A DNA stretch of 64,000 bases from Moniliella sp. 'wahieum' (taxonomy: Eukaryota; Basidiomycota; Moniliellomycetes; Moniliellales; Moniliellaceae). A program made the position numbers and the translations under genes. Location of the stretch: assembly GCA_003971905.1 (NCBI GenBank), contig RSEE01000057.1, positions 186,001 through 250,000 of the forward strand, in the 5' to 3' direction. Below the pieces are notes generated by a model. That model made no database searches and was not told the origin of the DNA. It saw nothing but the letters and a program-made list of their open reading frames with translations. Positions within the stretch are counted from its first letter, which is position 1. The number at the start of each line of letters is the position of its first letter. Below are positions 1 through 64,000 of the stretch, in pieces.

Positions 1-2
1 CC

Positions 3-1564
3 GGCCGTGCAGCCCATGGGGGCGAGTTTGGGTACACTACCGCCACATCCACGCCCACAGGCGATCCCAATCGCCGTCCCTCCTACAACAACAAGTCCCC
101 TTCCCGCGATAGTGCGCGCAGCCCCGTCTCGGCCACCCGTTCCTCAGCGGAAAGTCTGTATGCCACTTCGTCCGGATGGTTAGATACCAAGCCTGTGCTC
201 GGATCCTTGTTTGGTGGCGAGGCACCTTCGCACAACCAAGCTGGCTTGCCTCCCATGGGCCAGCAACTGGAACCCGATCCTGCACGCGCAAAGGTCTTCT
301 CTTCGCTTCAAAAGCGGGTACGGGACGGTTCGCTGCCTTCCCCCGGTCGGCCCGTGAGAGTAGTAGAATACGGATCGGTGCGTGGCCGTGCGTTCCCCCT
401 GTTGTCCCACTTGATTGGCACATTGGCCGAGGCCTTGTCCACTTCCGCCCCCGCCCGAGAGGAGGGGACCGACATGATCATCATCCATGTTGATACGGAA
501 GGGACAGACTTTCGCGGTGTCATGGCTGCGCTTCACACCGATCCAACCTCCTACCTTTCCGAGGGGTTTTCACGTGCCTACCCTTCCGCCCATGTGTTTC
601 CCTACTTTACCACGCATCCCTTTGGTACGCCTGTCTGTCCTCGTCAAAGCGTGGACCTTGGCATCTCATTGATGGACCTTCATTGGGCGCATCCACCACC
701 AACGGATCCCACCGCCCCTTCCTTCCCCCTACGTCGGTCTTCCGCTTCCGCTTTCTCTGTCACCCCTCTCGCTGCCTCTGAGCATGCGGGGGAACTGAGC
801 CGATTCCTCCTAAGTCGAGCACGGGAACTGCGACCGGGAGGGCAATTGGTGGTGGCCTACATTGCACGGGATGAGAGGGTGCCAACGGACCATTCCTCTT
901 CTTCGCATCGATCCGACAAGGACGAAGTGTGGACGGTGCTCAACTCTTTGCTCGGACCTTCGATCCAGCGCTTGGTTTCCTGTGGAATGCTCAAGGCCGA
1001 TGTAGCGCGTGCGATGATGAGTCTACCTCTGTTCCCACGTACGCAGAAACAAAGTCTCCACGCACTCCGGGAACAGGAGGCGTTATGGCAAGTGGAATGG
1101 GCCTGTGGTCTAGGCGATCTACCTTGCCCTTCGCCCCCCGAGTCTCAGCCCCATCCATTGCGCATTCCCCATCCTGCTTGGAGCTCCTACTGCGCCGGCT
1201 ACCTCGCTCGCGACGGCTATGCCGAGCATTTGGTTCTGCTCATCAAGAACTTGTATGAAGCGCATTGGCGTGCCCTCCTTTCTGGCGGGGCCTGAGTAAG
1301 GGCGCAGTAGCCTATACTCTCGATGCGCTCTACGACGTGATCCAGAGCCGCATCGATGACATCCCCCTGAAGAATCCCTACCACGGATCGAGTTTGATGT
1401 GTGCATATACTCCCTGCGACGACGCTAGTCGTGCCCTCTCCGCATCATCCTGTCCTGCCCTGACCTCTCCTGTCCTTCCTTGCTTCCTTGCTTCTTTCCT
1501 TCCCCCCTCTCTCCCTCTCTCCTTCACACTCCCCCCTCTCCCTACTCAATCCGGTCCTGTTTGA
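3..1564 (+). CDS. SABATH-like SAM-dependent methyltransferase, 5' truncated
   Basis: The reading frame is already open at the window edge, so the N-terminus is missing. The region resembles SABATH-type (salicylate/jasmonate carboxyl methyltransferase) proteins: a motif-I-like stretch VVEYGSVRGRAFPLL, an acidic SAM-contact stretch with HVDTEGTDF, the typical SLMDLHWAHPPP block and SRARELRPGGQLVVAY. Family members methylate small carboxylic acids; the substrate here cannot be inferred. The frame stops at 1293-1295, but a natural C-terminus (ALYDVIQSRIDDIPLKNPY) continues in another frame if one G is added to the GGGG run at about 1286-1289, ending at 1564. The last 30 residues come from a pyrimidine-rich stretch and may be non-coding, so the true stop is uncertain. 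Confidence 0.65.
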
Positions 1565-2301
1565 TGACGAAAAGAGGGAGGAAAAGTCATTGTTATATGT
1601 TCCCTTGTTGTTCCATTCTCATCGTCGTGTAAACCCTCTTCTCGCTCCTGGGGGGCTGTTATGGAATGTGGTGTGCTATCCTGTACACAGCTAAGCGTCG
1701 GGGAAGGATGGATCTCAATTTGTCCCTGGTGTGTCGGTGCGGGGTGGCCCTAGCTCGAGATAAAGACGGGGCCGGGATAGAGACTGAGCTGAACGTTGCA
1801 CTGAACGATGGTTGAGCCACAAAGACAATCAAGGTGAGCTCTCAGCCTTAGCCGCAAAGGTGAATGGTGAGCTTGGTGTAAAGCTTAAAGCTTGAAGGTA
1901 GAGGCCACTATAGTCACTACATGCGGAGCCCGCAAAACATATCGATCTTGTCGCTGCCAACGAGACTCATGTGCCAAGCGGAAGCAATCGTTCCTTGGCA
2001 ATCTTTGACAGCCTCTCTCGAGTGGTGGCCTGACCAAGGAAAGAACAGTAAGAGCCGGCAGCCGTCGTGGCGACAGAAAGAGGTTGGGAATTAAATAATT
2101 GGCCTCTCAGCAATATCCATATTGAGTTCCCCTTTCCCTGCCCTGCCCCAGGGTCACCGGTCACCGACGATCATACGTGTTCCGCTCCTCTATTCCGCCC
2201 CTGCCTGGCCAAGCGAGCCTCTTGCCATGCCCAAGTGGCCAAAGTGGGGCGGCGCCACGTTGCACTCGCGCCTCGGGCCTCTGACCACCACCCACGACAG
2301 A
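1565..2301. other. Intergenic, no gene seen
   Basis: About 740 bases between the methyltransferase and OST4. It holds a short AAGCTT-type repeat near 1880-1895 and otherwise no supported gene, RNA or array. The last part should contain the OST4 promoter. Confidence 0.5.
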
Positions 2302-2505
2302 ATGATTTCGGACGTTGGTCTGGCCGCGTTGTCCAACTACCTTGGTGGGCTGGCCATGGTGCTGATTGTCGGTTACCACGTACGTCTCCTCCTCTCTCTC
2401 TTCTCCTCTTCTCCTTGCCTGTGTGCCCTGCTGACCCCCGGGATGACCCAGCTGCTGGCGGTTAACGTACGTGCGCAAGAGGAGGACCAAGCCCAGCTGC
2501 GCTAA
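2302..2505 (+). CDS. OST4: OST4, oligosaccharyltransferase mini-subunit
   Basis: OST4 is a single-span ER membrane peptide of about 35-45 residues that stabilises the STT3 module of the N-glycosylation oligosaccharyltransferase. Exon 1 starts at the ATG giving MISDVGLAALSNYLGG, the family's characteristic N-terminus, followed by the hydrophobic segment LAMVLIVGYH. An intron at 2380-2451 has a GTACGT donor and a CCCAG acceptor. Exon 2 gives LLAVNVRAQEEDQAQLR and a TAA stop. The spliced product is 43 residues, the expected size. The intron is 72 bases, a multiple of three, and contains no in-frame stop. An upstream in-frame CTG/GTG extension was rejected because OST4 begins with MISD. Confidence 0.85.
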   Translation: MISDVGLAALSNYLGGLAMVLIVGYHVRLLLSLFSSSPCLCALLTPGMTQLLAVNVRAQEEDQAQLR

Positions 2506-3676
2506 ACGCGCTAATGTGAGGGGAGGGCGTCTTACCGCACCCCTACCCTCTGCCCACCTACCCTTTGGATGAAGATGGACCTGCTCCCCCGCTTGCCTTG
2601 TACCTACTGAGACTACGCAATGCAGTACTTCTTCTGGCATTTCCTATTGGCGCCGCTCGCTGCCCGGGGTACCAGATGCCCGTAGTACGTTTGGGGCTTC
2701 GCCCCGCCCCGAACGTCCCTTTTTCTTCCTGGTCCGCACCTACTACTATGTCGAACCTGGTCCCGTTGCACGCCAGGCCTAGTGCTCCGCTCCAGCACGC
2801 ACGGCGGGTGCGTGAGGACGCATGGGACCAAGTCAGTTACAGACCGAGAGCTCCCTCAGCGCGAGCCGTATGTGTCAGTCGTGTTTATGGAGACGGGGAC
2901 GGTGCTGTTAAGTTTCCAGCAACGAAAGAGGGACTACGTTCAGATTAGGAACGGTGGGAAGGAGGCGGTGGGATGAGCGAAGTGTAGAACGCGGTGTGGA
3001 GTGGGGGCTGGTACAAGCCCAACTCAGCGCTTTCTTCTTCGCCTGCCGGCTTGGGCGTCCCTGGAAAGTAGGCTGTGGAAAGCAAACACGTTGGTCCAGG
3101 ACAAGAATGTGGTGAGCCCACCCGGACCGGACGCTGGGGTGGAAAGGCATGGTGCCCAAGGTGACGAAGGGCTAGAACAGGCCGCTGCGCCTCGCTCAGG
3201 AGGAAGGAGGCATGGTAGATGGGTCAGTGCCATCCGAAACGAAATGGGCGAGGGGGGCCGATCCAAGGCACGGGCGCAGGATCCAGAGGGCAAGACCAGC
3301 TGCGAGCGCTCAGCTCAGGACCGAGTCTCTGCGTCTGGCGTCGGCGGTGCACGGACGGGGGTGGTGGGCAGTCAGTATCAGGAGCCACGGCGGGTGCACG
3401 TGACCTGGTGAGGTGGGATTTCCGTGTTGACGTTCCACCGGCGGAAGGCAGCCAGTCAAGCCAGTCACGGGGGCTGTCATGTCCCTGGCTGGTTCACGAC
3501 TCACTCGGTCCTCGCCAGACGCAGCCCACCCGTTCGACCGTGCGTTCGGCAGGCGTTGGCTGCACACAGCCTCTCCTTCCATCATCCCATCCTCCTTGGC
3601 CGCCCCATCACCATCGCCATCGCCACCACCACCACCACAACAACTCCTGCCCCCACTGCCCCCGTCGCCTGCTCCC
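2506..3676. other. Intergenic / PKA leader region
   Basis: No conserved coding sequence was recognised. A GC hairpin (GGGGCTTCGCCCC) lies at 2693-2705. Several open frames of 60-180 codons exist, but they overlap on both strands and lack homology, so they look like chance frames in GC-rich DNA. The last several hundred bases, with a CA-rich stretch at 3600-3650, are probably the PKA promoter and 5' leader. Confidence 0.5.
2693..2705. repeat. GC hairpin GGGGCTTCGCCCC
   Basis: Perfect inverted repeat with a TTC loop. The same hairpin recurs at 12009-12022 and 47655-47669. Confidence 0.6.
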
Positions 3677-5019
3677 ATGGCCCAGCCTGCTGAGCTGCGC
3701 ACCCCTGACGTTGCCCCTGCCACGGCCCCCACTGTGCCGGCAGAGCCAGCTGTGCCCGGTGTGACGGCACCTGCGCTGCACCAGGCCCAGTCTTCGTCTC
3801 CCATCCCGGATCAGACCCCGGCTTAGCCCCGGCTCAGGCTCAAGCTCAGTCTCAGATCCAGAATCCGACTCAGACCCGGGCCCAGCCCCAGACCCAGACC
3901 CACACTCCCGCGCAAGTACAACCGCAGCCGCAACCGCAAGCGCAACAAGCCCAAGCCCAACCCCATGCCCAGCCGCAAAAGCGCAAGCTCAGTGGCCGCT
4001 ACTCGCTCAGTGACTTTACCATCCAAAAGACACTGGGAACCGGTTCCTTTGGGCGCGTGCACCTGGTCCGGTCGCGTCACAATGGGCGACCGTATGCGAT
4101 CAAGGTGCTACGTAAGGAGAAGGTGGTACGAATGAAGCAGGTGGAGCACACCAATTCCGAACGTGCCGTGTTGGCTGCGGTACGGCACCCGTTCCTGGTC
4201 AACTTGTGGGGTACCATGCAAGACCCCACATTTTTGTACATGGTGATGGACTTTGTTCCGGGAGGAGAACTGTTCACGTTGTTACGCAAGAGTCAACGGT
4301 TCCCTGCCCCCGTGGCAAAATTCTACGCGGCCGAGGTTGCGCTCGCGTTGGACTACCTTCATTCCATGGGTACATTTACCGCGACCTCAAGCCCGAGAAC
4401 ATCTTGATTGCCGCCGATGGTCATTTGAAAGTGACCGACTTTGGATTTGCCAAGTACGTGCCGGATGTGACGTGGACGCTGTGTGGTACACCAGATTACC
4501 TTGCGCCGGAAATTGTAAGTGCCAAGCCGTACAACAAGGCGGTGGACTGGTGGTCGTTGGGGTCCTGCTGTACGAGATGTTGGCGGGTCATCCGCCGTTT
4601 TACACCGACGATAAGAACCCCATCAAACTGTACGAGAAGATCGTGGCGTGCAAAGTCCGTTTCCCGCCGTTTTTCGAAACGGGTGCCAAGGACTTGCTCA
4701 AGAACTTGCTCACCCCCGATTTGACTAAACGGTATGGTAATCTGGCACGTGGATCGCACGATATTTTTTCCCACCTCTGGTTTGCCGAGGTGGACTGGGC
4801 CAAGCTCGCACGACGGGAGATCCATGCGCCTTACATCCCTGCCATTGGCATCGACGGCGATGGGAGCCAGTATGTGTCTTCCTCTGCTCTGTCCATGGCG
4901 ACTCGCATACTAATCCTCGTGAACACGACAGGTTTGAGCGGTACGAAGAAGTGGACATTAGCGAGTACAACCACCCGGAACGGCCGGATCCTTATGGCTA
5001 CCTCTTCCCCGAGTTCTGA
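3677..5019 (+). CDS. cAMP-dependent protein kinase catalytic subunit (PKA)
   Basis: An AGC-family Ser/Thr kinase acting downstream of cAMP. A Pro/Gln-rich N-terminal extension of about 100 residues precedes the kinase domain. Motifs in order are GTGSFGRV (P-loop), [10 protein letters not shown] (catalytic Lys), [21 protein letters not shown] (catalytic loop), [19 protein letters not shown] (activation and P+1 loops) and [13 protein letters not shown]. An intron at 4870-4931 (GTATGT donor, ACTAAT branch-like site, ACAG acceptor) joins to a tail ending PYGYLFPEF; this FxxF end is diagnostic of PKA. The reading frame needs one extra base at each of CCCC 3816-3819, GGG 4368-4370 and GGGG 4559-4562. 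About 426 residues. The start at 3677 was chosen over an in-frame GTG-type extension from 3479; it is not certain. Confidence 0.88.
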
Positions 5020-7155
5020 TCTTACTCTCAATGTTCTTATCCCGTTCCTGGTCATGTATGTCAATCTCTTTCTCAGTGACACGGAAATCCAAATCTAGGG
5101 CTGCTTACTGGTTGGGCCTGGCAAGGTCCATCGTTGCATGAGTCTCTGTGCGTCTGGGTATTGTGGAGTGGCGGATCTAGGCGTCCTGCGCCAGACGACA
5201 GAAAAGGAGGTGTGGACCTTCACGATTTGGAAGCCCCGGAGTTGCTTTTGCAAAAGACAACAACCAGGGGCCCTCCTCTGGCACCACATGGAGATGAGGC
5301 GATGAGGTCCAGATGTCCCTGAAGCGCCTGATGGGGGATAAGTACTGAGTATGAGATCGGGGGGAGGAGGCAGTGCGATGGACTAGACAGGAAAGACAAC
5401 CAGGTCCCAGGTACAGGAGCCCAGAAGCGAACATCTCAGATCTCATAGGCAAAGCCAATTCGCATTGTAGGCGCTTCCGGAAGAACGTGGCGAGCGTTCA
5501 ACATGTAACACCCCCTGTATTGGCCTTGTGTGCATGTGAGGGGGAGCAAGAAGCTTAAGGCCAGAAGCTTAAGCTAAACGCAAGAAGCTTGAGGACAAGG
5601 TATAGATCGAGACGCAGGAGGGGTTGCACATTGAATCAACGTTGAACCCGGTGACCAGCGATCCAGTGAGCGTACCCAGTACAGCGTTGGTGGTCAGGCG
5701 ATCATCGATCAGGCAGGCGGTCAGGCAGTCAGGTTGATCCACACTTCTGGCTGTAATAGCAGTGCTGATTCTGCCTGAACGGCAAGGAACGATCAAGTGG
5801 CGGTCCAACAATGTGGGCGACTGAATTTCCAGGGGGTATTGAAGGTTTTACGAACTTTATGTATGACGTGTACACCAGCCGACGTGGCGGATCGACGCGA
5901 GCGCGTGAGCAAAATAAACGAGGGTACCTTCTCCTATTAAGCAACTCGAGTACCTTGTGGCTGTAGTAACTAGTAACCAGTAAAGCTAGTAACGGCGGAT
6001 TTAACTCAAGTTTTTGGCCGCACAACATATGCACTGCGTTCGCCACGATGAGAGGGGGGGAATCGATCGAACCGCGAGGACAATATCATAGAGAAGCCTA
6101 ATTGCATACTGTGGCCATGTATAAGCGCATAAGCCCTATATCCACAGGCATGCCTGACAGGATTTAGGATGAGCTTGTAGAAGTAATGAACTTAATGAGC
6201 CTCCCAAGGCTGGCCTACTCACTCTGCCACGTTAAAAGCATAAACCACTGTCAAAAAAGTGGTCTCCTGCTTTGGCAGACGGAGGTCACCGGTCACATAT
6301 CTATCTGTCAATCTCATGCTGCGACTTCAACGTTCGACGAAGTCTCTTCTCTAGCCCAAATCTCCCAAAGCTACAGTCCACCCATCGGTTCATTGTTAAC
6401 AGAACCTAAATCTCATCGGTCGCATCGCTTACGAGAAGTTGAGCATACTCAGGACTCACTTAATACTCACTTAGTACTCACGAGGACGCATCGCCAAGCG
6501 AAGAAGTGATACTGGTAACAGGTGTAACAGGAACATCAGAGGCCAGCGCACAACACCTACCACATTTCCAGCCCTCCAGCCTTGCAGCTTTCCGGCTCTC
6601 CAGCTGAACACCCAAGTCGACTACGATGGGGCAAACATGAATAAATAAAGCAGGACGGGGACAACTAGACAGAAATGAGGAGTTGGGTACAGGAGGGTAT
6701 GACGTACGCTTTTGATTCGCACGTCGTGTGTAGGGGGAGAGAAGGGGAGGGGGGGGGGGGGGGAGAGGAAAAGAGAGAGACAAGGAAAAGTGGGGGGAAT
6801 GGGGGCGGGGAGGATGAAGGGGGGGAACTGTGGCGGGCACGCTCTCAAAACAAACAAAGAGAAACTGCAAATCACCGTGTCAAAAAAGGAAAGTAAAACG
6901 AAGGCCAAAACGGTGCCGCGCCGGTAAGCCGACAAGAGAAAAGACGAAAACGCGATTGTTCTGTGACAGTGGCAGGTAAAGAGCCCCAAAATGCGCTACC
7001 GATCCCGGATGATCGATGGCCCCTGGGTACGGGCGCCAGCCGGCCCATGAGAAAAAATAAAACTGGAGCTGGCGGGCCCAAACCCGAAGGAGGTTGGAGA
7101 AGAGGCTAGGGAAAGCGGTGGGAGGAGAGAGAGAGTACGTGGTAGGTGCCGAAAC
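5020..7155. other. Intergenic between convergent PKA and cyclin genes
   Basis: Lower-GC DNA without recognisable genes. It includes an AAGCTT cluster near 5550-5585, a long poly-G run at about 6745-6765 and a purine-rich block to 6815. No tRNA or transposase was seen. Confidence 0.5.
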
Positions 7156-8651
7156 CTAGGCCAAATGGTTGGCCTGTGGATCAAAGGAAAGGGGCAAGGT
7201 CAACGGCAAAGGTGGAGGTGGGGGGGCTTTTCCACGGTGGTGGAACCAATGATAATCATGTTCCATCACGACCGACGAAGGGGTACGAATCAACCCACCT
7301 CCGCAATGGGAGGTGGAAGCGGACGAGGCACGGGATCGCCCTACGGGCATACCAAGTGAACCTGAAGAGGAATCGCCCGAACTTCGGCCGACAAAAGGGG
7401 GGGAAACGTGTTTTCGGAGGACAGTAGGTTGTCGGGCTGGGCAACACACGAGGCGAGGAGGGAGATGGCTCCAGGGGTGACTCCAGACGAGGCGCATGCA
7501 GTTGGACAAAGGGGTTGGATGCTGGTCCGGTCTGAGTCCAAGACATGGAAGGGAGGCGGTGGTGGTAGATTCTAGAGCGTTGATGATGGAGAAAGGTGGG
7601 TTCGCTAGTGAGTTGGCCAAGGTAGATTTAGCTCCCAAAGGTCGAAGGGGCGAAGAGTAAGAGCGGGTAGAACGGGTGGAGAAGGGCCAGGTCAGCTTAG
7701 TAGGCGACGGTTCGGGGATGAAGGTGGTGGGTCTGAGGCAGGAGCAAGGTGGGCCATAGGTGGGGGGGCAGCCGAACTAGGTGCGGCAGTGCGAGGAGGG
7801 ATGTAGAGTGCCTCATCAAGACACCCTCGTTCCAACAGATCGGCGAAACCGAGAAGCTGTTCCGCAAGGACGTTGACCCGGTGCCCGAGAAAGTAAACAG
7901 CTCCTGCTCCATAGTGTTGATGTCTTTTAAACTGAACAGGCCCTGCCCGACAATCGTCCAGGACTTGTTGGAGTATGTGTCGTCGCAAAGCGCCTTGCTC
8001 GAAAGCATCAAGGCGGAGATGAAGAGCCGGTGGCCGCTGGAGCCACGTGACGACGGAAAGCGTTGTTTAAGGCGCTTAAGGAGGTAGAGAGCTTGGTAAA
8101 CGACCAGGGTGGGCAGACGGGTACGATGCAACGCATATGCCACAAACTCCACCAACCGAGGTGTTTCGCCCGAAGGGTTCGTCCTCGATCGTGGACGGGA
8201 TGCCCCTTCTGGAGGGCTAACGAGGGGGGCAGGAGAAGAGGGCGGTGATGACCGCTTCACACAGCTCCGACAGGGCGCGGAAGCCATACAAGTTGCTCAA
8301 ATCCCGCCTGGAGGGTGTGAGCGTCATAGGGGGTTGGAGGGCAGGTGGTATACCCTCAGCGAGGTGAGGAGCCATCACCTGGATGGGCACCGCGCGCTCC
8401 TCGAAGTTGGCATCGACCTCCATCACGGCCTGAGACTGGCGCGACATAAACGGGGGCTGCAGGGCAGGTGGCACCTCAGCCCGGGTGGGGGCCGGCGGGC
8501 AAGGCACGGAGGCAAGACAGGATGCTGCGCGTGGCCTGAAGGCATCGGCAGGTAGAAAAACTGGGCCGGTGCCGTGTGCATAGGAATTGTCATGGTGATA
8601 ATCATGGACATGGGCATGGGCATGGGCGTGGGCGTGGGTGTGGGGGGACAT
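7156..8651 (-). CDS. PCL/PHO80-type cyclin
   Basis: A cyclin that would activate a PHO85-like CDK. The cyclin box is clear: LVEFVAYALHRTRLPTLVVY, ALYLLKRLKQRFP, HRLFISALMLSSKALCDDTY, NKSWTIVGQGLFSLKDINTM and MEQELFTF, then GHRVNVLAEQLLGFADLLE. The N-terminal third is low complexity, with a His/Ala run after MSPHTHAHAHAHAHVHD. The first in-frame ATG is at 8651; open frame continues upstream, so the start may be earlier. Frame breaks occur at the C-run near 8222-8228, near 7890-7893 and at the CCCC near 7710. If the last is an error, the frame runs past an apparent stop at 7692 into a Ser/Pro-rich tail ending at 7156; otherwise the gene ends at 7692. Confidence 0.75.
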
Positions 8652-8934
8652 AGTTGGCCGGGGTGAGGTCGGGATGATGGAGTTGGGGGTGGAGGGGGTG
8701 GAGGGGTGGGGTGTAAAGTGGCCAGAGAGCAGGCCCGAGTGGCACGGATGACCAGCGCAGTTAACGTTCAACAGGGGCTGGCAGTAGCAGGGAGCGTTGG
8801 CCCGCAGGGAAGGGAGTAGGGTCCGAGCAGTACTTGAGCTGGAACCGTTGGGCGCGGTGGCAGGCCAGTAACGCTCAGGCTGCGGCGAGCGGTGGGAGCA
8901 GGGAAAAGAAACGGAGCGGGGGGGGGGAGGAGGA

Positions 8935-8975
8935 TGGTGATGGTGATGGTGATGGCGATGGCGATGGTGATGGTG
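8935..8975. repeat. (GATGGT/GATGGC)n microsatellite
   Basis: Hexamer/trimer repeat upstream of the cyclin ATG. Translated on the minus strand it would give a Ser/Pro-rich run, so it may be coding or leader sequence. Confidence 0.6.
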
Positions 8976-9427
8976 AGAGGCTGGGGACGGACAGAAGGTT
9001 CAAGTGGGCGTGGATCGGTGCTGGCGGCCCAAGGCGGGGGGGGCAGAAGAAGAGCAGATGGAAGAAGACGGTGGCGGGGGGAAGCGACCGATATATGTTG
9101 AGTGCTGCGACTAGCCGCACTGCTTCGGTCTCCTGTCGTGCGGGCTGAGACAGAGCCCTGCGGCGGGCATCATGCATTGTGCATCACATGTCATGCATGT
9201 CATGCACCAGCACTAAGTCCTAAGACTGCGTCTGCAGTATGCAGCATCGATTATCTGCGCTACGTACTTTCCTTTGTCTCGAAGCTCGCAGCACCGCAGA
9301 GCGCTGCAGAGCACCGCGTGCACCGCCCGGCCCTGCTCTACGTGCCATTGCGAAATGGATACCGAGTGTACGGAATACTGACGTACTGACATGGATCGAA
9401 TTGATCCCATCCCCACATCAGTGGCGA

Positions 9428-9520
9428 ACGGTGACCGGTGACCACAAGTTGTGACTGAATAGATTGGCTTTGGTGACCGGTGACCGGTGACCCGGTGGCT
9501 CGGTGATTCGGTGACGCCAC
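9428..9520. repeat. 7-bp palindrome array, ACCGGTG units
   Basis: Two clusters of ACCGGT cores spaced seven bases apart (about 9430-9442 and 9472-9492), followed by degenerate units in the same style (CGGTGGCT, CGGTGATT). Confidence 0.75.
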
Positions 9521-9693
9521 GTGTGACACAGTGCGCTAACGCATGACGCGTGCGATTGCCCAGCTGGTTAATCCGCTTAGTTAAGCTATGTTACATGTTA
9601 AGCTTGAAGCCAGTTTGTTTCGTAGATGTACTTGGTTGTTGCCCGTTGTTGTTGGCTTAAGATTTACCAGCCAGAGCCCCAGTCTGAGGGTTG

Positions 9694-9746
9694 CTGGTTA
9701 CTAGTTACTAGTTACTGGTTACCGGTTATGCATTATGCATTATGAG
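9694..9746. repeat. 7-bp palindrome array with changing cores
   Basis: Six consecutive 7-bp units from 9700 to 9741. The cores change from ACTAGT (twice) through ACTGGT and ACCGGT to ATGCAT (twice), each followed by T, with no loss of register. This is the clearest case of register being kept while the core changes. Confidence 0.85.
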
Positions 9747-9957
9747 GCCTGGACCTGATCGATGATCGATGACCACCCAATCGAGGCTCGATACTTTTTC
9801 CCAGCCGCCACCGTACCTGTGCGCTTTCCCTCTCAGATCTCAACACTCTCACAACTCTCCGAACTCGGCCACCATGCACATCATGGATGCCGTGCATCAT
9901 ATATCCGCCCCCCCTTCGTCGCCATCATGCATATCAATGCATCAACAATGAATATAT

Positions 9958-10025
9958 TCAACGTTCAACGTTCAATGTTCGATCAACACGTCCAACACGT
10001 TCAACGTTCAACGTTCAACGCCACC
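9958..10025. repeat. 7-bp palindrome array, AACGTTC units
   Basis: Two runs of AACGTTC units separated by degenerate ACACGT-type units. A related short AACGTTC cluster lies at about 10135-10155. Confidence 0.8.
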
Positions 10026-10229
10026 GGAGTCGTGCAACTGGAATCGGCAACCATGCCACATGTAAAAAACTGGTGTAACATGTAACTGGCGTAACCGGCG
10101 TGTTAACCGCGTATAAAAAAAACGTCGACGTTTGAACGTTCAACGTTCAGTTCAACACCTTTAACAGCTTTACCACCTTCAACGTCAGCCGCGTCAACGC
10201 GTCTCAACCGCGCGCCAACCAACATCGGG

Positions 10230-10290
10230 CGGGTTGAACGTTAAACGTTAAACGTTAACACGTTTACATGTTACATGTTACACATGCATA
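10230..10290. repeat. 7-bp palindrome array, AACGTTA then ACATGTT units
   Basis: AACGTTA units at 10237, 10244 and 10251, one 8-bp unit, then ACATGTT units at 10266 and 10273. The core switches and the register is kept apart from one 1-bp slip. Confidence 0.8.
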
Positions 10291-10354
10291 AATCCCCAAA
10301 TCACACCTACAAAACGTCACAATCTCTCGGGTCTCGTACCTAAAAAAGCGCCTG

Positions 10355-10425
10355 CTATTCGCGTCCAGATCACATGTCACATGGATGCCATCATATGTCA
10401 CGCGCGTCACATGCATGTCACTTGC
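10355..10425. repeat. ACATGT/ATATGT/ATGCAT palindrome cluster
   Basis: CACATGTCACATG followed by GTCAC-flanked ATATGT, CGCGCG and ATGCAT cores. Mostly heptad-spaced, with 9-11 bp intervals near the end. Confidence 0.65.
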
Positions 10426-12008
10426 AATGCGCCCCGTTCTAGCAGCTCTCCAAGCTCCAAGCTCCCAGCTCCTGAAGAGGCGCTTGAAACGCCGTATGGA
10501 CGACATGCAGGCGGACCAAAGAATGATTACTGACGCGTGACGTCGGAGTACTGAGTACTACTGAGCGTATTTTATAAGTTCTGAGACGGCCTGATCGCTG
10601 TCCTGGCCAGACTCTTCTGCGGTACCGTCGATCACCCAGGTTTATCAATGATTGATCCAAAATTTGTGGAGGCGCTCGGTTTTTAGCGGGTACCATCTTC
10701 AAGCTTCAGTATAGCTACAGCACGGCTTCAACTTCAGTTTATTCAAGCTTCAGTACCTTCAGTACTCAGTTGAGTACTTACTACTTATTGGCACTCTCGT
10801 GTGCGCACCGCATGTCATAGATTGCCACATCGATTGCATGTTGGGTGGTGGCGAGCAACAGCGCGGTGGCCTGTGCCATCACATGCATCACACACGTGAC
10901 GTGCTTGTCCTGCGATCAGTGTGTCTGGTCAGTGATACCTGTAATCGATAATCCCGCCGGCGATGTGACGCGTATCCTGCAATGAGTAATGGTCGATGAT
11001 CGATCGATGATCTATGGTGCCTAGTGCCTGGGCAGGATGCATGGCCGAGGGGTCGATCGGAAACGCGTACGTCATAAGTGCCATGCATGATCTTTCGGCC
11101 TTAGGAGCTTTAGGCACGCTGCCCAGAATATTAAGTGCGACACACGAAAAGAAAGCGCTAATAAGCGCTACGCGCCAAGTGCTAATGCCAGTAGCACCAA
11201 GTTGTGGGAGAAAGTGGGGGGATGCAGTCAGGGAAGGCAGCCGGGAGAACAGAGGCGGAACAGATGGCTAGCATTAGGTTAGGACCCCAGTGGTCGAGCA
11301 GATCTCGAGTCCGGCATTATGCATTAGCGCTGGAACATCATGTAAACGCTTCTACTGACTTCGAAGTAGCCAGTGACTGTAGTGACTACCAACTTGCGAT
11401 CCAGGCAGTGACGTACAGTGAGCGATCATTGCCCGGCAGAACTGGCATATATACTGTGCATACCCGCATGTTTGCGCACGAGTACTGAATAGGAGGCCTG
11501 GGGGAGCTGAAGCTTGGAAGGTGTGGATCTCTTCAGGGCGGTTGTGATGTGGTCAGTGTGGCAGCCCTCAGGTACCCAGGTACCTCTTCTGTGGAGCAGA
11601 ACTTAGTACTTACCCCCACACACAAAGCCCTGCCAAGCCCTTGAGAGTGGAACTGCAGGGCCTATTCGGCTTATTGAGTTGTTTATCGAATGTACAATTG
11701 CCAATCTCGGCCGGCAGATGGTTGGGGGAGAGACATTTCGGAGGGAAGAAGATACTATAGCATCAAGTCCAAGGGGATGTATATTATTGTGCTTGTCCCA
11801 ACGTCTTTACAGTGCATTCATTATCATTGTTGACGTTGTGTGGAGAGAGCACGTGTGTGTACTAACAGCCTAACGAAGGAGGAGATACGTGAATTCTAAA
11901 CCGGTAGCCCCAATCGTCTTCAGTCCTTGACCAGTGACTACTACTTGGTGGGTGGTTAGTGACTATATTAGTCACTACTAATCACAATGTACATAATTAT
12001 ATCGTTGT

Positions 12009-12022
12009 GGGGGCTTCGCCCC
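12009..12022. repeat. GC hairpin, second copy
   Basis: GGGGGCTTCGCCCC in an A+T-richer setting; same hairpin as at 2693. Confidence 0.6.
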
Positions 12023-15000
12023 AACTCAGATTCGAGATGGGATATATGGCAAAGCAGTTGGTTACTTGGAAGTCTTCAGCAAAACCGATTATAATCCACC
12101 GTACTGGGTAGACCACCGCATTGGGGGCAACGCCGGTTGGTCAAAAATCGTGTATTACAGAGACCTATTAAGACGTTTTGTGAACAAATGATTTTTTGCC
12201 TGCGATAAAACCGAGCGATCCACCCCGTGAGACGATGTTTGGGATTTATAAGGAGCCGGCAGCCGGTGGACTTCAAGCTACAAAACAGTGGCCCTCAGCC
12301 TGAGCCTCAGGCTGAGGCCTCAGCCTCACCAGTTGATGGGCCGGTGGGAGATGCGATGGTCATACCCTCACATACACACACCCCTTCAAAACGCCGCCAC
12401 CAATGTTCAACATAGCATGCGGCTCAACGCTAGTCCCTGCATGACGTTGAAGCGCACGCAGCTCGACCCACATTCTAAAGCGTTCTTCAATGGGGACCCT
12501 GACCACGAGAAGAGATTTGCCTCTGCGGGGAGAGAGCCATGGACATGTATCATGCATTTCACACACCACGGTGGGGAGCGAGTCTCTGGGGTTGCCGTAG
12601 CACCGTATTTTCATCAATGATTAATGAGCGCTGAGCAGGCAATGCATGCCCTGTAATTGGGTCTATACATTCTGTGGCGACTTGTCACATGAATGTTACA
12701 CAGTATACGTCTCTAAGTTGTCTTAGGCGGACATATGAGATGAAGACCCCATTACTTTATGAGTCGGAGTCCGAGCAAGTAAAGCGGGGGTGGTAAGATA
12801 ATATCCGTCAGCTTCCCATCGATCACATACCAATGGCAACCAATAAAGCCACCAAGAGCCACCAATAGAGCAAAACCAATGGACATGGTAGAAGACCTAT
12901 TCTTTTGAATGCGGGTAAGTATATATGAGGAAAAAAGTGTATATAGTCATCAGGGCGAAGGAATCCGAGAATATATAGAGATAGAGGGATTTTTGTGTGG
13001 GATCCATTCTTCGGCGCACATTACCCACTTCCAGTGCCCGCCAGCGCTGCCAAGGGCTATTACATGGTCGATAAATCAGGACGGTGTGGAACGGGGGCGA
13101 GGGGGGAACAGTGGAAGGAGGAACGGTGTGGCCTAGAACATGCCGGGCCGTAGCCCCGGTGATCCTCTAGTAAAATCCATAAACCCATACCCGGATGCAT
13201 TTTGTCCATCCTCCCACGGATTACTATAGGTTGAACTTTGAGCGTCGACTCTTCTTCTACACTTTCCAGTCCTACTATAATGAGTGTTCAGTGTAAAGGT
13301 CGGGCGATGCTGTGAAATCAAGTACCGAGGGAAGCAAGCAAAAAAAATGCACTGGTAGGAAGGGAGAAACAGATCGGTGAAGAGCATTGAGATGGTATAC
13401 CTCATCATCTAAGAGGCCCTGAAGACACTCAGCCTGTTGCATTAGCATTTGCAGAGGAACTTGAACAAGGACCAAGAAACGTTGCGCCTATTATATATCT
13501 GCTTCTTATCCTCGGGTATACTAACTGCAGTTGTTCGTGCCAACCCAATTAAGACGATACCATTAAATGGAGTGGCCAGAGAAAAGGTCAGGCCCCCTGG
13601 CTCAGCGGCCATTCGCTTGTAAGCAGATATGGATAGCACGTGGATATACGAATGATTAATGAGCGTTGTATACGTGTTTGTTGAAAAGTGAACCATCTGC
13701 GATGATACAGCTCAGTAACCCTTTTCCAGTGTGGTCAAACTACTTCTTGTTGGCCGTTTTGGTGATATACAAGGATCCTTGCCTTGTCATAACCACCGCA
13801 AGAGGCAGAATGACCCTTAAGTGCGTTACTGGTACTTGGCGTTCTTGTAGCATTCCCTTTGCTCCAACCGTCGTATCAGCTCTTTCTCCTTCTGTTCCGC
13901 AGAAGCGTTGCAGTTTCCTTACTATTAACCTTTTGGGACGAACCAAGGTATGGACTCCCTGGTGTACCCGAACCTGATCAACCAGATATGCTCCTTTGAG
14001 TCCTATCATTCCTAGTCCATCCACCTCACCTTCCTTTGATGACGGATGGAGAAAGAGCTTGAGGGCCACTTCGTGGGTCCATCGCCCTCCACAGCCGATG
14101 CTCTTGCTTCCGTGTGCTCATTGTGGCAACCTAATTGGGGCCTCCAGATCGTGAACAAGCGACACCAGCCTACCGAACATACGTAGTTCACTCAACCGTG
14201 TCGGAAGCCTCCAAATCTACCTGCAAAGCAGGGTCAGTCTGCAGGAATTGGCCTCCAACTGTTCGAACCCATGTATGGGCAGTGTTCCCTCTCATACTCT
14301 TTTGTGTGAGCGGGATGGGGGCGCGGCAGGCATCCCCGCAGTTTCCAGCGCTGCAAGAACAACGGACAGAGACAACGCTGAAGCCCACGGTTGGGGGTTC
14401 CGGTTGAGCATATGCAAAACACATGCACGCGGGCGGGTAGCGACAGCACAAGCCGCAGAATTGCCACGGCGCCCACCGGATCGAAAGATTCCCCGCATTA
14501 GTGACCTCCGATGACACCTTCCGTGCCCAGTTTCGTCTTCAACCCCCAGTGATGCTACGCCCAACGTGCGCGGTCCATCTCGTCGGCCCACCACACCAGC
14601 CACCACCGACTTACTTCGTCTCACCACATAAATTTTTCACGAAACACAGTGGACCATATGGGCCGGGGAACCATCGCCGGCTATTACCCAAGAGAGACCC
14701 AAGCCGTGACGTATGAGAACGTAAATCAGCGGAGGCTGGCACAGTTATATCATAGGCTCCGCACGCGATGAAACGGAAAGGTTGAGGCTTTACATGTTAC
14801 ACTTTACGCGTTCAGGGAGCCATACACGTCATTCGTTCACAACCATCGCTCAGGGTGAGCACGATGATCGTGTGAGTGTGTGACTATGACAATAAGAAAT
14901 GGGATATGACATAGTAGGACATATGACTGTGTATAAGTTGTAAAAGGATCACACATCTAACGATGGGAAACTCAGTACTTATTGATCTACACCAGCATCA

Positions 15001-15391
15001 CCTTCTAGAATACGTGACTCGTCTATAGACCACCGGAAGGTCACGAGTCATAAAGATATAGGTGGAGAATCTCTGGGGAGAAGAAATAATATGACAATGC
15101 ATTGACGAATATGGTGGGGGTCCTTGAGGCTTGAGCCCCATCGCGGCGGCCTCATCCTCATCAACCTCATCATGCATCAGCGCCAAGCACATCCTCTGAT
15201 ACAATGAATGTAGGTCCCGAGAAAATGTGTGTGATCTCCATTAAGATCCTTCCTCTCCCTCCATCGAAGATCTCATTTGTCGGAAGATATACGTCTGTTA
15301 GTGTATTCACCCTGAGGAAAAGGATTTAGATCTTTAGATGAGATCAGAAGAAGTCTCACCGGCATACATCTGCACTCAGGGCCTCAGGGCC

Positions 15392-15425
15392 TGACATGTG
15401 ACATGTGACACCTGACAGGTGTATA
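15392..15425. repeat. ACATGTG palindrome array
   Basis: Two ACATGTG units in 7-bp register, followed by a degenerate ACACCTG unit and an ACAGGT unit. Confidence 0.7.
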
Positions 15426-15496
15426 TGAGACTGAGATCCCTGAGATCTGCTACTATGCAGGTGAAAGGGCGTCCATCTCACAGTACACGTCAATGA

Positions 15497-15530
15497 TCAA
15501 GCTTCAAGCTTCAAGCTTCAAGCTTCAAGG
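15497..15530. repeat. AAGCTTC array, four perfect units
   Basis: Four identical 7-bp AAGCTTC units from 15499 to 15526. HindIII-type palindromic core. Confidence 0.9.
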
Positions 15531-15821
15531 CCCAACTTAATATGTGGCCTGTTCGTCCATTCTATCTCACGGCATCACCTCAAGTTAGCAGTCTGGGAAA
15601 CGTCTCGAGTCTCGCGACCCCACAACAATATGATGTGAATAAATTGCTCCCGACGGAACAAAACCACCCCAAATGTACAGCCAGGAATATAGCGGTTCCT
15701 CCCCTTATTTTGGCGCGGCCCAAAAACAGTAGACCCCTTGCATAACGTTGCGGCTATCGTTGCCGGCTATACTACAACAGGTGTGAGGTCATTGTCAGAG
15801 ACTTCCAGATTGCGAGCAGCT

Positions 15822-15855
15822 GTGACATGTGACATATGACATGTGACTAGCGACT
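15822..15855. repeat. Mixed-core 7-bp palindrome array
   Basis: Units at 15825, 15832, 15839 and 15846 with cores ACATGT, ACATAT, ACATGT and ACTAGC, all ending in G. Register is kept while the core changes. Confidence 0.8.
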
Positions 15856-16630
15856 TTTCGTAGTTACAGCACACAGCTACTATACAGGTTCGGTATATTA
15901 ATAGAACGTACACACATCATGCATCATTATGTACATGTCGCGGAACAAAATGTCATATGTCGTCACATGCATCACGCCCGATTTTTGTTTTGTGCATTAT
16001 GTGACTGTATATCCCTGGGCCTTAGGATAAGTACTGTGTGCACATGTCACTGTCACATGTCACCCTCTTAAATCGAGAAGGAGAATGCTTTGGAGGTGCG
16101 CTTCAATCCACCATCCGGTTACGTCACGCACCATGGCCCCCACATTGTGCGTAGAGTCTCGATGTCATCTCCCGTTGGTTTATAGTAGCCTTCAGCTTGA
16201 GTATTGTAGCTCCTACGCATTAGAGGTGTACCATGTACACCGCCACATCATACCACACCTCACATGTATCCTACTCCCTCTATACGGGCTGTAGGAATAG
16301 ATCTCTCTTCTCATCAGGAGCCTTTTCAAGCTTTATACGGTTCTCGAATGAAGCTTAAGCTGAGAAGAGATAACCACTTTCACATAATGACCTCTCGATG
16401 GTGAGTTCAATCTCCGCTCCCGGCCGGTCGTCTCCCCTTTCTCGTTATCGCAACTCATCCTCTGATCCACAATATGATTCACGCCACTTGCTGCAAGGAG
16501 GATGCGATACAGAAGTATTGCGGAGCCATGGAACGGCAAAAAAGGACAACCAATGTCCTATTCCCTCACCTATTTCGCTCTCTCTCTTCTCTTCTTTCCT
16601 TCGCTGTCAGACAGTACAACATGCCAAATT

Positions 16631-16716
16631 TAAGCTTCAAGCTTGAGGTCAAGCCTCAGGGCCTCAGGCCTCAAGCTTCAAGCCTCAAGCCTCAAGCCTC
16701 AAGCTCAAGCCTTAAG
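16631..16716. repeat. AAGCTT / CCTCAAG array
   Basis: AAGCTTC and AAGCCTC units in 7-bp steps, interrupted by CCTCAGG-type units. Confidence 0.8.
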
Positions 16717-16929
16717 TACGTCATGCCATATAGCCGCCACACCTTTCCTACTGTTATCGATTTTGTACTGCTGCCACCCACACAGCGATCACGATGATCT
16801 GTTACACGTCACATGTCATGGCGTTTCAGATCTCCACATTCGACAGCAAAATTGCTACTATCCTAGTCACTAATCACTATAATCACTACTCACTATGCAG
16901 AGCCGCTAGTCACCTAGTCGCCAAGAGTC

Positions 16930-17070
16930 CTGAGCCTCAGGCTCAGGCCTCACATGCACATGTCACGCATGACATGTGACATCTACCTCGCACCTGTCTG
17001 GGTTGCCATATATATGGCACCAAATCATGATCTGCGCAAATGTCACATGTCACCATGTCACCTGCCATAT
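16930..17070. repeat. CCTGAGG and ACATGTC arrays
   Basis: CCTCAGG/GCTCAGG words, then ACATGT and ATGACATGTGAC words near 16950-16985, then ACATGTC units near 17040-17065. Confidence 0.65.
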
Positions 17071-18171
17071 TATACGACTCTCAGTCTATGTGGATTTACT
17101 AAGGATATTCACCTGGAAGGGTGTGCTACATACCTTCCATTCCCATCAAGTTTTACATGCAGCGTTATACGCATTACGCCTTACGCGTTACATGACGACA
17201 GACCGAACGCGTTTCACATCCAAAACCCAAGGAACACTGGCGTGCAATGCCGGGTGATGGTCTTCGTCGTCACCAGATGTCGATGAGGGAGCCTTGCTGA
17301 TGATGGTCATGTGGGGCAGAGCCTGACACAGCGGCCGAAATAGAGGTGGAATGTTAAGGGGAGGCAATAACGCCTGGATCATTGCGATGAGCAGAGGGGG
17401 TGTAGAAGATCAGAGAGCAAGCAGTTGATGGTCCGTATTGCATTGCACATGAGCAACAGAAAAATAAGGCTATAGAGGGAATATTCCTGCTTTCTGGCAG
17501 GGAAGGAATATTGGAAGGAATGACCCGTAAGGACCCGGGCTTGTTGGGCTACCGGCACCACTAACCAGTGTGGCACACAGAGGGCGAAGCGAGAGCTGGT
17601 CGAAGGCAATTCTTATGTCGAGAGTACCGAAAATGAAGGGAAGAAGGAAAGGGAAAAAGGAAAAGGAAAAGGAGGAGAAAGAATCCTCTCTCAGCGTGGT
17701 TTTTGGTTGACAAAGCGTTCCCAATAGATATATATACTCTCCCTCTCTGGTCTTCGATGGGCTGGCATGCTTGTGGCCTTTTACCGTGAATGAGGTGGGC
17801 CCCGGTGGGTGCGGCATCTCTTCCCCCGCGTTTGCTCCCAAGGGATCAATGCATCTTCTGTATAAAGGAATCGAGAGACCAACGATCGCTGTCGCTGTTG
17901 AACCAACTATTACAAAGAAAAAAAATGTAATGGGTCAAACCAAATTAGGGGGACGACGAGGTCATAAGGCAAACCAATAAGTGACACCAGGCAGGTACAA
18001 CCTGTTTCGCCAATCAAGTCCAAGTCCAAGAGCAAAGAGCAAAGAGCGAAGAGCAAAGAGCAAATGAAGCGAATGCCATGGGTGCACGATTCACGTGATC
18101 GTACGGAAGAGAAAGGGTACAGAGACAGAGCAAGGTAGGAGGAGGTACCTAGAATGCACCCCGCGAGGGGT

Positions 18172-21156
18172 TCAAGTACGAATGGAAGGTTTGTGTTGAC
18201 CCGTACTGGGGGTGCCGGTCCCCGAAGATGGTCCCAGCGGCGAAGGGGAGGGATCAGCATAGGCCAAGCTGGAAAAGAGTTGCGTGCCCTGAGACGGGGG
18301 GGCGTACATCGTAGCCGTCTTCCATGCTTGAGTGTTGGCTTGGCCAAAGAGCAACGCGCCGGTCGAAGTGGCCTTCTGCACAGGCGGTCGTGTTTGTGCC
18401 GGCGACAAGGAGTTGGTGCCCTGCATCGGGTAGGAGACCATGTTTCCCATAAGCGGTGCCAGCGTGGAGGGGGGCGAAGGTGAGCGGATTTGGTGTAGTG
18501 GGGCCGAGGCCACGACGGAATGGGTTGGTGTCCCTCCTTCCCGGTGTAGAAGCCCCGGATCCGTCCCGACTGTGGGAAGTTGTAAAGGCGCCGGAAGGAG
18601 GGGTAGTGGGAGTCGTTTCCGAGTGCAAAGGCGATGGCGGGAACGAGGGGTACGAAGATCCAGACGCGATGTTCCCTAGCGACATAGAGAACGTTGCTGG
18701 GTCCGTCCTCCACTGGGCGGAGGAAGGAACGTCCTCGCTCCGCCGCACGGGAGGCGAAGCGGTAGGGAAAACGTGCTCCCCAAACCGCGAAGCTGTGTTG
18801 GTCCCCATGCTCGACGAAGGTGTGTCGCTGCCGGGACTCATGGCCCGCCTCACTGGATTGAAGTCAATGGGCACAGCGGTGGTGGTAAGGGCGGGCGCCA
18901 CAACAGGCTCCTCCGTTGTCGTAACCTCTTCCCTGGATTCCGTGGAGGGCGCATCACCCCAAAGAGAAAGCGAAGCGAACGGATCAATCACGTGTTCTTT
19001 TACAGCCTCGGGGGGCGAAGGACGACTTTTCGCCTCCTGCAATTGAACGAGCGTGGGCGCCAAACGTGGGGAAGGAGCCGCTTCTTGAGCCTGATCAGTG
19101 GCAGTCAACGCCAGGGGGGCTCCAGGCATGCTGCTCTCAGTAGGGTGAGTATATGCCTCAGGGATGGCGGTAGAAGGACCCTCAATCGAATTCGGCATGA
19201 CATCCGACGGCTGAGTGTCCATCATCGAGGGCGCCAAATTGGTAGAGGATACGGCCTCAGATTCCTCTCTGGTGTCGAGGGGAGGACGTTGGAACAGATC
19301 CGTAGCCAAACCCGGGGTCTCTCCACCACCGCCTCCGGAGTTGGGGAGATCATTGTCTCGCCAGGCAACTCATCGTCGCGTGCTGGTTGGAGTTCCGCCT
19401 CTACCTCACCAGGCGCGACAACGGCTTTCCCAGAATTGGTCATAGTCGGGGCCGAGGGAACATTTGCGGCTTGGGTGGGAGCATCAAGGGATCCAACTTT
19501 GGGAGGGATGGAATCATCCTGTTCCACCACATGATTTGGTGTGGCAGCAATGGGAAGGGCTTGGGCAGGTGTGGCGAGTTGAATTGTTTCCTCAACAGTT
19601 TGTTCCTGAACCTGTGCTGGGCCGATTTTAACATAACCAGACGGCTCGGGCTGCGAGTCCTTGCTGTCGTATCGGGGGAGTGGCCGGCTTGATTGTCTCA
19701 ACATGGGTAGAAGGACCAGGTGGAAGTGAACAGGCTCTGGCGGGGGCAAGTCAACTGCCGTCGTATCAGTAGCACGAAGCCCTTGAGGGGGCACTGCGGC
19801 TTGAAGAGTTGTGCTGGCCTGAGGTGGAAGGCTGGCTTGAAGAGGGTCAGCAGCTTGGGAGCGCCCGGTGGGTTGCGAAATGGGCTCAGGCTCGGGTTCG
19901 TCTGAGGCGAGCGGAGGAGAGGGGGCTCCCGTGTTCGGAGACACGGGTGAGGGGAGGTTGACGTGGGTGAAGCCATCTTCTTCTGTGACGGGAGTGGCTG
20001 CAGAGCTCCCTGCGGCGCCCAAAACCAAAGGAATAGGGGAGGAATTCTCCTGTTCATCGGCAAAGGCAGGCGGGACGGGCACGGCCTCATCCCCGTCTTG
20101 GATGTGGCTCTGGTTCTGGGCAGGCGGATCGACTCGCTGATCTTGACTGTGCTCCTCGGCCCTCCTGCGTTTTCCTGTTCGTGCTCGACCAAGGACTGGC
20201 GAATGGCTTCCATGAGCATGGCTTGTTCCAGTTGACCGTTTTGCATGACCGAACCTTGTGCTTCAGTCCTTCCCCGACTTCGAGAAGAGGAGCCAGGCAG
20301 GACGATTGCACTACCCGACCCGGAACCGGGAGAGAGAGGCGCCGACGCGGGAGGAGCTGACGCCGACAGGTACCAGACGACCACCGACATTGCGCATGAT
20401 GATCCTCCTATTGGCCTTGCGAGCTTGGATGGCCTTGGCAGCATCGAGTAACGCTTCCCAACCGGGACGGATCTCGTCCACGGTAACTACATGCGGATTC
20501 GCCGTATCGACGCCACGTTGCAGGGTATCGGGTTCGGCACCAGATGCTTCGGGCGAGGCAGAGGGAGGCGCATCGATTGGGACGTTATCCAGCAGCGCGC
20601 GGGGTACATTGTATACAACGCCAAAGTCGATCGTCATGCAAAAGGGGCACGTCACGGCGGGCTCTCGGGGGGTTGGACAGAAGCGGGTCAGGACGGCGGG
20701 ACTGGACAAAGCATTCGGTGCAGATGGGTTGGGCACAGCATCGGGTGCGGTTGAGCGGAGACGGGTAGGCCAAAAGGCAGATGGGGCACTCGGTTGGGTT
20801 CACTCGGCCGCCAAAGCAGCCCTGTAGCTCGTCCTCGTCGTCGACACCGCGATAAAAGGGGGCGAGGCGGCGGGTGCAGATGAGCGTCTTGACAATGTCG
20901 TGGGCATAGTCCTGTGGCGTGCTGGCGTACACACCTGTCGGAACCAAGGCCCCGAGTCGAAGGTGGCGGGCCAGGCGGGCCGGGAGGGGCGGCGCTGGCG
21001 ACCGTGAGCGGCGGCGGACGCGGACGCGTGCTCGGCATCGTTGGTGGCCGGGGCACGGGCTGCGTGGGAGGCGCTGTTGTGAGTGCGCTGTGCGCCTGCG
21101 GGGGCAAGGGGGGGGGTGGCAGCATCGGTGGCCTCGCGGCCATTGGCCTGGCCCAT
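18172..21156 (-). CDS. SIP5: SIP5-like RING protein
   Basis: Homologue of yeast SIP5, a protein linked to Snf1/Glc7 glucose signalling; its biochemical activity is not established. The start MGQANGRE matches the MG-type N-terminus usual in this family. Then come [21 protein letters not shown] and the family's zinc-finger core [19 protein letters not shown]...ICTECFV...[14 protein letters not shown], followed by [13 protein letters not shown], a VEHEQENAG region and a long Ser/Pro/Thr-rich tail with [15 protein letters not shown]. About 990 residues, large as in other basidiomycetes. At least six single-base frame breaks (near 20990, 20670 at a C6 run, 20350, 20160, 19310 and 18500) must be bridged. 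It diverges from the DEAD-box-like gene across 365 bases. Confidence 0.8.
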
Positions 21157-21521
21157 GGCGGGGGGGGGGGGGAGACGGGGGTGGAGGTGGTGGTGGTGGG
21201 CGGCAGCTGTGGGCAAAAGTGGGCCGGGGGGGCGGGCGAAGCGGCGGGCGGCACTGGTGCTGTGCGGGCGCGGCGGCTGTGGGCTGCTCAGCTGAGGGCA
21301 GCGTATCAGTGCGCCCAGTGGGCACCACGACGCACTCACACAGCGAGCACCTCGTTTGGGCTTCAGGCCAGGCCGCACTAGTCACTCGCAGCTGTCGTTT
21401 CAACCTTTCAGCCGGCAGCCACCGCCCTATTCAAGTTTCAGCCAGCGCACGTGACCGCATGACCCCCCCTTGCCTTCTTCCCTCCTGCCCCCTCTTCGTC
21501 CCAGCTTCGCCCAGCCACCAC
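21157..21521. promoter_or_regulatory. Shared divergent promoter region, SIP5 / DEAD-box-like gene
   Basis: 365 bases between two divergent start codons. It holds a poly-G tract at about 21163-21172 next to the SIP5 ATG and no other gene, so both promoters must lie here or overlap it. Specific factor sites were not identified. Confidence 0.5.
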
Positions 21522-23260
21522 ATGCCGCCCCTGCCACCGCCGGCCGCCAGGATACGCATCCGCCCCGCGGTGCGCCTCTTCTCCTCCGCCCCCGCCCGCA
21601 CCCTCACCGAGGCTGCCCACCTGCAGGGCAGCCTCGCCCCCAGCTTCGTCCACGCCCTCACCCAAGCCGACCTCGGCCCCCTCACGCCTCTCCAGGCCGA
21701 GGTCCTGGCCCGCCTGCCCGCCCTCGCCACCCTGGCGGCTCCGACCGCCGTGGGTCCGAGACCGTCGACTTGCTCCTCCACACGCCCCCCTGCTCCGGAC
21801 GCACCCTCTCCTTCCTCCTTCCGGCCCTTCAGCGCCGCCTCAACACCGTCGGCCTCATCCGTTCTGGCCACATCTCCAACCAAGTGCGCGCTGCCACGTG
21901 CCTGCCCGACACTGCCTCTGCTGAGCATGTCGCTGATCAGTACCGCAAGTCTGCCATCGGAGCGTTGGTCGTCTGTCCTACGCCTGATCTGGCAATGCGA
22001 GTGCGGAAGCAAGCACGGGTCCTGGCCGGGTCCACCCTGGGTATCCACCTCCTCGCCCCGCCCGCGCCCTTACGAAAGCACAAAGCGTTGCTGCCCAAGT
22101 TCCCACTGGACCTCGTTTTAGGCACGCCCGGCATGCTCAACAGCTTTTTGCCACCCGTCCGGAGCTGGCTCGCGCCGCTGTGTACGCCGAGACTGTCGTA
22201 CTCAATGCCCTGGACACCATGTTCGAGTTTGGACAAAAGGACGAGCTGGAAGAACTTGTGGCCCGCCTACCCGGCGCCAACGAGCCTGAACATGGTATTT
22301 TCTCCCACTTTTCTCCAGTTTGATGGAGATGGCCCAAGGCGTACTTAGTTCCGACTATGATACCATCGTGCCCCCTGCACCGAGGGATGAGGGCAAACGC
22401 GAAGAACGGGCAATCATGTGTGCAACGCCTTCCGAAACGTTTCCCGTGCTTGGGAGTCTAATTGCACAGGACCTTGCCGTCGGCGAGCGGACCAAGATCC
22501 TTGTCTCTGTCCTACCGACACCCTCGCGGAGCTGATCAGCCACATGCTTCAGTCGATGGATCTGGGAACGTCGGTGTTCTACAAGCCTTCCGAAGGTTGG
22601 TTCCGTCCTCGAACCCGGGCGCTAAACCTGTTCCGCCAAGCCAAGAGTGGTATACTAGTAACAAAGAGATCAATGAACTCTCTCTCAACGGACTCGACGC
22701 GACCCGCGTCATTCACTTTGGCACTCCCGACTGCGTCGAAAAGTATACTACTTCCCTCCTACCTACAAGGGGATGGGAAGGTCGACACCGTGCTTGCCCC
22801 GTTTGAGTCGGTGAGCGTTGACTTCCTTCTCCCCCTCAGCTAGAGCTGGTCCCTTCGGAGTCTGTGGGGAACGGAACGCTGGTCTCAACCTCCGAAAGCA
22901 GGACGAGTGGGCCGAGGTCGTACCAACGGTGGTGGAATCGTTGGGCCAAGAGTTGGTGCAGACAATGTACAATGACCTCTACCAGCATCATACCTTGTTG
23001 CGTCACTCCTGCGTCTCAGCCCTACGGATACCGGGGACGCTGTCCATGCCTGGTTTACCTCCCTCATGCCCACTCTTCTTCGTCCCACCCCTACCTTCAA
23101 ACCCAAACGAGCCAACCAACCCGATCGCTATGGTCGCACGCCAGACCGAGACAGTGCTTCGAAGCTGCGCTTTTCTGACGAGCTCGTTGAGTCGCTGCCT
23201 GACTACGGTGGGTTGGATGGGTTCAGCTCCGGTTTTGGATCGGCGAGGCCTTCGTCGTGA
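21522..23260 (+). CDS. Degenerate DEAD-box helicase-like protein, probably mitochondrial
   Basis: MPPLPPPAARIRIRPAVRLF is Arg-rich and resembles a mitochondrial presequence. The DEAD-box layout follows: Q-motif-like LGPLTPLQAEVLARLP; TPPCSGRTLSFLLPAL where AxxGxGKT is expected; VVCPTPDLAMRV for PTRELA; LVLGTPGMLNSF for TPGR; and VVLNALDTMFEFG where VLDEAD is expected. A helicase-C-like half has RALNLFRQAKSGILVTKEIN, NGLDATRVIHFGTPDCVEKY and LAPFES. The lost Walker residues suggest it does not hydrolyse ATP. Frame breaks lie near 21750, the T-run 22145-22149, 22310, 22590, 22660, 22750 and 22860. A possible 29-base intron (22813-22841) joins PFES to LELVPSES. About 570 residues. Motif losses are not explained by the frame breaks. 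An alternative reading is a diverged MRH4-type protein. Confidence 0.6.
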
Positions 23261-23639
23261 ATCAATTGGTCCATGCACATGGCGTTACAGCCCTACGGCG
23301 CTAACGGGGAGGAGGGTGAATAAGAACAAATCGGCCGAGAGCAGAATAGTCCCCAATGGAGTTACAGCATGTGAAGAACTGACTATTCGAACTGAATATT
23401 GAGGTACCCATCGATGATCACCCATGGAATGAAGTAGGGTTGGGTTGTATTAGCTCTTTTAAGGTTAACCCTAGCATGCCCTGTGGTTTATTTGGGCGCT
23501 CGGGGTTTGAGTGGGGGCGTGGTTGCTCTGCACTTTTCTAGCTTCATCTACATCGGCTTCCATCGGCTCTATCATCCACCTCGACTCTGGCTTTACCCCC
23601 GCCGCCACCCCTCCCCTCCCCTCTCCTCTATCTCTCACA
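23261..23639. other. Intergenic / leader
   Basis: About 380 bases with no gene seen. The last 60 bases before the next ATG are pyrimidine-rich, like a fungal 5' leader. Confidence 0.5.
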
Positions 23640-24293
23640 ATGATGCAAGCGGCGATGCCGATGGGCGCGCCGCGTGCCAAACGTGCTTTTGCTGAGGTGG
23701 ATGACGAAGGCATGGACCTCGGCGACGCCACCACCTCCAATAAACGTTTTCACCCTCCGCCCCTCTGTGCGCCCACCCCCCTTCACTCGCCTACCTTCCC
23801 CCTCTCCCATCCAGCCTCGCACCCGTCCCCAATTTCCCCCGCCTTTCCCAGCCCAGCCCAAGCAAGCCAACCTCTGATCACTTTGCGCTGTCCACCTTGG
23901 CCTTCAGGACGCCTGCCCCTTCTCCCTCTCCCTCTCTCGTCCCACCGAGCTCGGACTGCAATTCGGCTCGGGCTGCCCGTTCCCCCCGCGGATCAGGGGG
24001 AATTGAGGCTCTCACGACGAGAAGGGGATGAGACCATGCTGGAGCTGGAGCAGAGTGTACCTCCAGCTCCTGCTTCGTCGCCTGTCTTGGGTGCCAGTGT
24101 ACGCCTGCCGCGCATCCTCCTCTCTCAACCTGCTCGGCCGTCCACACCCGCGGCACACCCAAGGTCACCCTTGGCTTTGTCCCGGCTGTCCACTTGCCTG
24201 GAACGCAGTACGTACCACCCGCTCCCTAGCCCAGAGCTGCAGCTAAACGTTCTCTCCAGAACGGATCATCTTATGCATGTGACCTACGAGTAG
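23640..24293 (+). CDS. Unknown Pro/Ser-rich small protein
   Basis: Not recognised. Starts MMQAAMPMGAPRAKRAF with a basic patch (PRAKR) and acidic EVDDEGMDLGD, then a long Pro-rich stretch, then a more ordered part (AIRLGLPVP, LELEQSVPPAP, LGASVRLPR). An intron at 24208-24259 (GTACGT donor, GCTAAAC branch-like site, TCCAG acceptor) joins VTLGFVPAVHLPGTQ to TDHLMHVTYE and a stop. That reading needs one indel around 24115-24160. About 200 residues. It may be nuclear, judged only from the basic patch. The clean intron and conserved-looking C-terminus support a real gene. Confidence 0.5.
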   Translation: MMQAAMPMGAPRAKRAFAEVDDEGMDLGDATTSNKRFHPPPLCAPTPLHSPTFPLSHPASHPSPISPAFPSPAQASQPLITLRCPPWPSGRLPLLPLPLSSHRARTAIRLGLPVPPADQGELRLSRREGDETMLELEQSVPPAPASSPVLGASVRLPRILLSQPARPSTPAAHPRSPLALSRLSTCLERSTYHPLPSPELQLNVLSRTDHLMHVTYE

Positions 24294-24859
24294 GCACGAC
24301 CCATGTTCTCCACCTGGACTATCGCAGCTACCTCAAGGCGGGTTTTCTCCTGTTTCTCGCGCTCAGCATACACCCATATGTATCACAGTCTCCCAAGCCC
24401 TTGGTTGCACAACTTTTTGGAAATGCACCCAGACGGACAGGCCGCTCAGGGTGGGACGGGACGGGGGCTCCAACGCCCAACTATAGTTACTAGTTAGAGG
24501 CTAGTTCCGCCTGCTATCTGCTCCGTCGAGTGGGTATTGTTGAGGAGGATGCGGCACCGTGCCTGGGGCCTGAGCGCCGAGCGGGGTTCCCACTCTAAAA
24601 GATTGAAACCTAGGCCGCTGGTTCCGCCCGTGCGTGTCTGACAAACACCGCGGCGGAAGTGCGTGGGCACAGGAGGACGGGGCAACTGGCGGGTGCTTCG
24701 TGGGACGGCCAGCTGCCCCAGCCGGCCGGTCCAAGTTTGTCGCGTGTGTAGATGCCCAATCGCATCGACCATCTTCGGGGGCCCCCCAAGGATAGTGGAT
24801 GGCACCTCCTCGCCTTCCTCTGACCTCTTTCCGGCGCGCCTCACCCCCTCTCCGCCGCC
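24294..24859. other. Intergenic, PDX1 upstream region
   Basis: No gene recognised. Short chance frames only. A run of Cs and Gs at 24779-24790 lies about 70 bases before the PDX1 ATG. Confidence 0.5.
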
Positions 24860-25817
24860 ATGGCTAGCATCCTCTCTGTCCGTGTTCTGCGGCTGGCCCC
24901 ACGCCTCACCCGCCCCCTCTCCACCACACCTGCCCCCCTGGCCATTACCAAGATGGCCATGCCCGCTATGAGTCCCACCATGACCGAAGGCGGTCTGGCC
25001 GAATGGAAGGTCAAGGAGGGTCAGGCATTTGCGCAGGGCGATGTGTTGCTGGACATCGAGACGGACAAGGCAACGATGGACGTAGAAGCGCCCGAGGACG
25101 GTGTGCTGGCCAAGATCCTGGTTCCCAACGGGACCAAGGACGTTCCTGTGGGCCAAATCATTGCGCTGCTCGCCGAGGAAGGAGACGATTTGACCAAGAT
25201 TGAGATGCCCAAAGACGAAAACCCGCCTGCCTCTGCCTCTGCCTCAGCCTCAGCCCCGGCCTCGGCTTCTGTACCTGCTTCTGCCACAGCAGGGCCACCG
25301 TCCGTGGCGCACGAGGCCACGACGCACCAGCCCCTTCTGCTCGGCCGTACCTCCCCTCTGTCGCCCGTCTCTTGGTGGAGAAAAACATCTCGGACCCCTC
25401 GCAGATCAAGGGCACTGGGATCCATGGAATTCTGACCAAGGGCGACGTGCTGGCATTTTTGGGCGAAGCGTCGTCCCCGACGGGCACGTACAAGCCCCCA
25501 CAGGGTGGCGTGGCCACACTCTACGGCCCTCCTCCTTCAGAAAAGAAGACCTCTGCACCCGCAAAGGCTGCCCCCTCCAAACCTGCTGAGCCTGTACGTC
25601 CTCCCTTCGCTAACAAATGGAAGAGTAGATACTGATACTTGAGCATCCCATCCAGTTGTCCGGCACTGCCCTGCGCACCCTCATTATTGGTGGCTTGGTC
25701 GATGCGAATCACAAGTCGGTTGCACCGCCAAAGCCCGCGTCCGAATCGGCCTCTTCGGTACCCAAACCGTCGCCACCCAAGCCCACGTTCGAAGATGTGA
25801 TGGCTGGGTACATGTGA
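24860..25817 (+). CDS. PDX1: Pyruvate dehydrogenase complex protein X (E3-binding protein)
   Basis: PDX1 anchors dihydrolipoamide dehydrogenase (E3) to the E2 core of mitochondrial pyruvate dehydrogenase. MASILSVRVLRLAPRLTRPL is a mitochondrial presequence. A lipoyl domain follows (about residues 30-107: MPAMSPTMTEGGLAEWK, DIETDKATMDVEAPEDG, with the lipoyl Lys in ETDKAT), then an Ala/Ser/Pro linker, then the peripheral-subunit-binding domain (LLVEKNISDPSQIKGTG, ILTKGDVLAFLG). An intron at 25594-25655 joins to LSGTALRTLIIGGLVDAN...FEDVMAGYM. There is no acyltransferase catalytic domain, and no HxxxDG motif, so this is protein X and not E2. One frame break near 25310. About 298 residues. Confidence 0.88.
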
Positions 25818-26353
25818 GCAACCGAACCCTCACAGCCCTTCCCTGCCATGCCCCCCCAAAATAACCAGGAATCCAGGAATCTAAGAATCCACGGTTGCCA
25901 TGACAAGATTGAACGACGGTATAGCGCACAGGTGCAAAGGTCGCTCCATGGCAGGGCGGCCTTGAACTATACTAAGGACAAGCGCCAGAGAGCCACGTCA
26001 GCTGGAGTTGGTGGGGCTGCAGACGAGGAGATGACGTTGACGCAGCAAAGTGGTTGACTTTTGTAGGATGGAGGAACTGAACTGAGAGACATGATACCGT
26101 TCCGGGAGCAAACCGAGCCCACGGTCTCAAATGGCATAAGAAGGGTCGGTCGCAATCAAGGGACTGTTTCAACGCTGGACAAGGTGTTACGCAGGTAGAC
26201 CTAGCATCGAGTGCCTATAGATATGGTCTGGAAGCTTAACGCATAACGGGAAATGAGGGTATGGTACATTTTGGATAACCTGGCAAACGGTGGGCCAGAC
26301 GAGAGTTAGGAGGCGCGGCCACTGCAGGGACGGAACTAGGCATCCGACCTGGA
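25818..26353. other. Intergenic between convergent PDX1 and malic enzyme
   Basis: 536 bases of 3' flanking DNA of both genes. Nothing further seen. Confidence 0.5.
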
Positions 26354-28439
26354 TCACGACCATTGCTCTGCCCCCTCGGCTGGGCGAAGCTCGCGGTACA
26401 GTGGTTCCCATGCCCGATGCCTCGCTAGTTTCTCCATTTCTTCCAAGGTATCGGGAAGCGGGGCGGTGGCCAAGCCTTCGTGTTTGGCTGCTAGGGCTAC
26501 CGCAGCAGATACCTTCATACTGATGTCTCGTACGGCCACCAGGTCAGGCAAGAGTGCCGCCCGAGGGTTCTCCAACGCCGGGAGAGCGGGCAATCGCATC
26601 CACACCAGCCACAATCATCTTCTTGCTCAAGCGAGGCGAACGGGAGAGGATCACACCGCCGGCCAAGCCGGGGAAAGCGAGCGCATTGTTCGATTCGGCA
26701 ATGGGGTAGGTATCGTCCGAGTTGGGCAGACGTACGGCCGGGAATGGGGATCCCGTGGCGATCAGTGCTTTGCCCTCGGTCCAACGATTAATGTCGTCCG
26801 GTCGCGCTTCGGCAAGGCGGGAGGGATTGGACAGGGGGAAGATGGCTGGCTGAGCGCAATGACGACTCATCTCCTTCACCACCTCTTCAGTAAACGCACC
26901 ACCTTGCCCCGATACGCCAATGAGTACGGTAGGCTTCACGTTCCGGACAACATCCAGGAGGGAGAAACCTTGTCCCCGCTTGGCTGGCGCCCACGACGCG
27001 ACCTCCTCATGAGTGCGGGCAAACGGTTCTTGCGCCGCACGCAGCTCTTGTGCACCCTCAACCAGGAGACCCTCACGATCGATGAGGTAGAGCCGTTTGC
27101 TAGCCTCCTCCTGGCTGCCCCTTGACGAATGGCAATTTGCCCGGATTTGGGTGGCAATCCCAACGCCGGCGGTGCCTGCACCAAGATCACGTACCGTTGG
27201 TCCTCAGAGCGTGGAGCGGGTCACCTTGACGGCCGAAAGGACCGCAGCCAGGTGTGACGGCAGCGGTGCCCTCAGCATCGTCCCAAAACGCACGGCGGCC
27301 CTGCTGGTGGTACCGCTCCATGAGACGATGGGCATTGTGCGTGCCAAAGTCCTCAAAGTGCAGAAGGGCATGGGGGAACGTTTGACTGGCCACACTCACA
27401 TAGTCGTCCATAAATGCGTCGTACTCTTCCCCGCGCAGGCGCGGGTGGCGCCAACCAAGGTACATTGGGTCGGCCAGTAGCGACGCATTGTTGGTTCCGA
27501 CATCTAATCCGACGCTCAGGGCGCGCTGTGGGTCAAACCCACCCCCAACCGCATAGATCGTGTTCTTTCCAATCGCAATGTTGATCCCGCCCACACCTGA
27601 AGAAAGCGCGTCAGAAAATGCTTGTAAGGGAAAAGGAGGGGGGGAGGGAGGAAGACATACCTTGGTCACCAATGCCGAGGATACCTTCGGAATCAGTACA
27701 TGTGAGCAAGTCCACATCTTCCTGATCCAAATGACCGTAGTGGCTGATGGCGTCACGGATGTATCGCCGTCCAGCCTGGCGATCGCCACGAGCGGCATCG
27801 ATAGCTGCCTTATATGCAGGATAGGAGAGGAAAGTACCATCGGGCCGACGGAAGATGCGCGAGAGTAGTTTTGGATCGCGGTGCCCACAACAGGTGTATA
27901 GATGATCCGTAACGTCTCCTTTAGGTTGCGCTGCAACAAAGCATAGTACAAGACGGAATTTTGGTCCTTGAGGGAGCGGAGAAAGGTATACTGCATCAGC
28001 TCGCCATCGTCTTCGTCGCTTGAGACGGCAATCCGCTGCCGCAGCATGAATTGAGTGTAGGCACGCTCCACCTGGGTAGCAAGGGAGTGGACGCTGCTAG
28101 GCAAAAAGGGAGAGAGACCCAACAGGTCACGCTCCTTTTGGCTGTGGGCTGCACCGTAATTGGTGATTGGATCCTCCAGCACCTCCCCTCCGCGCTTGTG
28201 CACGTACAGCACCGGCAGCGGCGGTGAGCCAGGGGGATTGCTCGGGTGCACTGTACGTTCCCTCGCGGTGCCCGGAGTGGGTTGGGTAGGTCGTGCACGC
28301 GCGAGGGCCATAGGGCTGGGGCTGGGCGATGGGGGGTCAAGGGCACAGTCGGTTTTGGGTGAGCCGGCGAGGCCTCGGTGGCTAGTGAGCGACAGCCGAG
28401 AAGGACACGCGATGGGGGGGCGAGACGTTGGAAGAGCAT
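26354..28439 (-). CDS. MAE1: NAD(P)-malic enzyme, mitochondrial
   Basis: Oxidatively decarboxylates malate to pyruvate. The start at 28439 gives MLFQRLAPPSRVLLGCRSLA, a mitochondrial presequence; an upstream ATG at 28596 is in a frame that lacks it. Family signatures: NLKETLRIIYTPVVGTAIQ, YSRIFRRPDGTFLSYPAY, DVDLLTCTDSEGILGIGDQG (malate/metal site), GGFDPQRALSVGLDVGTNN, FEDFGTHNAHRLMERY, the Rossmann motif ILGAGTAGVG, GVSGQGGAFTEEVVKEM, IFPLSNPSRLAEARPDD and YPIAESNNALAFPGLAGG. An intron at 27597-27660 splits the QG of GIGDQGVGG. Frame breaks occur near 28330, 27880, 27250, 27190 and 26540. About 670 residues. Cofactor preference (NAD versus NADP) is inferred from the mitochondrial signal only. 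Confidence 0.88.
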
Positions 28440-30250
28440 GGTGTCGGCCCGGTCGAAAGTGGTGGAGAGGGAGTCGAGTCGATCGCGGCCGTTCTACCGG
28501 CGTAAAGGCAGGAGGAAGAGGCAAAGATGGGAGGAAAGAATATACACAAACGGAGCTCCCGCTCACCCAACACGGTTGGTTATAACAGGCAGCCATCTTC
28601 CACCTGGCAGCGGCGTTAATAAAAAAAACGGACTCCTAAGAGGACCGTGACAGACTCTATCGATATAAACCGTTCGGACTAGAATCGCCGCACGGCGGCA
28701 GTGTTGCGCGGCGTCAATGCGTCACGCGTCAAACGCCAAACTTTCGTCGGGCACAAGCGGAGGTGGAGCAGTTCGACTCGGCCACTCCTCTGTTTTTTGG
28801 TTCGTGACAAACTTGCCACGGCGGTTAATTTGGACCACTTCTGCGGTGCTTTCGCCTTCAACTCGGGTGCTACCAGCCCGTCGAGGCGCGTCCATCTCAT
28901 CGTTGCTTTCGTCGTCGCATTGTCGACGTCGTCAAGCTCACCTGGACAAGCAGGCATGGAAGTGTGGGCGCTGGGAGTCATTCGTCTCCGCTGGCGAGCG
29001 GAGATGTGCACTGGAGGCGCGGAGAAGACAGCCAGCGGACTTGTTCAGCCCAATAGCCTCCAGCCTGCAAACACCGCCCTGCTTGTGTCTTTTCCGAAGA
29101 AACAGGGGGGCGGACAAGCGTATGCGATGCGCGCGGCAGCCACGTCTGTCCTCCACACCCGCGCCTTCCGGGCGGACCCGACGTCTGCCCTGTGCCCCGG
29201 CAAGAGGTTCTAAGCCGGGGTTATTAGCAACAGCCTGGAGCAGGCTGTGGAGCAGCCGGTGGGCGCGTCGGGCGGGACGGGCGGGAGATTCCGGACCAGG
29301 ATGTCTGGAATCGTTGATCATCGATCGATTAGTGATCCTGTGTAACCCTAAGGTTCCGCCCTCCCCAACGCCGCTACTATTAGCCGAAGAAGCCTCAGGC
29401 ACAGGGCTCTCTTGGGCTCAAAACTCACTGCCTCCACTGCCTCAACGCGTCAACACTGTGCCCTGCTGTGCCGCGTGTTGCGCGGTTGGCAACCCGGACC
29501 AACCCGAGATGGGCGACTGACGTGCGTGGCACGTGGCGCGTGACGCGTGATGCGATTTCAACCGACGTTGCACCGGCGGGGTTAAAGTGACCAGCAGCGC
29601 TCAAAGCCAGGGCTAGTGAGCTAGGGAGATTAGGGAGCTAGTGAGATCTGAGATCTGGAAGTCACTAGTCACTAGTCACTAGTCATGCCTTAACGCGTTT
29701 GACGTAAAAGATGGCTTAGATCTCGAGAGGCCAGATAGGCCAATCGGAGATGGAAAGGATCCTCCAAGTGCTTGTGGATTTTACATGGTGTCTCCATTAA
29801 CGATTGTTGGTAGGTACGCATCGCGAACCCACACCTCCCACAGGAAGCTGTGTGCGACCCCGTCTCTCTCTCATCCTGAATCTAGCCGTTGCCCTGTAAT
29901 CCATGTAATTGGTCAAGAAGAGTAATGTGGAGTGAGTAACAATCAAGGGGAGAAAAATGCTATGCATCGCCAAGTGAGAGCGAGCCTAGTGGAGCCAAAG
30001 CGATTTGCACGTCCCTGCCCAAGTTTTGCAAATGCTACGACGGATACAGACGTAGAGAGACAAACTTGGAGAGAGATCATTAGGGTCGTACTGCATGACT
30101 GCCTCCCCGAAGCAAAGAATAAAAAAATGGGGAGAGCCAAAAAGAAAAATATGGGGAGGCGAACCATCCGGAACAGAGACAAACTGTGGGGGGGGGTCGA
30201 GGCGGCCTTGCTCCGCACCGCTAACGAGAAACAGATGAACAGAGGGGCTG
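28440..30250. other. Intergenic with palindrome repeats
   Basis: About 1.8 kb without a recognised gene. A minus-strand frame of 110 codons at 28679-29011 and overlapping plus frames are not recognised and were not called. Repeats include a CACGTG/ACGCGTG cluster at about 29520-29552, an ATCGAT cluster near 29315-29335 and an ACTAGTC array at 29661-29687. The last 300 bases should include the phospholipase D 3' end. Confidence 0.5.
29661..29687. repeat. ACTAGTC array, three perfect units
   Basis: ACTAGTC at 29664, 29671 and 29678, followed by the start of an ATG-type unit. SpeI-type palindromic core at 7-bp spacing. Confidence 0.9.
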
Positions 30251-32987
30251 TCATAGGTATATGTCCAGCGTCAACTGGTTGACCTCGGCCGAATCCGCAG
30301 CGACCAAGTTCTCCTCCTGGAGAAAATGATGGGCAAAGCAGACCAGGGAACCTTGGACCGCTCCCAGTCGCGCACGCACCCAAGCTGGGTCAGCATGCAA
30401 GTCCGCCACATGACCCGTAATGACATTAGCAGGGTAGTAGGTATGGTACCTGCCCACGATGCCACCCGGTCCGACGGGACTGGGCGAAAGACATCGTCCA
30501 ACGCTTGGGTATTCGTTCGCGCTCGGGTCTTCCACAAGCTTTCCACCTCGCCCAAAGGGTCAATCACCAAGCTTTCACTCTCCCCGGCTCCAGCAGCCAG
30601 GGGCGGAGGGTTTGGTGCGGGAGCGGCTTCATTGCTGGTGTGGGGAAGGTAGCTGCCGTTTCGGGGTAACAAGTTGGTGGAAGGAGGCCGAGGTGTTGTT
30701 GCCACAGGTGGCGACGGAAGGAGGCAGCAAATTTGGCTGCCTGGTACGGTTGGCCATCCATCGTTGACGCGACCGTTTCTCCATCTTCAATCAGGACTGC
30801 AATCTCGCTGTCGCGGTCGCCCAGCTGGCTACGGTCGTTCAAATTGGCTGAGCCTATCAGCACCCGACGATCATCCACGATCATCAGCTTGGAGTGTACG
30901 TAGATCTCCTCCGTAACCCACAGCGACACTTCTTCCACCGGATGGCCGGACCAGTGCGCATCCTGCATGTTTTCCACCGTGTCTTCCACTTTGGGATCCA
31001 GCACTTCGCGTGCCGCAGCCTGGAAGGGGCCAAGATTGATTCGGCCTCCCTTACGCTGGGAGGCATCGTGCTCGCCGGAATCGATTCTTCGGTGCCCGAA
31101 AACGAGGGGGGAATGGTACCCTTGATCGGAGGCGCTGCAGCCGGATTGTATAGCTTGAAGCTCGTGCCATGGAGTGGGCCCTGGGCTTGGCCTCGGGCGT
31201 CAATGCCCATGTCGACATACGCATCTCCATTGAAGAGGCGGGCGAGGGCGAGTTGGCTTTGGTGGTAGGACACCCCGCTTCGCCGTTCCACCTCCCGCAC
31301 TTGCTCTAGGGGGAAGTTGATGCGGTCAAATCCACGCAGATGGTAAAAGGATGTAGTCTTCTGGGATCACTCCGGCCTGTCGCAACTGCCAAAGATACTG
31401 TTTTCCCCGCGACTGATGGAGAGGAATTGGTACCCCATAATGCACGGATTCCCGCCGCCTTGTCCAGTTCACCGGCGAAACATGGGATGGTGGGCATGAT
31501 GACAACCACCTTGAACTTCTTGCCTTCTTGATGAGCGCGGAGAATGCGGGCGACAAGCGCCATTCCGATCCGGTTCTTGACCGTGCCCGTGGTCTGAGTG
31601 GAGGTAATGAAAAACTGTAGTGGCCATTGCAACAACGTTAGTCGATTATCACCCTCCACAGTCAAAAAAAACAGACGGGAAAACAGACACACCTGATTCT
31701 CAATATAGATGTAGTGTTCAGCTTCGGTAATGAGCCTGAGATAGGCGTTCTGGATGGAATGCTCGGTGAGGATACCCAGGCTCCAATCGGCGCTGGAGCG
31801 GAGGACTTGAACGGAGCAGCTGCCAGGCCCAACAATCGGTGGAGGTGGCATTCCTCCCTGTGCATTGTAGCCGCCTCCGTAATTCGAGTGAAACGGGTGG
31901 CGAATTACCTCGCCGGTCTGGGCCATCGCGGCTAAACGCGGATGGGCTTGGAGGAAGGCAAAGTGCGGGTCGAGAAGATGTGGGTCTGGACCGGAAGGCA
32001 GAGCAATGTAGCTGATCCTCGATCATTCTTGTATTGAACATCTTGAGAAAGTTCCAGCGGTGAATAAAGTGCGCTGCCACGTCCAGCACCGCGGTTCCAT
32101 AGATGGTGACATGCACATCGTGCCACGGCATGCGACCAATTAGCGTGCGGCTTTGATGGTTGCCGAGGTAGTCCTTGACGTTGTGGAAGTCCTCGATACG
32201 AGCATTGTTGTAATCCTGGCCTGGAAAGAGGGTGCGCGATGCATCGCCCAGGTGCACATCTGCCAGAGGGTACGACTGAGTGTCCCAGCGGCCATAACAA
32301 ATATCCAGCCCCCCACGGCACAGACGTCGTATCAACGACAACGAGCTGGTGGACCCGGACAATGTCAGTCTTGAAACGCGTGTGAAAAGGAAGATGGATA
32401 CATGCCTTTTCGTGGTGGGACCACATGAGGGTAACCTCGCCTCCCAGATGATCCGGGTGACGGTAGACTTGGATGTTGGGGTGGAGGTCCTCGAGATAGT
32501 GCTTGGTCCAAACAGAGGCCATGGTCATGGTCTGTGGCACCTCCTTGTAGACGACAATGAAGATGCGGACGCCCTGCTCAGCCTTTCGCTGGAGCATACG
32601 GTCCAGGCGATAGCCCTCAAACAGGTGCGGTGGGCGGCGAAGATAGAGTTCGGGGGAAAGCCACCAGTCGAGGATGAAGATGTGGCTGGTAGCCTGCTCG
32701 ATCATCTCGCTCAGCGCCCAAAAGTAGTCGCATCCATCGGAGTACCAGTGGACATGATTGCCAGAGCGCACGGGGGCAAAGCTGCGCATCCGATGCGATT
32801 CACACACGGCCTCGCGCTGGGCATCCAGCTCTTTCTCCCACGGCTCGTCGTGGCGGTGGTTGGGGTTGAGGGTGGACTGCACACTGACCGTCCAGCGGTC
32901 CAGGTTGGCGCGCAGCTCGGCGGGGTCGGTGTTCTTCTTGATGAGGTTGACAAGGCCGAGCTTGTCGTACTTGTCGACGAGACCCAT
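30251..32987 (-). CDS. Phospholipase D (two HKD motifs, no PX/PH)
   Basis: Hydrolyses phosphatidylcholine to phosphatidic acid. The start at 32987 ([19 protein letters not shown]) was chosen because the longer frame begins with a non-ATG codon. Key segments are [35 protein letters not shown], the first catalytic motif HHEKLVVVD (HxKx4D) with [23 protein letters not shown], and the second motif [20 protein letters not shown] with [15 protein letters not shown]. Introns: 32346-32405, read as GC-AG (AAG|GCATGT...CCAG) directly after HHEK, and 31615-31692 (GTGTGT...ACAG) after YIENQ. Frame breaks occur around 32325, 31950, 31310, 31050 and 30540-30640. About 866 residues. It lacks the PX and PH domains of SPO14-type enzymes. 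Confidence 0.87.
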
Positions 32988-33927
32988 TGTGGTGGAGGTG
33001 GGATAATCGTCCGCTGTTTTTCCTCCCTTTGGCCCCTCTCCTATCGATGACGGGTGGGGTGGGTGCGGTGGCTCCGCAGGGTCACACACACCTATACTTG
33101 TGGCGCAGCGCCCAATTTCAACTTAGCGTCAAGTACGTTAAGCTTTAAGCGCAATCGGCAATCACACACACGCCACCGGCTATGCGCTCAGGCTGAGCGC
33201 GCGATGATCGATCGATGATCCGATCATCGACGGCACATCACGTGATGCACAAGTGATGTCCATGTCAGCGCTCCGCCGGCTCCCCCAGCTCCACCTCCTG
33301 TCTCCATCAAACCACCAAGCCAGCATATCCCCCAAGCACATGAAAGAAGGATATATTACGTCCTGCATCTCAGGAGCAACTGTTCGATGGGTTGGTGAAG
33401 CGCTGCGTCGACAGTCTTCGCGAGCCAATGGTTGGCTTGGTGGGGACAGCAAAACCTCGATACCCTTGGCGTCGTGTGAAGGACTGGCAACGTGGCAGGG
33501 CGCACAGTCTTTGCTCAACATCCCCCACGTTTCATCCACTAGCTCATTTCAGCGTCGGTCCTCTTCACGTTTTCGGGGGAGAGCGAATGACCTGTGGCTC
33601 GGTCAAATGGTCGGTGGCAACTGGAGCATCGCAGGCACGCTGAGCTAGCCAAGGAGGTGAGCCTACAGGAAAACGAGGTGCCATCAGGCCTAAAGCCCAG
33701 CCTGAGTGGCTCGGATCATGCGCTCTCCTGCCTCTTCTCGGTCAGACACAAAGACGGAGAAGCTCATAATCCAGCCGGAAGCGAGGCCTCTCATAAGTAC
33801 ATGTGTTCTGTTACCACGTCTGCTTCCACATTTGCTTTCATTCCCCCACCAACTTGCATCTGTAACCCGCATTCCGTGCCTTACGTATCCAAACAAGACG
33901 CACCCGTGGAGCAGGATCAGGATCGGA
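32988..33927. other. Intergenic, phospholipase D upstream region
   Basis: 940 bases with a dense ATCGAT cluster at 33203-33235 (GATGATCGATCGATGATC type). Chance frames only. Confidence 0.5.
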
Positions 33928-35253
33928 TTAGAGCAAGTCTTCAACCCGCGTAGGCATCTCGTCGCTGCAACGAAAAATGGGAGGTCAGTTTGATCAGGCA
34001 GCAAGCCAACAAGAGGACGTGGGGCACGTACATCTGCGTCGAGTAGTACTGCTCGATATCGCGCAAGATCTTGACATCGTCCAACGTGACAAAATTGATC
34101 GCCACACCTTTTCGCCCAAAGCGACCAGAACGGCCAATGCGATGCAAGTAGTTCTCACGGTTGTGGGCAGATCGTAGTTGATCACCAGCGACACATTTTG
34201 TACGTCAATACCGCGTGCCCATACATCTGTCGTAATCAGCACCCGGGTCTGGCCTTGGCGGAACTCGGACATGATGGCGTCCCGCTCCTTTTGCGCCATC
34301 TCCCCATGCATGGCTGATACTTGGAAGTTGTTCTCGCGCATTTTTTCGTAAGCCAATCGACCTTGTTGCGGGTGTTGCAAAAGATGACAGCTTGCGTGAT
34401 GGTCAAGGTGTCATACAAGTCACACAACGTGTCAAACTTCCACTCTTCTTTTTCGACCGCAACAAAGAACTGCTTGATGCCTTCAAGTGTCAACTCATCG
34501 CGCTTGACCAAGATGCGGATCGGGTCGGTCATGAACTTGCTCGTCATCTCCAGCACGTCGTGTGGCAACGTGGCGGACAGAAGCACCCTACACCCCAGCC
34601 CCCAAACGGGAAAGGTTAGTAAAGTGTGTGGAAGCAAAGAAAGGGAGCGTGACATACACCTGGGTAGCCGGAGGAAGGTAGCGGTAAATGTCGTAAATCT
34701 GGTCTTTAAACCCATAGTCGAGCAGAGTATCGCTCTCGTCCATAATGAGCATCTTGAGGTTTTTGGTCTTGAGGAAGCGGCGGCGGATCATGTCAAATAC
34801 ACGTCCAGGAGTACCCGTCACGACCTGCACACCCGCCTCAAGCTTACGGATGTCCTCACCCACTGACGTGCCACCAATGCAAGCATGGCACGACACGTTC
34901 ATGTAGTCGCCGAGGGCGAGGATGACAGACTGGATCTGCGTTGCCAGTTCGCGAGTGGGCGCGAGGATGAGCGCCTGGGGGTCGCGGATGGAAGTATCGA
35001 TGGACTGGAGCATGGCAATGGAAAAAGTTGCCGTTTTACCCGTCCCGCTTTGTGCTTGGGCGATCACATCGCGGCCCCGCACGATAGGGAGAATGGCGCG
35101 TTGCTGAATGGCAGAGGGCCGTTCAAAGTTGTAGGCGTAGATGCCGCGCAGCAGGTCATCTTTGAGGCCAAGCGAATCGAACGTGGGGACGACTTTTACA
35201 CCGTGAGACGACTCAAAGACGAGCTTGTCGTCGTGTGCGTTGAGACCGCTCAT
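33928..35253 (-). CDS. FAL1: eIF4A3/FAL1-type DEAD-box RNA helicase
   Basis: Core exon-junction or rRNA-processing helicase family. The start at 35253 gives [20 protein letters not shown]. Motifs: [29 protein letters not shown] (Q motif), AQSGTGKT (I), PTRELA (Ia), TPGRVFDM (Ib), [13 protein letters not shown] (II, DESD in place of DEAD), SATLP (III), [32 protein letters not shown] and [13 protein letters not shown] (VI). The eIF4A3-specific [20 protein letters not shown] is present. Introns: 34588-34659, whose acceptor side carries one extra base, and 33965-34031, joining YYSTQ to [12 protein letters not shown]. About 396 residues, normal for the family. Frame breaks near 34340 and 34165. 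Confidence 0.9.
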
Positions 35254-36161
35254 GGGGAAGAAGGATGCGGTGGTGGTGGCGCGAGGGGACGACCGACTCT
35301 GGCGATGGTTGTTTGGCGGGCCTAGCAGCAAAAAAGGTGCATACGTAAGAGCGAAAAATGAACTGTTCGAATTTTGCGAGCCCCATATAGAGAGGCCCCT
35401 GCCAATGGCTGGTCATTTATTCCCTTGCAGCTGGCCACACGGTATTACTTCACACATCGAAATGGAGCTAACGCTCTGGGCAGTTCGCCGCGCTTTTTTT
35501 TGCCACGCAGCTATCTCGTGGGCACAGCCTCTAGTACAGCCAACTTTTTCAGTCAAAAGCTCCGGATGTGGCGCCTTATTCGAACGTAGCGTGTGGATCT
35601 GCACCTGCAACGTCCAATTGCCTCTTAAATAGCGGCCACGATCCTCGTATACTGAGCCTGGTAACCACGCAAGAAGAGGGGCGAAGGAAAGGATGTGTTG
35701 ACCTCTGGTCATTTATGGCCAAGGTAACTTCCGAGTGACATCATGTGTGATGCGCGTGTGATGTTTTCTGACGTGGCGTTTCCGACTCCATGATGACTTG
35801 GATTCGCCACCGCCTTAGCAATTTGATCTCTATCGACCACCATTTCCATTTGCTGCTCTTTGAGCTCTTCCTGGGCGTTAATAGGATGGTAATCCTGTCA
35901 TTTTTCCAGCTTTGTCAGTGTGGATTATCTACCTGAACCAAGCGCCACGGTTGACTGTGCAATTTGTTCACAGTCTGTGCCGACGGCTAACGCATTACCT
36001 CGTGCCGAACCAAACCACAGCCATGTACCATGCCCTTCTACACGTTGGCATGAAAACTCAGGGGATCTGTACTACACTTAGCATGTGGGTGGTTAGAAGG
36101 AGTGTCATTGCCGGGTTCTCGGCCGTAAAAGTATAGTTTCCCATTAGTACACTGATTGTTA
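35254..36161. other. Intergenic, no gene seen
   Basis: About 900 bases between FAL1 and the ERO1 3' end. No homology, tRNA or array recognised. Confidence 0.5.
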
Positions 36162-37931
36162 TTACAGGTCTTCATGTGCTTGCAAGTACTCAGTTGCACT
36201 TGCTGGTGGTGAAGAGGAGGAGGAGGAGGTTGTTTGGGCATTTTGGAAGTCCTTTTCCTTTGGGGGTAAAGGTGGGTTGGCCAAGGGATGGTGAACGTCC
36301 CGGGCAGTACTGGACTGAGGCCGGATGGGCTGCTCAACGTTGAGCGTTTGTTGGTACATGGCACGGAAACGTTCAACCGCTTTGAGGCTTTCAGCAAGCC
36401 GATTCGCCGTATTTACCAAGGCGACCAATTCGGACCGCTGGAGGAAACGATGGGTACCATGTGCCGTCTCCTGGTCATCGTAGGCAAACAAGATCTTAAG
36501 CGCTGTTGCCACTCCGCTCGTCTGCACCTTGCCCCACAACCGGCACTTGTCGCACCCGACACAGTCCATGATCGCCGTCACGTTGCGGAAGCGGTGCTTG
36601 AATTCTTCCCGCAGCCCCACCGCATCCGGTCCCGAAAACATCGTTCGTTCATCAAACGTGGGTTTGAGCTTGGTCGCCGAACGGAGGAGCTGGTCAAACG
36701 CCGTTTTGCTCGCCTCGTCGTCCATCTCGTTTCCGGCGGTGGTGATGGTAAAGTTGGGTTGGAGAGCAGCCTGTTCGCCTACCCGCGCAAGCGCACGTAA
36801 AAACAGGACATAATCAAAGTACAGGTTTTGCAACCGCTCGGGAAAGTTGGCGATCCGAGACCGGAAGCATTGCTCGTTGGGCCCCCATTGGCCCGTTTCC
36901 TTGTCCAGATAGTCATCACAAATGTGGATCGAGATGGAGGCATGAAGACCACTGATGATCCGGTAAAATACGCGCTTCTCCAAGCACGTGTCGCTCTCCG
37001 TCTCGGGGCTGACTTCGACCGGGTCAGGCTGCATGGCCGAGAGGAAGGAGGCAAATGCTTGTGAAGCAGCTGGGTTAAGGGACATGTCGGAGTTGAAGCC
37101 TGTGCCCGAGGGGGGCGACGCCAAAACAGGCACCCCTACTGCCTTACCTGGCACCCCAAAGCAGTTCTCCTCGTAAATGCTGTGCCACACTTGCGCCGCT
37201 GAAGGCCCACTGTAGCCCGTGAAGCGTTCGGGGTTTTGTTGCAGGTCAACAAAACAGCATCGGGGGAGTTTACGTCGTCCCAGTGACAAAAGTTGGTCTC
37301 GTCACATTGACAAGAAGACGCTCCCGTGCCCCCACTTAGGTGGGCAACAACTTCGTCCGGTGTGGTAGAAACAGCAGAAAGCGTGCTGGTCCGGTATTTT
37401 TCTGGTACGTCCGACTGTGGGTGACAGAGAAAATGAGAGGTGGGGAGAAGGAAAAGGGTAAGAGTCAGAGGGGAGAAGCGACCAGTGAGGAAAGTAGATA
37501 CGAACCTCGTCAAGGGTCTGAACAGCACAGTTTTCGTTGGTGCAGAACGAGTTGGCGGGCCAAAAGGGACATGCCTTGTCCAGGTCGATCTTGTAATAGC
37601 GGAAATAGGGAGTGGCGACAATGGCTTGGAGCTGGGTGAAGAAGTCGTCGTTGATTTGGTCGACCTGCTCGTAATTGCACTCAGCGTTCTCGATGGGCCC
37701 GCGCAAGGTGCAGTTGGACAAGGGTCCCTCGAACAGGTCCTCGGTTGCCGCGGTCCGCAAGTTGCCTGGTGGCGTAGCTAGCAACGCGTCCGATAGTACT
37801 GAAGGCAGATGAGACTGTGCGTCGCCGCCCACAGCAAACGAGAGAAGGAAGGACAAGACGACAGCCCCGATCCCCATCGCCAGGGCGGCCCAAGACCTAC
37901 GCGTGGGGAACATTGGTGCTCTGGATGCCAT
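36162..37931 (-). CDS. ERO1: ERO1, ER thiol oxidase
   Basis: FAD-dependent oxidase that re-oxidises protein disulfide isomerase in the ER lumen. The start at 37931 is followed by a hydrophobic signal or anchor (ALAMGIGAVVLSFLLSFAVG). Then NCTLRGPIENAECNYEQV, YFRYYKIDLDKACPFWP, the shuttle pair in FCTNENC (CxxxxC), FCHWDDVNSPDAVFVDL, NPERFTGYSGPSAAQVWHSI, YEENCFGVPG, SIHICDDYLDKETGQWGPN and the active-site CVGCDKCRLWGK (CxxCxxC). A GT-AG intron at 37415-37505 lies between QTLDE and SDVPEKYR. One T is missing from the run at 37251-37254. About 560 residues, as in yeast. The tail is Ser/Pro-rich. Confidence 0.93.
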
Positions 37932-38623
37932 GGCGCTGGATGGTGGCGGAGGCAGGTGCGGGTAGGATGCCGGGGCTAGCCAAAAATCTATTTATCCCCG
38001 AAGCCGCCGGAAGCCACGTGGCGCGCCAGCAATTTAACTGTGGGCACCCTCCACGCGGCCCGATTCCACGTGGCCGGGTGGATGGCAGGTTTTGTCGTGA
38101 TTAGGTAACAGGCTGCGGAGCTGCTGAAAGAAAAACTTTGACATCGCAACCTGCCACACCAAGTTTCAAATGCCGAATGGGAGCGAACGAGGCGGAAGGG
38201 GGCAGAACCAAGCGGAACGGAGGGCGGAGAGTGGAGCAGAGGCACACGTACTCAGGGAGAGTGCCTGGCCTACTGACCCGCGGATGTCCACGCCATACAC
38301 CACCACCACGCGCCACTGCTATCACACACCACCACAACTAGCGCGATTGCGTCACTGTGGAGCGGTCAACCGTGACTCCAGGGGTCATTCCGCCATGCCT
38401 AGTGCTCGCGGCCTGCTGTCTTGCCTTGCCTCCTGCACACCATGCATGTAACGGCTGCAGCCAGCCCACATACTTGCACCACCTTTCTCTTGGCATGGCG
38501 GGGGCTCTCTTGGGATCACATGGCCTGCGGTGGTGCGTGACCTTGCGTGCCCCCTCACCGTTTTGGCTTATAATATGAACTCGAGGGACTTTTTGCCTGA
38601 CCAGGCAAGCATGCCCTTGCCGA

Positions 38624-38696
38624 TGGCCGCCGGGGACAGCTGGAGTGGCAATGGCCGGGGATAGCTGGAGTGACAATGGCCGGGGACAGCTGGAGT
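38624..38696. repeat. 25-bp tandem repeat, three units
   Basis: GGCCGGGGACAGCTGGAGTG plus five bases, repeated with period 25 (GGGG at 38632, 38657 and 38682). Unit 2 has GATAGC for GACAGC. Confidence 0.85.
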
Positions 38697-40360
38697 TGTT
38701 GGAACCACCTTGCCTGTTGCATTCCTCCCGAACCATGGCTGTGCAGATGGGATTGGGATTGAGACTGAGTACTGAATACTGAATAGTCAGTGCGTGACCT
38801 GGCTGTAGCGGGTACCTGGAGACCTTGAGGGGGAGTGATACATGATGCATGATGAGCTCTTTCTTTGTTCGTTCTATCCCGCTTGTCCATGAGAGAGCTA
38901 CTCGCCAATTTCCCCCCCATTCCGCCTCGTGTCCACCTGGTACGCAGGCTTGGAGAAGGTGGACAAGCTTGGTGCCTACCAACATAGTGTAGCCCCCCGC
39001 GAAGTAAACCCGGACCCTCGTCTTGTTGTCTGTCCTCCTTCAAGGAAAGAAGATGCCAACAGCGGCAAAATATTCCTGATCCCCATATTCTCCAGATCGG
39101 CCGTTCCAGTAGTAGCAATGACGCAGATCATGCATGTGACATGTGATGATCTAGCAGTGTCACATTATGTCACGGCCATGTATATAGAAACGACACCAAC
39201 AAAAAGATACGCCGATGAGAGGCTCTGTCGCAATGTCCAGCTTGCTGATGTTCCCAATCACATAATCACCCACAGAATATGCACCCACCAACCAACATCG
39301 AACCGCCACCACGGTGGCCAGCGCCAGCGTTTCGACAGCCAACTACACCCAAACCGCCGGAGTGTTTGATTGGTACTGGGCAGGGGGTGGTGTGGGGCAG
39401 ATGAAGGAGGGGACCGGGTGACCGTTGTTGATCTTCGACTTGACCAACATCTACGATGAACTATGTCAGACTCACGTCGTGCTAGGGGGCCCTTGGCCCA
39501 CTAGGCCCGCATGGGCACTATGGCGTGATTCTTATCAGTTGGGAGATCCTGTGTCCACCTCTCGACTGTGCCCCCTTCCTGAGGAGGTACATATACCTCC
39601 TGTGCGTCCATAGATGTATGCAATCCATCTGCACCCTTTCCCCCATCTCCGTCTCCTGACAGGTTATGAGCCCAATGTGCTTCATGCATCCTGTCTTGCA
39701 TCTCACCGTGGAGATCTGCCGCCTTCTAGAGTGCTGTGCCGGTGCGCAGCGCGCATGTGCCATGCATCCATTGGTAGTGCATCATACTATCACGCATCAG
39801 TACATGAGCATTGCCTTGCTAGCTACTAGGTACCCGGCATCTGCTGTGCCCCCCACCCCCACCGGCCCCGGCGGCTACGCTGCCGTCGCCTGATCTCAGG
39901 CCTCAACCTGAGGCCAGCGTCTGCCGGGCGGCCGACGCGGCGGGCCATGCACAAGGCGAGGCGAGCAAAGCAAAGCCATCAGTAATTTATCAGTACTGAG
40001 ACTCAGTACTGCAGTACTCAAGCTGCCAAATAAAATCCAGCCGAGATCGCCGCCGCCACAGCAGATCACGGGGTGGCGCACACCCGCACCAAGCCAGTGT
40101 CGGCGCCTGTTTCGCTCGCCAGCACGCCCACCCAGCACGCCGACAGTGTTTGGGGCACTGGCGCCGGGCAGGGGAATGATCGATGATTGATGATCGATCT
40201 GATCGAGGAGCCGGCGAGGGAAGCGACATGGAGCTCTTCAAGACGACGCAAAGCCCCCCCACCCAAGTAAGAAGAGCGAAGCTGAGCGCGGTGCGCAGCA
40301 GCCTGCCGTGTGCTTGCAGCTACACGGCAGGCGGCATCCTTGGCGGGCGCGGTGACTGGC

Positions 40361-40393
40361 GGTGACTAGTGACTAGTGACTAGTGACTAGTGG
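40361..40393. repeat. ACTAGTG array, four perfect units
   Basis: ACTAGTG at 40365, 40372, 40379 and 40386, preceded by a related GGTGACTGGC unit. Confidence 0.9.
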
Positions 40394-40897
40394 CTGGGTG
40401 GCCTGGGGCGGCTTGTTTTGTGTGCTGCGCATGTGGTGGGTTGTGGTGGGTTGTGGTGAGTGGTGGTGGGCTGTGGCAGGTTGTTCCGGTTGCTCCTCTG
40501 CGGCTTGCGTACCGGCAGGCAGGCGTTTGCCTTCCTTGGCGCTGTGCTCAGCCGAAGAGCCGTCGACTCAAAAGGGCAGCTCAGCCAACGGCCTGAGCGC
40601 CTGCGCGCGGCACAAGTAGAGAGCGTCCGTGGGGTGATCGGACGGTCATCGATCCCGATCGTCCCTCATCTGTTCCTCATCCACTCCGTCCCCCGGCCGC
40701 CGCGGAGGCAGCACTTGCAGGCACACACATTGGCCGCCCGACCTGACACAACCTTTGCGCCCATCATTTAGTACCGTTTCCCCGTTGCGCAACGCATGGC
40801 CCCTGTGTCTGCCACACACCCATCCCATCTGTCGTTTGCGCAGTCCATAGCGCGTGCTCTCTCCTTCCTCCTCCCCACCACCATCTCCCGTGCCAGG

Positions 40898-42959
40898 ATG
40901 CGTGCCCCGGTCGTCGCTGCCATCCTGGCTGGCGGTGCCGTCGCCGCAGCAACCACCACCATCCCCCTCCGGCTCACCAATCCCCCCCTTCTGGACGCTG
41001 CTACCAATGCCGACCCGCAGCTGCGCGGTCGCCTGGTGCGCGAGGCCAGTCGCATCCAGGCCCGCTTCGGATCCTCCCCCCAAACCCCTGCGTCGGGACT
41101 GGCACCGCGATCCCAAGCGCAGCTCTACGATCTTGCCAGGGATAGGTACGTTCCCCCCCCCCAGCAGGCGCAGGCCATGGCTTTCCCTTTCCCTGCTGTC
41201 TGGTTACGGACAACACTGACCATCCCCCTACGGGACCGTATCAAGCTTTTACGTCATGGACGTTGAGGTCGGCACGCCTCCACAGACCGTCTCCCTCTTG
41301 TGCGACACTGCAAGCTCCGACATCATCATCGCCACAGAAGCCTGCCACACCGCTGCCTGTGCGGGCCTAACCAAATTCCTTCCGGCCCAGTCGTCGTCGC
41401 TCCAAAACAGCACCCAAGCATTTTCCATTACCTATGGCTCGGGCGGAGCAACGGGAGCGATGGCGTCGGACGTGATCTCTGTTGGTGGATATACCGTGGT
41501 AAATCAGGGCTTTGCGCTGATCGATCAATTACTCTCCGGCACCGTTTCTGCGCCCACCTCGGGCATCTTTGGTCTGGGCCTACAGCAGCTCTCAGCAGCC
41601 GGAGTAACGCCCTTTGCCCAGGTTCTGGCCAAGGAAAACGTGCTGCGTGAGCCCGTGTTCAGCATCCAGGTCGGCCGGGCTGGCGATACGACGAAATGGG
41701 CCAATACATCCCTTCTACTTCCACTTCCACCGCCCAGGCCGATGGACAGGCCCAGCAGGAGGACCTCCTGGGCGGAATCTTTACGCTTGGTTCCCTCGAT
41801 CCGAGCCAATATGACGGGCAGCTCAACTGGATTGACGTTCCGGCTCGAACGACGAGCATGGGCTACTGGAGTGTCCCGCTGCAGCAGATACGACTGAATG
41901 GGACAGCTGAAACGATCGACTTGATCGCCTGTCTCGACCTTGGTACCACCTATCTTGCCGGTCCCCCCGACTTTGTTGAGCGGTTTTATGCTCAGATTGA
42001 CGGAAGTGCACGGCAAGACGATTTTGCGCCAGGCCGGTATTCCTTCCCCTGTGACACCAAGGTCAACTTGACCTTGACCTTTGGTGGGGTAGAATATCCT
42101 ATCAACGCAACCGACTTTAATGGGGGCACGATCAACAATGGCACCGATTGCCTCGGTGCCTTCTTTGCTTCCAGTGGTCTTTCCTCTTCGCCGTCCAACG
42201 CTCCTTCCTTTATCATTGGTGCGACCTTTTTGAAAAATGTGTTTTTCGCCGGCAACCTGTCTGCTCCTTCTGTGGCGCTGGCCCCACTCAAAGGTGGTAG
42301 GGCCCAAGCAGTGGCCACCGACGTTCCCAATACCACCATCGTCACCGCCTCGAAGGCAATGACGCCCACCACCAGCACACTTTCCCATAAGGGGCCCGTG
42401 TCCAGCTCCATTGGTCTGCCCCCGTCCATGTCGAGTGGGTTAACGACGCAGTTTGCCACCGTTACCTCCGATCAACCTTCGGGTCCAGGACTGGGCCAGG
42501 CCACCGCGACTCCCGCGTCTACCGGTGCGGCCGAGGGAGCTGTCTCGGTGCGCCCTCGACGGGCTTGCTACCACGTCGACGACACAACCGACAAGTGTTG
42601 CCACACCAGTAGCGGCGGCGGGGTACGTACTGGCCCAGGATGCCACCTCCCTATCCTCCTCTACCTCTCTCTCTGTTGGTAGTGGCAGTATCCTGGCAAC
42701 CGCCTCAGATGGCAGTCTGTTCGCCTCCTCCACTGCGCCCTTTACCTCGGTCTCGGTCAAGGCGACGGGGGCAAGTGGAACACGAGTGTACTGGCCATCA
42801 GGTCTGTCGTCCCCGCAAGGGTTTGCCAACTCGGACCGGGCAGCGGCGTCGATGATCCTGCATGGCAAGCCGAATTCAGCTTCGGAGGCGCGTCGCGCGC
42901 GCTTGGAGCTGGCAGCCACCGCGGCGGGCATTGGCATGGCAATCCGGTTGCTGCTCTAA
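40898..42959 (+). CDS. Secreted, probably GPI-anchored aspartyl protease (yapsin-like)
   Basis: The start at 40898 gives MRAPVVAAILAGGAVAAATT, a good signal peptide. An intron at 41146-41245 (GTACGT donor) joins LARD to SFYVMDVEVGTPPQTVSLL. The pepsin fold shows the first active-site region LLCDTASSDIIIA (DTASS where DTGSS is usual), the flap-region segment ITYGSGGATG, SGIFGLGL, GGIFTLGSLD and the second site LIACLDLGTTYLAGP (DLGTT where D-S/T-G-TT is usual), then FIIGATFLKNVFFAG. A long Ser/Thr-rich stalk ends in a short hydrophobic tail (AATAAGIGMAIRLLL), fitting GPI addition. Frame breaks near 41700 and 42600. About 650 residues. Both Asp are present, so activity is plausible but the surrounding motif is unusual. 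Confidence 0.82.
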
Positions 42960-44068
42960 GCTCTACCCCTGACCAAGGCGCAACGCTGACTCCTATGCCC
43001 ACCTCGCATCTCGTTCTGCTCTCCTATCTGCTCTCGGCCATCTTCTCTCCAAGTCTCCAAACGCTGGAAACGACACTGGACATTTTTTTGCTGCTATCCA
43101 TTTATCCATTATCCACCCCCATCACCCCTCTGTATCCACCCAAAGCCTACACCAGGAGTCGCCATTCGCTTCTCCGCCTTTTTGCCCGCTTGCTGATGCG
43201 GTGTTGCACAGGGGCGCGTGCACTGCATCTTTCTCGTTCATTCGTTTCCTCCCTTGTCGCCTCTGCTGGCTAACATGTAGCCAGCACCAGAGGCGGACCA
43301 GCATGCAATCCATCCACATACCTTGGCATTCCGTCTGGTCATCTGCAGAGTGCACTTAGGCTGGAGCAGGGCAGAGCCAGGGCCGTATTGCGTTTCCTGA
43401 AAGAGCAAGAACATTCGCTAGCCTTCGTAGCTCAGGGATAGTGATGGTTTGTATAAAGTCCTCCACAGGCAGAGTACTATAACGATGATGCAGATGATGG
43501 ATGCGTCTTCGTCTTGCCCTATCTGTCGAAGATGCGATCCCACATCCCACATCTCACATCTCACATGGCACGTCAGAGAGGGGCCGTGAACACTGGCGAT
43601 GAGACGGGACGCTGGTGCTCGGGAGACAGCGTGCCTGCCTCGGGAGAGTCCGTCTGGGTTGGGGCAGCAAGTGCGGCGTGGTGAGGGTGGTGAGGCGGCC
43701 ATTGAATGCTCGCTGGCCGATGGGTAGCGGAGCGCTGGTGGGGCGGATGTGACGCATGTGACGTCGATCGAGTCATGCAGCTGCATTCAGGGACTAGGGA
43801 GTGACTCGACCACGTCGCTGCGTTTTGAAATGTTCTGCGCAAGAAAGCCATGCGATGAGGCGGCGCTGGCTGGGAACCGGCCGCCAGTAGCTAGCAACTA
43901 GCAGGACGGGCCACCGCTGCCAAGGCCAGGCTGTACGCTGCAAGCTGCAAGCGGGACCGTACAGACGCAGCCACAGGTGCGTCCGTGGGCGCACCACTAC
44001 TTATGCCGCCCTCCTCCGCCCTGCTGCGCCCGCCATCGTCCGCGCGCTTCCTGGCCGTGTGAGCTGCG
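42960..44068. other. Intergenic, no gene seen
   Basis: 1.1 kb. Pyrimidine-rich at the start (likely 3' UTR of the protease), with short ATCTCACATC repeats near 43540-43570. A tRNA-like A-box at about 43427-43445 lacks a B box and was rejected. Confidence 0.5.
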
Positions 44069-47000
44069 ATGGACACGATGGATACGCGCGTCGACGCTCT
44101 GCTGGCTGCCGTCGACGCTGTGCTGCGCTCCACCCTCACTGCCCTCGGCCGCGAGCCGGCGCTGCGCAAGGTGCTCGCCGCCTACGCCCACGCCAGCCAC
44201 CTCGGGCGCGGCCGAGGGTGCGCCCTTTGACCAGCTTACCAAGGCCGCCCGTCCTATCCTTGCCGATGCCGGCGCCGGAAAGCGTGCGGCGACGGAGCTG
44301 ATGGCCAAGTGGAAAACGATCGCCTCGGAGGCGCTACCTTCGGGCCCCGATGTCCCTCCCGTGGGCGTACCCCTGACGCCTGCGACCGCCGCTCCAGCCC
44401 CGCCTTTGCCGCCGGACCAGGTTGCGGCCAAGGTGGAGACGCTGATGGGTGGCATTGACGCCACATTGCTGAGCACCCTGCGCGCCTTGCGCACCGACGC
44501 CTCGCTCCGCACCGTCCTAGCCACCTACGTCCAGGCCTCAGCTTCGGACCCCACCCAAGCCTTTGCCGTGCTTACCACCAAGGCTCGCCCCATCTTGTCG
44601 GATGCTGGGTCTGGGAAGCGGGTTGCCAACGACCTCCTGGACGCATGGAAGGACCAACTAGCCTCTCCTGCAGCCACTGCTACAACCCCCCTCCACACCG
44701 CTCCCCCTGCCTCGCCGCCTCGTTCTGGTCCCTCGCCTCCGACCAAGCCCAAGCCCCCAAGGCATCCGCCGCCTCGGCCCCCGCCCCTCCAGCCTCGGTA
44801 TCGTCTGCTGTACAAGAGACAGGCGCCAGTCCCTCCGCTGCTGTCGACTTGGACCTATCCGAGCTGGTCGATGCTCTTCCTGGCTCGGGAGCCGGACCAA
44901 AGATTATCGCTACGAGCCAGGTATCTCGTTTTGCCCTGGATGCCACTGACACGGCGTCGCGCGAGGTGCGTGTTTCCTCCCTTTCCTTTTGGTTGTAATT
45001 TTGGGCGGGGAGCGAGACCGATTGGAATCGGCTTACTGACACGGGTGAAAACGCTAGCTTGACTTGAAGGACGTCAACTTGGCCATTGCGGGGCACGAAA
45101 TCTTGGCGGGTGCCCATTTGCGTTTAAAGGAAGGCGTGCACTATGTCATGTACGGCCGCAATGGCACGGGCAAATCCACCTTGCTCAAAAGCATTGCCGA
45201 TCGTTTAATCCCCGCCGTACCACGTACTTTGCGCATTCTCCTTGTTTCCCAGGTAGAGCATGATCTGTTGGTCAACCCTCCACCAGCGACCAGCGGCGAC
45301 ACAGCCACCTCTGCCCCTCTCTCCACCTTATCTACCGTCCTCCTGGCCGATCGGGAACGGGTGCGTCTCGAGGCTTCCGCCGCATCCTTGGCTGCCGCAC
45401 TGGATGACCCGGACGAAGGCCAAGTGGCACGTGCACAGGCACAGTATGACGTGCAGCAAGCTCGGCACGCGCTGGCCGAAGCCAAACGGCACGCACTCCA
45501 ACGTACCGGTGCACGGGGGAGTGAGGCTCGGCGCGAGCTGAATGCGGCGGAAGTTGAGTTGGACGCGGCGATGGCTCAAGTCAGCGCGTTGCAACCGGGC
45601 AGTGGGACACTGGAGCAGCAGCTGAAGAAGCGGCCGTGGCGGGAAGACGCAGCGACGACGTACACGAGCTTGGTGACGCTTTTGGAGGAAACGTTTGATG
45701 TGGCCAGTGCAGAAGCGCGTGCAGCCGAACTGCTTCATGGTCTTGGCTTTAGCCAAACCCAAATTACAGGACCGTACGCCAACTTGTCTGGAGGCTGGAA
45801 GGCTCGTGCGGCGCTGGCATCTGCGCTGCTCAAGCCAAGTGATATTCTGTTGCTGGATGAGCCGACGAATTACCTGGATCTGCCTGCGGTCCTCTGGCTC
45901 GAACGCTTCATCTCCGAAGCAACGGCGACAGTGGTGGTGGTGAGCCACGACCGTGCGTTTGTGGATAGTGTGGCGGAGGAAGTGATCATTCTACGGCACC
46001 AAAAGTTGACCTATTTTGAAGGCAACTTGACTGCCTACGAAACTGATCTCGCCCGCCGCCGCCTTGCCTCGGCTCGACAACAGGCCACGCTCGACAAGAA
46101 GAAGGAGGCCATGACCAAATCGATTGCCGAGGGGTACAAGCGGGCCAAGGCTTCGCACGATGACAAGCGCATGAAACAAATCAAGATGAAGCAGCACAAG
46201 CTAGACGACCGCTGGGGGCTGGAACGGAGTGCCAAGGGTACCCGTTTCAAGCTGAACCGCGATCTGGCCGGATTCCACTTGACCACGCGTGGTGAGATTG
46301 AGCAGGATACGGCCGACGACGAAATTAGCTTTGCCTTCCCCGAACCGAACGACCTTCGGTTCCCCGGCGCAATGGTCCATGTGGACCATGCCACCTTTAC
46401 CTATCCAGGCGCCAAACTTGCCGCGCTGAGCGATGTGTCGCTGACGATTGGGGCCGGGGAACGGATTGCGCTAGTGGGGCAGAATGGGCAGGGGAAATCA
46501 ACGTTGGTCAAATTGATCATGGGGGCAGTGAGTGCGGATACGGGGCGAGTGGAGCGACATGCACGTGCCCGGATTGCCGTGTACGACCAAGACACGATTG
46601 AGAGTCTGTCGCGTCTGGCCAGCACGGGTCGGGACGCGCCCACTGCCCTCTCCTGGCTGGCGCAGCAGGTACAGGACGACCCTTCGGCCGCAGCTGCCGC
46701 GGGGACGGGCAAGGACATGACGCACCAGTTGCGTGCCACCCTGGCTCGCTTTGGTCTGCGTGGGCGCACGGCTGATGCGCAGCCACTTGCGTCGCTGAGT
46801 GGAGGTCAAAAGGTGCGTGTGGGGTTGGCGGCCGTGACGTGGTACGGTCCCCACCTCCTCGTGCTGGACGAAGCGACGCAGCATCTGGATTCGGATTCAG
46901 TGCGAGCGCTGGGCGAGGCGCTATGTTCGTTCCCGGGTGCTGTGCTGCTCGTTTCCCATGACCGAGCAGCTGTCAAGCGGTTGATGCAACCTGAAGTGGC

Positions 47001-47243
47001 TCTGGCCGATCGGTTAGGGCTGGAGGAGCAAACGAGGAAGACCCCGACCCTGCCACGCGCCATACGATCGACGAAGCTCGTCGCGTGCTGGCCGCTGTTG
47101 ATGGTGGAACCGCTACGGCTGAGCAGGCTGCTGACCCACTCTACCGACGCGGCCGAGTGTATGTGGTGCACCAAGGTCGGATCAAGTACTTGGCAGGCGG
47201 CGTCGATGCGTATGTACGCCAAGTGGAGAAGACACTGGCTTAA
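44069..47243 (+). CDS. ABCF-family ATPase with duplicated N-terminal domain
   Basis: Soluble twin-ATPase of the ABCF class (ribosome- or RNA-linked in other fungi; exact role unknown). NBD1: YVMYGRNGTGKSTLLKSIAD (Walker A), YANLSGGWKARAALA (signature), DILLLDEPTNYLDLPAVLWL (Walker B), VVVVSHDRAF. A basic linker follows (KRAKASHDDKRMKQIKMKQH). NBD2: IALVGQNGQGKSTLVKLIMG, PLASLSGGQKVRVGLAAV, LLVLDEATQHLDSDSVRALG, VLLVSHDRAAV. A GT-AG intron at 44966-45057 joins ASRE to LDLKDVN. Before it lie two copies of a domain of about 75 residues, each ending ARPIL-DAG-GKR. The start at 44069 is the first ATG of copy 1. Frame breaks near 44205, 44700 and 47020; the true end is VEKTLA at 47243. About 1,030 residues. 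Confidence 0.85.
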
Positions 47244-47632
47244 CGCGGCTGGGGAGGAAGCGGTCTCCCGCCGAGCCGAGGGGAATGGTCTGTGTGTTCA
47301 GTAGTGGGCTATTGAATCTCCAATTCATCCTCTTTTCCTGATCATAAACATGGGTTTCGCATCCCCCAGAGCAGCCCCATCTGCGTGCAAGGCAGCTTGG
47401 GGCTTGGGAGCGGCAGCCAGCATAGGCGCAACAGCACATGACGGAAGCACACCGGCACCTTGTACGTTCTCTCCCTCCGCTGCCTAGCTGAGCAGTGCGG
47501 CCACTGGAACCTCAGCCAGCCATGGTGCAAGGACTCTGAGTTAAGTTGTAGAGGAACAAGCGTTTGGTTTCGACCGATCTCCCTTTTGCTATGGAACCCT
47601 GACAACTCTAATATGGGGGACGAGGAGGACCA

Positions 47633-47669
47633 CCGGGCCTACGGCCCGGTCGGCTGGGGCTTCGCCCCA
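47633..47669. repeat. Two adjacent GC hairpins
   Basis: CCGGGCCTACGGCCCGG followed six bases later by CTGGGGCTTCGCCCCAG. The second matches the hairpins at 2693 and 12009; an imperfect copy of the first is at about 13143-13160. Confidence 0.65.
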
Positions 47670-47814
47670 GCTTGGTGCTGCGTCGCCACCTTAGCCACCG
47701 TTCCCCCGGGCCACCATTCCACGCTGGAACCCTTCCATGCTGGAAAGACGGAATAATATCACCGATGCTTGCTGGCAGTGGGTGGCTGGGAACGTGGCAC
47801 GGGGCAGGCTGATG

Positions 47815-48065
47815 TAAAAGTGCACGGTGGATCAATTTTGCGTATGTACCAGGGACGCACTCAAGAACCGTTTTTCCCCCTGGTTTTGACGACGCGAGGA
47901 TACTACGGCACCAAGACGGCGGGCAAGTTGTTTGCGCATTGGAAGGAGTTGGCTACTAAGTCTCAGTTGAAATGGTTCCTCGCTCGTATGTCAACCACGT
48001 TCCCTCCGTGTCCACACGCGCTTCCTAGGGTACGGGACCGGATGGCGAGAGCCGGAGGGTCCTGA
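47815..48065 (+). mobile_element. Relic of a dispersed repeat (copy 1)
   Basis: An open stretch reads QGRTQEPFFPLVLTTRGYYG, then LKWFLARMSTTF. A second, frame-broken copy at about 58905-59100 reads HGRTQEPFF, ATKA and LWRWFIAQMSATL at matching spacing. The similarity on DNA level is patchy but collinear. I do not recognise the protein; a decayed transposable-element gene is the simplest reading. Confidence 0.4.
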
Positions 48066-48675
48066 TATCCTGGCAATCCCCCTGGTTCCTTGACCTAGTT
48101 AGTGGCGCTTCCAACAACCCCCGCAAGATGAACGGTTCGGTTTAGACTAGCGTGCCCCTGTCCCGCCTTAAGCTCTGTCAATGGAATGCACACAACATAG
48201 AGATCTGTGGAAGTATGCAGTAAACGCGTGACATTCACAGTTACGGTTTACCAGAATGGTATTCGAGGCGAAGCTCACTCCTGCCCCCTCCCACAGCCCC
48301 CATCTACTCATGGCAGCGCTGCATCAACAATGGAAGAGTACAGACCCCCCAAGCTCGTAGGGGCGACCGAGACGAACGCCAATGCGCATGGGGAAAGAAA
48401 AACATGTGGGGGTATCGGCCCACAGGAAGCGAGGACAGAATGGGACAGAATGGAAGGTGTGTGCGAGTGCGAGAATCACGAGGCCCAATCAAGGCTAGGC
48501 TGGGCATGCAGAGAGGCGTCGATCAAAAAAGGACAACCAAGAGAACAGTCCAAAACAAAAGGGAGAAACAAGTGTATGTACGTGGAAGGGAACCCCGTAT
48601 TCAAGGAAACAGAGGGGAGGGGGGGGGGGCGCATTTGATCAACCTAATGCGAAGGTGCGGCCTGATTGCGCTAGT

Positions 48676-51039
48676 GCCCGTTTATCCGCAATGGTTTTAC
48701 GCCAATACCGCTCTTAAAGGTTCGGCCCGGCACAGCGCTCGCCGTGACGGGGTGCGTCTCGACTTGGGCCACGATGGAAGTGTCAGAGCCTCACTCAACC
48801 GATCGCCCCCCGTTTCGGACCGTGTGCATTCCAGAGTATGCGGGGGAGCTGTCATGGGGGCCGGGGGGAATTCAATGGACTCAGGTGCGCCTGAAACGTC
48901 CGAGGCCGCTGTTTCCACCAGTCGGGAGAGAAGACGGTGGGCCTGCGACGTGGTAGACCCGGTAGGAAGCGAAATGGAGCGGACTAACGGTTGGCGACCC
49001 CGCGATGCCACCGCAGTGACGGGCGCTACAGACGGCGGCACAGGGAGAGAGTAAAAGCTGCTGGTTGAAAGCCACATTTTGCCTCCAGATGATGGCGTTG
49101 CCGATGTGCTTGGTGCTCGCCACCCCAAGATAGAAGACATGCTGCTCACATTTCGTTTTTCCCGTGCCATGTCCGCGGAGAGTGCTGGGCTCAGCGTCGC
49201 CATCTCTCCTCTAGAGGAGGAGGGGGGAGCAGGGGACGTGCTTTCTCCCGTTTCTGGGTCAAAGCCGGGGCGATAAAAAGGAATGTTGGCAGCAGCTGAA
49301 CCTTCATTGTACGCATTCTCGTCGTCTTCCTTAGCATTCGCCGAGGGGTAGAAGTCCAAGTCGCAGGGGGGCTCGGGTGGGTACCTAAAAGAAAAGAGTA
49401 GACTGCGTCAGTTCTGCTATATACTTAACTCTTGAAAAACAGGGGCGGGGGTGACGTACAAGTGGCGGGTTGTCCATCGTTGGTAGCTCGGGGGTTTGCC
49501 ATACGCCTACATGCCATATAGGTTGGGTGGGCAAAACAGGAGAGAGGGGGTGGCGGATCAAGCGGCTCGGAGGGCAAGGAATGACTAATGGCTGAGGTGG
49601 GTCAGGAAGGCGGTAGACAAGGCTGCCCAAGGGCCCGATGGGGTCCGCATCGTCGGAAGGCGGGAGGGGGATCTCGCACGGCCCCATGTCAGGTGCTACA
49701 TCCAGAATGGCGCACGAGAAGGAACGGCCTTGGAGCTCAGGCGGAGGGCTCGGCGACGACCCTGGGGTCCACGGCCGGTGCGGCATCTGGCACGCCGTCG
49801 TCTCGGACCCATCCAAGGAGTCCCGAGCATTCCAGGACGCTGGTTCGAGCCAAGGCGGCGGCCGCAGCGTCAAATCCATATTTGCAACCGAGCCGGCTAG
49901 TTCGGGTATAGAACTGGGCTGCGGCGTTGGCTGGTCCCTGGCCCCCGGCGTGGGCTCGGGCTCTGAGGCTGGGATTGCCGAGGGTGTTGGGGCGCCTTGG
50001 AGCTCCGCATCCGGCTCCGAAGTTGTGGGAGGGGAACGCACAGCTTCGGTCTGGAGAGCCGAGGCGCCGGCTCTTGCGGATGCTTGGGTGGAGGTTGTGG
50101 GGGCGGTGGAGTCACCCCTGGGTGGCATGAGTGGAGGGAAGCTGCAAATCTCGCATTCGCATACTATGGAGCAGAGGCGCGAGGCAGGGGGGTTACGGTT
50201 GCTTGGGGGCGTGGAGGTGTCCGAAGCATGGGAAGATGCCAGGGTCGGCGCAGGATGGAGTGCCGGGGTCGAACTCGGTTCAGGTTGGCGAGGAGGGGGA
50301 TGGGGCGAGGATGAGGACATGGAAGAAGCCGCTGGTGTTGATGAGACTCCAGATGCTGGGCAAGGCGTGCCCTTTGACGTGCGGCGCTTGAGGATCTGCA
50401 GCCGGTTGCGGTGCGAGACCGGGCGGAGCTGGCTGGAGCATCAGTGGTCATAGGCTGCTGAGCATGTACGAGTGGGGCTGCGGGCGCAGGCATGGCCACT
50501 GGCACTGGCACCGGCACCGGCACCGGGAGGGGTACGATGGGATTGAGAGTGGGTGGGAAGGGGTTGCAGGGGAAACCGGGGGCTGGGGGGTGGAAGGCGT
50601 AATAGGGGGCGGGTGTGGACCCAGGGTATGGAGCCATGTAGGCAGTCCCAGGGACAAAACGAAGGTACATTGGCGCGGGAGAGGCATAGACAATCTGTGG
50701 CGTGCCATATCCTGCCCCTGGAGTGGGGTACGCCATGGGGGGCAAGGTGTTTTGCGGGAGTGTCTGGTGTGGGTGAGGCGTGGGCAGCAACGGGGGCTGC
50801 TGTTGCTGCTGCTGCTGTTGTTGTTGTTGTTGTTGTTGCGTGGGCTGCTGCTGCTGCTGTGGTTGCTGCTGCGGCTGTTGCAGTTGCGGTTGCGGTTGTG
50901 GTTGCATTTGCATTTGCGGTTGCTGCTGCTGCTGCTGTGGAGAGTGCGCGGGTTGGCAATGGACACCAAAACGCGGAGGAGGTGGGCAGGAGGGGTTGTG
51001 AACGTGCTTGCGCTTGTGTCCAGTGTGAAATGGCGCCAT
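48676..51039 (-). CDS. Poly-Q / Pro-rich protein of unknown function
   Basis: Not recognised as a named family. The start at 51039 gives MAPFHTGHKRKHVHNPSCPP. Then come poly-Gln tracts (14 or more consecutive Q near 50820-50840, more near 50930), a Tyr/Pro-rich part (TPGAGYGTPQIVYASPAPMY), a Pro/Val repeat, a Cys cluster (CSIVCECEICSF), and a long Ser/Pro region with IWHVGVWQTPELPTMDN. An intron at 49385-49459 (GTACGT donor, TTTTAG acceptor) leads to YPPEPPCDLDFYPSANAKED and NIPFYRPGFDPETGES. Frame breaks near 50450, 50200, 49460 and 48790; the C-terminus near 48676 is uncertain. Low complexity suggests a regulatory or RNA-binding scaffold, but this is inference. Confidence 0.5.
50795..50940. 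repeat. (CTG/TTG)n trinucleotide tract coding poly-Gln
   Basis: CAG/CAA-type repeat on the coding strand with interruptions (CCG, ATG), in frame in the poly-Q protein. Confidence 0.85.
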
Positions 51040-52210
51040 GGCGGAGAATGCGCCACAGCCGGCGCGGCAAGGAGACCGATAGGCGCGCAGCGCACACCCA
51101 CAGAGAGCAGAGCGATACGCGATGCGCGCGGAGGTCGACTTGGTGCGGGCTAAGCCTCTGCGCTGCGACAGGGATGAGGCAAGAAAAGCAAAGGCAGCAA
51201 TGCCGATGGCGGAGGTGGTGGAGGGCAAGATGCGAGCATGTCGTGGAATTGAAAGCTGTCAGCCTGTCATGGCAGTCAGCCGGCCAGTACTAGTCAGTGA
51301 CTCCTATTAAAAAAGCGGCGCAGCCGCAGCGTACGTTTTGTTTATAGTCACACTCCTATGTAGTCACGCTAGTCACGGGGCCTCCGCACTTTGGTTCGCA
51401 AGTTCCTTTGGGCAGCACCACCACGCGCCCATGAATAGTGACTCCTCTGAGAGAGTATTGGGGACAGCGAACACACGCAACCACCCAATCAAACCTCCTA
51501 TTCTTTCCGATGAAAGGGTGTGCGTCCATCATTAATCAGAAGCTGTCCTCTCTATGGTGTGTGATGTGCACGTCACGTGTGTGGGGCCCCGCACCAAGTT
51601 TGGATCGAGACAACAATCGTCGATAATCGATAACCCGCGATTGCGGAAGCTCGGGATTTCTTCTCTCTCGACTTCGCACTCGGCACCCCCTCAACCACGG
51701 AAGCGACAGAACAAAAGCGCATCCTTTGTCCATCATCTATGCGTGTAGACTGCGGTCCTCTCCGGCTCCCAGGCGGTAGACCAGGTTCACCTCGGTTCCA
51801 TCGGCTTCCACGCTGCGGGTATCGCGCCAGCGTGAGACACTGCCCCTGTTCCCTCCGTGGCATGATCTCTCCTGTGTGCCTCACCACTGGCCCTGTGTCT
51901 AGGCCGGCCTCCTATATAGATACCTCTGCAAATCCCTCACCTTCTCATCTTTCTGTCCAACAGGCACCCTGGGTCCATTAAAACAATGCGGTCCCCGCGG
52001 TACTAAAAGGCATCTAGAAGTTACGCGGCAGAGCCACATAGCATACTGTTGATTCCAAAAACCCTGATGAGATCGAGAAGCACATTTTTATTGCCAAGTA
52101 TCTATTCGAGAGGGAAATCACTTTGACATGCTCATGAGCTTACCCCCTTCGAATGGGAGGATACGCGGCTGTCCACTCGCACGTTTAATGCATGTCCATG
52201 AGCCAAAAAA
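51040..52210. other. Intergenic upstream of the poly-Q gene
   Basis: No gene seen. Contains a small GC hairpin at about 51311-51330 (GCGGCGCAGCCGC). Confidence 0.45.
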
Positions 52211-52296
52211 TGCTTCAAAGGGGAATCGAACCCCTGTCATATCGACGCAACACTTCGTGATGGCAACGATATAGTATACCACTAACCCATTGAAGC
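52211..52296 (-). tRNA. tRNA-Gly (GCC) with 15-nt intron
   Basis: The minus-strand cloverleaf has a 7-bp acceptor stem GCTTCAA/TTGAAGC, D-arm TGGGTTAGTGGTA, anticodon stem TATCG/CGATA with loop TTGCCAT (anticodon GCC, as in yeast tRNA-Gly), a T-arm AGGGG-TTCGATT-CCCCT and discriminator A. A 15-nt intron sits after position 37. A T6 Pol III terminator follows at 52205-52210. Confidence 0.92.
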
Positions 52297-53007
52297 TTAT
52301 ATAAACGGTGACACTACAGTTTTTCACCACTAATGTGCGCATCGTCTTTCCTTCCTCTTTTCCTCCTGCACCATGGGAGAGCATGGCGATTGAAGACGCC
52401 AGTCCAGTGAGAGGAAAGCCAAGTCCAGCTGACCTGGCAGCCCATCTCTCTCGTACAGACCTTAAAGTAACGGTCAACGCCTCAGCGTTGATTTCGCCCA
52501 TACCCGTTGCCCTGCGATTATACCGCAGTTATCGGGTAACCCAACTGCACCATTGTTCTCTTCGTTCTTCCAGCTGTCCCATACTATCATTTTAGAGAGT
52601 CTTCCGCCCAACAGACAACCCTTCCCTGTGAGGTCATGATGCACAGCCGGTGATGGACGTGCATGCCCATATTTGAATGCCCTAATAGCACCACGGTCAG
52701 TTTTCCTCTACAGCTTCTGAAAAGGTGAGAACTAAGCTGCTGTTTGCTGTGGGCCGTTTTAACAAGCGAGACCAGGCAATGTGCGGTATGGATGAGATGG
52801 TATCGGAACAAAACGGGCAAGTGGCACGGGGGTAGGAGGGGGAGGTGCCAAGGTTACTGAAAAGGGACACGGAATAGGCAGTGAGAATCAGCCCAATGAG
52901 AGAAACACGCCCGAGAGTGGGCTAGATTGGTCAGGCAAGCATGCCAGCGCAGCAGCAGGAAGGAAGCTGGCTTAGGCGCTTAGGATGCAGAGTGCAGGGC
53001 TCAGGGC
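52297..53007. other. Intergenic, no gene seen
   Basis: About 700 bases between the tRNA and the 3' end of the KIN4-like gene; nothing recognised. Confidence 0.45.
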
Positions 53008-55781
53008 TCAAGAGACTGGATCTGCCGAGCCCAGTTCGCACCGAACATAAAACACTTGCTGGGCCGACGCAAACGCGTCCTCCTGACCGGCCAGCAATCG
53101 AAGATCGACGCTCCACAAGCCGGGGATGCGCCCTACGCGGGTCACCTCCACTGAAAAGACCACCTTTTCCGTCGGGGACGACGTATACGGGTCTCGCCAC
53201 CGGCACCCCACACATGCGGTGCGGGCACATGCGTCTCTGCGCCCATATCGGCCAGCGCTTTGGTCACGCGGTCCACGATTTGAGACAAGGAGAGGGAAGT
53301 GAGAGCCTCTTCGCGCAACTCGCCTTCGTGGGCGCGTAGTTCTTCACTTAACGTTGCTGTGGCGGCTAACGTGCCCGGACGGGTGTGGGCAACGACCGGG
53401 CCCGGTGCACTGGGGTATGTCCGTGTTCCTGTTTCTTTCCCAGCATGCGCAGAAACTTGCGTCCGGACGATTTGGTGGATCCGACCCAGCGCGCACTACC
53501 GCTTGCCTTGGTACTAGCTTTGGCACTGCCACGACCACTGTTCGCATCTGGAGAAAGCAAATTGGGACTTTCGGCACCAGGACGGTGGTGGAAAAGGGAG
53601 AAGATCTTGTCCAAATTCGATCGGGGTTTGGCACGTACCCCATCACCGTTTTTTGCCCAGACGTGGCGGAGGTAGGGGTAGGCAAGGCCGTCGCCCGCCG
53701 CGCTCGTGTACGCTCAGGCTGCTCCGGTTCACTGAACCGCATCTTGCTGGAGGTTGGTCCTGGCGTCGTAACCACGATCGCATTGTTCGACCGAAAGTTG
53801 GGCATGAGAGTCACGGCACGACGGTTGGGGGAGGTGATGACCGACTGGGGCGGGGGGGCAGGGGCGGGGGCGGGGGCGTCTTGACCCGAATCTGTTTGCG
53901 GGACTTGGCCGGGGGTGGAGACGGAAACTGAGGTGTGTTGGGGCGAGGTCGTGATCGAAGGTTGAGATTGGGGAGGTGTGGAGATCGAAGAGCGGCGTAC
54001 CGGGGACGTGATAATCGAAACGTTACGTTGGCGGGGCGGAGCGGTGTTCGCACCTGAGGCTTTGGGGGGAGAGGGAATGGGATCTGAGGGGTCGGGGAGG
54101 CTAGCGGTCAGACCCGTCTGAGGCGTTGGTGTGGGTTCACATGCGGGCTGGGAGCGGGAAGAGGAAGCCAGAGGGGCACGGTCGGGAATGTCGTTGGGGG
54201 TGGTACGCAGTTCGTCAGAGCGCGCGGCAGTGGTGGTAGGGACCGAAGTCCCAACCGAGGCACTGGAGGTACGTGTGTGTGTCACGGTGGGGCTGGGTAG
54301 TTATCGCAGGCGCCGTCGAATCCGGGGTCACGCTTGCTAGTGCCCCGGGGCCCGCGGGCGATGGAACAGAGGGTGTGAAACGAAAGAAGCAGATGACTTC
54401 TGCTCCTCAGCGCCGCCGGGCGGCGAGGTAGGTGGGACCAGTCCAGATTCCTGCCGCACCAAGGTAGCGCCGATGGATTCAGAAGGAGGAGAAGAAGGGA
54501 GTGGCGAAGAGGGTGCAGGGACGATCGGGGCACGCGACTGGGCTTGGCGCTTGACCTGCTGAGCCAAGGCGGCGTGCTCGAGCTCAGGCACGCCAAACCG
54601 GAAGAGCTCCGTGTAGGGCTCCAACCACGGGTGGGAACGGACCTGGTCCAACGTCATCCGCTTAGCAGGGTTGGGCGTAAGCATACCGAGAAGCAACGCC
54701 CGCGGCGCCGCGGGCACGTGGTCGGCAAAACTGAGGGGTGTATTTGCGATGTAGCGGTAGAGCTGGTGGATATTGCTGCTTTCGGGATTGGTAGGGTCGT
54801 CGTCGAAGGGGAGAAATCCCGAGAGCATGGCGTACAGGATCACGCCGCCGGACCACACGTCGACCAGAGGGCCATGGTAGGGCTGATCAGACAGGACGAG
54901 TTCAGGGGCAGCATAGCAGGGAGAGCCGCATGATGTGGCCATCAGGCTGCCTTGTCCTAGGAGTCCAGCAAAGCCAAAGTCGGTGATGAGGATGTTGCGA
55001 TGGCGGTCGAGCAGCACATTTTCCAGTTTGAGATCGCGGTGTACAACTCCCTTGGCATGCATGTACCACATTGCTGAAACGAGCTGGGCAAAGATGCGGC
55101 GCGCCTCACGCTCGCGCAAGAACTGATGGGCGAGAATGTAATCGAACAGCTCACCGCCCGATGCATACTCCAGCACGATTCCCATCCAGCGATCGCTGGT
55201 GATAATCTCAAAAAGAGCGACAATGTTGGGGTGATGGAGGCGGCGGAGGAGACTAGTTTCCTTGCGCACGCGCGCCCATTTGGTCTCTTCGAGCTCCGAT
55301 TTGCCCGCATCATCGTGGTCCGTCTCCCCGGGCACACGTTTGATGAGCTTGATAGCAACCTCGTCGCCTTGAGGGGTGCGGAGACCAAGCTTAACTTTGC
55401 CAAACTGGCCCTCACCCAGAGTGTGGAGCAGGACATAGGAGCCAAACTGGACGTAGGGGCGGGTGAGCTTGGTGGCTGGAGTGGGCTGGGTGGGCTGGGG
55501 GGGAAGGTGTTGGAGGGGGCCGAGGGAGGGGCAGTGGCCGGTGCTGGGGCAGGGGCTGGGGCAGGGGACGTAAGCGTCGGCGTTGCCCAAACAGAGCTGC
55601 TCAAGCCTTGGACGTTGTGGGGTTGGGCGGTGGCACGGCGACTGGGCGCGTGGGCAAGGATGCTGGCAGGCGTGGCGCTGGTGCGGGTGGCGGCCAGGGG
55701 CAGAGCAGTGGGTGATGGAGTGGGCATTGCCGTTGCGCCTCGCTGGGCTCGCCGGCTGTTGCCCCTCATCGTGCTGGACAT
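53008..55781 (-). CDS. KIN4-like Ser/Thr kinase with C-terminal KA1 domain
   Basis: CAMKL-type kinase. The start at 55781 gives MSSTMRGNSRRAQRGATAM and a Pro/Ala-rich N-terminus. The kinase domain begins PYVQFGSYVLLHTLGEGQFG, with KVKLGL, VAIKLIKR, NIVALFEII, EYASGGELFDYILAHQF, VVHRDLKLENVLLD, ITDFGFAG, TSCGSPCYAAPELVL, VDVWSGGVILYAMLSGFLPF and HPWLEPY. A long Ser/Pro linker follows (SIITSPVRRSSISTPPQ, RKFLRMLGKK). The end, LSQIVDRVTKALADMGAETH...FSVEVTRVGRIPGLWSV, looks like a KA1 membrane/autoinhibitory domain and stops at 53008. KIN4/FRK1 are the closest yeast types by the GEGQFGKVKLG start; other KA1 kinases are possible. Frame breaks near 55450, 54310, 53600, 53370 and 53210. About 925 residues. 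Confidence 0.8.
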
Positions 55782-55802
55782 GGCGATGGGGGGAGAATAG
55801 GA

Positions 55803-55853
55803 GGGCGGAGGAGGAGGAAGAGGAGCAGGAGGAGCAGGAGGAGCAAGAGGAGC

Positions 55854-55887
<34 letters not shown>

Positions 55888-55905
55888 AGAGCAAGAACAG
55901 GAGAT
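55803..55905. repeat. (GGAGCA)n / (GAGGAA)n microsatellite
   Basis: Purine-rich hexamer repeat 20-120 bases upstream of the KIN4-like start codon; probably 5' leader or promoter of that gene. Confidence 0.8.
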
Positions 55906-56595
55906 GGAGGGCCGGCGGAAACGGAAAGAAGAGTGATGGCTAGGTGACCGAGAAGAAAGACCCTGGAAGGAGCCAGTCTGTCCCTGGCCAGCCCAGCGCG
56001 TGCGCTGCTCGCCGCGGGCGGAGCAGGGGGGCAGTCGCAGGCGCTGCGGCCAGGGTGTTGTACACTGGGTGAGACGCATGTGCAAGAGAGCTGCTCGCTG
56101 CTGGGAAGCCGGCGGGCACTGTGGCGCGTTCATGTACAACAACGCCATCCTCCTCTGCGCACCGTCACCGGTCAGATCCCACACCGTCCAGATCTCAGAC
56201 CAGTCAGACCCACGGGCGGCAGGCACGGCGCCAGTGCCGCGGGCCAGCACGCACCCACCGACTCCCACCAGGGCGCACCCGAACGCTGCCCCCATGCCGG
56301 GGACCATGGGTGTATCCACCTGGGTCGGGGGCAGCCGCAGCACAGCGCAGGTGCCGCCTGTCCAGACGCTGCGCACAGTGCTGCTCCGTCGCCGGGCAAA
56401 GCCGAAGCCATATCACGTGACCTATCACCACGCATCGTAGGTATTGCACGCTGCGCTGCCTTGCACCCTGTTACACCCCATCTGCTCGGCGCGCGCAGGC
56501 TGTCCAGGCTGCTCTGGCACACTGGTCTCCTTATTTCCTGAAAAGCTCAGATGGCGCTTCCCTTTCCAGGCCCAGGCCCGAGGGCGATTGGGCTT

Positions 56596-56622
56596 GAAGA
56601 GCTTGAAGCTTGAAGCTTGAGG
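56596..56622. repeat. AAGCTTG palindrome array
   Basis: GAGCTTG, AAGCTTG and AAGCTTG units in 7-bp steps. Confidence 0.8.
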
Positions 56623-57087
56623 GATGCTGCCATCGAGCCATCCCGTGCCATGTGACATCATATGTGATAGGTCTCTGCATCACCAGCCCCTCACCCCTCT
56701 TACCCACCCAGACACTCCCCCTCCACGGATGCACGCGCTACGGGCCACGTAACGCGTAAGGCCATACTGGTTTATAACACTGCAACAATACCAAGGTCTG
56801 AAGATTACTCTCGCCCTTGTAGGGCGTCAGCGCATCAGCCTGCCAACAGCATCTAATTTTTGTCCCTCTGTCTTATACGTGTGTTTTGCCATGAATGATA
56901 TGAATGCAAAACAGAGCTCTATTACGCGTTACGCTCAAAAAGGGCTCAGGCGCTCCTACTGAGCTGTCAAAGCCTGGTCGACTGGAAGCGTGAGCGCTTG
57001 GGCATCAATTATCGATCATCGATCAAGCCCAGATCTCCCGCTTCAAGATGAAGCGCTTGGCGTCTCTAAGAATACTCCGTTACTAGG

Positions 57088-57355
57088 GGACGTTGAGCAC
57101 TGAGTACGTGTTGAGTTGACTGAGTCTCAGTACTGGGGGGGTGTTGAATATACTGAGTACTATGAGTACTGTGAGTACTGAGTATTGAGTTTGAGTACTT
57201 TGAGTAATTTGAGTACTGATGCACGATGCACTGATGTGTTGTACTGAAGTACTGATGAGTAACTGAGTCAGTACTGAGTCTCAGTACTCATCGACATCGA
57301 TCATCAACTGTATGCATCAACACAGTGCCATCAGTACATCAGTATACTTAAAAGT
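57088..57355. repeat. AGTACT palindrome cluster
   Basis: More than ten GAGTACT/CAGTACT words in 270 bases, several at 7-, 8- or 10-bp intervals, with ATCGAT and ATGCAT cores near 57295-57320. Confidence 0.8.
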
Positions 57356-57612
57356 ACGTAAGTGTGCTTCAGCCTTCCTTCAGCCGCTGAAGGCTGGCTA
57401 AAGGCTTGTACGGACGGGCACGGGCTCCCGGGCGATTCCGCCCGGGTTCCGTTTCCCGTCCGGCAGGTTCCGCTCTTCCTTCTCTTCATCCATCTGTCTA
57501 CACCTCTGTCTGTCTGTCTGCGCTGCACCCGCACAAGGCTCAGCCTGAGTGCTTCAAGCTTCAATGATCGGCCATTGATTGCATTATGGCCACAAACAAA
57601 CGTTGAGATATG

Positions 57613-57663
57613 TTCAACGTTGAAGCTTGAAGCTTGAAGCTTGAAGTTGTTCAACGTTCAACC
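57613..57663. repeat. Composite AACGTT / AAGCTTG array
   Basis: An AACGTTG unit runs straight into three AAGCTTG units in 7-bp register, then degenerate units, then AACGTTC. The core switches within one array. Confidence 0.85.
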
Positions 57664-57742
57664 TGGGAACTGGTAACTAGTAACTGGCAAGCTCATATGC
57701 AACGTTCTCAGCGTTTACAATGGCATGCTTCCCTGCTCTCGC

Positions 57743-57780
57743 TTCTCAACTCTCAACTCTCAACTCTCAACACTCTCAAC
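57743..57780. repeat. (TCTCAAC)n array
   Basis: Four 7-bp TCTCAAC units and one degenerate unit. Same period as the palindrome arrays but without a palindromic core. Confidence 0.8.
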
Positions 57781-57795
57781 CACATGCTCCGCATC

Positions 57796-57940
57796 ACATG
57801 TCACATGTATCACAGTTCACACGTCCCATGTCACGGCGTCACTAGGTCACATTGGGCGGTCTCCGATCTCACATGTCACACAGGAAAGTAGAACCCCTCC
57901 ATGCATGACATTTGTGACATGCATGTGACATGTGACGACA
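57796..57940. repeat. ACATGT arrays
   Basis: CACATGTCACATGT near 57797-57812 and ACATGCATGTGACATGTGAC near 57917-57936, with intervening CATG words. Confidence 0.75.
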
Positions 57941-58904
57941 AAAAGGGGTGATGGTGAGAGCCAGTGACTAGTGAGACCTGAGATTCTGAGAACACGCCCG
58001 AATGGAGATAGGCGAACCATCGACCATCAAGCTTCAGATGAAGTCTCAGATCGTCAGAGACTCTCTCCCATCATTAATCATTGACATTCGTTGTTCTCTG
58101 GACACAGGGAAAGAGCAGAGATCTCGCAGGTGCGTCCCTGTAACACTTGTGCGGCGTTTCATGTCATCTCACCCTGCCACGGGGCGGGTCCAGCCCGTAA
58201 CACTCTCGGTCTACTTATCGAAATCATCGGACAACCGCCGTGCAGTTCCGTCACGCGTCACGGCTTCACTGATATATGATGAGATCTGAGACTTGGAGCT
58301 TTTGGAGTCCAGTGTCCAGTATTGTGGTCGTCGAGATGGGGATGCAGTTGCACTATAGTGATGGCGGTGGTAGTCTAAGCCAACCAACAACACCTAACAA
58401 ATAAACACCACAAGCAGCCAATATCAACAGTCGCCACCATAGGGGCTATATCTAAGTGTAGGCTGCGGAACAGGGAAAAGGAAGCTAGAAAACAACGGAA
58501 CTCCTAGGCCTTACGGGCCGGAGGAGAGCTTCAAGGGGTCTTGGTCAAACACTCGAGCCACCCGGTGGCTCAACATTCACCGATCACCACAGGCTTACAG
58601 AGGCCTATATACATGTCTTTTTATGCACTACCTAATAAGACTCGAATCTTTATGTACAAAACCTCCTGAGTGGGCCGTCGCAAAAGGCTCTTTTTCTATC
58701 CTCATTCCCTGTTGGGAGATCTCATCCCTGCAACCCAAAACAAAGTTTAGGTCATTATACGTAGTTGCGGGTCCGGACACAATAGAGGCGATGTCCGCGT
58801 ATGGGAGCGCGGTACAGGTCAGAGAACCACAGAATTGCCTTTTTGGAATGCCGGAAGAAGGAGCTGCTTCGACTATTGGGACAAGAAGCAGAATGCGACA
58901 AGAA

Positions 58905-59105
58905 CTCCCAAGTGCCACGGACGCACCCAAGAACCCTTCTTTCTCTGAGGACACTATGCTACCAAGGCGATGAAGGAGATGGCTGGGCACTTGTGAGAAT
59001 TAACCGATCGAGATGAGTCTGTCACATTGTGGAGATGGTTCATCGCTCAGATGTCTGCTACGCTCATTCGTACCCACGTGCGCTACATCCGGTTTGGATG
59101 GGGGA
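58905..59105 (+). mobile_element. Relic of a dispersed repeat (copy 2)
   Basis: Collinear, frame-broken match to copy 1 at 47815-48065: HGRTQEPFF, then ATKA, then LWRWFIAQMSATL. No terminal repeats or target-site duplication identified. Confidence 0.35.
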
Positions 59106-59283
59106 GGGCGCCACAGAGGTTCCTGGCCTGCTCGTGACTCACTTTTTGGCGTCAGCAAGCGGTACACGCTGGATGAGCAAAGGTCGGTTTGGACGCAGCG
59201 TTTCTTTGTCCCAACCTTATTATATTTTGTGATAGATATCAGGAACATGATTGGATTCCATGCAAACAACTGAAAAATAACAA

Positions 59284-59355
59284 GCCTCTTTGGCTCAGTG
59301 GTAAAGCATCTCACTAGTAATGAGAAGATCGGTCGTTCGATTCGGCCAAGAGGCA
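59284..59355 (+). tRNA. tRNA-Thr (AGT)
   Basis: 72-nt cloverleaf: acceptor GCCTCTT/AAGAGGC, D-arm TGGCTCAGTGGTAAAGC, anticodon stem TCTCA/TGAGA with loop CTAGTAA (anticodon AGT), T-arm GGTCG-TTCGATT-CGGCC, discriminator A. A poly-T Pol III terminator follows at about 59358-59363. No intron. Confidence 0.93.
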
Positions 59356-59807
59356 AATTTTTTGTAGTTACTCCGCGGCCTTCTTTTACTCCATCGCTTG
59401 TGCTTGAAGCTTGGTCTTGACTTGATCGATCGATCCGTCACTCAGTTTTCCGAGGCCGATATAAAAGACCCACTGCACTTGTACAGGGCGACAAGGAAGC
59501 GAGCGCTTGAAGCTGGAAGGAGGATGCTGGAAGTGTGAAGACCCTAGTAGCACGGAGGACAGTGTGTGGGGCCCCAGACGCAACAGGGGCGGCTGGCACG
59601 TGCACCCTCTTCCGAATAGCTGTGCCAATCGAGAAACGCAGACGCAGCCCGAGACACGAAAGAAAAAACAAAAAACAAAACAAAACAAAATGCAAAATGC
59701 AAATCCGAGGGCTGGACCCGGTCACGTGTGCCATCGCTCGTCTGCCACACCACTACCACCCTTGGGCGCCCCCCGTCCCGCCCAGACCCATCCCATCGCA
59801 TCTCCCC

Positions 59808-62094
59808 ATGCCACCACCGCCTGCGCCTCCCCCCACCTTCCGTCCCGGGGCTCCGCGCGCACACGCGCCCCGCTCTGGCTTCCGCCGCCCGCGCCGCCGC
59901 CCCCTCCTCTGGCGCTCCCGTGGCGACGCGTGCACACACCCCGTCCAGGTCGCCGGCCTGTGTGCCGTGTGCGGCCAGGAGCTCGACCCGGCCGGGCTGA
60001 GCCAGACGTCGATCGCCATGGCCCACAGCAGCGCCGGCATCAAGGTCAGCCGCTCCGAGGCCAAGCGGCTCGACACCGAGGCCACCCAGCAGCTGCTCGA
60101 CCAGCGCCGCCTGGCTCTCATCATCGACCTCGACCAGACCGTCATCCACGCCACTGTCGACCCTACCGTAGGCGAATGGATGGGCGACCCGACCAACCCC
60201 AACTACCCCCTCTCGAAGGCGTGGGTCGGTTTAAGCTGGCCAGCGATGGCCACACCGTCCTGCGCGTCGAGCCCTACTCGATTCTCGCCGCCCGGGCCCA
60301 GCGCCACGTCTCCGGCCACACTCCGCGCACATCCATGCCTCTGACTCCAACTCGGGCACCGACGACGAGTGGGACGATGGCCCCGAGGAATGCTGGTACT
60401 ATGTAAAGCCTCGCAAGGGCCTCCAGTCTTTTCTCTCCGCCATGGCGAAAAAGTACGAGCTACACGTGTACACGATGGGCACGCGCTCCTACGCCGACTG
60501 CGTGTGCCAACTAGTCGACCCCACCGGCACGCTCTTCGGGGCTCGCATCCTCTCCCGTGACGAAAACGGAACGATGTTGCAAAAGTCGCTTTCCCGCCTG
60601 TTTCCTATGGACACGAGCATGGTTGTCGTTATTGACGACCGGGCCGATGTATGGAAGTGGAGTCCCAACTTGGTCAAGGTGATCCCGTACGAATTCTTTG
60701 TTGGCATTGGCGACATTAATGCCTCCTTCCTTCCCCCGGCCCCTGGCACTGCGGACCAACAGGACGACGATGTGACGGACGAAGAGACTGAGCCGCATCC
60801 TGAGCAGACCGCGGAGACAACGACCAATCCTGATTCTGCGCCTGTGCCTGTACCTGTGCCTGCTCCTGAGGAGGAAGGTGCAGATGACGGGGTAGACGAG
60901 AATGCGCCAGAGAAAGCGGTGCAAGCGGCCCTTGTGGCGCAGATGGACGACCGCCCCTTGGCTAAGATGCAGCATGCACTCGAGCAAGATCGGACCGAGC
61001 CAACTCATGAGACAGCGTCACTGAGTCAGATGGAGGTGACGCCGAGTGGGCAGGCGTTGCAAGAGGGGGATAAGTTTGGTCTTGGTCTTGGCTTGGTGGA
61101 GGCGGAGGATTTGCAAGAACAAGATGCCGAGGCTGAACATGACTCGGATTCGGATTTGGTTCGGCCCCGTGTGCTAAGGGACGACGATGAGGAGCTACCG
61201 AGAGTGGCCGAGGTGCTAGGATCGATCCATGCTGCGTGGTATGCGCAATGGGATGCCACCCACCACGTCCCTGGCGGGACGGAAGGCAAACCCCAAGTGG
61301 AGGAAATCATTGCCGGGATTAAGGCGCGTGTCTTGGACGGCTGCACCATCGTTTTCAGCGGAGTCTTCCCTCTCGACACGGACCCGTTTGCTCAACCGCT
61401 CGTGCGTGCCGCGCAAGAATTCGGTGCCCACGTCCAGAGCGAAGTTACGCCGCTTGTCACCCACCTTGTTGCCGCCCGCCCAGGCACCGAAAAGATCCGA
61501 CTAGCCCAACGAGCCGGTGTCCCCCACATTGTCTATCCCGATTGGTTGCATGCCAGTGTGGCCCACTGGACGCGCTTGCCCGAACGGGCGTACAGTCTGC
61601 CGCTTGAGCCCCGTTCCCGTGCCAGCACACCCGCGCCCAATCCTGACTTGTCTATCTCCCACATGGACTGGGGCGTGGCGGCAGATGAGATTGATGCATT
61701 TCTCGAGGATGAGGATGATGAGTCAGAGGAGGAGGAGGAGGAGAGTCGAGCATCGTCGGTAGCTCCCTCGGCGCCTCCACTCTCGCCCAAAGGAGATACA
61801 CCCCTGATCCGGATGAGGCCAGTCTCTCGCCCCTGAGCAAGCGGCGTAAGATGGCTGAGGCACGGAAGGGCCAGTCCAGGCTGAAGCATTCGCTCACCCT
61901 GGATGAGACAGTAGCGGCGGAAGAAGAGGAGGAGGAAGAGCCACGAAGTCGCTCCACGCAGGCCGCCTCTCCGGTTGTACGCCCTGTCGAGCTCAAGTGT
62001 GCGTCCCAGTCGGACCCAGAGCGAAGCAGGGGACAGCGTGGATCTTGATGCGTTTGCAGACGATCTCGAGCTAGAGCTGGAACATGATTTATAG
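59808..62094 (+). CDS. FCP1: FCP1, RNA polymerase II CTD phosphatase
   Basis: Dephosphorylates Ser in the Pol II C-terminal domain. CTHPVQVAGLCAVCGQEL is the FCP1-type Cys motif. The catalytic DxDxT is in LALIIDLDQTVIHATVDP, followed by GEWMGDPTNPNYPL, ECWYYVKPRKGLQSFLSAMA, YELHVYTMGTRSYAD, LSRDENG, SLSRLFPMDTSMVVVIDDRA and DVWKWSPNLVKVIPYEFF. A BRCT domain follows (GCTIVFSGVFPLD...FGAHVQSEV...THLVAAR...IVYPDWLHASV). The acidic tail ends AFADDLELELEHDL at 62094. Frame breaks near 60215, 60310, 61790 and 62020. About 760 residues. An in-frame ATG at 59697 after an A-rich leader is an alternative start. The gene is convergent with CHO1, with 183 bases between stops. Confidence 0.92.
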
Positions 62095-62277
62095 CACGGA
62101 AATCTATGGCGCTGGGTACCTAAGGAGCAGCACTGAAACCGGCTATACGACAGCGAGGATGGGGGCGGGGCGAGGGAAGGTTGATGAGATTCAACCGAAA
62201 TAACCAGGAGCTAGTAGACTGGGCTACCAGGGGGACGCCATGGCGGTTCCAGTCCGCCGTTACCGGCATCCAGCCCA

Positions 62278-63656
62278 TTAGGGCTTGGGCACCTTGAGCG
62301 TCTTGGACACCAGGGCCATAGCCCATGCGAGCCACAAAAGGACATGACGTGAACGGTGGTGTAAAGGTGGGACTGGGTCCAGGCTGTGACGCTGTCCGGG
62401 CTGGGCAGGGCAGGCCATTGGGCCACCTGCGGCACCTTGAGCGCAACCAATGCTTTGACCTGTTCTAGTACCCCAAACAATGCGACCACCACTGGAGCCG
62501 GGTCAAGCTCCACGGTGCCCCCTGGCACAACGGAGAGGCCAAGGGCGCGCTTGCTTTCCCGAGCAGCCTGAGCCGCGGGGGAGGCCAGCGCGCCACACCA
62601 ACCTACAGCATTGGGATTAGGGTCGGTGCCGATGAGGTGGTGGGTAGCCCAGCGGAGCAGACGCGAAGGCTGCTCGGAAAAGAGCTGGGTATGGTGGCTC
62701 TCAATTGGTCCAACTGGCCCAGCATCGACGGCGCCATAGAGCAGCGAAAGGGCCATGCCGCCAACGAGGATGAGCGAGGAGGGAATGGGCAAGCCTTCAA
62801 AGTACTTGGCTTTGCCACTCTTGTCGTGAGGAATGGAGGCGGCAGTAACGTTGAAGCGAGCGAGGCGGGCAATACCGCAGCAGACAAAGATGGTGAGCAC
62901 CATCGAGTCGAGGTAGGTGCGCATCCCCAACGCATACGCCGCAAACGCGGGCGCCATGCCAAAGCTCACCGAGTCCGCCAGCGAATCCAGCTCCTGGCCC
63001 AGAAGGGAGGAGGAGCGGCGCCAGCGCGCGACACGGCCGTCAAGCAAATCGAAGACGGCACCCATGAGTGGGAACCAGAGGGCGTGCCAGGCATGGATGG
63101 GGTCCGAGGTGAGCAAATAGCGGCCCGAGGCAAAAATGCTCTGGGCGCCACAGAAGCCGTTCATGAGAGTAAACGCATCGGCCAGATGGAAGTTGCGGAC
63201 CAAGCTAAAGTGGCCCTCGCGCTCGACAAACTGGACCAACGCGGCGGCAGGAGGGGATGTCTCTTTCTGAGCCTGGCTGGTTTTCTTGGCCGCCTTGGAC
63301 TTGGACTTGGACTTGGACTTGGACTTGGACGGCGTCGCGGGGCCGACGTGGGCGGGGGCGAGGGCAGGCAGAGTTGCGGGCCATGGCGAGGAGAGGCGGG
63401 AGGGGGGGCGGAAGACGACGCGAGTGGCGTCCTTTTGGTGCTGGGTGTGGGTCTGGTCTGGTGGGATCTGCCAGAGTTCGCCACCGCTCGTGTCCAGGAG
63501 GAGCTGCTGCGAACACGCCGGGACCCGAGAAGGATTGGCAGGATTGGCGCGCCGCCCCGCCCAGCCAGACCCGCGAGGGGCAGCTGCGGGCGGGGGGGCA
63601 GTGAGCCGGCCGCAACACTGGCGCCGCGCGAGGGCACGTGGCAACCCTAACCGCAC
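62278..63656 (-). CDS. CHO1: CHO1, phosphatidylserine synthase
   Basis: CDP-diacylglycerol-serine O-phosphatidyltransferase, an ER membrane enzyme making phosphatidylserine. The CDP-alcohol phosphotransferase signature DLLDGRVAR...GQELDSLAD (DxxDGxxARx8Gx3Dx3D) is intact, preceded by FSLVRNFHLADAFTLMNGF and followed by IARLARFNVTA and SGKAKYFEGLPIPSSLILVG. The true C-terminus, LAWAMALVSKTLKVPKP, needs one indel near 62345. A (Lys-Ser)6 run is encoded by a 6-bp repeat at about 63297-63335. No ATG was found in the frame upstream; the frame opens at a GTG at 63656, so the start is unknown and probably lies beyond another frame break. Family proteins are about 270-300 residues, so the long N-terminus may be partly non-coding. 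Confidence 0.85.
63297..63335. repeat. (TTGGAC)n hexamer repeat in CHO1
   Basis: About six hexamers, in frame, giving alternating Lys-Ser in the N-terminal region of the phosphatidylserine synthase. Confidence 0.85.
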
Positions 63657-64000
63657 CGCCTGCCGATCTGCCCACAGCGCCTGTGGGCCTTGCGGTCACG
63701 TGGCCGGCCGCATCCCGCCGCGCGGAGCCACCGGCTGTGGACGGCGCAGGGGCCAGGCGGGCACGGGGCTAGTGCTGGGACGCATCCACCAACACTGCCC
63801 CCCTCCTGCGAGGCTGCTGGGTTGTGGGGCTCATACGTATCGCTCATACATCAGACAACGCGTGTCGGGCACTGCCGCTATATATATTTGTACCCCTTAT
63901 TCTTGTCCTCCACTTGGGCTGGCTTCGGGCAACATGGTTTGTAGTTGAGCCTGATAGAGTCTGTTGTTCTAAGAGTTGCCATACCTCGCAACATCCAGTG
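63657..64000. other. Intergenic, end of window
   Basis: Upstream of CHO1; no gene seen. Confidence 0.45.

Follow-up and report, generated by a model that had tools for sequence, protein, structure and literature searches.

Palindromes at exact 7-bp spacing

The window, which is the whole 64-kb stretch of DNA analyzed, contains short palindromes of the form A-N4-T that follow one another at exactly 7 bp, and individual features are listed in Table 1. There were 35 neighbor pairs at this distance and 0–10 at each other distance up to 30 bp, except 14 bp, which corresponds to two units and gave 18. Palindromes ended by C, G, or T gave 1, 3, and 0 pairs at 7 bp, respectively, which agrees with the spacing claimed in the first-pass annotation for A-N4-T palindromes. 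Exact period-7 runs of at least 14 bp numbered 53. The palindrome-plus-one class made up 35 of them, all A-N4-T, spanning positions 1879 to 58262, and each of the periods 6 and 8–15 had 0 or 1 palindromic unit.

Table 1. Arrays and footprints in the window
Feature	Position	Observation
Array TGA-CCGG-TGA-CCGG-TGA, uniform core	9472..9492	Period-7 run; events at 9474 and 9481
Mixed-core array TTA CTAG TTA CTAG TTA CTGG TTA CCGG TTA TGCA TTA TGCA TTA	9698..9744	Fits the rule from 9719 on, l=GG, r=TG
TCA-ACGT array, two cores	9957..9975	Period-7 run; misses the rule, outer flanks mismatch
TCA-ACGT array	9997..10020	Period-7 run, 24 bases
TAA-ACGT array	10237..10258	Period-7 run
TTA-CATG array	10264..10282	Period-7 run
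Mixed-core array AA TGA TTAA TGA GCGC TGA GC	12616..12636	Each core derived from the flank on its own side
TCA-AGCT array, four cores	15497..15529	Period-7 run; rr' type, r=AG
Mixed-core array CC TCA GGCC TCA AGCT TCA AG	16662..16682	Event list and rule test
TCA-CTAG array, three cores	29660..29685	Period-7 run; l'l type, l=AG
TGA-CTAG array	40362..40392	Period-7 run and event list
Full footprint GATGATG-CA-GATGATG	43484..43499	Entire 7-bp duplication and 2 palindromic bases from left end
Full footprint TGTGACG-CA-TGTGACG	43748..43763	2 palindromic bases from right end, or one per end
Full footprint AGTCACG-CT-AGTCACG	51362..51377	2 palindromic bases from right end, or one per end
Full footprint TTTGAGT-AC-TTTGAGT	57190..57205	2 palindromic bases from left end; alternative joint reading fits too
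TGA-AGCT array, three cores	57620..57646	Period-7 run and event list
TCA-CATG single footprint	57794..57808	Period-7 run and event list
TGA-CATG single footprint, close to right end of the annotated range	57922..57936	Period-7 run and event list

The palindromes had also been expected to stand out against a control and to recur genome-wide, and both expectations held. In a random 200 kb taken from 20 contigs, 44 of 102 period-7 runs were palindromic (41 of them A-N4-T), compared to none of the 9 runs in one order-1 Markov resample. Across the whole genome, ACATGTGACATGTG was found 903 times and its reversed control 0 times. The 58 non-palindromic runs of the random sample also exceeded the 9 runs of the resample, and there was an excess at other periods too; these runs were taken for ordinary repeats. 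The description of the features as arrays between genes was correct in part. Arrays exist, but most cases are lone units (167 of 205 chains). Position relative to genes was judged by ORFs of at least 200 aa only; 33 of 251 cases lie inside such an ORF, and strict cases per TNA are five-fold rarer there.

The unit and its grammar

The conserved unit is TnA-(4-bp palindrome)-TnA, with n identical on both sides. The N4 was palindromic in 251 of 460 same-n pairs (55%) versus 48 of 256 different-n pairs (19%), the latter consisting of 18 of 104 pairs with complementary n and 30 of 152 with other unequal n. Therefore, n is repeated and not complemented. In the 15 other XnY classes, 3–9% of N4 were palindromic. 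All 16 palindromic tetramers occur as cores, and the flanks outside the unit carry little signal.

With l and r as the two arbitrary bases beside TnA and a prime for the reverse complement, the unit amounts to about 7 bp inserted at TnA, which converts l-TnA-r into either l-TnA-l'l-TnA-r or l-TnA-rr'-TnA-r. A site hit repeatedly becomes l TnA (l'l TnA)^i (rr' TnA)^j r, a rule under which spacers would stay constant while cores change. The core was copied from the adjoining end, as l'l or rr', exactly as the rule states in 164 of 205 chains, comprising 130 of 167 singles (chance is about 1 in 8) and 34 of 38 longer chains; it was violated by 41. Eight of the 10 mixed-core arrays obeyed the rule, which supports the earlier observation that different cores share one rule. 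Strict cases numbered 125 in the random 200 kb, and 20 Markov controls had a mean of 0.8 and a maximum of 2.

The requirement for T and A around the center base was pronounced. Perfect 12-mers numbered 268 for TnA, compared to 1–17 for nine other centers; AnT, CnG, and GnC gave 5, 7, and 10. Together with the palindrome rule, this is in line with the initial view that simple tandem duplication is insufficient. Among 46 doublets, 36 had the same core twice and 10 were mixed; retargeting predicts a 3:1 ratio.

Products and length of the duplication

Among isolated informative pairs, the two main products were found 48.5 and 37.5 times (8.7 and 7.9 in shuffled sequence). The 7-bp copies flank the joint and are either whole or up to 2 nt short there. 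Complete 7-bp copies with 1–2 palindromic bases between them totaled about 20, in five classes of 3.2–5.8 (0.01–0.17 each when shuffled). Some of the same classes also appeared as a background at control centers (1–2 at CnG and 1–3 at GnC), which counts against these minor products. Classes with at least three added bases were rare, with no more than 6 each, compared to 126 and 143 in the two main classes. Products with a 6-bp gain were in excess at TnA and at control centers alike and, therefore, were uninformative.

Two other target lengths were considered. A 5-bp target duplication is disfavored since it would predict both spacer types, but the spacer was the reverse complement of the first two bases in 142 of 187 cases and of the last two in 17. 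A 3-bp TNA duplication, as for PIF/Harbinger and CACTA elements, with 2 bases left per terminal inverted repeat (TIR), was rejected because the core follows the neighboring bases instead. A search for TIRs adjoining same-n TnA gave 0 hits, which is a further reason to drop it.

Filled and empty sites

Filled and empty sites were found both among paralogues and between two haplotypes. One repeat with 22 copies had insertion records of 6, 7, 8, and 9 bp in 2, 13, 0, and 2 instances, respectively. There were 11 distinct 7-bp insertions among the paralogues; 6 fit exactly, 2 fit with one mismatch, and 3 did not fit, although one of these can be read as an 8-bp product with a 1-bp loss. One further 7-bp site sits within a 9-bp record of this repeat. 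In a young repeat with 18 copies and 2.9% divergence, no indel was 7 bp long, which counts against the excision reading given below. The two haplotypes, compared over 18 kb, differ at four footprints, suggesting that the footprints are recent.

Excision of a transposon as the likely source

The palindrome runs resemble small scars, thousands in number, each formed as a transposase-like enzyme opened the DNA at a TnA and the cell sealed the break; they would thus document an enzyme at work that was not itself observed. The arrays are probably footprints accumulated over repeated excisions of a cut-and-paste DNA transposon whose target is nnTnAnn and whose insertion makes a 7-bp duplication. By extrapolation, the genome would contain about 43,000 of these footprints. 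What the sequence shows directly is the set of products, their grammar, the dependence on TnA, and alleles with and without the insertion; a transposon, hairpin ends, and joining of overhangs would account for these.

Insertion would first duplicate l-TnA-r on both sides of the element. Excision would then close both flanking ends as flush hairpins, and a host nuclease would open each hairpin up to 2 nt past its tip, which would leave self-complementary 3' tails of 4 nt, rr' on the left end and l'l on the right. If one of the tails is joined to the opposite end and the other is trimmed away, the product would be l TnA [4-bp palindrome] TnA r, 7 bp longer than the original site. In a minority of cases, both 7-bp copies would be kept with 1–2 palindromic bases between them, for a gain of 8–9 bp. 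Both TnAs would be open to new hits, so arrays would grow with n constant, and no original site would give rise to more than two core types.

Some findings count against excision. The same period-7 flank was found with a non-palindromic N4 58 times in the random sample and 29 times in the window. Also, doublets were several times more frequent than expected from independent hits at an average TnA (about 205 chains for 9,826 TnA).

If excision is the correct explanation, tens of thousands of past excisions in a single genome could be counted and dated by a plain sequence rule, even with the element itself unseen. The biochemistry would also be legible from the genome, namely a 7-nt stagger, a TNA target, flush hairpins, opening at 2 nt, and single-tail joining. 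It would also mean that puzzling short palindromic repeats can be repair scars and not regulatory code, and that, since the scars vary between haplotypes, the spacing of non-coding DNA changes.

Search for an element and a transposase

A search of about 350 kb, a small fraction of the genome, yielded no convincing element that combined inverted ends with a 7-bp nnTnAnn duplication. For the scars, a few dozen mobile copies would be enough, and a search of this size could miss them. Two candidate 7-bp duplications were attributed to chance. One (L009:4635-7157) spans ORFs that resemble an ordinary cellular gene by eye, and the other (L018:1277-2277) has an end inside a repeat that runs beyond it. 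A 226-bp insert in L042 belongs to a separate repeat family with an apparent 6-bp duplication.

Models for hAT (PF05699) and hAT-RNaseH (PF14372) had 0 matches, and those for KDZ and Plavaka transposases had none; for both sets, the control genomes gave none either. MULE and DDE_4 transposase models did not match in the genome. Three zf-BED matches (E 0.0025 to 0.012) were not transposase-like by eye. The loci of these matches led to the two haplotypes described above.

Alternative explanations

The absence of an element or transposase from these searches, despite the number of scars extrapolated, is compatible with an endogenous mutator. A free-standing or domesticated transposase-like nuclease would cut TnA with a 7-nt stagger, form or recruit hairpin ends, and leave scars without prior insertion; the flush-hairpin geometry, unlike that of Ac/Ds, also favors this. 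However, insertion followed by excision normally adds 7 bp and keeps both TnA copies, and a lone hairpin-forming cut would not alone produce a 7-bp duplication. We consider this mutator unlikely. There is a similarly slim chance that the role of a standing mutator falls to an endogenous transposase, perhaps a domesticated one, that opens TnA sites throughout this genome and leaves no mobile element behind, with its 7-bp scars from hairpin repair as a major source of non-coding variation between the two haplotypes.

Template switching, or quasi-palindrome correction at replication forks, would also create palindromes at the joint, but it is very improbable. The n is directly repeated, pairs with complementary n are not above those with other unequal n, and the complementary centers CnG, GnC, and AnT are unreactive.

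Slightly harder still to accept is that 7-mers expanded by replication slippage or as microsatellites. The frequent same-core doublets leave room for some slippage growth of arrays already in place, and the non-palindromic runs exceed the resample too. However, the same resample had no palindromic runs, mixed arrays draw their cores from both outer flanks (8 of 10), and lone units dominate. The palindrome-dependent slippage first proposed found no support because the process creates a palindrome and does not require one, and because T and A are needed around the center base.

Selected sites for a dyad-binding protein family, the other early suggestion, can practically be dismissed, even though most cases lie outside long ORFs, since the cores share no motif and simply follow from the two bases next to TnA, the flanks past the unit are nearly free of signal, and site presence differs between haplotypes.

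Comparison with known systems

Excision footprints of this kind were compared to described systems. A literature search, with many subscription papers and all bioRxiv preprints outside its reach, returned no account of 7-bp TNA footprints spread over a genome, nor any that explains such arrays as footprints, which is a weak negative. In V(D)J recombination, the coding joints made by RAG come from flush hairpins, and opening of these at about 2 nt beyond the tip gives rise to P nucleotides; the additions found here are the same in kind. RAG and Transib transposition, however, make 5-bp duplications, which do not fit the spacer types described above.

The nearest described group that we met is hAT7. 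The hAT7 DNA transposons of rust fungi have 7-bp target-site duplications (PMC12730594). A 7-bp duplication and a fungal host are common to both. The host here is a fungus by its domain content: PF00504 had no match, which led to the rejection of a green alga, and Zn2Cys6 had at least 100. hAT elements also excise via hairpins and leave palindromic footprints, as the present scars suggest (PMC12730594). The difference is that neither hAT model matched here, and the control genomes were silent too.

After Ac/Ds excision in yeast, Candida, and plants, the joint carries either short palindromic additions (P nucleotides) or deletions, ascribed to hairpin ends and end joining, and the present footprints have similar additions (PMC5873905, PMC1978519). 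Ac/Ds makes an 8-bp duplication with odd palindromes centered on the complement of the base adjoining Ds (PMC5873905, PMC1978519), and its hairpins are offset by one base, whereas those proposed here would be flush (PMC5873905). In contrast, the present duplication is 7 bp, the palindromes (l'l and rr') are even with no one-base offset, mostly no more than two bases are added, and the footprints, by extrapolation, number tens of thousands genome-wide. The 7-bp length and the even palindromes also set these footprints apart from the 8-bp type of the hAT superfamily. TcBuster resembles the present case in having a symmetric T..A center in an otherwise free target, nnnTAnnn, although its target is 8 bp with TA and the one here is 7 bp with TNA (PMC3499496).

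Extent of the period-7 palindromes

The first-pass annotation had described intergenic arrays of A-N4-T palindromes set apart by a single base, with changing cores. In the window, the 7-bp distance between such palindromes occurred 35 times, and 35 of the 53 exact period-7 runs belonged to the palindrome-plus-one-base class, every one of them A-N4-T. The assembly (69.5 Mb in 223 contigs; the window is G000:C57:186001-250000) was then sampled as 20 stretches of 10 kb, one from each of 20 contigs, at positions chosen regardless of content. Of 102 exact period-7 runs in this sample, 44 were palindromic (41 A-N4-T); a single Markov resample had nine runs, none of them palindromic. The 14-mer ACATGTGACATGTG had 903 copies genome-wide and its reversed control had none. 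The observed 7-bp spacing thus holds and recurs across the genome. The genome also gave at least 100 Zn2Cys6 matches and no match for light-harvesting proteins, and was taken on these grounds to be fungal.

Nature of the unit

The period can be rewritten as a fixed TnA trinucleotide (n, any base) recurring at 7-bp intervals, each successive pair enclosing a 4-bp palindrome, the core. In the window plus sample (264 kb), N4 was palindromic in 251 of 460 TnA-N4-TnA with equal n and in 48 of 256 with unequal n; in each of the remaining 15 XnY classes, the figure was 9% or less. All 16 possible palindromic tetramers were represented, and the bases flanking isolated cases carried little information (at most 0.15 bit per position), indicating that the core has no motif and that only T, A and a symmetry are constant. 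Among 167 isolated cases, the dinucleotide immediately left of the first TnA (l) matched the second half of the core in 82, and that immediately right of the second TnA (r) matched the first half in 62, with about 10 expected for each. The joint table of run extensions peaked at (2,0) and (0,2), with 29 and 22 cases. The core of the isolated cases is a copy of neighbouring bases. Therefore, l-TnA-r is turned into l-TnA-l'l-TnA-r or l-TnA-rr'-TnA-r (' denotes reverse complement), a gain of 7 bp.

Perfect 12-mers obeying this rule numbered 268 at TnA versus 1 to 17 at nine other centres. Those one off the rule were also in surplus (365 versus 61 to 196), so the cases are of mixed ages. Strict cases numbered 125 in the sample, while 20 Markov controls averaged 0.8 and reached 2 at most; extrapolation gives about 43,000 in the genome. 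The window held 87, a density twice that of the sample, and was therefore unsuitable for extrapolation. Where the period-7 flank was the same but N4 was not palindromic, the counts were 58 in the sample and 29 in the window. Per TNA, strict cases were fivefold rarer within ORFs of at least 200 aa than elsewhere (0.0065 versus 0.0326), as expected from frameshifting insertions.

Array grammar

The same rule acting again on either TnA of a product would allow solely l TnA (l'l TnA)^i (rr' TnA)^j r. All 205 chains detected were tested. This grammar fit 130 of the 167 single-core chains, 27 of the 31 that had two cores, all six that had three and the only one that had four; the 41 misses were taken as mostly decay and chance. 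Eight of the 10 mixed-core chains obeyed it, and in each of these the left and right cores derived from the flank on their own side. The earlier observation that different cores share one spacing rule holds, and repeated hits under the grammar explain why the spacer stays constant while the cores change. A second hit has four possible forms, three of which would leave the core unchanged; 36 doublets were same-core and 10 mixed. Doublets were several times more frequent than expected if an average TnA were hit independently, so either site exposure is unequal, palindromic sites are preferred, or some slippage contributes to same-core arrays.

Duplicated length and proposed mechanism

Products were scored on isolated informative pairs, with ambiguous fits divided among classes. 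The two main products scored 48.5 and 37.5 (shuffled, 8.7 and 7.9). Five classes in which both 7-bp copies were whole, with 1-2 palindromic bases added, scored 3.2 to 5.8 each (shuffled, 0.01 to 0.17), and control centres in some of these gave 1 to 2 (CnG) and 1 to 3 (GnC). Every class with a gap of 7 to 9 scored below 1 on these pairs; once arrays were counted in, the class carrying two extra bases at each side reached 3. Products gaining 6 bp were in surplus at TnA and control centres alike and were left out of the argument. These scores set the duplicated length at 7 bp and limit the palindromic addition, for the most part, to two bases or fewer. A 5-bp duplication is disfavoured, as it predicts two spacer types and these were seen in 142 versus 17 of 187. 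Fold-back synthesis was rejected because it would complement n, yet n is directly repeated; palindromic N4 was no better represented with complementary n (18 of 104) than with other unequal n (30 of 152).

Judged from their structure, the products appear to be those of hairpin-type transposon excision. A 7-bp target duplication would surround TnA, and both flanks would be closed as hairpins, which the even palindromes suggest were flush. Opening 2 nt beyond the tip would leave 3' tails, rr' on the left end and l'l on the right. If one tail were joined across and its counterpart trimmed, exactly four bases would remain between the TnAs, the main class, and retention of both 7-bp copies would yield the minor classes. 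From the sequence, we infer a cut-and-paste transposon as the source; that an element-free mutator enzyme made the scars is unlikely. No convincing element with inverted ends and a 7-bp nnTnAnn duplication was found in the part of the genome read. If a few dozen mobile copies made all the scars, none need fall in that part. Six transposase models (hAT, hAT-RNaseH, KDZ, MULE, DDE_4 and Plavaka) gave no match, with hAT, hAT-RNaseH, KDZ and Plavaka silent in control genomes too.

Flush hairpins are a feature of V(D)J joining and would be shared with the excision proposed here, where they are deduced from even palindromes. Hairpin excision is established for hAT elements (PMC5873905; PMC1978519). 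The same route accounts for Ds footprints in Arabidopsis (PMC1978519), and in Candida, Ac/Ds footprints include deletions as well as palindromic additions whose centre is the complement of the element-adjacent base (PMC5873905). Those palindromes are centred on one base, whereas ours are even. The hAT7 families of rust fungi make 7-bp duplications (PMC12730594), the length seen in our footprints; in the mushroom Marasmius oreades, hAT elements are reported to be actively inserting and excising (PMC9674265); and the TcBuster target, nnnTAnnn (PMC3499496), is a symmetric target comparable to nnTnAnn.

Filled and empty sites

For a 640-bp repeat, the comparison took in 22 copies, drawn from the stretch L019 and from 21 stretches that together contain 22 of the 47 listed matches. 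Insertion records peaked at 7 bp (13, with two of 6 bp, none of 8 bp and two of 9 bp); insertions of 1 to 3 bp were commoner (113 combined). Of 11 distinct 7-bp records, six followed the rule exactly, two had one mismatch and three did not fit. At both mismatched sites another copy fit exactly, and one 9-bp record included an exact 7-bp case. In a second repeat of younger age, with 18 copies at 2.9% divergence, no 7-bp indel was present, which fits its youth but lends no support.

Contigs C40 (L065/L068/L070) and C7 (L066/L069/L071) align across 18 kb as if allelic, with 17,401 aligned columns and substitutions of 7.2% with poor stretches counted and 4.4% in the central 6 kb. The assembly thus seems, at least partly, to hold two haplotypes. 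Four footprints were private to one or the other contig: three were gains of 7 bp and the fourth, AGTGAGG to AGTGAGCTAGTGAGG, a gain of 8 bp. One 7-bp gain and the 8-bp gain were displayed as such by the aligner, which merged or split the other two with adjacent changes; for one of these, a substitution and a 2-bp difference close by must also be assumed. Given such private footprints, the process is recent or ongoing.

Other repeats

The TCAAGCC repeat in the window may consist of decayed footprints. The TTGTGCA pair in L020 is a 7-mer other than nnTnAnn and may be due to chance.

Positions of individual features in the window and in further stretches of the genome (L handles)
Location	Feature	Detail
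Window 43484-43499	GATGATG-CA-GATGATG	Two whole 7-bp copies with added palindromic bases
Window 16649-16716	TCAAGCC period-7 repeat	Cores non-palindromic; mixed with palindromic units
Window 18028-18064	AAGAGCA period-7 repeat	Cores non-palindromic
Window 57744-57775	TCTCAAC period-7 repeat	Cores non-palindromic
Window 47620-48191	Young dispersed repeat	57 genome matches listed, the longer ones mostly 94-97% identical
L066 reversed, alignment column ~4498	5-bp GTGAC duplication at a TGA site	One haplotype only; off the 7-bp rule
L042:246-470	Insert of ~226 bp, other repeat family	Also in L018, L011 and L017; apparent 6-bp direct repeat ACTGCG at borders
L020:2693-3181	475 bp flanked by 7-bp direct repeats TTGTGCA	Near-inverted ends ACAGAGTAAACT / ACACAGTAATCT
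L027:6189-7791	1.6 kb with inverted ends GGCGCCTTGGCCTA	Contains a 239-bp repeat; L013 copy 94.6% identical
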